Assembly (NCBI GenBank): GCA_021777685.1
Contig: JAJYDH010000003.1
Location: 1 to 37,267, forward strand
DNA from: Planctomycetota bacterium
Lineage (GTDB): Bacteria; Planctomycetota; Planctomycetia; Isosphaerales; Isosphaeraceae
Length of the DNA: 37,267 bases
Direction of reading: 5' to 3'
This document shows positions 1 through 37,267 of this stretch, in pieces; the first letter of the stretch is position 1, and every line of letters starts with the position of its first letter. Both the position numbers and the translations under genes were made by a program. The notes under the pieces were generated by a model that did not search any database, had not been told where the DNA came from, and saw nothing but the letters and a program-made list of their open reading frames with translations.

Positions 1-1974
1 AACCTCGTCCACTTCGACCGGCTCGAACCGCGAGGCGCCACCTTCGCCGCCCGGCCGGCGTTCGAGGGCTTCGAGTTCCTCGCCTCGGCCGACAACTGGT
101 GTCGCCCGGTCTTCCTCGCCCACGGGTCCGACGGCGCCCTCTACGTCTGTGACATGTACCGGAAGACGATCGAGCACCCCGACTACCTGCCGGTCGAGGT
201 CCGCAAGCACACCGACTTCGAGTCCGGCAAGGACATGGGCCGGATCTGGCGAGTGACCTCGATATCACCCACGCAAGCCCGGAAGCTCCGCCAGGTCGAC
301 CTCGCCGGGGCCCCGGTCGAGACTCTGTGCAAGGCCCTGCTCGACCCCGACGGCTGGAGGCAGGACACGGCCCAGCGGCTCCTGCTCGCCCGCCGCGACC
401 CGGCCTCGATCGGGCCTCTCGGGGCGATCGCGGCCGACCCGAAGGCTCCGGCGTCGGCGGTCGTCCGCGCCCTCCGCCTGCTGGATGCGTCCGACGCGCT
501 GAAGGACGCGACCTTGCGGGTGGCCCTGGACCACCCCTCGGCGCCGGCCCGCGAGGACGCGCTGGAGCTGGCCGGGGCCCGCCTGGCCGGCGATCGGTCC
601 TGGCTCGAACCGATCAAGAAGCTCGCCGACGACCCGGATGCCCGCGTCCGCTTCCGGGCGGCCATCGCCCTGGGCGGAGCCCCCGCCGACGCCGAGGGCG
701 TGCCCGTCGCGCTGGCCCGGATCGCGGCCCGCGACGGCTCCGACCGCTGGGCGAGGGCCGCCGTGTTCAGCTCGCTGGCGGGCCGCGAGGCGGATTTCTT
801 GCCGGCCCTGCGGGACCACGGGGCCGCCTTCGTGGCCTTCGACCTGCTCGCCGACCTGGGCAGGCTCCTCGGCGCCTCGACCCCGGCCGGCGGTCGCGCG
901 GGGGTGATCCGGGAGGTGCTCGGCGGCGCGCCCGGCTTCGCGGATGACGGCCGGATCTGCCTGCTCGCCGGGTTCGCCGGGTCGATCCGTGGGCGGGACG
1001 ACGCGGGCGACTCGCTGACCTCGGCGATCGGATCGGCGCCGGACCGGGGCCGACTGATCGAGGTCATCGGCCGGCTGGTCGATCGGGCCAATGACGCGGC
1101 GGCCGACCCGGCCACGCCCATCGAGGCTCGTCGAGCGGCGGTGGACCTGCTGGGGGATGCCGGCTTCGACCGATCGGGCGCGACGCTCCTCAAGCTGGTC
1201 GACCCCCGCCAGCCGCCGGCCCTCCAGGCGGCGGCCGTGCGGGCCCTCGCGACCGAGCGGGACGACCGGGTCACGTCGGCCCTGCTCGCCCGCGATCGCT
1301 TCGCGGGATACACCCCGACCCTGCGGGATGAGGTCCTGTCGGCCCTGATCTCCCGTCCGCACCACCTGCCGGGCCTCCTCGCCGCGCTGGAGGACGGGCG
1401 GGTGCCGGTCGGGGCGGTCGACGCCCTCCGCCGCCGGCAACTGGCCCAGCACCGGGACGCCGAGGTCCGCCGCCGCTCCGAGGGCCTGTTCGGCGCGGTC
1501 TCGGGCGACCGGGGGAGGGTCTTCGAGGCTTACAAGGACGTGGCCGAGGCGAAGGGGGACCCTGCCGCCGGCCGGTCGGTCTTCCGCCGCGAGTGCTCGT
1601 CGTGCCACCGGCTGGACCAGGAGGGTTTCGCCGTCGGTCCGGACCTGTTCGGCATCCGCAACCAGCCCAAATCGGCCATTCTGCTCCACATCCTCGCGCC
1701 CGACCACGAGATCACGCCGGGGTTCGCCAGCTACACCGTCGCGACCCGAGATGGCCGGGTCCTCACCGGCCTGATCGCCTCGGAGACCCCGTCGAGCCTG
1801 ACCTTGCGGGAGCCGCTGGGCAAGGAGACGACCGTCCTCCGCGACCAGGTCGAGGAGGTCTCGGCCGGGTCGCAGTCGCTGATGCCGGCGGGGCTGGAGC
1901 AGAAGATCAGCCGCCGCGAATTCGCCGACCTGCTGGGCTATCTCAAGGGCGAGGGGCCCGCCCCTCGGGAGTGA
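1..1974 (+). CDS. PVC-type heme-binding / membrane-bound dehydrogenase C-terminal protein (5' partial)
   Basis: Open in frame from base 1 (NLVHFDRLEPRG...ALYVCDMYRKTIEHPDYLP); HEAT-like repeats; C-terminal cytochrome c motif CSSCH (RRECSSCHRLDQEG). Confidence 0.85.
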   Translation, partial: NLVHFDRLEPRGATFAARPAFEGFEFLASADNWCRPVFLAHGSDGALYVCDMYRKTIEHPDYLPVEVRKHTDFESGKDMGRIWRVTSISPTQARKLRQVDLAGAPVETLCKALLDPDGWRQDTAQRLLLARRDPASIGPLGAIAADPKAPASAVVRALRLLDASDALKDATLRVALDHPSAPAREDALELAGARLAGDRSWLEPIKKLADDPDARVRFRAAIALGGAPADAEGVPVALARIAARDGSDRWARAAVFSSLAGREADFLPALRDHGAAFVAFDLLADLGRLLGASTPAGGRAGVIREVLGGAPGFADDGRICLLAGFAGSIRGRDDAGDSLTSAIGSAPDRGRLIEVIGRLVDRANDAAADPATPIEARRAAVDLLGDAGFDRSGATLLKLVDPRQPPALQAAAVRALATERDDRVTSALLARDRFAGYTPTLRDEVLSALISRPHHLPGLLAALEDGRVPVGAVDALRRRQLAQHRDAEVRRRSEGLFGAVSGDRGRVFEAYKDVAEAKGDPAAGRSVFRRECSSCHRLDQEGFAVGPDLFGIRNQPKSAILLHILAPDHEITPGFASYTVATRDGRVLTGLIASETPSSLTLREPLGKETTVLRDQVEEVSAGSQSLMPAGLEQKISRREFADLLGYLKGEGPAPRE

Positions 1975-1979
1975 CCGCG

Positions 1980-3512
1980 ATGAGACTCCGACCGTTCGTC
2001 CTGACGATCCTGATCGGCCCGGCCGCCGCCGGGATGGCCCTCGCCGACGAGCCAGGCCCCCCGGCCTTCAAGGCCGGATTCGCCGAGCGGGACATCACCC
2101 CCGCGATCGGCATGGAGATGCCGGGCAACTACGGCAAGGCGTACCACAAATCGATCCACGACCCGTGCAAGGTCCGGGCCTCGGTCTTCGACGACGGCCG
2201 GTCGAAGGTCGCGATCGTCGGGGTCGACGGCCTGGGCATCCGCCGCGACACGGTCGTCAAAGCCCGCCGGGCGATCCGCGAGAAGACGGGCATCGCCGAG
2301 GGGTCGATCCTCGTCGGCGCCTCGCACTCGCACTCGTCGGGGCCGCTCATGATGGTCATGCCCGGCGAGTACGACCACGCCCCGGAGCTGGTCCGGAAGC
2401 TCGCCTACGAGGAGTCGTCCAACGCCGACCCGGGGTACGTCGCCCGGGTCGAGGCGGCCATCACGGACGCGGTCAACGAGGCCCACGAGCGCCGGGTCGA
2501 GGCGAAAGTCGGCGTCGGCAAGGGGGTTGAGGCGACGGTCGCCTTCAACCGGCGGTTCCGCATGAAGGACGGCCGGACCGTCACCCACCCGGGGCTGGGG
2601 AATCCCGAGATCGTCGAGCCGGCCGGGCCGGTCGACCCCGAGGTCGGCGTCGTCGGCGCCTGGGACGCGAAGGCCCCCGGCAAGCTCCTCGGCTGCGTCG
2701 TCAACTTCTCGTGCCACGCCACGACCGGCGGCCCCGGCGCCTCGGCTAGCTACATCCATTACCTCGAAAAGGTCATAAGAGGCTACTACGGGCAGGATTG
2801 CGTCGTCGTCTTCGAGGCCGGAGCCTCGGGCGACATCACCCAGGTCGACAACCGGAGCCCGTACAAGTACCCCGGCGGCGACCGGTGGTCGCAGATCGTC
2901 GGCGGCAAGGTCGGGGCCGAGGCCCTGAAGGTCCTCCTCGCGATGGAGCCGGGCACCCCGGCCCCGGTCGACGCCCGGTCCAAGGTCTGGAAGGCCCGCC
3001 GGCGCCCGCCCTCCCCGGCGCGGGTCGAGGCGGCCCTGGCGATCGTCCAGGGGGACCGGAAGAAGGTCGACCCGGCCGACTGGACCTTCGCCAAGGAGAC
3101 GGTCCTGCTCGACGCCCTGATCCGGAAGGAGCCGGCCGTCGAGGTCGAGGTCCAGGCCGTGCAGGTCGGCCCGGCGGTGTTCGTCACCACGCCCGCCGAG
3201 TATTTCTGCCGGTTCGGCCTGGAGATCAAGGCCGCCAGCGGCTTCCCGTTCACCTTCCCGGTGAGCCTGGCCAACGGCTGCGTCGGCTACGTCCCGACCG
3301 AGGACGCCTTCGGCCCCGACGGGGGAGGCTACGAGACCCGGCTGACCAGCTACAGCAACCTCGACATCGCCGCCGGAACCCGGATGCGCGACGCCGGGAT
3401 CGAGCTGGCCCGCCAGTTGAAGCCCGGCGCCGTCCCCGAGCCGCCCCGCCGCCCCTCGACCTTCACCGGCAAAATCTGGCCCTACGGCAACAACCGGCCG
3501 GAGCGGGAGTGA
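1980..3512 (+). CDS. Neutral/alkaline non-lysosomal ceramidase-like secreted protein
   Basis: Signal peptide MRLRPFVLTILIGPAAAGMALA; FKAGFAERDITPAIGMEMPG, GASHSHSSGP and NFSCHATT motifs. Internal ATG at 1980 within ORF 1593-3512. Confidence 0.8.
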   Translation: MRLRPFVLTILIGPAAAGMALADEPGPPAFKAGFAERDITPAIGMEMPGNYGKAYHKSIHDPCKVRASVFDDGRSKVAIVGVDGLGIRRDTVVKARRAIREKTGIAEGSILVGASHSHSSGPLMMVMPGEYDHAPELVRKLAYEESSNADPGYVARVEAAITDAVNEAHERRVEAKVGVGKGVEATVAFNRRFRMKDGRTVTHPGLGNPEIVEPAGPVDPEVGVVGAWDAKAPGKLLGCVVNFSCHATTGGPGASASYIHYLEKVIRGYYGQDCVVVFEAGASGDITQVDNRSPYKYPGGDRWSQIVGGKVGAEALKVLLAMEPGTPAPVDARSKVWKARRRPPSPARVEAALAIVQGDRKKVDPADWTFAKETVLLDALIRKEPAVEVEVQAVQVGPAVFVTTPAEYFCRFGLEIKAASGFPFTFPVSLANGCVGYVPTEDAFGPDGGGYETRLTSYSNLDIAAGTRMRDAGIELARQLKPGAVPEPPRRPSTFTGKIWPYGNNRPERE

Positions 3513-3547
3513 TCGTTCCCAATCTGAGATCTGAGCGCTCAGGTCGA

Positions 3548-5191
3548 TCAGCCGGCCGCCGGGAAGCGGTCGCGGGCGGCCAGTGCGTCCAGGATCGCGG
3601 CCTGGAGGTGCCCGGACTCGACCGGCTTGGTCAGGTGGGCGAGGAACCCCGCGTCCAGGCTGAGCTGGATGTCATCCGGCGAGCCGTAGCCGCTGATCGC
3701 GATCCCGGGCATCCGGCCCCGGAGTCCCCTCATCAGATCGAGCCCCGACCCGTCGGGCAGGTCGATGTCGCTGACCAGGAGGTCGAAGGGGCGCAGGGCG
3801 GCCTCGAAGGCCGAGGCGAGGTCGACCGCCGTGACCACCCGGTGCCCCTTCATCTCGAGGACGATCTTGAGGAAACGGACGATGTCTTTGTTGTCTTCCA
3901 CGAGCAGGATGCTCGCGCCGTCGCGGCCGTTCTCGGCGGCCTTCGTGGCGGACGGGGCGAGTGAGGACTTCACGACGACGGGCATGTCGAACTCGAACGT
4001 CGCCCCCCGTCTGGGCCCTTCGCTGGCGGCGGTGAGGTGGCCCCCGTGCGCCTCGACGATCGACCGGCTAATCGAGAGGCCGAGCCCCAGGCCGCCGAGA
4101 TTTCGCCCGTGGGAGGTCTGGCCCTGCTCGAACGGCTCGAAGATCGTGGGCAGGACTTCCGGCTCGATCCCCCGGCCGTCGTCGGCGACGGAGACGACGA
4201 GCCGGCCGCCCTGGGCTTCGCGGGTCCCGACGGAGATCGTGCCGCCCTCCGGCGTCCATTTCACGGCGTTCTGGACCAGGTTCCAGAGGACCTGCTGGAA
4301 CCTCGCCGGGTCGGCGTCGACCATGTGATCGCGGGCCGAGAGGTCGACCGCGATCCGGACCCCGGCGGCGTCGGCCTCGTGCCGGCAGATCTCGATCGAT
4401 TGCTCGATCAGGAGATGCGCGTCGACCTCCGCTCGGTCGAGCCGGAGCTTGCCCCGCCCGGCGCCCATGATGTCGAGCAGGTCGTCGATCAGCCTGGCCT
4501 CGAGCGTGATGCACCGCCGGATCATCTCCAGGGCGGACCTCGGCACGGGCGAAGGGTCGGGGTCGTCGAGCAGGGCCGAGACCACGGCGAGCACGGGCGT
4601 CAGGGGGGTCCTCAGCTCGTGGGAGAGCACGGCGAGGAACCGGTCCTTGACGCGGCCGGCGTCCTCGGCGGCCTCCTTGGCCTCGCGGAGCTTCGCCTCG
4701 ACGCGGAGCCGTTCGGCGATCTCGGCCCGCATCGCCTCGATGGCGTCGGCCAGCTCGGCGGTCCGCTCGCGGACGCGGGCCTCCAGCCCGTCGCGGGCCT
4801 TTTCCAGCTCGGCCTCGACCCTCGTCCGCTCGGAGATGTCGCGGATCATGGCCAGGCCGAGCGGCTCCGGCCGGGTGTGAATCCGGCTGACGCTGACGTT
4901 GACGGGGATCGGCGGCCGTCCCGCCCTCGACAGGAAATAGCCCTCCCGCGAGTGGAAGAAGCCGGTCCGCTGGCAGGCGTCGAGCAGCCGGCGGAAGCGG
5001 TTCGGGTCGGGCGACGAGAGGAGGTCGGGGAGCTTCATGCCCAGCGCCGCCTTCCGCTCGAACCCGGTCAGCCGGAGGGCCGTGGGGTTGACGTCGACGA
5101 CCCGGCGGTCGCGGGGGTCGAAGACGATCAGGGCGTCGTTCGCCTCGCGGAAGAGGCAGAGGGCGATCTCGACATCGCGATCGGAATCCAT
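3548..5191 (-). CDS. PAS-domain hybrid sensor histidine kinase with receiver domain
   Basis: PAS (DALIVFDPRDRRVVDVNPTALRLTGF), H-box LAVLSHELRTPLTP, N-box QNAVKWTPEGG, C-terminal receiver (ILLVEDNKDIVRF...LLVSDIDLPDGSG). Confidence 0.9.
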   Translation of the reverse strand: MDSDRDVEIALCLFREANDALIVFDPRDRRVVDVNPTALRLTGFERKAALGMKLPDLLSSPDPNRFRRLLDACQRTGFFHSREGYFLSRAGRPPIPVNVSVSRIHTRPEPLGLAMIRDISERTRVEAELEKARDGLEARVRERTAELADAIEAMRAEIAERLRVEAKLREAKEAAEDAGRVKDRFLAVLSHELRTPLTPVLAVVSALLDDPDPSPVPRSALEMIRRCITLEARLIDDLLDIMGAGRGKLRLDRAEVDAHLLIEQSIEICRHEADAAGVRIAVDLSARDHMVDADPARFQQVLWNLVQNAVKWTPEGGTISVGTREAQGGRLVVSVADDGRGIEPEVLPTIFEPFEQGQTSHGRNLGGLGLGLSISRSIVEAHGGHLTAASEGPRRGATFEFDMPVVVKSSLAPSATKAAENGRDGASILLVEDNKDIVRFLKIVLEMKGHRVVTAVDLASAFEAALRPFDLLVSDIDLPDGSGLDLMRGLRGRMPGIAISGYGSPDDIQLSLDAGFLAHLTKPVESGHLQAAILDALAARDRFPAAG

Positions 5192-5225
5192 GTGCCGACC
5201 CCTCGCTACGCCCCGGCCTCATCGA

Positions 5226-7013
5226 TCAGGGCACCACCGGCGAGCAGACCCGGAACCCGAAATTGTAATAGGAGCAGCCCGGCGGATGGGGCAGCCGCGA
5301 GGCCGATCGGGTCCGCTCGACCTTGTCCCAGTCGAACGACCCGCCGCGGAGCACGCGATTCGAGCCCGACGGGGGACCCGTGGGGTCGACGGCCGTCGCC
5401 TGTTCGTAGGGCCCGTACCAGTCGGAGCACCACTCCCAGACATTTCCATGCATGTCGCGCAGGCCCCACGGGTTCGGTCGCCTGGTGCCGACCTTGTGGA
5501 AGCGATACCGGGCGTTCTTCAAGGTCCAGGCGAAGGGCATGAGCGACTCGGGGTCATCCCCGGACGACCAGCGACTCGAGGTCCCGGCCCGGCACGCGTA
5601 TTCCCACTCGGCCTCGGTCGGGAGCCGGATCGGCCGGCCCTCGATGCGAGTGAGGGCGTCGCAGAAGGCGACCGCATCGCGCCAGCTCAGCTGGACCACG
5701 GGCTCCTGATCATCCTGGTGTCGGATGCCGTCGGGATGGCGCCAGTTGAACTCGGAGTTGCTCTCAATCGTGCGAGTCTTCACGTTGAACGTCCGACCCC
5801 CGCCGTCGGGATCTTCGGCCGTCGTCCGATAGCCCGTCGCCTCGACGAACCTCCGGAACTGCCCGACCGTGACCTCCTTCTCGCCGAGGTAGAAGGGCCG
5901 AGAGATCCGGACGAGATGGCGGGGCCGCTCGTCGGGCTGGGCCGCGGTGTCGGACGAGGGCGACCCCATCCAGAACTCTCCCGGCGGGACCTTGATCAGC
6001 GTAATCCCCAGCGACCGAGTCGTGAGCGTTGACGGGGCCTCGGCGAGGGCGGGGGCAGGCCCGGCCTCGCGGACGGGTTCGGGGGCGCTCACGGCCGAGG
6101 CTCGGTGCGATTCACGCCTCGGGAAGTTCCTGGGAAACAGGGAGTGGCCGGCCACGATCAGCGAGGCCACGAGGGCAAGGCCGACGATCGGGCCGACCCG
6201 GCGAGTCGGCCTCTCGGCCGCCGACAGGCCGTGGTCGAGGGCCCGGCCGAATTCGCCGATCGTCGGGAACCGGTCGGCGGGGTCCTCGCTGAGGGCCTTG
6301 AGGATGACCTCGCCTGCCTCCCGGCCGAGCTTCGGGTTCAGCTTCGCGGGCGAGGGGTAGGCGCCCAGAGGCTTCCGGCCCGTGGCCATCTCGTAGCAGA
6401 GCGCCGCGAGCGAGAACTGGTCGGCTCGCTCGTCGACCCTCAGGCCGTATTGCTGCTCCGGGGCGACGTAGCCGGGCGTGCCCATCGCTCGGCCGGTCCG
6501 GGTCAGTGACCCGATCGCGAAGTCGAGGACGGCGATCCCGAAATCGGTGACCTTCGGTGTGTCCTCGTGGTGGATCAGGATATTCTCCGGCTTCATGTCG
6601 CGATGGATGATGCCCTGGCGGTGGAGGTGCTCCACGGCCCGGATCACCGGCCGGATGATCGTCCTGATCTCGCCGACCTCGATGGGGACGTCGGGCACCA
6701 TCCTCGAGCGGAGGTCGCCGTCCTCGATGTACTCCATCACGAGATAGGGCCGCCCGTCGGCGGTCCCGAAGTCGAAGATCGTCACGACGTTGGGATGCGA
6801 AATTCGCGCCATCAGTTCGGCCTCGCGGCGGAACCTCCGCTCATATTCCTCGGGAGGATCGCCGGCCGCCCTGGCCAGGAATTTTATGGCGACTTTGCGG
6901 TTCAAGGCAAGTTGACGGGCAAGGTAGACCTCTCCCATCCCACCCAGGCCGATCAGCTTCAAAATCTCGTGCCCCGCGACTTCGGGGGGCGTATCCCGCT
7001 GGAAGGTCGGCAT
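5226..7013 (-). CDS. Serine/threonine protein kinase fused to formylglycine-generating-enzyme (SUMF1)-like domain
   Basis: Kinase motifs GLGGMGEVYLA, IIHRDMKPENILI, DFGIA; C-terminal FGE-like PPGEFWMGS, LPTEAEWEYACRAG, GLRDMHGNVWEWCSDWY, RVLRGGSF. Confidence 0.9.
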   Translation of the reverse strand: MPTFQRDTPPEVAGHEILKLIGLGGMGEVYLARQLALNRKVAIKFLARAAGDPPEEYERRFRREAELMARISHPNVVTIFDFGTADGRPYLVMEYIEDGDLRSRMVPDVPIEVGEIRTIIRPVIRAVEHLHRQGIIHRDMKPENILIHHEDTPKVTDFGIAVLDFAIGSLTRTGRAMGTPGYVAPEQQYGLRVDERADQFSLAALCYEMATGRKPLGAYPSPAKLNPKLGREAGEVILKALSEDPADRFPTIGEFGRALDHGLSAAERPTRRVGPIVGLALVASLIVAGHSLFPRNFPRRESHRASAVSAPEPVREAGPAPALAEAPSTLTTRSLGITLIKVPPGEFWMGSPSSDTAAQPDERPRHLVRISRPFYLGEKEVTVGQFRRFVEATGYRTTAEDPDGGGRTFNVKTRTIESNSEFNWRHPDGIRHQDDQEPVVQLSWRDAVAFCDALTRIEGRPIRLPTEAEWEYACRAGTSSRWSSGDDPESLMPFAWTLKNARYRFHKVGTRRPNPWGLRDMHGNVWEWCSDWYGPYEQATAVDPTGPPSGSNRVLRGGSFDWDKVERTRSASRLPHPPGCSYYNFGFRVCSPVVP

Positions 7014-7064
7014 CGACGCGTCCCGCTTTCCACCACCGAATGGAGCTTTAAGAATCGAACATTC

Positions 7065-7093
7065 AGTCTATATTAGCGTTAATCTTCGTGCAA
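7065..7093 (-). promoter_or_regulatory. Candidate sigma70-like promoter for the STK gene
   Basis: Minus strand TTGCAC (7093-7088), 17-bp spacer, TAGACT (7070-7065), in an AT-rich divergent intergenic region about 50 bp upstream of the start at 7013. Confidence 0.3.
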
Positions 7094-7186
7094 GCCGGTC
7101 CGGGAACGGATCGCATTCGGTCCGATATGGTCGATCGAGTGCCGGACGGTTGCGGGTCGGACGGCGGTCGGTGTATTTTCGAACCC

Positions 7187-8038
7187 ATGAAACGCCCTCT
7201 CAAGGAACTGACGAACGCCGTGACGATCTTGCTGGGCGTCTTCTCGGCCGGGATGGGCCTGAAGGGGTTCTTGCTGTCGAGCCACTTCATCGACGGGGGG
7301 GTGACGGGGATCTCGATGCTGCTGGCGCAGGTGCTGAAGCTGCCGCTGCCGCTCCTGCTCCTGGTCATCAACCTGCCGTTCATCGCGCTGGGATACAGGC
7401 AGCTCGGCGGGGCGTTCGCGATCCGGAGCGGCTGCGCGATCGTCGGGCTGTCGACCTGCCTGGCCCTGGTCCCCTTCCCCGACGTCACGCCGGATGACAA
7501 GCTGTTGTCGGCCGTGTTCGGTGGATTCTTCATCGGGGCGGGGATCGGCCTGGCGATGCGAGGCGGGGCGGTCCTGGACGGCACCGAGATCGCCGCGCTG
7601 CTGATCAGCAAGCGGAGCAGCCTCTTCCGGGTCGGGGACGTGATCCTCGGCCTGAACATCGTCATCTTCCTGGCGGCGGCGTTCGTCCTGGGCGTCGAGC
7701 CGGCGCTGTATTCGATCCTGACATACGTCTCGGCCTCGAAGACGCTCGACTTCCTGCTCCACGGGATTGAGGAATACACCGCGATCACCATCGTCTCGGC
7801 CAGGAGCGACGCAATCCGTCAATCGATCATCGGCCAGCTGAACCGGGGGGTGACGATCTACAAGGGCAAGGGGGGGATGACCGGCCTCGACCAGGACATT
7901 CTCTTCTGCGTCGTGACCCGGTTGGAGATCGGCAAGGTCAAGGCGATCGCCCGGGACGTCGACGAGTCGGCGTTCATCATCGTCTATCCGCTGGCCGACG
8001 TCGAAGGCGGCGTCCTCAAGAGGACGTCGCTGCATTGA
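7187..8038 (+). CDS. YitT family membrane protein (DUF161 + DUF2179)
   Basis: MKRPLKELTNAVTILLGVFSAGMGLKGFLLSSHFIDGGVTGISMLL; C-terminal GKGGMTGLDQDILFCVVTRLEIGKVKAIARDVDESAFIIV. Confidence 0.85.
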   Translation: MKRPLKELTNAVTILLGVFSAGMGLKGFLLSSHFIDGGVTGISMLLAQVLKLPLPLLLLVINLPFIALGYRQLGGAFAIRSGCAIVGLSTCLALVPFPDVTPDDKLLSAVFGGFFIGAGIGLAMRGGAVLDGTEIAALLISKRSSLFRVGDVILGLNIVIFLAAAFVLGVEPALYSILTYVSASKTLDFLLHGIEEYTAITIVSARSDAIRQSIIGQLNRGVTIYKGKGGMTGLDQDILFCVVTRLEIGKVKAIARDVDESAFIIVYPLADVEGGVLKRTSLH

Positions 8039-8175
8039 CTGGGCGGCCGTGATGTGGTTATCCCGCCCGGATGTTCGACACCCTATCGGCCGATCTCCAC
8101 TCCTCACCCCTGAACACGCCGGCATCGACCGGACGAAGGCCCGAATTCGCGATCACTCGACAGGGAGAACCGACC

Positions 8176-9273
8176 GTGCGTCCGACATTCCTCTCGCCAG
8201 CCCGCCCGCTGTCTCTGGCCCTCCTGACGGTCGTCCTCGCCTCGGGCATGGCCCGGGGGCAGGCGGCCTCGGCCGTCATCGACGGGGCCGGGATGTTCTC
8301 GGAGGATGCCCTCCGCCAGGCGAAGGCTGAACTCGCCAGGATCGACCGGCTCCACGGAGTGACCGTGACGGTCGAGACTGTCGAGTCGCTCCGCGGTCAG
8401 ACGATCGACGAGGCCGCGGTCCGCAGGGCCGAGCAACTCGGCCACAAGGGGATATTCATCCTGATCGCCAAGCAGGAGCACAAGGCCGAGGCGCTGGCGT
8501 CGCCCCGGACTCTCTTCGAGAGCCTGGGAAAGGCCCGGCTCAACGAGGTCCGAGACGCTTTCACCGGGGAATTCCGCAAGCGGAAGATCGATGACGGGCT
8601 CATCAAGGGCGTCCAGGCGGCGGGCACGGTCCTGGCCGTCGTCCGGCCTGGCCCGGGCCCTCGTGAGGACGGGGCCGGTTTCCTGCCCTCGCGGACCTCC
8701 GAAACGAAGCCATCGGCCCCGGGCTCCTCGACCCCGCTGGTTCTCCGCCAGCAGGTCCGGCTCACCCTGGCGGGCGCCCGAGCGGCCGTCGCCGGCGCGG
8801 AGGCCAAGGCCGTCGAGAAGGGTTGGAAGATGAACTTCGCGGTGGTCGACGACGGCGGCCACCTGCTGGCGTTCGCCCGGATGGACGGGGCCCGGCCGGC
8901 CAGCGTTGCGACCTCGACGACCAAGGCCATCTCCGCCGCCACCTTCCGCCAGGCCACCGGCCCGCTGCCGGCCGGGGCCTCGAACCCCGACGCCCTGCAC
9001 AACCTGGCCGTGGAGAATGCGGCGGCGGCCTCGGGCGCCAGGTTGACCACGCTCCTGGGAGGCGTGCCGATCGTCGTCGACGGCCAGATCATCGGAGCCA
9101 TCGGGGTGGGTGGCGGCAGTGGCGAGCAGGACACCGAAGCGGCCAAGGCGGGCATCGCCGCATTCCTCGAAGGGCTCCAGTCCAGGCCCGAAGAGGCGAA
9201 ACCAAAGCCGAAAGATAAGGAAGGTGAGGCGGCGACCGCTCGCCCCTCCGAGGGCGAGCCCGCGCCGAAGTGA
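8176..9273 (+). CDS. Secreted TPM-domain-like protein fused to GlcG/HbpS heme-binding-like domain
   Basis: GTG start followed by signal-like sequence; TPM-like VIDGAGMFSEDALRQAKAEL; GlcG/HbpS-like NFAVVDDGGHLLAFARMDGARPASVATSTTKA...IPIVVDGQIIGAIGVGGGSGEQD-type C-terminus. Confidence 0.65.
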   Translation: MRPTFLSPARPLSLALLTVVLASGMARGQAASAVIDGAGMFSEDALRQAKAELARIDRLHGVTVTVETVESLRGQTIDEAAVRRAEQLGHKGIFILIAKQEHKAEALASPRTLFESLGKARLNEVRDAFTGEFRKRKIDDGLIKGVQAAGTVLAVVRPGPGPREDGAGFLPSRTSETKPSAPGSSTPLVLRQQVRLTLAGARAAVAGAEAKAVEKGWKMNFAVVDDGGHLLAFARMDGARPASVATSTTKAISAATFRQATGPLPAGASNPDALHNLAVENAAAASGARLTTLLGGVPIVVDGQIIGAIGVGGGSGEQDTEAAKAGIAAFLEGLQSRPEEAKPKPKDKEGEAATARPSEGEPAPK

Positions 9274-9310
9274 TCCCGACCCGACGACGGCCATCAGAGG
9301 CGGCGGGACG

Positions 9311-9874
9311 ATGCCCGAACCCTGGAAACCATCCCAAGATCAGATCCTCTCGGCCCGGGACAGGACCGTGTCTGATGTGGTGGCCCCCGGGTTGGAGGTG
9401 CTCTTCTCCGGGATCAATCCGAGCCTCTATTCCGCGGCGGTGGGGCGCCACTTCGCCCGGCCGGGAAATCGATTCTGGCCGGCGCTCCACGCGGCCGGGT
9501 TCACGCCTCGACAGTTCTCTCCCTTCGAAGATCGATCCCTGCTCGAACTCGGCTATGGGATCACCAACTTCGTCGATCGCGCGACCGCCTCGGCCGACGA
9601 ACTCTCGGCCGAGGAACTCGTCGAAGGCGGTCGCCGCCTGGAGGAGAAGATCCTCCGCCTCCGACCCAGGTTCGTCGCCTTCCTCGGCATCACCGCCTAC
9701 CGCGCGGCCTTCGATCGGCCTCGCGCCGCGGTCGGACTCCAGCAAGAGACGATCTCCGACACCGGCCTCTGGGTGCTCCCCAACCCGAGCGGACTGAACG
9801 CCCACTACCGGATTCACGACCTGGCTAGATTGTTCGGAGACTTGAGGGAGGCCGCGAAACATCGGTCGAGATGA
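9311..9874 (+). CDS. mug: G/U mismatch-specific DNA glycosylase (Mug/TDG family)
   Basis: LEVLFSGINPSLYSAAVGRHFARPGNRFWPALHAAGFTPRQFSP...GYGITNFVDRATA...VLPNPSGLNAHY. Confidence 0.85.
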   Translation: MPEPWKPSQDQILSARDRTVSDVVAPGLEVLFSGINPSLYSAAVGRHFARPGNRFWPALHAAGFTPRQFSPFEDRSLLELGYGITNFVDRATASADELSAEELVEGGRRLEEKILRLRPRFVAFLGITAYRAAFDRPRAAVGLQQETISDTGLWVLPNPSGLNAHYRIHDLARLFGDLREAAKHRSR

Positions 9875-9935
9875 CCTCGACATTGTCCGTCGCAAGGGTA
9901 CGAGAGAATCCCGGCCTCCGAGCGGAATCCGGCGC

Positions 9936-10637
9936 TCAGCTCGTCCGTCGGCCGATGAGGGCGAGTTGAAAGCCGGCATAGGAGCGGACCACCCAGTCGA
10001 AACGGGAGAGCGTGGCTGTCGCTCCCAGCAATTCCTCTCCGGTAAACCCCCGGAGGACGGAGAGCGGGCCGTCATGGCGGACCAGACGATTTCGAGTGAA
10101 GAAGAGACTCCAGGCGCGGAATCCCCAGTAAGCGAGCCAGTGACGCCGGATATCCAGGACGACGACGCGATGTCGTGCCACTCGGGCCATCTCGTCGAGC
10201 AGGCGGCCCAGGGACGGGCCGTGGAAGTGGTGGGCGAACTTCACGGCGATGACGAGGTCGATCGTCCGATCGTCGAAGGGTAGTCGAAGCGCGTCCCCCC
10301 GCACGACGCTCAGTGAGCGCCGCCGGGCGGACGCCACGGCGGTCGGATCGCGGTCCAGCGCCAGAACCTGAACGTCTCGCCCCGGTGTCAGTTGCCGGAG
10401 GGCCTCGGGAATGTCACCCGAGCCGGAACCCACATCGACCGCCGTGATCGGAAGCGACCCTGGACAGTCCTCGCGGAGGAACCGGAGGTATTCTCGGCGC
10501 ATGGTCCGAATGTTGCCGAGTTGCCTGTTGACCCTCCGGAGGACCCGGTACGCGTCTTCCACCTCGGAAGCCGGGAGCCCCGGAGAATCCATGAGTTCCG
10601 GGTCATCATGACGATCGGGGGTCCAGATCCTGGCCAT
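9936..10637 (-). CDS. Class I SAM-dependent methyltransferase
   Basis: VDVGSGSGDIPEALRQL motif I, ALDRDPTAVASA, GDALRLPFDDRTIDLV. Confidence 0.75.
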   Translation of the reverse strand: MARIWTPDRHDDPELMDSPGLPASEVEDAYRVLRRVNRQLGNIRTMRREYLRFLREDCPGSLPITAVDVGSGSGDIPEALRQLTPGRDVQVLALDRDPTAVASARRRSLSVVRGDALRLPFDDRTIDLVIAVKFAHHFHGPSLGRLLDEMARVARHRVVVLDIRRHWLAYWGFRAWSLFFTRNRLVRHDGPLSVLRGFTGEELLGATATLSRFDWVVRSYAGFQLALIGRRTS

Positions 10638-10683
10638 CGCGTACGGGCCTTCCGGTCGTGTCGGTACCGCGAAATGATGATCT

Positions 10684-10815
10684 TCAGCGGGCGGCGGGAG
10701 TTGTGGACCGCGGATGCGGCCGATCGGCGGACAGCCACGCCATCGTCCCCAGGCCGACGACCCAGGCCAGGTAGAGAAACGAAGCCAGGGCGAAATTCAG
10801 GAGGCGTCGATTCAC
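10684..10815 (-). CDS. Small single-TM protein (43 aa)
   Basis: GTG start preceded by GGAGGGGAAG; VNRRLLNFALASFLYLAWVVGLGTMAWLSADRP has one hydrophobic helix. Confidence 0.4.
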   Translation of the reverse strand: MNRRLLNFALASFLYLAWVVGLGTMAWLSADRPHPRSTTPAAR

Positions 10816-10843
10816 CAGTCTTCCCCTCCGATATCGGAGCGTT

Positions 10844-11260
10844 TCAGGCGACGTCGTCCAGGACGAGCACGAAATCGCGGCGCAGGGCTTCTTCGAAGTC
10901 GTAGACATGGTCGAAGTCGGACCGGGAGTCGGAGGAGGACTTCTCCAGATCGCCCGATTCCATCAAATTGTAAACGATCTCGCCGAGATCGGAGGTCGTC
11001 CGGATGCCCCATTGATTGAGGACGGCCATCGCCAGCAGGCCATAATGGGCCAGCGCCAGGAGCCTCGCCCCTTCGCAAAGCTCTCGACCGGTGACGTGGC
11101 GTGATTTCAAGGTCCGTCGCCCTCGCGGCCGTGACCTCGCCTGCGCCCGCTTCTTCAGGTTCTTGGTGTATTCCAGGGCTTCGAAGACGAACGCGTAGGC
11201 GTGGATCGAGTAGCGAGGGTCACGCGCCAGGACCGTCGCCAGTTCATCGCGAAGGCTCAT
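10844..11260 (-). CDS. Minf_1886 family protein (Planctomycetes/Verrucomicrobia conserved hypothetical)
   Basis: YSIHAYAFVFEALEYTKNL...RHVTGRELCEGARLLALAHYGLLAMAVLNQWGIRTTSDLGEIVYNLMESGDLEKSSSDSRSDFDHVYDFEEAL. Confidence 0.75.
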   Translation of the reverse strand: MSLRDELATVLARDPRYSIHAYAFVFEALEYTKNLKKRAQARSRPRGRRTLKSRHVTGRELCEGARLLALAHYGLLAMAVLNQWGIRTTSDLGEIVYNLMESGDLEKSSSDSRSDFDHVYDFEEALRRDFVLVLDDVA

Positions 11261-11295
11261 CGATCGGTTCCCTTCGTGCGCCGGGCGCCGAACGC

Positions 11296-12150
11296 TCACG
11301 GTTCGACGCGATCATCATCCTCATCCTGAGTCGGCCGCGGCCTCGACTTCTCGATGCCGAGAATATCGTCCTTGCCGACGACGATCCGACGGTAGTCCTC
11401 GAGTTCGACGACGAGCTTCTGGGCGAGGACTTCCTGGGCCAGCACCCGGCCTTTCCCGCGGCGGGTGACGACCCTCGAACCGACGGTCGGCAATTCCCTC
11501 TCCAACGCCTGATAGGTGTCGAACTCGTAACGCAGGCAGCATTTAAGCCTACCACAACGTCCTGATATCTTCGAGGGATCGAGGGTCGTTTTCTGGACCT
11601 TCGCCATGCGCATCGAGACTGGCGGCATCCGGGAGAGGTGTGTATTGCAGCAGACCGGCTTCCCACAATCCCCATAATCGGCCAGGAGTTTGGCCTCATC
11701 TCGGACCCCGATCTGTCGCATCTCGATCCGGGTCTGGAGGGCCCTCGCCAGGTCTTTCACCAGTTCTCGAAAATCGACCCGTTTCTCCGAGACGTAATAG
11801 AAGACCATCCGCTCGCCGCCGAGGATCGCCTCGACGTCGACGAGGTCCATCTGCAGCTTCCGCCTGCCGGCGAACTCGCGGCAGGCGGCCAATCCCTGGC
11901 TCGCGCGGACGCCGAGGCGGAACTCCGCCGCCAGATCGTCGGGCGTCGCCACACGCACGATCTGGCCCTGGAATGGATTATCAAGGAACGAGGCCGTTCG
12001 ATCGGTAGCCGGGCAGAGGACTTCGCCAAGCTCGATCCCCCGGTCGCTCCGGACCACGACCTTCTCCCCTCGGAGATGGCCCCGTCCTTCGAGGCATTCA
12101 TATTCGCCAATGAGACGCATCTGTCCATAGCGAACGACGAATGTGCTCAT
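11296..12150 (-). CDS. PSP1 C-terminal domain protein (YaaT/RicT-like)
   Basis: FVVRYGQMRLIGEY...LGEV; RIEMRQIGVRDEAKLLADYGDCGKPVCCNTHL; ISGRCGRLKCCLRYE. Start ATG at 12150 rather than the longer ORF. Confidence 0.85.
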   Translation of the reverse strand: MSTFVVRYGQMRLIGEYECLEGRGHLRGEKVVVRSDRGIELGEVLCPATDRTASFLDNPFQGQIVRVATPDDLAAEFRLGVRASQGLAACREFAGRRKLQMDLVDVEAILGGERMVFYYVSEKRVDFRELVKDLARALQTRIEMRQIGVRDEAKLLADYGDCGKPVCCNTHLSRMPPVSMRMAKVQKTTLDPSKISGRCGRLKCCLRYEFDTYQALERELPTVGSRVVTRRGKGRVLAQEVLAQKLVVELEDYRRIVVGKDDILGIEKSRPRPTQDEDDDRVEP

Positions 12151-12490
12151 GAGGTGAGGGTTGGCTTGAGGGCGAACGGGATCACATCGACCGGCCCGAA
12201 TTTCCTCACGAGCGGCCGATGCCCCTAGGGATATTCGATCCATCCCGAGACACAGTATAACTGCTATCATCTTTCCCGCCAGAGGATTTCGACCATCCCC
12301 CGAAGGTAATAGGCGAGGCTCACCCGACGCTGCCATCAAGGCGTCCAGGCCGTGGCTGGGAACCCTCCGAGGATCTGGCTTCCACCGGAGCGTCAATCCT
12401 CCGATAATGTGCCGAGCGGCCAACCGCGCCCCGACCTCGTTTTCAATCCCATCGGTCGCCGAGGCGACCGCCCGAAGGATCGACCGACTC

Positions 12491-12715
12491 ATGGTAAGCG
12501 ACCAACTCCTGGCACTCTTGGTTTGCCCCATGGGCAAGGTCCCGCTCAGCCGAGAGGGCGACATCCTGACCTGCACCCAGTGCGGAGTCCGATTCGCGAT
12601 CAAGGACGACATCCCCAACATGATCGTCGAGGAGGCCGAACTGCCTCCGGGTTGCTCCTGCCTGGCGGACCTCGAATGCGTGAAGACCGGCCGGGCCAAG
12701 GTCGAGATCTCCTGA
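12491..12715 (+). CDS. Trm112/UPF0434-like zinc-binding protein
   Basis: LLALLVCPMGKVPLSREGDILTCTQCGVRFAIKDDIPNMIVEEA. Confidence 0.75.
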   Translation: MVSDQLLALLVCPMGKVPLSREGDILTCTQCGVRFAIKDDIPNMIVEEAELPPGCSCLADLECVKTGRAKVEIS

Positions 12716-12748
12716 CGTCTCGACCCCGCTCAGGACCTCGGGCCACTC

Positions 12749-12763
12749 GCCCCGGCACGGGGC
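12749..12763. terminator. Candidate bidirectional hairpin terminator
   Basis: GCCCCG-GCA-CGGGGC between the convergent Trm112-like gene (+) and the end of the phage-like cassette (-). No clear U tract. Confidence 0.35.
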
Positions 12764-12767
12764 GTGC

Positions 12768-13106
12768 TCAGCCGTCGTATCGGAACACCCAGCGATTGTC
12801 GACGAAGGTCGCCAGGACGTTGGTCCCCGACGGCGGGACGGCCGACCCGAGATTCAGCGAGAAGAAGGTCGAGTTGCCGACGGTCAAGATTGCCATACCT
12901 CCTTCAACCTCCGGACCCAGGACAGTGAGCGGCGAGCAGGCGTAGAACGTCTGGGCGGAGGTCGGATAGCTCGACTGCGTCTTCGTCTGGGCGACGAGAC
13001 AGGGCATCCCCAGGGTGGGATCGAGCCCGGCCTGGCTGAAGCCGTCGATCAGGGCCGCGTCGCGGATTCGGAGTCGTTTCGCTTCGTCTTCTCGGGCTCT
13101 CATCAA
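12768..13106 (-). CDS. Phage-like cassette, last gene: hypothetical protein
   Basis: 112 aa, ATGA overlap with the preceding hub gene (stop at 13103). Confidence 0.6.
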   Translation of the reverse strand: MMRAREDEAKRLRIRDAALIDGFSQAGLDPTLGMPCLVAQTKTQSSYPTSAQTFYACSPLTVLGPEVEGGMAILTVGNSTFFSLNLGSAVPPSGTNVLATFVDNRWVFRYDG

Positions 13107-15211
13107 TACTGGCCCCGCTGGTCGGAGAGTTGCAGTAGAGTCTGCTGCTTGCCGTCGAAGTCCCAGGTCAATCCGACCACCGCCGGATAGACCTCGCCCT
13201 CCTCAGTTGGCGCGCCGGCGTTGGTCCTGAGCGAGAGGTCGCGTCCCTGGATCGAGCAGATTCGATCGCCGATCTGGTAGGCCTGGGTGAACCTCGGGAT
13301 CGTGATGACACCCGCGACCTCGCCCGCCTCGTTCGCAGTCCGTCGAGCGCTTGCCTCGGCGAGCGCGTCGACGCTGTCGTCGCGAACGACAATCTCATCG
13401 GACGTGGAATTGAACTCGCTGTTGGCGGCCACGACGTGCTTGGCGTAACGGTCCCGGGCGTCGACTCGCCTCAGGACTGTGTAGGAGATCGGGCTCGATG
13501 GCCGTCGATCGGCCGTGGCGGAGAGGATGTGATCGCCCTCGATGACGCAGGTGAGACGGAGCGTGAAGTGATTGGCGCCCTTGTTCGCCTGGTCCTCCAC
13601 GCCCTTGACCACTCCGGCCGGGTAGGGCATGCCGGAGACCTTGGAAGCCTGGATGTTCCAGCTATTGGGGTTCGGCACGTTGATCCAGATGCCGAGCCGG
13701 TCCTTGAGCAGTTCGAAGCCGCCACCGACCGGCTGCCAGGTCCCCGTCCCGTCCCATAAGCCGGGCTGCGAGCCGTTGTAGTCGGTCGAGATCGACAACC
13801 GGGCTTTCAGAGGCTTCTGGTTCGGGTCGAGTGAGAATAATTCGCCGATCGGAATTCGTCGCCTCTTGACGTAACCGGCCGATGGGCCGTCCTGGCTCCC
13901 GAGCAGGTCGTCAAGCGGCGGGACTTCCGTCGAGATCGTCCCGGACTTCCAGTTCCAGTGCCCTTCGCCCGTCTCGTCGAAGACGTAGAGGCGGTACATG
14001 TCGTGGTTCGTCCGCGAGAAATCCGGGCTATTCTTGTCGAAGGCCGCCAGCGCGGAATAACCAACAGCGTCGCCCGCCGAGATCGGAAACCCCGGGGCCA
14101 GGATGAAGGACGCCTCGTATCGGACGAGTTCCGATTCGACCGTGAACGCGTTGGCGACTCCGCTGAAGTCGCGGGCGAGTTGGGCCTCGGCGAGGTTTGT
14201 CTGGCCCGGATCGAGGACAGACCCTCGGGGCTGGAGAAAGAGGTCCTTGTAGGTGGATGCCGAGCCGTCCTGCCGCCGGAAAATATCGAGCGAGGTGGTG
14301 GGATTGCCGCCCGAGTCCGTATCAAGGCGGAACGCCATGCCGAACCCGTTCGGTTCCAGCAGGTCTCGGACGACAGCCGGCCAGGCCTTTCCGGTGGCCG
14401 GGTAATCCGGCACCAGGAGCGGTTCGCTCTGGTAGGTGCTCGGATCGTCGGGCAGGAGTCCGGAGCCCGAGTCCGGTTCTCTGCTGTCGAGGAGCGCATC
14501 GAGGAGAGAACTGTCGGGGTTGATCACATAAGTCTGGTCCGGGTTATGGCGATAGCAGAGGTAGCGGACCGCCATCGGGAGCGTCCAGGCCCGGCGAGCG
14601 TCGGGCTCGCGGATGACGAGGGGATCGAGGAATGTGGGATACGTGTTCCCCGAATCGTCGACCGCGTCGGCCCCGTCCGGTGTCGCGTTCGGGAGGCCTC
14701 CTGGATTGAATTGAGTGATGAGGTCGGTCTCGGAGTCGGAAACGGTGGTCGGGTCGTCGGCGTCGCGCATGAGGGCCCCGCCGATCGGCGTATCCCACTC
14801 CCTGATGGCGACACCGAACGCCACGAACGTGACCATCTCCCGATCCGGGGCGAGGCCCAGCTCCGGGACCTGCGCGAACCCATCGAAGAGGCATTCCGGG
14901 TTCCCGTCCGGGTCGAACGTCAGGACCACGAGCCGATCGTCGTTCGCGACGACCCCGGGCAGATTCGAGTCGACCGATAGCGCATCCTGGAATGAGCCCG
15001 GGTCGGTCGGCGGATCGGCCCAGTCGAAGACGTAACGGAACCGGGCCACGCCCGCGTCGGCGCCCTCGCGATACTGGATCGTCAGGACCCGGATATTAGA
15101 AAGGTATTCATAATTTCCGACAACTCCGGGCAGGTATCGGAAGACGCCGACGGGCGCGGCGGGACGTCCCAGGGGGATGCTCGTCGATTCGATCGAGGCG
15201 AAGGCGGGCAT
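13103..15211 (-). CDS. Phage-like tail hub / tail protein (703 aa)
   Basis: Start MPAFASIESTSIPLG at 15211; C-terminus YQIGDRICSIQGRDLSLRTNAG...YPAVVGLTWDFDGKQQTLLQLSDQRGQY resembles tail hub proteins; position at the end of the tail module. Confidence 0.6.
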   Translation of the reverse strand: MPAFASIESTSIPLGRPAAPVGVFRYLPGVVGNYEYLSNIRVLTIQYREGADAGVARFRYVFDWADPPTDPGSFQDALSVDSNLPGVVANDDRLVVLTFDPDGNPECLFDGFAQVPELGLAPDREMVTFVAFGVAIREWDTPIGGALMRDADDPTTVSDSETDLITQFNPGGLPNATPDGADAVDDSGNTYPTFLDPLVIREPDARRAWTLPMAVRYLCYRHNPDQTYVINPDSSLLDALLDSREPDSGSGLLPDDPSTYQSEPLLVPDYPATGKAWPAVVRDLLEPNGFGMAFRLDTDSGGNPTTSLDIFRRQDGSASTYKDLFLQPRGSVLDPGQTNLAEAQLARDFSGVANAFTVESELVRYEASFILAPGFPISAGDAVGYSALAAFDKNSPDFSRTNHDMYRLYVFDETGEGHWNWKSGTISTEVPPLDDLLGSQDGPSAGYVKRRRIPIGELFSLDPNQKPLKARLSISTDYNGSQPGLWDGTGTWQPVGGGFELLKDRLGIWINVPNPNSWNIQASKVSGMPYPAGVVKGVEDQANKGANHFTLRLTCVIEGDHILSATADRRPSSPISYTVLRRVDARDRYAKHVVAANSEFNSTSDEIVVRDDSVDALAEASARRTANEAGEVAGVITIPRFTQAYQIGDRICSIQGRDLSLRTNAGAPTEEGEVYPAVVGLTWDFDGKQQTLLQLSDQRGQY

Positions 15212-15222
15212 GTCGTCCTCCG

Positions 15223-15951
15223 TCAGCTTCCCATCAGGCCGTGACGCTTCAGGGCGGCGATCAGTGCGTCGACCTTGGCGGCCAGGCTGGCGAAGTTGTT
15301 GTTGAGCACGGTTTGCGAGAACGACTGTCCCACGTCGGCGAGCGTGTCGGAAGCGACACCGGAGGGACTCGCCGCCAGGGGGGTCAACGCCGGCGCCTGA
15401 GAGGCCGGGGCGGCGCCGAAGAAGCCGATCAACACGTTGACCGGGTCGGCGACGACCAGGGACGACCCGGTCGAGGGCGAAGAAACCGTCAGCGGGCCGG
15501 TCATCGTGTCGCCGGCCTTGAGGACGAAACCGAGGCCCGTGCCGGAGACGGAGCACTGAATGCGTTCGTCGACGACCTGGGCGATCGCGGAGGGGCCGAC
15601 GACCACCCGGGCCAGCCTCAGGTGGGCCGTGTTCGGGAACGAGCCCCCCGAGGTCAGGACGCCGGCATCGGTGAGCCAGAGAAAGACCGTCGAGGACGCC
15701 GGGACGGCGAAGGTGGACGCACCGGCAAAGCTGACGATCGTGCCGTCCGACTTGACGAAATTCCCGGGCGAGACGCCGACCTGGAGGGTTGCGCTGGGGG
15801 TATCCGTGGTCGTCACGGCCAGGCCGCCGATGGCCGTCATCCCGTCCAGGGCCTGCGCGTTGGCATTGAGCGTGACGTCCCAGTTCCTGTCGGACGTCGC
15901 GGGCATCTGGAGCCGAGCGTTCGAGGTATACGTTGTCGCCACCGAGATCAC
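15223..15951 (-). CDS. Tail fibre-like protein
   Basis: GTG start overlapping upstream TGA (GTGA). VISVATTYTSNARLQMPATSDRNWDVTLNANAQALDGM...GLGFVLKAGDTMTGPLTVSSP resembles fibre proteins. Confidence 0.6.
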   Translation of the reverse strand: MISVATTYTSNARLQMPATSDRNWDVTLNANAQALDGMTAIGGLAVTTTDTPSATLQVGVSPGNFVKSDGTIVSFAGASTFAVPASSTVFLWLTDAGVLTSGGSFPNTAHLRLARVVVGPSAIAQVVDERIQCSVSGTGLGFVLKAGDTMTGPLTVSSPSTGSSLVVADPVNVLIGFFGAAPASQAPALTPLAASPSGVASDTLADVGQSFSQTVLNNNFASLAAKVDALIAALKRHGLMGS

Positions 15952-16676
15952 TCCGAAGGGCTTGGTAGCCAGTTGAGCGTGAGTTGCGGATTCGACGGCC
16001 CCGCGTAAGCTGAGGTCAACCTTTGTCCGCCGGCGTCCGGCGCCGGGGGCCGAGGGGCGGCGCTGATGATCACGGACGCCGGTGGTCCGGCCCCCCGGGC
16101 ATTGCCGGACCTGTCGAACGGGACGACGGCGAATTGCCACGTGCCCGAGGCGAGCGGGCCGCTCTGCCATTGATAGAGGGTGGCGGCACGACCGAATCCG
16201 CCATTCCCGAACCCGCCCTTGCCGAACCCATCGTTGATCCAGCCGCCCGGGTAGGCGGGCAAGCTGTCGACGACCGTGGTCATGTCGACGGGCATCCCCG
16301 GCGCCGGGCTCTGATAGATCTGAAAGCCCCGGATGTCGTCCTGCCCGGTCGGGTCGAGGTAGGTCCCGCCCGACCAGGTGAGCTGCGCCCGCTCGCTCCG
16401 GCCGCCCGGTGCGACCAGGCTCGTCGAGTAGTCCAGCGTTGGCTCGTCGGGCCCGACCGTCCCAACTTCGACCCAGATGTTGAAGCCGAGCACGCCGGCG
16501 GGGATCGGGACGTGGCAGCGCCTCGAGACGCCATACCAGGCGAGCCTGCGATTAACATAGACCTGAAAGGTCGTCCCCGCCGGGACGGTCGCGGACCAGG
16601 CCACGAAGATGTCGGGGCCGTCGGCCACGACGCGGACGTCGGTGATGCCGGTCTGTGAGAAGGCCATCGGGTTCAC
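15948..16676 (-). CDS. Fn3-like tail-associated protein
   Basis: VRVVADGPDIFVAWSATVPAGTTFQVYVNRRLAWYG; PFDRSGNARGAGPPASVIISAAPRPP beta-sandwich style. Confidence 0.5.
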   Translation of the reverse strand: MNPMAFSQTGITDVRVVADGPDIFVAWSATVPAGTTFQVYVNRRLAWYGVSRRCHVPIPAGVLGFNIWVEVGTVGPDEPTLDYSTSLVAPGGRSERAQLTWSGGTYLDPTGQDDIRGFQIYQSPAPGMPVDMTTVVDSLPAYPGGWINDGFGKGGFGNGGFGRAATLYQWQSGPLASGTWQFAVVPFDRSGNARGAGPPASVIISAAPRPPAPDAGGQRLTSAYAGPSNPQLTLNWLPSPSE

Positions 16677-17065
16677 GTCAGGTGGAGGAATTGGGCCTCA
16701 TAAGCCCGGAAGAATGTCCCATCGGCCGACTGCCGAACACGGCCGACGGGCTGGAAACGCAAGAGCCGCACGTTCAACCAGACCGTCCCCAGGTTGTCGA
16801 TCAACATCCTGGGCACGCCATCGTTGTAGGAGCGGAACGTGCCCTCGGCCGAGGCGAGCAACCCGGCGGATTCGCCGTAGAGGACCCCCCGGACCTGGGT
16901 GATCCGGCCGCGAAACCCGCCGTCGAGCGTCTCGAGGCCATTGATGCCGAAGAATGAATTAACCTGGCTCTCGCGAGGATTATCCGAAGTGCTCATCGAC
17001 ATGGCGGCGCCGAAGATCCCCAAACCACCATAAGAGGCCATGATCTTCCCATCATTGATGAACAA
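16673..17065 (-). CDS. Hypothetical tail-module protein (130 aa)
   Basis: ATGA overlap with the downstream gene, same strand, tail region; FFGINGLETLDGGFRGRITQVRGVLYG. Confidence 0.5.
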   Translation of the reverse strand: MFINDGKIMASYGGLGIFGAAMSMSTSDNPRESQVNSFFGINGLETLDGGFRGRITQVRGVLYGESAGLLASAEGTFRSYNDGVPRMLIDNLGTVWLNVRLLRFQPVGRVRQSADGTFFRAYEAQFLHLT

Positions 17066-17074
17066 AAAGTGTCC

Positions 17075-18196
17075 TCATCGGTCGGGATAGGCCGAGGGGC
17101 CGCCGATCGGCAAGGATGAGGGGCGTTGCTTCCTGACCGCGTCGATCAACTGTTGCAGGAGTTCGTTGGTCTTCGAGAGGTCGATCGAAGGGCCACCCTG
17201 CGACGCCGTCATCGCGGTGAGGACGTTCTGATCCGGACCTTTGCCGGGTCCACCCTGGCCAGCCTGCCCTCCGCCGCTTTCCGGGAAGTCCGGGCTCGCC
17301 ATTGATGCGTTCCTCAGGTCGGCCGAGAGCGGATTCCGGACGAAGATCGTCGAGGATTCGGAGCGGCGGTCGACGGCCTGGGGGCGGTCGCCCATCATCC
17401 CGTGGCCAACGCGGCCTGCCCCGTTCCCCGGTTCATCGGTCGAGCGTTGAGGGCCCGAGGAGTGGGAAGCTCCGTCCGGCTCTCGCGGCAGGTCGACATT
17501 CACGGTCCTCGACGAGACGAGGGAAGACGGGGCCTCGACCGCGGCTCCGCCACGAATCGGGCCGGGTCGTGGATCGATCCCATCGCCGGTTCCGGTCGGG
17601 CGTTGACGAGGATCGTTGACCAGGCCGGGCTGAGAGAAGCCCGGAGATGACGCATTCGCCCTCGCCGAGATCAGGGTCGAAGGCGATGCAGCCCCCGCGT
17701 TCGACTTCGCCGACGCCGGCATCGATTGCGGTCGATCCCCGACCGCGGGCGAGCCGACACCATCACCGACCGGGGACGTTTCGGGCGAACTCCGCTGCGG
17801 GGCGATCCCGGGCATCTCGGACGAAGGAGCATCGACTCTCGTGCGATCGGCGACCGGCCCGTCTTCCGGGAGTCTGACCGGAGGTGCGTCGAGAGACGTC
17901 CGGGGCAACTCAAGCTTGGCTTGAGAGCCCGTTCGGGCGTTCAAACGCCGCGAGACCTCACCGGGTGACCTGGAGATATCCGGTAAGCTGATTCGGGGCC
18001 GTTCCGACGGACGATCGAAGGCCGCTCTCTTCGAGGCGAGCAGCGCGGAGACGGCCTTGGCCTTGTCCTCCAGGGGTGGTCGCGCACGGCCAGGAACACC
18101 ATAAAGTCCGCCTTCACTGTGGGCGTCGCCTGTCCGACTCGCTTTGCCCCCGTTCCGCTTGCTCGAACCTGATTCAATCTCGTATGACATCATCAT
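17075..18196 (-). CDS. Candidate short tape-measure-position protein, Ser/Pro/Arg-rich (373 aa)
   Basis: Lies immediately after the chaperone-position genes; mostly low-complexity; C-terminal helix LSKTNELLQQLIDAVRKQRP. Confidence 0.45.
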   Translation of the reverse strand: MMMSYEIESGSSKRNGGKASRTGDAHSEGGLYGVPGRARPPLEDKAKAVSALLASKRAAFDRPSERPRISLPDISRSPGEVSRRLNARTGSQAKLELPRTSLDAPPVRLPEDGPVADRTRVDAPSSEMPGIAPQRSSPETSPVGDGVGSPAVGDRPQSMPASAKSNAGAASPSTLISARANASSPGFSQPGLVNDPRQRPTGTGDGIDPRPGPIRGGAAVEAPSSLVSSRTVNVDLPREPDGASHSSGPQRSTDEPGNGAGRVGHGMMGDRPQAVDRRSESSTIFVRNPLSADLRNASMASPDFPESGGGQAGQGGPGKGPDQNVLTAMTASQGGPSIDLSKTNELLQQLIDAVRKQRPSSLPIGGPSAYPDR

Positions 18197-18200
18197 TTCT

Positions 18201-18632
18201 CTATTTTGTCGCCACCGGGTCTTCCGGGCATTCGCCGGTGACGACCGACAGGACAGCCTCGACGAGCCTGGGGAGCTCGTCGACGCCCATCTCCAGCAGC
18301 GAGGCCGCCTCCGTCAGATCGATGTCGTGCGCCCGGAGTAGCAGGGCCGCGGCCAGTCGGATCAGCGCCTCGTATTGCCTCTCGGCCGCCGGTTGCTCGC
18401 AGGCGGAGCGCAGATCATCGACCAGTCGGCGGATTTCGAGCGGGTAGCCGAACTCGGACGCGACCTGGATCGTCTCGTCGGGGCGACCCAGGGTGTCGAC
18501 ACCCCCGACGACGACGAGCCTGAGCCGGGGCGAGGGCAAGGCGAGCCCCCAGTCGTTCCCGTCGGATAGAATGATCGGACGAGTAGCGATGCCCTCGCGA
18601 CGGGTGCGGTCGGGCGTGGGTCGGGCGTCCAT
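18201..18632 (-). CDS. Putative tail assembly chaperone-position protein B
   Basis: TGATG overlap with the upstream gene; shares LSDG..W.LA.P and YDLT/IDLT..LLE segments with the 18632-19171 product. Confidence 0.5.
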   Translation of the reverse strand: MDARPTPDRTRREGIATRPIILSDGNDWGLALPSPRLRLVVVGGVDTLGRPDETIQVASEFGYPLEIRRLVDDLRSACEQPAAERQYEALIRLAAALLLRAHDIDLTEAASLLEMGVDELPRLVEAVLSVVTGECPEDPVATK

Positions 18633-19171
18633 CAGATGAGTCGCTCCAGGGATTCCCGGTCACGGGCCGCCCGGCATGCATCCACGAACTGGGAAGGTGG
18701 GACGGTCCTGTTGGTGGCGATCAGGATCGTGAGCACGTCATTGAGCGACGAGGCCGGGATCTCGGCGAGGCCGAGGCCGTTGGCCAGGAGGCTCGCCCGG
18801 ACCCAGTCGACGTAGCCCCTGACGCGTTGATCGGGCCCGAACAGCGATTCGAGGACGACCTTGGCCAGTGCCTCCGCTTCGGTCCCCGGCTCCACCTCCA
18901 GCAACTCGGCGACCTCAACGTCGGTGAGGTCGTAATTGGCCACGAGAAGGGATCGCGCGACATCGAGGACATCGGCCAGGGAGACGTCGTCTCCCAGGAC
19001 GATCTGCTCGTGGAACCGCTCGATCGCCGGGTCGACGTTCGGCGTGGTCAGGCCCGTCGAGGTCGGGCGGAAGGCCGGCTCGGCGAGCAGCCAGGGCCGG
19101 CCGTCGGAGAGTTGGACGAGGCGGCCCCGGGCGCCCGGCTTCCGCCTCTCGTGCTCGGTCGCGTCACACAT
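18632..19171 (-). CDS. Putative tail assembly chaperone-position protein A
   Basis: MCDATEHERRKPGARGRLVQLSDGRPWLLAEP... between tail tube and tape-measure position; start ATG 19171 overlaps the stop of the 19164-19442 gene. Confidence 0.5.
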   Translation of the reverse strand: MCDATEHERRKPGARGRLVQLSDGRPWLLAEPAFRPTSTGLTTPNVDPAIERFHEQIVLGDDVSLADVLDVARSLLVANYDLTDVEVAELLEVEPGTEAEALAKVVLESLFGPDQRVRGYVDWVRASLLANGLGLAEIPASSLNDVLTILIATNRTVPPSQFVDACRAARDRESLERLI

Positions 19172-19442
19172 CGGCCTGGAATCGCCCGTAAGAGACACCG
19201 TCGCCGCGATCGGTCCACGCGTATCGAGGCCGGCCGCATCGGTCATCGGACTGCGGGAAGAGCAGAGTATCGGTCGGGCTTCCCGTGATGAAATGTTTCG
19301 TCCCCTGGTGTCGGACGTAGACGCGGGGGACCTGGAGGAGTGCCGAGAACTCGGCGTGGAGCCTGGCCAGCCGGCTCGCGGCGTCGCCGGCGCCCGCGTA
19401 ATTCAAGGGGGTGAGGACGGCATCGGGGATGAAGTCGGCCAT
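19164..19442 (-). CDS. Hypothetical tail-module protein (92 aa)
   Basis: MADFIPDAVLTPLNYAGAGDAASRLARLHAEFSALLQVPRVYVRHQGTKHFITGSP; same strand, short overlap with the next gene. Confidence 0.5.
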   Translation of the reverse strand: MADFIPDAVLTPLNYAGAGDAASRLARLHAEFSALLQVPRVYVRHQGTKHFITGSPTDTLLFPQSDDRCGRPRYAWTDRGDGVSYGRFQADV

Positions 19443-19457
19443 GAGGGCTCCCGGATT

Positions 19458-19895
19458 CTAGAGGGCGATGCTCGTGGACAGCGGGTTGGTGACCCCGTCG
19501 CCCGAGAACGCGCCGAGGGTCATGCTCCCCTGCCCGAACTGGCGATGGGCACCGTGGACCTGGCAGGCGGAGACGACCGCGTTGGCCAGGGTGTAGGTCA
19601 CCGCGCCCGTGCCCACGCCGTTCTTGGCGTCGTTGTGGGTCGCCGAGAACGTCCCGATCGTACCGATGGGGTTGGCCTGGAGCGCGGAGAGGTCGGCCGC
19701 ATGGATGGTCACGCTCGGCTCGTTGAAGTCGTTGACCATCGTGGTGACGAAACGATCGCCGTCCCCGGCGAACCGGGCGATGCTGCCGCCGCTGTCGATC
19801 GTCACCGAAGTCACGCCGGTGATGGCCGTCGCGGAGCCGTTGACCGGCGTGAACGTGACGCCGGTCCAGTTCATGAATCTTTTGGTCGCCGACAT
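19458..19895 (-). CDS. Putative tail tube protein (145 aa)
   Basis: MSATKRFMNWTGVTFTPVNGSATAITGVTSVTIDSGGSIARFAGDGDRFVTTMVNDFNEPSVTIHAADLSAL; size and position fit a major tail protein. Confidence 0.6.
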   Translation of the reverse strand: MSATKRFMNWTGVTFTPVNGSATAITGVTSVTIDSGGSIARFAGDGDRFVTTMVNDFNEPSVTIHAADLSALQANPIGTIGTFSATHNDAKNGVGTGAVTYTLANAVVSACQVHGAHRQFGQGSMTLGAFSGDGVTNPLSTSIAL

Positions 19896-19907
19896 GATTT
19901 CCTCCGA

Positions 19908-20540
19908 CTAAAATGAAGCGGGGACGTTGCTCGTGGGGTCGATGAGCGAGGAGAATTCGCCCTGGAGTTCGACGGATTGCTCGGGATAGTTAGCCGAATA
20001 CTCGTAACGCCCCGCGCGGATCCGCGTCAGCGGGCTCAGGCACGTGCCGTCGAGGCCCGAGCGGTCGACGACCGCCTTGACGGCGGACGTGAGCTGATCG
20101 AGGAGGTCGAATCGCGGGGACCCATCCTCGACCTTGACCACGACGGTGATCGCAAAGGTCACCCGGCGGACGATCAGGGCGGGGTCGAAATCGTCGGATT
20201 CCTCCCAACCCTGGGGAGTCACGACCGCCAGCGGATAGCAATCGGCACCGGCCTGGCCTCGCTGGGTCGCCGAGCCCGAGATCACCTCCAGGAACACTCC
20301 CGTCGCCCTGAGCAGGGAGAGGAGGGCTTCGTATGAGGCCTGGTCGGCTCCCGGGAGCCCCGGATTGACCGGCACCGTGACGGGAGCCGCCGATCCCCCG
20401 TAAAAATAGGAGGGCGCGAAGTACGTCGGGGAGTTGTAGGGCGTGGTGCCCGTCGGGGCCGGGGTCAGACCCGGGGCCGTCGCGGCATAGAAATACGAGG
20501 GCGGGAAGTACGTCGGCGCGTAAAAGGGCGCGGCGTCCAT
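19908..20540 (-). CDS. Putative tail terminator/minor tail protein with N-terminal aromatic repeats
   Basis: N-terminus APTYFPPSYFY ... SPTYFAPSYFY; C-terminal part (SYEALLSLLRATGVFLEVISGSATQRGQAGADCYPLAVVTP...RVTFAITVVVKVEDG) precedes the tail tube gene. Confidence 0.5.
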   Translation of the reverse strand: MDAAPFYAPTYFPPSYFYAATAPGLTPAPTGTTPYNSPTYFAPSYFYGGSAAPVTVPVNPGLPGADQASYEALLSLLRATGVFLEVISGSATQRGQAGADCYPLAVVTPQGWEESDDFDPALIVRRVTFAITVVVKVEDGSPRFDLLDQLTSAVKAVVDRSGLDGTCLSPLTRIRAGRYEYSANYPEQSVELQGEFSSLIDPTSNVPASF

Positions 20541-20553
20541 GATCGGGCTCCGC

Positions 20554-21279
20554 TCAGGAGGGCAGCGTCAGTGTCACCGAGGAACGGTTGCCGGCATTGT
20601 CCGTGGTCGCCGAGATCCGGGTCGTGGAGGAATTGCCGCCCTTGATGACGACCACGCCCGTCCCCGCGCCGGAGACGACGCCCGCGCTGGCCGCGAGGAT
20701 CGGCGAGAGCGCCTGCCTCGCGTTGACGCCGCTCTCGACCTGGATCGCATCCAATCCCGAGGGTGCCAGGGTGTAACCGGCCTTGTCGTTGACCGTGCCG
20801 ACGGTGACAGCGGCCGCCACGCCGGCGACAACCCCGCCCGCATAGGTCGAGCGGCTGGAAACCTGGGCGTCGAGGTTCTGCCCCAGGATCGCGCCGGCGG
20901 TCCCGGTCGCATAGGAGCCGGGCAGCGGGGCCGACCAGGGGTCGACCACGGCCCCTCCGGGCTGGGGGATCACCGTCGCATCGTCGCCGGCGTGCATCGT
21001 CGCCGCCAGCTCCGCGACAACGTTATTCGACGCCGCCTGGTCGTGGACCGTGATGACGTAATCGCCGTCGGTGAATTGCGCGGGGGGCGTCGGGGTCAGC
21101 GTCACCTTGTATCGCCCGACGTAGATCCCGGTATCTTCCGGGAGGCTGCTGATGGGAGTCGCCGGGGTGGCGACGAACGTCCCGTTCGAGAAATCATAGA
21201 ACGTCCCGTCGTTCAGCCGCTCGATCGAATAGCCGAGCTGCGACTTGGTCGTGTACTGAAAGCGAATTCGCAAGGCCAT
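20554..21279 (-). CDS. Hypothetical beta-rich phage-like structural protein
   Basis: MALRIRFQYTTKSQLGYSIERLNDGTFYDFSNGTFVATPATPISSLPEDTGIYVGRYKVTLTP; in the cassette, same strand. Confidence 0.5.
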   Translation of the reverse strand: MALRIRFQYTTKSQLGYSIERLNDGTFYDFSNGTFVATPATPISSLPEDTGIYVGRYKVTLTPTPPAQFTDGDYVITVHDQAASNNVVAELAATMHAGDDATVIPQPGGAVVDPWSAPLPGSYATGTAGAILGQNLDAQVSSRSTYAGGVVAGVAAAVTVGTVNDKAGYTLAPSGLDAIQVESGVNARQALSPILAASAGVVSGAGTGVVVIKGGNSSTTRISATTDNAGNRSSVTLTLPS

Positions 21280-21288
21280 CTTTGTACC

Positions 21289-21696
21289 TCAGGCATGAGA
21301 AAAGAAGAGTGCATTGACGGCGATCACCGGCGCGGTGGTGCCGCTGTTGATGGACGCGGGGGCCGGCAGGTCGGCCATGGCCAGGACATTGCCGCCGCTG
21401 GCCGCGTCGGCGACGAAGACGCTCAGGATCGACCCCCAGGCGGCGGAGGGGGCGGGGAATGCGATCGTCGCGGCGTTCGACTTGGTCCCGGCCGAAGCCG
21501 CCGGGAAATGGGCCGGGTTGTTCGGCACGGCGACCCTCGCATAGGAACCGCCCGTCGGTTCGGACACATAGCCGCCCCGGAACGACCTGGTGAGCGACAG
21601 GCCGACGTAGAGGGTCGAGGGCGGGGTGATCGCCGCGCCCCCGAAGAAGCAATCCAGCACCTTGTTGTTCGCGAGGTCGGTCAGGAATCCGGGCAT
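21289..21696 (-). CDS. Phage tail fibre-family-like protein (135 aa)
   Basis: LTDLANNKVLDCFFGGAAITPPSTLYVGLSLTRSFRGGYVSEPTGGSYARVAVPNNPAHFPAASAGTKSNAATIAFPAPSAAWG matches the typical small fibre-like pattern. Confidence 0.65.
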   Translation of the reverse strand: MPGFLTDLANNKVLDCFFGGAAITPPSTLYVGLSLTRSFRGGYVSEPTGGSYARVAVPNNPAHFPAASAGTKSNAATIAFPAPSAAWGSILSVFVADAASGGNVLAMADLPAPASINSGTTAPVIAVNALFFSHA

Positions 21697-21711
21697 GGAC
21701 GCGGGTCCCCT

Positions 21712-22014
21712 TCAGGACGAGGAAACCGTCATTTGGGCATGAATGCGGACGCAAGACGCCAGGCTTAAGGACGTCAGGGCCAGCGGGGTGACGCCGACCC
21801 ACCGCGGCGGGATCGGCGTTCCGTGGGTCCCGGCGGCCAGGCAACGCCACGAGGGGAACGGGCCGTCGACCGGCGAGCGGACCTCCAGGACGCGGGCCCC
21901 CGGAGACCACCCGAACGACCTCGGCGGGGCCTTGCGGCCGACGTCGCGGATCACGACGTCGCATCCCGCAGGTCTGGAACCGGAGGTTCGAGGCCCGGAC
22001 GACTCTCGGGCCAC
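21712..22014 (-). CDS. Hypothetical protein (about 100 aa), cassette gene candidate
   Basis: Fills the gap between cassette genes on the same strand: VLEVRSPVDGPFPSWRCLAAGTHGTPIPPRWVGVTPLALTSLSLASCVRIHAQMTVSSS. Confidence 0.4.
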   Translation of the reverse strand: MARESSGPRTSGSRPAGCDVVIRDVGRKAPPRSFGWSPGARVLEVRSPVDGPFPSWRCLAAGTHGTPIPPRWVGVTPLALTSLSLASCVRIHAQMTVSSS

Positions 22015-22032
22015 GGCGCGGCGGGCCGGCCA

Positions 22033-22608
22033 TCAGGCCGTCGGGATCGCCACCAGGGAGTCGACGCCGCTCAATGGGGCGACCTGGTAAGTGATCGAGA
22101 AAGTGGCGGCGGGGCTCACCAGGGTGGGCGACGCGCCCACGGCCTGGACGGCGATCGTGTACGTCACGTCGCTCGCAAGCCCCGAGAGGGTGCAGCCGTA
22201 TCCGACGACACCGGGCAGATAGGCGACCGTGGCGGTGGAAGACGTCCCTCCGGACGTCAGGGTGACGACGAACTCGACGGGCGGGCCGCCCTGCCCCTTG
22301 GCCTGGTAGCCCCAGGAAACCCAGCACGTCCCTGTGGGCAGGGCCCGGGCGGAGAGGCCGACGACGGCGTTGGGTCGCATCGTCACGTCGTTGCCGGCCG
22401 CGTCGATCACGATCCGGACCCGGGCGTCCGTGTTCGCCTCCTCGATCGCCGAGACGGTGTCGAAGGCGCGGACGGCGAAGGCATTGTCGCTCGGGGCGGC
22501 CAGGGGGCCGACGGTGTAGGGCGGGGCGGCCGTCGTGGCGATCGGCCTGCCGTAATCCACGTCGCCGCCCCGGCCGTCGTTTCCGTAGATGTTGTATGAG
22601 ATCGCCAT
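22033..22608 (-). CDS. Fn3-like structural protein (192 aa)
   Basis: ATG 22608; MAISYNIYGNDGRGGDVDYGRPIATTAAPPYTVGPLAAPSDNAFAVRAFDTVSAIEEANTDARVRIVID is an Fn3-like pattern. Confidence 0.55.
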   Translation of the reverse strand: MAISYNIYGNDGRGGDVDYGRPIATTAAPPYTVGPLAAPSDNAFAVRAFDTVSAIEEANTDARVRIVIDAAGNDVTMRPNAVVGLSARALPTGTCWVSWGYQAKGQGGPPVEFVVTLTSGGTSSTATVAYLPGVVGYGCTLSGLASDVTYTIAVQAVGASPTLVSPAATFSITYQVAPLSGVDSLVAIPTA

Positions 22609-22609
22609 G

Positions 22610-23308
22610 TCACCTCGAGATCCGCGTGCTGAACCGGGTCGTGGCGATCGAACGGGCGGCGACATCGGCCTCGTTCCACCGGAGCGCGAGCCGATCCAGC
22701 ACCTCGTCAAGCTCGGATTTGACGATCCGGGCCTTCGCCGAGTAGACGTCGCCCGGCGTCCCCGCCTGGTCCGCGATCGGCCCGGCGAACTGCCGGCTCT
22801 GGTCGAGGTACTGCTTGTAGAGGACCGTCAGGACGACGGCCTCGCGGAGCTGCTGGGGATCGTAGAGGTCGACCGATCGGCGGCCGGCGATCGCGTCATC
22901 GATGCCGAACCGCCGGTCGAGGTCGTAGCTGGCCAGTTGGATCTGCGGCCCGAGCGACCGGACCGTGAACTCGACGCTGGTCAGCCCGCCCGGAGGCGCG
23001 GGGGGCTGGCCCACCCCGGCCGCCTGCCCCTTGCGCCGGAGCGTGATCGCCCCGGGGGATACGGCCTGGATCGCCAGCAATTCCCCGTTGGGCCCGAAGT
23101 TCGACGAGGGTTTGCTCAGGCGAGCCACCTGACCCGGAACGAGCCCGAAGGCATTGAAGTCGACCGAGGTTGAGGTGAGCGTCCAGGGGTCCGAGGCCGA
23201 GAAGACGCCGTCCGTGCCCGAGGCGAGGAGCTGGTCCCTGGGGCAGAGGGCCGAGAAGTCGGACGAGGCGCGGAGGGCGATGTCCTCATCCGTCGCGTAG
23301 ACAATCAT
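22610..23308 (-). CDS. Putative head-tail connector/adaptor protein
   Basis: MIVYATDEDIALRASSDFSALCPRDQ...YDLDRRFGIDDAIAGRRSVDLYDPQQLREAVVLTVLYKQYLDQSRQF; downstream of capsid genes. Confidence 0.5.
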   Translation of the reverse strand: MIVYATDEDIALRASSDFSALCPRDQLLASGTDGVFSASDPWTLTSTSVDFNAFGLVPGQVARLSKPSSNFGPNGELLAIQAVSPGAITLRRKGQAAGVGQPPAPPGGLTSVEFTVRSLGPQIQLASYDLDRRFGIDDAIAGRRSVDLYDPQQLREAVVLTVLYKQYLDQSRQFAGPIADQAGTPGDVYSAKARIVKSELDEVLDRLALRWNEADVAARSIATTRFSTRISR

Positions 23309-23682
23309 GATGGTTCTCGCATGCTCCCGGGGCCCTTTCGCCCCGCCCGAGGCGCGGGAAGCGAGGGCGGGGCGGGATTCGACTCGACCCGGGGCCCGGT
23401 CTCTTCCTCGACGGGCGGCGTGGGTCGCCGGCCCGCCTCGACGTCGGCGAGCATCAGCTCGGCGGCCCGGAGGGCGGTGGCGAGCTGGTCGCGGAACTCG
23501 GCGGCCTTGGCCAGGATGCCCTCGACGTGCGCCCGGTCGCCGTGAGCGGCCTGGGCACAGAGGTTCGCCAGGGCGGTGAGGGTCGCGATCCGCCGGGCGG
23601 GGCCGGCGGTCTCGGGGCGGCCTAGCTCCGCCGCGGCGGCGTCCAGGAAGGCGGGATAACCGGGGAAGACGTAGGATGACAA
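23305..23682 (-). CDS. Hypothetical cassette protein (about 125 aa)
   Basis: Probable TTG start at 23682 after the capsid gene; SSYVFPGYPAFLDAAAAELGRPETAGPARRIATLTALANLCAQAAHGD; ATGA overlap with the next gene. Confidence 0.5.
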   Translation of the reverse strand: MSSYVFPGYPAFLDAAAAELGRPETAGPARRIATLTALANLCAQAAHGDRAHVEGILAKAAEFRDQLATALRAAELMLADVEAGRRPTPPVEEETGPRVESNPAPPSLPAPRAGRKGPGSMREPS

Positions 23683-23752
23683 CGGAGACGCCTCGCCTTG
23701 GGGTTGGCCCCCCGGCCGTGCGGCCGAGGGGCTGGGGACCGACCCGGGCCGA

Positions 23753-24895
23753 TCAGGTGGCCGAGAAGGCCGTGACGCCTTCGAGCCAGGCATGGTGGGC
23801 CGGGTTCTCGATCTCGATGGCCCCTTCGGCCATCCAGTCGCCTTCGAACGAGTCGCCCCGGATGCCTCGCGGGTTCCAGAACTCGTTCCGCTTCATCCGC
23901 ATCCGGACCTCGGACGAGGTCAGGGCGACCGCCGTGAACGGCTTGAGCAGCGGAGCCTCGATGATCGTCAGGCCGCCGAGGAAGGGCGCCTCGAAGACGT
24001 CGATCGGCGTGCCGAAGACGTTGGTCCCGGCGTTCACCCGCATCACCGCCTGGCCCCACGTCGCCAGGCCGAGCATGAAGTTGGTCGAGAGCAGCAGGAC
24101 GTCCGGGTCGCCGCCGCCGGCCCGGCTCAGCTCGAGCGTGTCGCGGATGAAGTCGGTCGCCTTGTAGGCGCCCGCGTTGGTGGGGCTGACCGTGTTGTTG
24201 ACCGACAGGAGGGCCTTCAGGCCCTTCTGCTTCGGCCGGGTCGCCACCGAGGGGTCCTCACCTCGGCCGTAGTAGCTCGACGACTCCATGTCGTCCATCA
24301 GGTTCTGGAGGGCGTCCATCTTGACCTGCTCGAACGGCGTCCGGACGCCCGGCGAGGTCTGGTAGCCGGCCGACGCCTGGAGCGAGCCGCCGACCTGCAC
24401 CGGGTGCTGCCAGGTCTGGCAGTACTGGGTGACGCCGACCGGCCTGATCCCGATGCCGTTCTGGTTGATCTCGGTGCCGCTCCGGCTGTTCGAGATCAGG
24501 CGGATGGTGTCGCCCGAGTTGCCGGTCCCGGCCGTGGTCCCCTCGGCGGCCCGGCGGACCGAGACGGTGCCGGCGGCCACGTTCGGGTCGGCGATGATCT
24601 CGACCCGCTCGCCCGAGGCGAGCTCGAGGACGTCGCCGTTCATGAGCGGGCTGACGTCGGCCAGGGTGATCTGGCCGTCGGTCGCGGCCACGGCGGCGGC
24701 CAGCGTGGCGATCCGGGGGCGGAACGACCGGCTCACGATCGAGAACGTGGTCGAGCCGACCGGAACCCGGGGCGTCCGCGTGACGATCGGGCAGCGGTTG
24801 ACGAACCAGTTCGACGTGACGACGTAGATGTCGTTGACGATCTGGGCCTGGTTGTCGAACGCGGCCTGGATTCCTTGCAGATAGCTGCTGGGCAT
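23753..24895 (-). CDS. Major capsid protein, SU10-type / DUF5309-like (380 aa)
   Basis: MPSSYLQGIQAAFDNQAQIVNDIYVVTSNWFVNRCPIVTRTPRVPVGSTTFSIVS...LMNGDVLELASGERVEIIADPNVAAGTVSVRRAAEGTTAG...GTEINQNGIGIRPVGVTQYCQTWQHPVQV; SD-like GGAG upstream. Confidence 0.75.
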   Translation of the reverse strand: MPSSYLQGIQAAFDNQAQIVNDIYVVTSNWFVNRCPIVTRTPRVPVGSTTFSIVSRSFRPRIATLAAAVAATDGQITLADVSPLMNGDVLELASGERVEIIADPNVAAGTVSVRRAAEGTTAGTGNSGDTIRLISNSRSGTEINQNGIGIRPVGVTQYCQTWQHPVQVGGSLQASAGYQTSPGVRTPFEQVKMDALQNLMDDMESSSYYGRGEDPSVATRPKQKGLKALLSVNNTVSPTNAGAYKATDFIRDTLELSRAGGGDPDVLLLSTNFMLGLATWGQAVMRVNAGTNVFGTPIDVFEAPFLGGLTIIEAPLLKPFTAVALTSSEVRMRMKRNEFWNPRGIRGDSFEGDWMAEGAIEIENPAHHAWLEGVTAFSAT

Positions 24896-25005
24896 GAAAG
24901 CAAACTCCGCTGTTGAGCGAGCTCATGGAGACGCCGCGATGCGGACGCTCGACGCGGCGGTCCGGGATCGGCGGCACGATTGGGAGAGACGGGACGGGGA
25001 CGAGT

Positions 25006-25647
25006 CTAGCGGCGACGGCCCCACCCGGCCGGGGTGGGCGACGCTTGCGGTCGCGAGGCGTTCTCGCGCCACTGGAGGATGACCGCCTCGCCCAGGGTCC
25101 TGGGAGCGGCGGGCTCGGGTGACGTCGAGGCCGAGCGGTTCTGGCCCTTCGCCCCCGTCCCGCCCCGCGACGAGGGGAGGCAGAAGTGGGCGAACTCGGG
25201 GCCGGCGAGCCGTTCGGCGACGGCCCGATCGACCGCCCGGCCGTCGCGGGCCAGGACCCGGATCTCGCCGTCCTCGTCGACGACCTCGAAGTCGTCGCGG
25301 AGGAGCTTGATCAGCTGCGCCGCGGCGCCGGGGACCAGGGGCTTGCCGACCAGGGACGTCGCCAGCTCCCGGTCGCGGAGCGCGGCCTTGTAGGCCCGCT
25401 CCAGCTCGGTCGCCTTCTGCTCGCGAGCGGCGATCTCGCGCGAATGGGCGGCCTCGCGCGTCTTCAAGACCTCGGCGAATTCCGAACGGGCCAGGGGCAA
25501 GGCTTCGGGGTCGGGCTTCGAGGGGAGGCCGTCGGCTCGGGCCCTCAGCTCGTCGAGCTCCGCCCGCGAGATCGTCACGTTATCGTCGTCGAGCGGGCCT
25601 CCTTCCGGCCCGAAGTCGGCAGACCTGAGGATTTGGCAGGGTCGCAT
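25006..25647 (-). CDS. Putative capsid scaffolding-like protein (213 aa)
   Basis: ATG 25647; charged coiled region RAELDELRARADGL...TREAAHSREIAAREQKATELERAYKAALRDRELATSLVG directly before the capsid gene. Confidence 0.55.
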   Translation of the reverse strand: MRPCQILRSADFGPEGGPLDDDNVTISRAELDELRARADGLPSKPDPEALPLARSEFAEVLKTREAAHSREIAAREQKATELERAYKAALRDRELATSLVGKPLVPGAAAQLIKLLRDDFEVVDEDGEIRVLARDGRAVDRAVAERLAGPEFAHFCLPSSRGGTGAKGQNRSASTSPEPAAPRTLGEAVILQWRENASRPQASPTPAGWGRRR

Positions 25648-25661
25648 GGTGGCACTCGAGA

Positions 25662-25775
25662 TCAAGGGAGGTCGCGGCGGTCGAGGAGGCCGAGCATGAA
25701 CGGGATCACGACCGTCATCATCGTGACGGTGATCGCCAGGCCGACCGCGAAGGCGGAGAACAACGACAGGAGCAT
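25662..25775 (-). CDS. 37-aa single-TM peptide between portal and scaffold genes
   Basis: Hand-translated: MLLSLFSAFAVGLAITVTMMTVVIPFMLGLLDRRDLP*; below the length cutoff of the ORF track. Confidence 0.5.
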   Translation of the reverse strand: MLLSLFSAFAVGLAITVTMMTVVIPFMLGLLDRRDLP

Positions 25776-26116
25776 GTTGACTCCGGATCAGGGAAGGTTT
25801 GGTCTCGCGAGGGCGGAGGTCAGGCCCTCGCCCCGCGTCCCGACAACCCTTGCCCGTCGGCCGCCACGTTCCAGGCCGACCGTTCGAACGCAAACAGGGA
25901 CGTCCCAAAGACTTGAAAAATCGACTACTGCTCACTTTTCGCGAGCGGACGGCCCTTCGGGCGGCTTCCGTCGACGACGGCCTTCGAAAAGGGACCGGGC
26001 GGGGTCGGCGTCGTCGGCGGCCCTCCCGGGTCGTCGACGACGCCTCCCCCGCCCGATCGGACCGGCCGCCCGGCCCCGATCTTGAGCGGTACGAAAGACG
26101 GGGCCGGGCGGCTGGC

Positions 26117-27778
26117 TCAGGACGCGGACGCGCCGGTTGCGGCCTCGCCGCCCTCGCGCCCGCGATGTCTCTCGTCGAGGTAAGCGGTCAGCTCCTCGTC
26201 GCACTCCGCGTACTGGATGTCGCCCAGGCCCGGCAGGCAGAGCCTCGTCAGCTTGGCGAGCATCAGCCCCTCGATGATCGGCAGGGCCCCCGCGCCGGCG
26301 ACGAGCTGCTGGAAGCTCGCGGTCGCGGCGGCCATGTCGGCGGCCGTGAACAGGTCGAACTCGGTCGGGTAGACGATCCAGATCGACCGGGGGTCGGGCG
26401 GGCCGTCGTCGAGGACGGTCGAGGCCATCTCGGCGATCAGCTCCTCGGCCCGGCCGAGGATCTTGGCGATCTTGGCCAGGCGGTTGTTGCCGTCGGAGTG
26501 GTCGAACGCCTTCGACAGGCCCGATTGCGCCACGCCGTCGCGGCCGGTCGGGCGGACCAGGGCCGAGTCGCGGTCGACGTCGTCTCGGAGGTCCGCCTTG
26601 TTCTTCCGGATCGAGTCGGCGCCGTCCTTGGGGAAGTCGACGACGTCGAACCCCTCGTAGGTCGTCGAGCCGCCCTGCGAGTTCTTCTTCTTGGGCAGGA
26701 GCCAGCTCGGGCCGATCGGGATCGTGCCGTCGGCCTGGACGAAGTCCTCGGGCCCTTGCAACAGGGGGTGGGCCTGCGTGGTGTCGGAGAGGATCAGCTC
26801 GCTGTCGCGGTTGTAATACTCGCGCTGGCGCTCGGCGACCCCCTCATATCGGGGCTGGCCGATGTTCTTGCACCGGGGCTTCCGGCGGTCGAAGACGCGG
26901 ACGATCGGGACCCGGCCGAACGGGTGCGGCGTGACCGAGAGGACGTTCCCCTCGCCGTCGTAGAGCGTCGAATCCTCGTCGGTCCAGAGCCGGAACCGCT
27001 CGTCGCGGCCTCCGAGCCCCGCGCGGAACGGGCCTCCGAGCCCCTCGCGGTCCGCCGGGCCTTCGAGCCAGTCGCCGGCCAGGCCGCCGATGCCCTCGTG
27101 GACCTCGCGGACCAGGCACTCGGCGTAGCGGTGGCCGGTCTCGTCGAGCCGCCACCAGAGCATGTTCTCGGGGAGGATGTACGAGGCAACGCAGCGGTCG
27201 AGCCCCAGCCGTTCGGCGTCGGCCCGGGTCTCGACCTCCTCGCCCGCCGGGACGGCGGGGTGGTCGAAGGCCAGGTCGAGCTGGCCGAGCGTCAGGAGCA
27301 GCGGGGCGACGGTCTCGGCCATCCACTGGTCGATCGTGGTCCCGCAGCCGTCGACGTCGGACCACCAGCCCATCAGCCGGTCGGGGCCGACCCGCTTGAT
27401 CTCGCGGGCGTAGATCCGCGAGAGGTGCGTGTCGATCGCCTCGGCGACGAACGTCGGGACCGGCGTCCGGGCCCGCCTCAGCTCGTAGTCGTCGTCGGTG
27501 GCCATCGCCGCCGGGTCGCTGCCGACGGCGAAGGGCGACATGCCGGGCAGGTACGGGTCGTACATCGACCCGGCCGCCTCGCGGGGGTCGGGATACTCGC
27601 GCTTGTGCCGGATCAGGTTGCGGATCGGCAGGCCGCGGAGGTCGTAGCCGTAGACGGCCTGGCGGTAGCGCTCGCCCCCTTCGAGGGAGTCGAGCAGCCA
27701 TCGCCAGCGGAGTTGATGTTCGCGCCACTCGGGGTGGCGGCGTCGGATCAGGTCGAGGGATTCGGCGGTGGGTGGCAT
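26117..27778 (-). CDS. Phage portal protein (553 aa)
   Basis: MPPTAESLDLIRRRHPEWREHQLRWRWLLDSLEGGERYRQAVYG...FVAEAIDTHLSRIYAREIKR...SELILSDTTQAHPLLQGPEDF; TGATG overlap with terL. Confidence 0.75.
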   Translation of the reverse strand: MPPTAESLDLIRRRHPEWREHQLRWRWLLDSLEGGERYRQAVYGYDLRGLPIRNLIRHKREYPDPREAAGSMYDPYLPGMSPFAVGSDPAAMATDDDYELRRARTPVPTFVAEAIDTHLSRIYAREIKRVGPDRLMGWWSDVDGCGTTIDQWMAETVAPLLLTLGQLDLAFDHPAVPAGEEVETRADAERLGLDRCVASYILPENMLWWRLDETGHRYAECLVREVHEGIGGLAGDWLEGPADREGLGGPFRAGLGGRDERFRLWTDEDSTLYDGEGNVLSVTPHPFGRVPIVRVFDRRKPRCKNIGQPRYEGVAERQREYYNRDSELILSDTTQAHPLLQGPEDFVQADGTIPIGPSWLLPKKKNSQGGSTTYEGFDVVDFPKDGADSIRKNKADLRDDVDRDSALVRPTGRDGVAQSGLSKAFDHSDGNNRLAKIAKILGRAEELIAEMASTVLDDGPPDPRSIWIVYPTEFDLFTAADMAAATASFQQLVAGAGALPIIEGLMLAKLTRLCLPGLGDIQYAECDEELTAYLDERHRGREGGEAATGASAS

Positions 27779-29385
27779 CAGAAGATCTTCCGGCCGTTGA
27801 CTCGCTTGAGGTTCGATTTCGACAGTCGTCCCTGGGGATATCGCGCCCGGACCCCGCCCCGGAGGGCGTCGACCAGGTCCTCGTAGGGGTGCTGCGGGTC
27901 CTCCGGCTGGTCGAGCCACTGGCCGGCCCGCTTGGCCCGCCGATAGCACTGGAGGGCCTGGATCAGCGAGGCGCAGCGGGGGTGGACCACGAGCTGAGGC
28001 TCGCCGATGGCCGGGTTGATGAACGAGTCGAGCAGCGTCAGCCCGTCGGCCACCTTGCTGTAGGGCCATGCCTTCAGCGTGAGCCCGGCCCGCTCGTACT
28101 CGGCCAGGACCGTCGGGCCGATCGCGTTCCGGGAGTTGCCGGCGGGGTCGGTCACGGCGTGCTGGATCGAGCCGCCGCAGCGGTCCCGCGCCAGGGACAG
28201 CAGCGCCCGGGCGTTGGCCTCGGCCGACAGGCCCTCCGACAGGTAGTCGGCGAAGACCCGGATCTCGTCCACCGGGCCCTCGGCGTCCCCCGTTCTCTTG
28301 GCCACCTGGAAGAAGACGGCGCCGGTGAAGACGCCCGTGTCGATGGCGACGTAGACCTCCTCGCCGGGGGCGAACTCGGCCCGCTCGCGGACGTGCGACT
28401 CGGGCTGGAAGCCGGGGAACCAGGCCGCGTCGCTCGACGAGAGCTTGCAGAGGTAATCCGCCTCGAAGACCCGCGTGCCGGTCGTCTTCAGCTTCTGGAT
28501 CAGCGAGTCGATCGGGTAATGGCCGTCGGACCGCTTGGCCTTCGGCTCGACGCCGTCGGGGACGTCGTAGCAGTAGGTCTTCAGCGGGCATTCCGGGCAC
28601 TTCTCGTAGCCCGTGTCGGTCTTCGGCCCGGAGCGCTCCCTGGGGCACCGTTCGAGGACCTCGAAGACGCACATCGTGTAGAGCGGGAAGTCTCCCGCCT
28701 CGGCCTGGGCGATCAGCTTGGCCATCGGGCCGTTCACCCGGTGGCAGGTCGAGGTCATGATCACCGAGGCGTCCATCTTCGGCCGCTTCTTCTTCCGGTC
28801 GGCCTTGCGGCCCAGGCACATCCCCATCGCCGACTCGCGGATGTCGACGTCGATCTCGTCGACCTCGTCGAGCTTGAGGCTGGGGACGTGCGGGCCTCGG
28901 ACGCTGGTGGGCGAGGCGGCGAGGATCTCCACCTCCGAGCCGTTCTGGTAGGCGGCCCCGTCCTTCCTCAGCTTGAGGATCGCCCCCGAGTCGCCCCCCT
29001 TCTTCCCCTCGTGCCTCATGGCGATGGCGCGGAGCGCGTGGTAGATCTGGACCGACTGCGCCTTGCTCCCGCCGAGGATCCGGGTGCCGTGATCGGGGTC
29101 CCAGCGGCTCGTCAGGTGGGTGTCGAGGGCCGAGAGGAACGACTTGCCGCACCCCCGGGAGCCGAGGATCAGGGCGACCCCCGGCCGTTTCAGGTGGATC
29201 GCCTCGAAGCATTCCCAGGCGGAATGGTGGTCGGTGCAGACCGCCTTGTCGGGGATCTTGATCCCCGTGTAGTCGCGGAGCCAGCGTCTGAGCTGGCCGG
29301 CTGTCTTCGGGCGGACGTTGCGGAGGTCGGCCTCCGGCATCGCCCCGGGCCTGGGGTTCACCTTCTTGGGCATGTTGATATTCAC
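27778..29385 (-). CDS. Phage terminase large subunit (535 aa)
   Basis: Walker A VALILGSRGCGKSF, Walker B-like SLKLDEVDEIDVDI, nuclease-like VYVAIDTGVFTGAVFFQVAKRTG. Confidence 0.85.
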   Translation of the reverse strand: MNINMPKKVNPRPGAMPEADLRNVRPKTAGQLRRWLRDYTGIKIPDKAVCTDHHSAWECFEAIHLKRPGVALILGSRGCGKSFLSALDTHLTSRWDPDHGTRILGGSKAQSVQIYHALRAIAMRHEGKKGGDSGAILKLRKDGAAYQNGSEVEILAASPTSVRGPHVPSLKLDEVDEIDVDIRESAMGMCLGRKADRKKKRPKMDASVIMTSTCHRVNGPMAKLIAQAEAGDFPLYTMCVFEVLERCPRERSGPKTDTGYEKCPECPLKTYCYDVPDGVEPKAKRSDGHYPIDSLIQKLKTTGTRVFEADYLCKLSSSDAAWFPGFQPESHVRERAEFAPGEEVYVAIDTGVFTGAVFFQVAKRTGDAEGPVDEIRVFADYLSEGLSAEANARALLSLARDRCGGSIQHAVTDPAGNSRNAIGPTVLAEYERAGLTLKAWPYSKVADGLTLLDSFINPAIGEPQLVVHPRCASLIQALQCYRRAKRAGQWLDQPEDPQHPYEDLVDALRGGVRARYPQGRLSKSNLKRVNGRKIF

Positions 29386-29479
29386 GGGGAGGGTGTTGAG
29401 CGGGGGGAGCGGGCTCGCCGCGCTCCGCGCCGGCGAGGCTGACCGATCATCTCATCGAAGGACGTTCGCGGGGCCTATT

Positions 29480-29620
29480 CTTCCTCCCTCTCCCTCCGGG
29501 AGAGGGCCGGGGTGAGGGTCGTCGCCGGTTGAGTGATGTCGTCGGAGCCCCTTCTTCGGGGCTACCTCCGATGCGGCGTCCCTTTCCCCGGCCCCGCTCC
29601 CAGGGGGAGAGGGGAGGAAG
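29480..29620. repeat. Inverted pair of REP-like GC-rich palindromes
   Basis: Left CTTCCTCCCTCTCCCTCCGGGAGAGGGCCGGGGTGAGGG (from 29480); right reverse complement CTTCCTCCCCTCTCCCCCTGGGAGCGGGGCCGGGGAAAGGG (29580-29620); central hairpin AGCCCC-TTCTTC-GGGGCT 29546-29563. Confidence 0.65.
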
Positions 29621-29666
29621 ATCAGCCTATCCGCCCGTCGAGCGTCGCGAAGCGAAAGGTCCGGCG

Positions 29667-29894
29667 TCAGCCCGCGTATTTCGTCCGGAATTCCTTGACG
29701 ATCGCCGCGATCCGCGAATGCGGCAGGTCGAAGACGTCCGCCAGCAATCGTTGCGAGGCGCCGTTCTGGCTGGCGATGAAGATGACCAGATTGCGCCGGA
29801 ACTTCCAGCGACGGCCGACCGTGGCGTTCTCCGGCAGGGTCGGCACCGAGAAGGATGCGGATTCAACCTTGGACAGAAGGGCGTTGGCTGCCAT
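29667..29894 (-). CDS. Small HTH protein, candidate terminase small subunit or regulator (75 aa)
   Basis: MAANALLSKVESASFSVPTLPENATVGRRWKFRRNLVIFIASQNGASQRLLADVFDLPHSRIAAIVKEFRTKYAG; AAGGTGA-type SD before ATG 29894. Confidence 0.6.
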   Translation of the reverse strand: MAANALLSKVESASFSVPTLPENATVGRRWKFRRNLVIFIASQNGASQRLLADVFDLPHSRIAAIVKEFRTKYAG

Positions 29895-30190
29895 GAGATC
29901 ACCTTTTCGAGGAGCGGACGCCCTCAATCCCGGGGACGAGCGGCGGCCTGTTTTGACGGCCTTTGTTGGCCTTAAATCTTGTCCAGATAACGATTTTTGA
30001 AAATAGCTGGCGTTCAGTTTCGGGGCGGGCACCGCGTGAACCAATCTCCCCCGCCCTTCGATTACTATCGCCGTCTCGGCCGATCGCTAACACAGAATCC
30101 CGACGATACCGCGAGATCCGCGCCGACCCGTCGTCGGGGCGAATCGGAAAGATCGTGTGATATCCCGGCCCGAATCGGCGCGAACATGAA

Positions 30191-30221
30191 GGGCGAGGGC
30201 GTCATCTCGACGCTCTCGCCC
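30191..30221. terminator. Candidate hairpin terminator between egtD and the cassette
   Basis: GGGCGAGGGCGTC-ATCTC-GACGCTCTCGCCC, 13-bp stem with one G/T position. Confidence 0.4.
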
Positions 30222-30292
30222 TCGTCACCGACCGGGAACGCTCCTCGATGGCCCGCGTTTGGCTTCCCATGGGAGAGAGACCGACGACCCAG

Positions 30293-30485
30293 TCCAGCCC
30301 GGTCGGTTGGGTTCGGATTTTGCTAAGGCTCGGGGCCGAACCCAGCCCGATCGGTTGGGTTCGGATTTTGCGAAGGCCCGGGTCCGAACCCAGCCCGATC
30401 GGTTGGGTTCGGATTTCTCAGGGCGCGGCCTCCGCGGCCCCAGCGGGTCCGGGACCTCCGGACGTCGGGTTCGGATTTTTGGAGG
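30293..30485. repeat. 48-bp-period tandem repeat of hairpins
   Basis: Units at 30293, 30341 and 30389 (partial) with core CCCAGCCCGATCGGTTGGGTTCGGATTTT, and a degenerate copy near 30461; GGGTTCGG/CCGAACCC inverted repeats. Confidence 0.8.
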
Positions 30486-30496
30486 GCCCGGTCGGA

Positions 30497-31522
30497 TCAG
30501 GGCCGGGACGACCGGAGCCGCCAGCGCTGGAGCCGGAAGAGTCCTCGGCGGTCGAGCCAGGCCGCCTCCTCCTCGAACCCCGAGCGGTCGGCCAGCGAAC
30601 GGAGCATCTCGGGGGTGTACTTGTGCGAGTTCTCGGTGTGGATCGACTCCCCCTCGTCGAACCGGGTCGTCAGCCCGGCGCCGGGGATGGCCACCTCCTG
30701 GGCCTCGCGGCTGACCAGGTGCATCTCGACCCGGCGGAGGTCGGCCCGGTAGCGGGCCCGGTGCTCGAACCGGCCGAGGTCGAACCGGCCGCCCAGCTCG
30801 CGGTTGATCCGTTCGAGGATGTTGAGGTTGAACCGGGCGGTCACCCCTCGGGCGTCGTCGTAGGCCGCTTCGAGCGCGGCCGGATCCTTGTCGAGGTCGG
30901 TCCCCAGGAGCAGGCGGTCGGCCGGGTCCATGCTGGAGGCCAGGAGCGAGAGCAGGTCGACGGCCTCGTCGGCCTCGTAGTTCCCCAGGCTGGAGCCGAG
31001 GAAGACGAACAGCTTGGGGCGGTCGAACCGCTCGACCACGCCGGCCAGGGCGTCGCGATAATTCGCCGCGAAGCCCGTCACCCGGAGGTCGGGGTAGGCC
31101 CGGACCAGCCCCTCGGCCGACTCTTCGAGGATCGTCTTCGAGACGTCGATCGGCACGTAATGGAGGGCCCCGTAGGCCCGGAGCGCCGCCTCGATCAGGC
31201 GGCGGGTCTTGGACGAGCTGCCGCTGCCCAGCTCGACCATCACGGGGTCGGCCAGCCAGCCGGCGACCATAGCGTCGGCGTGCTCTCCGAGGATGGCGTC
31301 CTCGGTCCGGGTCAGGTAATACTCGGGCAGGTCGCAGATCTGCTCGAAGAGTCGGGAGCCCTGGTCGTCGTAGAAGTAGCGACAGGGCAGGGTCTTGGGG
31401 CGAGACCGGAGGCCCGAGCGGACGGCGAGGGCGAAGGCGTCCGGCGCCTCTCCGGCGGATTCCCCGCCTTCAACGATCGCCAGGCGTCTGGGTCGGGCGG
31501 GCGGAGCGGCCTCGAATCGCAA
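30497..31522 (-). CDS. egtD: L-histidine N(alpha)-methyltransferase (ergothioneine, EgtD family)
   Basis: LPCRYFYDDQGSRLFEQICDLPEYYLTRTEDAILGEHADAM...VELGSGSSSKTRRLIEA...YVPIDVSKTILEESA; FVFLGSSLGNYE. Confidence 0.9.
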   Translation of the reverse strand: MRFEAAPPARPRRLAIVEGGESAGEAPDAFALAVRSGLRSRPKTLPCRYFYDDQGSRLFEQICDLPEYYLTRTEDAILGEHADAMVAGWLADPVMVELGSGSSSKTRRLIEAALRAYGALHYVPIDVSKTILEESAEGLVRAYPDLRVTGFAANYRDALAGVVERFDRPKLFVFLGSSLGNYEADEAVDLLSLLASSMDPADRLLLGTDLDKDPAALEAAYDDARGVTARFNLNILERINRELGGRFDLGRFEHRARYRADLRRVEMHLVSREAQEVAIPGAGLTTRFDEGESIHTENSHKYTPEMLRSLADRSGFEEEAAWLDRRGLFRLQRWRLRSSRP

Positions 31523-31873
31523 GGATCACCTCGGTTGCGTTGTGTCCGGTCCCTTGGACGGGGGCCGGGGAATCTGCCTGATCCCCGACGGAGAGGATCC
31601 TCGCCCGCCATCGCATGCCGTCCGACTCGCGACGAGATCGAGGCCGGCGCCCTGACCGGGCGCCGGGCCGACTCTCACGCTATAGACGACCGGGGACGTC
31701 CGGGCAAGGGGCCGACGGCGGCCCCATTTTGCCAGCATCTCCGGTGCCAAGCGGCTGACACTCCCCGGCGAGAGGGCCCGGGGAGTCAGCATTGTAGTCG
31801 GGCCGTCCACCCCCGGCGTCCCGGCTCCCTCCGGGCCGATCGGCCGGGGTTGGCGAGGGTGACGGTCGCCCGA

Positions 31874-33253
31874 TCACCCCTCGGGCGGGAGCCGGCGGAT
31901 TCGCTTGTGCATGTGGACGTTCACCGAGTCGTAGGGATGGGCGAGGTTTCCGGTGTCGAAGATCGAGCGGATGCACTCGACGTCCTCGGCCCCCAGCGCG
32001 TTGGTGAACATCGAGCGGAAATATTCCACGCCCTGATGCGAGGGCTGGAATCGCTTGGGGTCGTAGAAGGCGACCGGGAGCGGGCGGGCGTGGATGACGC
32101 CCCAGCGGTCGCGGAGCTTGTTGGCGTCCATGCTGTCGAGCTGGAAGCCGCCGTCCCGGCTCTGGAGGGTGGCCACGCAGTTGTGGTAGCCGTCGAGCAG
32201 CAGCTCGACCGCCTTGCCGCCGAGCTGCGAGCCGAAGAACCGGTCGAACTGGATCGGCCGGCCGCCGCGCTGGGTGTGGCCGATCTTCCGGACGAAGATG
32301 GCGGCGTTGGCGCTCTCGTTCCGACGCTGGCGGGTGAAGTAGGCGTCGCCGATCTCCTCGGCCAGGAGCCGCTTGACCGCCTCGGCGGCCCCGGTGTACT
32401 GGACGTTGCCGGCCGGGTCGTGGGTGGCGACCTTCGAGCCGAGGATGTCGCCGTCGACGTCGGTGATCCCCTCCGAGACGCAGATGACCGCGTGCTTCTG
32501 GACGTCGAGGACGGAGATGACCTTCTCGACCAGCGGTCCCGGGTCGACCGGCGACTCGGGCACGAGGATGACGTCGGGCTGGCCGTAGGCCGTCCCCAGC
32601 GCGATCATCCCGCAGTCGCGGCCCATCACCTCGATGATCGCGATCCGGCGATGGCTCTCGGCCGTGGTCCTGATCCGCTGGACGCTCAGCGACGAGACGT
32701 AGACCGCCGTGGCGTAGCCGGGCGTCACGTAGTTGACCATCTCGTCGAGGCCGAACTCCCGGTTGGGCCTCTTCTTGTAGCGATAGCCCCGGGGCCCTGC
32801 GTCGGGCTCGCGGGCGTATTCGTTCGGCTCGTCGGGGTAGTTCAGGCCGAGGTCGTTGTCGATCGTCTTGGGGGCGAGGACCGTGGGCAGGAAATTGCTC
32901 AGGGGCTGCATGCCGTTGAGCGTGCCGTCGCCGCCGACGCAGATCAGGCCGTCGATGTCCAGTCGCTTGAGCCGGTGGGCGACCCGGGCGATGGTCTCCA
33001 GGTCGTCGCCGTCGACGTAGTCGCGCGAGGCTCCCAGGATCGTGCCGCCCATGGTCGCGTCGAGCTCGGGGATCTTCTGGAACAGCGGGTTCAGGTGGAC
33101 GTGCGGCACCTCGTGGTTCAGCAGGCCGCTGAACCCCTTGATGATGCCGTAGACCTCCACCCGGGCCTTGTTGGCGCGCTCCACGGCGCCTTCGATCGTC
33201 GCGTTCAGGGCCGGGGTATCGCCCCCCGCGGTGAGGATGCCGATCCGCTTCAT
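31874..33253 (-). CDS. 6-phosphofructokinase family protein
   Basis: MKRIGILTAGGDTPALNATIEGAV; CVGGDGTLNG; PKTIDNDL; IEVMGRDCG; GHTQRGG. Start ATG 33253. Confidence 0.9.
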   Translation of the reverse strand: MKRIGILTAGGDTPALNATIEGAVERANKARVEVYGIIKGFSGLLNHEVPHVHLNPLFQKIPELDATMGGTILGASRDYVDGDDLETIARVAHRLKRLDIDGLICVGGDGTLNGMQPLSNFLPTVLAPKTIDNDLGLNYPDEPNEYAREPDAGPRGYRYKKRPNREFGLDEMVNYVTPGYATAVYVSSLSVQRIRTTAESHRRIAIIEVMGRDCGMIALGTAYGQPDVILVPESPVDPGPLVEKVISVLDVQKHAVICVSEGITDVDGDILGSKVATHDPAGNVQYTGAAEAVKRLLAEEIGDAYFTRQRRNESANAAIFVRKIGHTQRGGRPIQFDRFFGSQLGGKAVELLLDGYHNCVATLQSRDGGFQLDSMDANKLRDRWGVIHARPLPVAFYDPKRFQPSHQGVEYFRSMFTNALGAEDVECIRSIFDTGNLAHPYDSVNVHMHKRIRRLPPEG

Positions 33254-33327
33254 CGTGGTTGCCTTCGTCCGGTTTGGACCGATCGCGGAGCGTCCCGAGC
33301 TGGAGAGGGGGAGCGGGAGTCCGAAGT

Positions 33328-33540
33328 CTATACGAGGGTCAAGCTGGGTCCGCCTTCGAGCTGCACGACGTCTCCCAGGGCCATCTGCCGGCGCTTCCGG
33401 AGTTCGACCTCCCCGTTGACGCGCACCATCCCGTCGGCGATGAGGGCCTTGGCCTCCCCGCCGTGGGCGACCCACCCGGAAAGTTTCAGGACCTGCGTCA
33501 AGTTGATCGGGCGATCACCGACGTTCAACGGTTCCGTCAT
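33328..33540 (-). CDS. S4-domain RNA-binding protein
   Basis: INLTQVLKLSGWVAHGGEAKALIADGMVRVNGEVELRKRRQMALGDVVQLEG. Confidence 0.8.
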   Translation of the reverse strand: MTEPLNVGDRPINLTQVLKLSGWVAHGGEAKALIADGMVRVNGEVELRKRRQMALGDVVQLEGGPSLTLV

Positions 33541-34123
33541 TGGCCTCACTCGTCCGCTTCATCTCGGCCTCGACCGCCGGCAGGACCACGGGGAGGGACT
33601 TCTCGCCGGCCGCGACGGCGTCCCTGGCCTCGGCGATGAACGGCGCCAGGGCATCGCGGGCCTCCGAGGGCAGGACCGGCCCGACGGCGTTCATCACGCC
33701 GCCCACCAGCTTGCCCGAGGGGCTGGAGAAGATCGGGTCGCGCATCGACGGGGCCAGACTCACCACGAAGAATGTCGCCACCACGCCGATCAGGGCCCCT
33801 TCCAGCCCGCCGAGGACCATCCCCAGGTGCCGGTCGAACGCTTCGAACTGCAGCCGCTTGAGGATCGCCCGGAAGATCCAGGCCACCAGGAAGATCCCCC
33901 CCGAGACGCCCGCGTAGATGGTCAGCATCGCCAGCGCCCGCGCGACCTCCGGGGTGCCCGGGAAGTGCGGAGCGAGCTGGATCGAGAGCTGGTGAGAGGC
34001 CATGTACCCCACGATCAACGAGGCGATGCTGGCCAGTTGCCAGGTCACGCCTCGCCAGGCCCCCCAGACCATCCCCGCCACCAGAATGCCGGCCATCGCC
34101 GCGTCGTAGATCGTCAGAGTCAT
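33515..34123 (-). CDS. CvpA family membrane protein
   Basis: MTLTIYDAAMAGILVAGMVWGAWRGVTWQLASIASLIVGYMASHQLSIQLAPHF, four hydrophobic segments. Confidence 0.75.
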   Translation of the reverse strand: MTLTIYDAAMAGILVAGMVWGAWRGVTWQLASIASLIVGYMASHQLSIQLAPHFPGTPEVARALAMLTIYAGVSGGIFLVAWIFRAILKRLQFEAFDRHLGMVLGGLEGALIGVVATFFVVSLAPSMRDPIFSSPSGKLVGGVMNAVGPVLPSEARDALAPFIAEARDAVAAGEKSLPVVLPAVEAEMKRTSEANDGTVERR

Positions 34124-34244
34124 CCTGACCTCCCGGTCAATCATCAAGGGGACCGATCGTCCTTGGTCCACCCTTACTCTACCGGCGGGGGCCCGAATCT
34201 CAAAGCGGGGAATCGGCAAAACGCGGCGACTTGTGAAGGATCGA

Positions 34245-34442
34245 GGAAAGACGGGGTGCCCCTCCCGGTTTTGGAGTTCGTAGGGGACGCTTCGCGTCCC
34301 GTCCGCCAGGACACCCCGCGTCCCATCCGCCGATCGGATGCCTCGGGACGCGAAGCGTCCCCTACAAGATCCGAGACCACTCGCCATTCGAGAGACGACC
34401 TGCCAGCAAGGTCCAAAATCGGGAGCGGCACCCGGAAAGACG
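34245..34442. mobile_element. MITE-like non-autonomous element (34254-34433) with 9-bp direct repeats
   Basis: Direct repeats GGAAAGACG at 34245-34253 and 34434-34442; TIRs GGGTGCCCCTCCCGGTTTTGGA and reverse complement of TCCAAAATCGGGAGCGGCACCC (20/22); internal perfect 21-bp inverted repeat 34280-34300/34345-34365. Confidence 0.75.
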
Positions 34443-34544
34443 TCTCCGTCTTGCGAAGACCGATCATCCGTGCGATCTTCGACGGTGGAACTGCCCTTTT
34501 CAACGAGGCCGGGGACCTCATCCCTCCCGGGCGGAGACCCACTC

Positions 34545-34775
34545 ATGGCGACAACGATCGACATCCGGGAACTGGCGGACAGGTTCGCCGAATTCGTCGC
34601 GAAGGCGGCCGAGACGGGCGAGGTGATCGTGACCGATCGGGGCACTCCCAGGGCCCGCCTCCTGCCGCTCTCCCCGCGGAAAAGTCGGCTCGCGGGCCTT
34701 CATGCCGGGGCCATTCAGGCCCAAACGGATTTCGACGCCCCGCTGCCGGACGAATTCTGGACCGGCCAGCCGTGA
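34545..34775 (+). CDS. Type II antitoxin, Phd/YefM-like (VapB partner)
   Basis: MATTIDIRELADRFAEFVAKAAETGEVIVTDRGTPRARLLPL...DFDAPLPDEFW. Confidence 0.8.
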   Translation: MATTIDIRELADRFAEFVAKAAETGEVIVTDRGTPRARLLPLSPRKSRLAGLHAGAIQAQTDFDAPLPDEFWTGQP

Positions 34776-35187
34776 GGGCCCTGCTCGACACTCACACCTT
34801 CATCTGGTGGGACGGAGAGCCTTCGCGACTTTCTCCGAGAGTCCTGGCCCTGCTCCAGGATCCTTCGTGTGAAGTCCTGCTGAGCGTCGTCAGTCTATGG
34901 GAGATGCTGATCAAGTCGCAACTGGGCAAGATGACGATCCGGCTCCCCTTGGCCGAGATCGTCGCCCAGCAGGTGGACAACGGCCTGACTGTCCTCCCCG
35001 TCACCATATCGATGGTGACGGGGAGGACAGTCAGGCCGTCGATCATGTCCTCGACCTGGAAGGATTGCCTGCCGTACACAAGGACCCGTTCGATCGTCTC
35101 CTGATCGCCCAGGCTCGCGTCGAGGGGGCGGTCCTGCTGAGCGTGGATCAGGTCTTCTCCCAATATCCGGTGCCGCTCATCTGGTGA
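34772..35187 (+). pseudogene. vapC: PIN-domain toxin VapC disrupted by a fold-back insertion
   Basis: GTG start overlapping antitoxin stop; RALLDTHTFIWWDGEP...VSLWEMLIKSQLGK...LTVLPVTI then frameshift; other frame resumes HVLDLEGLPAVHKDPFDRLLIAQARVEGAVLLSVDQVFSQYPVPLIW. Confidence 0.8.
34981..35038. repeat. Perfect 27-bp inverted repeat with 4-nt spacer inside vapC
   Basis: CGGCCTGACTGTCCTCCCCGTCACCAT-ATCG-ATGGTGACGGGGAGGACAGTCAGGCCG. Confidence 0.95.
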
Positions 35188-35326
35188 GCTTCGAGGATTC
35201 GCCAGGCTGGGAAATTCGCCCCGAGGTGGCGATGCAAGAGAGGATACATGGCAACACGAAAAATCGTCAAGTAAATAACAATTCACGCTATTAAATTAAA
35301 AGCGACTATCTGACACCGATGAATCC

Positions 35327-36283
35327 TCAAAGAATCCTCGGCTCCAGCGGCATGGCGTCCGCCAGGAGGTCGCCGGGCGGGAGCGGGTGGGCGAGCCCTT
35401 CGGTCGATCCGAGCCGGGCGAGGTAGTCGACCATGCATTCGGCCACGGGCCTCATGAGGCCGGGCAGGAGGGATTCGAGCCGGGGCGAGAGCAGGCCGCC
35501 GGAGAGCGGCCGGGGGGCCCCCTGGCCGAGTTCGGCGGTGGTCTTGCCGACGATCAGGCCCGGGTCGAGGCCGAATCCGCGGGCCAGGGCCCGCGCGAAG
35601 TGGACCCGGTCCATCACCTCGGGCCCGGCGACGTGGATCAGGCCCGAGAGGCCCAGCTCGACGAGGTCGATGACGGCCCTCGCGACGTCGGGGCCGTAGC
35701 TCGGGTTCGAGACCTGGTCGGAGGGGCATTCCAGCGTCTTGCCGCTCGAGAGGGCCTTCGCCAGTTGATACGAGAAGTTCTTCCCCTGCCGCTCCGGCCC
35801 GTAGACCCAGGAGGTCCGGACGGTCAATTGCGAGCCGCCCAGGGCCTCGGCCAGGGCGTGCTCGGCCTCCAGCTTGGACTTCCCGTAGGCCGAGAGGGGG
35901 TTGGTGGGGCTCTCCTCGGAGAACGGGCCGGCCACGCCGTCGAAGACGTAATCGGTCGAAAAATAGACGAACTTCGACCCGAATTCGGCTGCGACCTTCG
36001 CCAGGTTCAGGGGCTGCTCGACGTTGGCCGACCGGGCTTTGGCCGGGTCGCGCTCGCAGCCGTCGACCCAGGTGAACCCGGCGGGGTAGAAGACGACGTC
36101 GGGCTTCTGATCGCGGAGCCAGGCGGCGGAAGCCTCCAGGTCGGCGGCGTTCAGGGGGACCAGGCCGGGGAAGCTGACGGTGGCGTAAGTCCCGACGGCC
36201 TCGTGACCCCGTTCGACCAGGGTCCGGAGGAGCCAGCCGCCGATCTGCCCCGACCCGCCGACGACGACCGCTCGAAGTGGCAT
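35327..36283 (-). CDS. SDR-type sugar nucleotide reductase (dTDP-4-dehydrorhamnose reductase / RmlD-like)
   Basis: AVVVGGSGQIGGWLLRTL; FVYFSTDYVFDGVAGPFSEESPTNPLSAYGKSKLEAE; TSWVYGPERQGKNF. Confidence 0.85.
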   Translation of the reverse strand: MPLRAVVVGGSGQIGGWLLRTLVERGHEAVGTYATVSFPGLVPLNAADLEASAAWLRDQKPDVVFYPAGFTWVDGCERDPAKARSANVEQPLNLAKVAAEFGSKFVYFSTDYVFDGVAGPFSEESPTNPLSAYGKSKLEAEHALAEALGGSQLTVRTSWVYGPERQGKNFSYQLAKALSSGKTLECPSDQVSNPSYGPDVARAVIDLVELGLSGLIHVAGPEVMDRVHFARALARGFGLDPGLIVGKTTAELGQGAPRPLSGGLLSPRLESLLPGLMRPVAECMVDYLARLGSTEGLAHPLPPGDLLADAMPLEPRIL

Positions 36284-36825
36284 CAGTGGAACCCTTTCCG
36301 TCGGTGCTTGCTGTAGCGCTGGAGCGAGTCCTCGATGATCGGCAGGGCGACGTCCGACGACTGGATCTCGTCGACCTCGACCGACTTGCCCTCCAGGAGC
36401 TTGTAGTCCTGGAAGAACCGGCGGAGCATCATCAGCCGGTGCGGCGGCAGCTCGTGGGCCTCGCGGAAGCTGTTGAACTCGGGGTCGCCGACGGCGACGG
36501 CCAGGATCTTGTGGTCGGGCTTGCCGGTGTCGAGCATCGTCATCAGGCCGATCGCCCGGGCCGTCACCAGGGTCATCGGCGCGACGGCCTCCTGGCAGAG
36601 CACCAGGACGTCGAGCGGGTCGTCGTCCTCGGCGTAGGTCTGGGGGATGAAGCCGTAGTTGGCCGGATAGTAGACGGCCGAGTAGAGCACGCGGTCGAGC
36701 CGGAGGAGCCCGGTCTTCTTGTCCAGCTCGTACTTGACGCTCGACCCCATCGGGATCTCGACCAGGGCGTTGAACTCTCGGGGGAGGTTCTCGCCCGGGG
36801 TGACGTCGTGCCAGGGGTGCAGCAT
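36283..36825 (-). CDS. ppa: Inorganic pyrophosphatase
   Basis: [59 protein letters not shown]. Confidence 0.95.
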
Positions 36826-36936
36826 CTTATTGGAGCCTTCGGCGTCGAGGGGGTCCGGGCCGGGTGTCGTCTCGCCAGTGCGGGGCCGATTATAGCAAAT
36901 CCCGGGGCGATCACCAGCCGATCGGGTCGCCCCGGA

Positions 36937-37267
36937 TCACCGGGCGCCGGCCTGGATCACCAGGCCGCCGATCACGATCAAGGCCAGGCCGATCCAGGTC
37001 GACGCCGGGATGGCCTCCCGGAACCAGAATCGGCCCGCCAGGACGCTTGCCAGGGCGAAGACGGCGACGTAGGCCCCCAGGAGCCGGGAGAAGTCCCAAT
37101 TCACCAGGTTGACGACCAGTCCATAGACGGCCAGCATCAGGCAGCCGGCCAGGACCGAAGGCCACCCCCGGCCCCGGAGCCCTTCGCGGATGAAGGCGTC
37201 GCCGCCGACCTCCAGCAGGGCCGCCACGACGAAGATGATGAGGATTGGCGCGCTGGACGTTCCGATT
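36937..37267 (-). CDS. DMT/EamA-like small membrane protein (partial, runs off the window)
   Basis: In frame to the window edge (IGTSSAPILIIFVVAALLEVGGDAFIREGL...FALASVLAGRFWFREAIPASTWIGLALIVIGGLVIQAGAR). Confidence 0.65.
   Translation of the reverse strand, partial: IGTSSAPILIIFVVAALLEVGGDAFIREGLRGRGWPSVLAGCLMLAVYGLVVNLVNWDFSRLLGAYVAVFALASVLAGRFWFREAIPASTWIGLALIVIGGLVIQAGAR

Follow-up and report, generated by a model that had tools for sequence, protein, structure and literature searches.

Why does a planctomycete chromosome carry a compact block of phage head and tail genes in which no integrase or replication genes were found? The window analyzed here, a whole stretch of 37,267 nucleotides from a member of the Isosphaeraceae (Planctomycetota; assembly GCA_021777685.1, contig JAJYDH010000003.1), contains this cassette at positions 12768–29894. 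It spans about 17 kb and about 22 genes, all of which lie close together on the minus strand, with gaps mostly between −8 and +15 bp. The cassette encodes a packaging motor (the large terminase, TerL), portal, scaffold, SU10-type capsid protein and connector, together with a short tail module of the non-contractile type that includes a tail tube and a hub. A preliminary description, made from the sequence alone, had placed a 17-kb head–tail cassette at this position and on this strand, which held, with its count of about 21 genes now corrected; two further members are an ORF at 21289–21696 and a 37-aa membrane peptide at 25662–25775. We propose that the cassette is a phage head–tail block that was domesticated by the Isosphaeraceae, is inherited vertically and likely works in the manner of a gene transfer agent (GTA), the packaging and transfer of host DNA being inferred.

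The identities first suggested for TerL, portal, scaffold and major capsid protein (MCP) are upheld by PHROGs and Pfam profile matches, in part with corrected starts. TerL (535 aa; 27778–29385, all coordinates here and below being on the minus strand) matches phrog_2 (E = 1e-14), and its Walker A and B motifs and nuclease-type aspartates are invariant across 18 relatives, Tautonia included. The Pfam profile Terminase_6N has no match in this genome despite the presence of TerL, and is therefore unusable as a screen here. The portal (553 aa; 26117–27778) and the scaffold (213 aa; 25006–25647) match phrog_145 (E = 2e-32) and phrog_206 (E = 3e-12), respectively. The MCP (380 aa; 23753–24895) matches PF17236 (SU10_MCP; E = 2e-31) and phrog_1328 (1e-11); its score of 110 bits against PF17236, with a curated cut-off of 24.1, satisfies membership in the SU10-type family, and its profile also matches PDB entry 9in6 (E = 4e-16). 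Downstream lie a small conserved head gene, g6 (23305–23793; 125 aa if an alternative start at 23682 is used), whose synteny holds in many type I cassettes, those of Tautonia among them, and g7 (232 aa; 22610–23308) in the head–tail connector position, conserved in nearly all cassettes of type I and of a second type, type II.

Two small head-region genes are of less certain function. An HTH protein of 75 aa (29667–29894, corrected start) precedes TerL and could be either a regulator or the DNA-binding half of a small terminase; it has a weak match to PF10074, is 70–75% conserved in full type I cassettes (G044, G007, G011 and G026) and in G041, and was not found in the remaining Tautonia, G027 or G004. 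The 37-aa peptide, with a single membrane span and the motif (V/I)xP...G(L/F)..RR, is conserved among type I cassettes: of the 13 type I regions covering the portal–scaffold gap, 12 contain it. It is possibly holin-like or a membrane anchor, its function not being established. These two genes are the candidates for lysis and regulation inside the cassette.

The fiber and tail genes rest on more varied evidence. An FN3-like gene, g8 (22033–22608; PF00041, weak, E = 0.014), is syntenic among relatives, and g8b (21289–21696) encodes a fiber protein of the podophage GP4 gp80 family (PF23140, Gp80; E = 6e-30), whose counterpart in tail-less relatives forms the C-terminal part of a tailspike-like protein of about 1000 aa (fusions in G027, G034 and G035). 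Adjoining g8b is a syntenic, fiber-like repeat protein, g9 (20554–21279), followed by g10 (19908–20540), for which profile searches gave no family match; position and conservation place it as tail terminator or neck completion, and it is retained in tail-less forms. The tail tube protein, g11 (19458–19895), was assigned by a fold search with an AF2 model of moderate confidence (pLDDT 71), the best PDB match being the siphophage tail tube 8gtb (E = 1.2e-3, prob 1.00, TM 0.52). The small tail-module gene g12 (19164–19442) is syntenic in full cassettes. Position alone marks g13 (18632–19171; phrog_7947, weak) and g14 (18201–18632) as the tail-assembly chaperone pair and g15 (17075–18196) as the tape measure; the last is short (373 aa), of low complexity and poorly conserved, and no gene was called in its place in G011. 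At the distal end, g16 (16673–17065; 40–65% identity in full type I and II cassettes), the tail-tip proteins g17 (15948–16676; 39–59% identity in full cassettes) and g18 (15223–15951; syntenic), and the hub gene g19 (702 aa; 13103–15211) precede the final gene, g20 (12768–13106), syntenic in full cassettes. The hub has no PHROG or PDB match by sequence; the top Foldseek matches of its low-confidence model (pLDDT 49) are tail or injection hubs and tube proteins, 18 of them at E < 1e-3, and its omega against G044 is 0.10. The siphovirus-like order described initially holds, as do tube and hub on the strength of these fold searches, yet capsid and fiber proteins are of podophage type.

Could the cassette be an ordinary prophage, or could members of one phage family with a preference for a single site have integrated independently? 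Neither integrase, replication genes nor a lysin was found in the cassette, and no tRNA or GC break was found at it. No att-like repeat flanks it, the longest shared word being 11 bp against 9–13 bp in shuffled sequence. No integrase lies near the cassette in complete relatives, nor within 200 kb in G004, G011, G041, G001 and G032. The absence of integrase, att-like repeat, tRNA and GC break was thus read correctly at the outset. The hairpins then taken as borders failed: seven terminator-like sites, compared with 8.1 ± 2.7 in shuffled sequence, are at chance level.

The chromosomal position is shared well beyond this genome. The order ppa–rmlD–cvpA–S4–pfk–egtD, then the cassette, then trm112–ricT is common to at least six genera, so that the interval between egtD and trm112 is the same occupied slot across genera, and it is empty in Singulisphaera-like genomes (126–210 bp). 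Of 45 genomes of the family, 32 carry convincing capsid homologues; elsewhere in the class, 354 genomes carry none. Weak matches to the MCP profile outside the family were discounted, as they proved to be repeat-like stretches at profile columns ~60–135, mostly in very large proteins. The cassette is spread across the family, not confined to particular strains, and there is a single orthologue per genome, with the proviso that one genome per species was compared, so that patchiness within species lies outside the sample. About one quarter of the family lacks the cassette, which is therefore dispensable. The type II cassettes of Paludisphaera and Aquisphaera likewise track their hosts.

Between-species comparisons show that the cassette genes are intact, under purifying selection and inherited congruently with the host. 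Type I cassettes form one clade (support 99/99), and the tree of TerL, portal and MCP matches the rpoB tree at 8 of 11 splits, a level reached in none of 2000 permutations (Mantel r 0.915). Omega is 0.07–0.27 for the cassette genes of this genome against its nearest relative; between the two closest Tautonia genomes (G040 and G042), TerL, portal and MCP give 0.06–0.07. Cassette dS lies within the range of flanking host genes. A decaying remnant fixed by drift could account for the missing tail module in some lineages and for the variability of g6, g10 and g15, but this explanation is all but excluded by omega well below 1, by the lack of stop codons in those type I gene pairs that were compared, and by the cassette's persistence in several genera, with 50–87% protein identity between them.

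The evidence contradicts an ordinary prophage. In favor of that rival, the family does have related viral contigs and second copies that encode integrases, and in some Paludisphaera the type II cassettes retain a sigma factor and a D5-like primase. An integrase is present in each of the three long viral contigs related to the cassette (IMG/VR L072, L076 and L078) and also in a second copy in G030, where it lies 12 kb upstream of TerL. These temperate Isosphaeraceae phages or prophages have homologues of portal, MCP, TerL and connector in a similar arrangement, but differ from the cassette in their integrases and, for the three contigs (54–64 kb records), in many additional genes. Against the prophage reading, in either version very unlikely, stand the missing integrase and att-like repeat, the host-congruent tree, the slot shared across genera, host-like dS and the single orthologue per genome. 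The proposal of a domesticated particle is supported by the conserved slot, the host-congruent tree, intact frames, purifying selection, the empty slot and the absence of integrase and att repeats; none of the three observations that would have refuted it was made, namely att sites with an integrase, strain-specific presence or decaying structural genes.

What does selection preserve? Tail tube and hub, present here and in the other full forms, are unexpectedly absent genome-wide from all four Tautonia genomes and from G004, G027 and a lineage labeled g19 (distinct from gene g19), in which TerL, portal, scaffold and capsid remain intact. Tail-less slot cassettes alone carry c39, a gene of 60–71 aa adjoining trm112. 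No conserved substitute tail was found in tail-less genomes: PF10145 matches only in G041, G042 and, weakly, G004, and the G041 match is probably prophage since it lies 6 kb from an integrase. A PF06841 search for alternative tails was uninformative, as its controls gave no match. Not every copy, then, can be a textbook GTA, and the tail-less relatives suggest that the function under selection lies in the DNA-packing head, with tail delivery dispensable in some lineages. A bolder reading, possible but resting on inferred packaging, is that the capsids of Tautonia and allied lineages have no tail but are still loaded with host DNA. They might constitute a head-only GTA or a capsid for DNA export, with contents that arrive in other cells without any phage tail, the tail having perhaps been lost more than once.

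Alternatively, the particle may have been domesticated for a role other than transfer: killing relatives, acting as a decoy or anti-phage assembly, or storing DNA or protein in a compartment. The loss of tube and hub with head genes still under purifying selection favors this view, as do fiber and tailspike genes that differ strongly between relatives. Against it, every form retains the portal and a TerL whose motor and nuclease motifs are intact, and a protein compartment or tailocin needs neither; moreover, head-only forms cannot be tailocins. We consider a non-transfer role unlikely.

The best reading remains a domesticated, GTA-like particle that packages DNA and has no sequence relationship to the known GTA compared, RcGTA. 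In this model, a host signal would lead some cells to assemble capsids, which TerL would fill headful-wise with host DNA, proposed because no phage genome exists to package, and particles would be freed by lysis through genes encoded elsewhere. GTA function, already put forward as inference in the preliminary description, remains so, with no data on DNA content or transfer. Several points count against it. The four lineages without tube or hub fit poorly with phage-like tail delivery, the cassette is dispensable, and no small-terminase, lysis or regulatory gene was identified with confidence. Nor do type I cassettes have the low-carbon composition typical of GTAs, carbon-cheap amino acid usage relative to viral homologues being absent for TerL, portal and MCP (p = 0.44–0.73); carbon content is lower for portal and MCP of type IIa.

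We found no GTA in Planctomycetota in the open-access literature searched. According to Fogg's review, the main obstacle is that there is no means of spotting distant GTAs (PMC11841831); if our reading is true, this would be an apparently independent GTA origin, recognized because it is inherited in step with its hosts and not because it resembles RcGTA. Carriers that are apparently cultured include Tautonia sociabilis GM2012, G041, which we take to be T. plasticadhaerens ElP (PMC7716859; head-only form), and G011, which we take to be 'Kueselia aquadivae' EP7 (PMC12603096; full form), and the GTA-like reading is therefore open to experiment. A comparison of full and head-only carriers bears directly on which parts of a domesticated particle are kept by selection.

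How does the cassette relate to known systems? Like GTAs of the RcGTA type in Rhodobacterales and Caulobacter, it is a phage-derived head–tail cluster, vertically inherited under purifying selection and without integration or replication genes (RcGTA features per PMC11841831). Unlike them, it has an SU10-type capsid, a planctomycete host and tail-less derivatives; RcGTA chains in the PDB gave no match to its MCP, portal or TerL profiles, and the tube model has a weak fold match to the GTA neck chain 6toa. INPHARED phages gave only marginal, partial matches (23–26%) to portal and TerL. With SU10- and GP4-like podophages the cassette shares the capsid family PF17236 and the fiber family PF23140, but it has a long-tailed-type tube and hub joined on, and no replication or lysis genes were identified in it. 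Zavarzinella formosa, a member of the Gemmataceae and thus of a different family from the host, carries a planctomycete phage element that has also been discussed alongside GTAs, a prophage with an RcGTA-like TerL described as intact (PMC7947584). The cassette would join BaGTA, VSH-1, Dd1 and VTA as one more GTA that arose separately, from a distinct phage; whereas those agents were found by experiment, this one was found through the evolution of its genes.

Our analyses of the minus-strand block of phage head and tail genes between egtD and trm112 show that this cassette holds the coding capacity for a DNA-packaging particle, is under selection, and lacks the means to propagate itself. The window, the entire contig C151 (37,267 bp), comes from a 6.26-Mb genome that is 82% complete, and the cassette's roughly 22 minus-strand genes are flanked by chromosomal ones, encoding inorganic pyrophosphatase, phosphofructokinase, EgtD, RicT and one Planctomycetes/Verrucomicrobia marker family. 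PHROGs and Pfam identify TerL, portal, scaffold and MCP, the last belonging to the SU10 family (PDB match 9in6), and g8b is a fibre of the podophage GP4 gp80 type. The model-predicted fold of g11 resembles a siphophage tail tube; the model of the probable hub, g19, is of low confidence, though its 18 matches at E<1e-3 are to tube proteins and to the hubs of tails or injection systems.

Several features of the window merit separate mention. The gene in the tape-measure position (17075-18196, minus strand) is very short and variable, and the gene caller called none there in G011. A conserved single-span membrane peptide of 37-50 aa (25662-25775, minus strand), encoded between portal and scaffold and confined to type I cassettes, the window's kind, is a tentative holin-like candidate. 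Short ORFs in the rmlD-cvpA gap (34545-35187, plus strand) resemble a fragmented VapBC-type antitoxin/PIN toxin pair, with none seen at the corresponding place in other genomes. On the strand opposite pfk, egtD and cvpA, an open frame of 1618 aa (30248-35104, plus strand) is a high-GC artefact and was rejected as a gene.

Could the cassette be an ordinary prophage? A scan of the window revealed no tRNA, GC break, att-like repeat or terminator excess. All three long viral relatives (54-64 kb) carry a tyrosine integrase, and the second copy in G030 has one too, 12 kb upstream of TerL. In five complete or near-complete genomes (G004, G011, G041, G001 and G032) no integrase lies closer than 200 kb to the orthologous cassette, which makes a prophage very unlikely. 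The main cassette of G030, of the second kind (type II), has an integrase about 30 kb away on the same contig. Type II cassettes L051-L052, L061-L062 and their relatives (Paludisphaera, Aquisphaera) have kept a sigma-70 factor, joined in some of them by a D5-like primase, and have no integrase nearby.

The cassette, probably domesticated, is widespread in its host family, the Isosphaeraceae (Planctomycetota). A single TerL query matches 36 of its 45 genomes in GTDB (16 of 21 genera), without internal stops, some of these being partial matches to other elements; an MCP profile matches convincingly in 32 of the 45 and in none of the 354 genomes from the rest of the class. The sample comprises one genome per species, many of them MAGs, and the surroundings of 23 cassettes were mapped by blast and by a simple gene caller based on codon usage, made for this analysis, whose calls are approximate. 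The type I slot has cvpA-S4-pfk-egtD on one side and trm112-ricT or fabF-like-Minf_1886-methyltransferase on the other. Both sides match in this genome, Tautonia (G040-G043) and G004, and also in G015 and G007, split there over two contigs; only the right side matches in G027 and G011. In G026 the contig with the cassette also carries ppa and pfk, about 15 kb upstream, and G034, G036 and G037 carry theirs outside the slot, in a neighbourhood common to all three. In the complete, Singulisphaera-like G038 and G039 the slot is uninterrupted: egtD and ricT lie 210 and 126 bp apart, with no cassette gene and no trm112 between them. The preliminary description had proposed examining the egtD-to-Trm112 interval in related genomes and the dN/dS of TerL, portal and MCP; the first comparison thus finds a slot common to several genera and empty in two genomes. 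Solitary TerL-like genes of about 480 aa, some 40-46% identical, occur at L101 (G020:C388), L111 (G018:C230) and L112 (G023:C161); kinase and c102/c60 genes lie close by, and no further phage gene could be recognised around them.

Type I cassettes form one clade (support 99/99) and follow their hosts. Across 14 genomes, the rpoB tree and the TerL+portal+MCP tree share 8 of 11 splits, against at most 3 in 2000 permutations of the labels, and the correlation between cassette and rpoB distances is r=0.915. Where the trees differ, the genomes involved are G027 and G015, which have only weak support for their deep positions. Type II cassettes are larger and at other loci. Type IIa (Paludisphaera, Aquisphaera) also tracks its hosts (Mantel r 0.962), and type IIb, from two or three further genera, offers too few rows for the test. 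Viral contigs and second copies separate the cassette groups in the tree, and domestication may therefore have occurred more than once.

The second comparison, by NG86 with Jukes-Cantor, gave omega well below 1 in the pairs compared, the values being rough given high dS. Between this genome and its nearest relative, G044, omega is 0.07-0.27 for cassette genes (hub 0.10) and 0.07-0.17 for flanking host genes, with overlapping dS (0.6-1.8 and 0.6-2.0). The close Tautonia pair G040/G042 gave 0.060 for TerL, 0.068 for portal and 0.061 for MCP (dS 0.39-0.56; host neighbours 0.29-0.84); in the more distant G043/G041, omega is raised in all genes (TerL 0.22, MCP 0.27, pfk 0.16, egtD 0.29). The Walker motifs and nuclease-type aspartates of TerL do not vary among 18 sequences, and no stops were found in the type I gene pairs compared. 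In type II, a stop divides the portal gene of G031 (L070:2750-4363, Paludisphaera soli), in a host-tracking cassette, into 415 and 60 aa, an assembly error not being excluded.

Some lineages keep the head without a recognisable tail. At E<=1, hub and tube profiles gave no credible match in G004, in G027, in any of the four genomes of Tautonia (94-99% complete) or in the four of the lineage labelled g19. G027 is just 77% complete, yet its cassette runs unbroken to trm112. The complete order in the Tautonia slot is TerL, portal, membrane peptide, scaffold, MCP, g6, g7, g10, c39, trm112. Because the tail-less lineages are scattered rather than grouped on the rpoB tree, two or three separate tail losses are suggested, if the full form is ancestral. 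Adjoining trm112, c39 (60-71 aa; L034:17193-17405, L041:17424-17639, L033:4792-5004) occurs only in tail-less slot cassettes, those of Tautonia and G027, so a common origin of these, or exchange, remains possible; G004 has a possible 60-aa counterpart. G027, G034-G036 and G004 encode additional large fibre or tailspike-like proteins. Tail-less genomes might carry non-homologous replacement tails.

It is established phage biology that the TerL, portal, MCP and scaffold set builds a procapsid and loads it with DNA. Because no phage genome is present, we infer that host DNA would be packaged, and that the cassette would then work like a gene transfer agent (GTA); neither packaging nor transfer has been shown. 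The preliminary description offered GTA function as inference, which it remains, packaging capacity and selection being shown. According to a review (PMC11841831), different phages have given rise to GTAs on repeated occasions, and only experiment can confirm one. The review describes the GTA particle as a tailed capsid filled with DNA, a description from which the head-only cassettes of Tautonia would depart.
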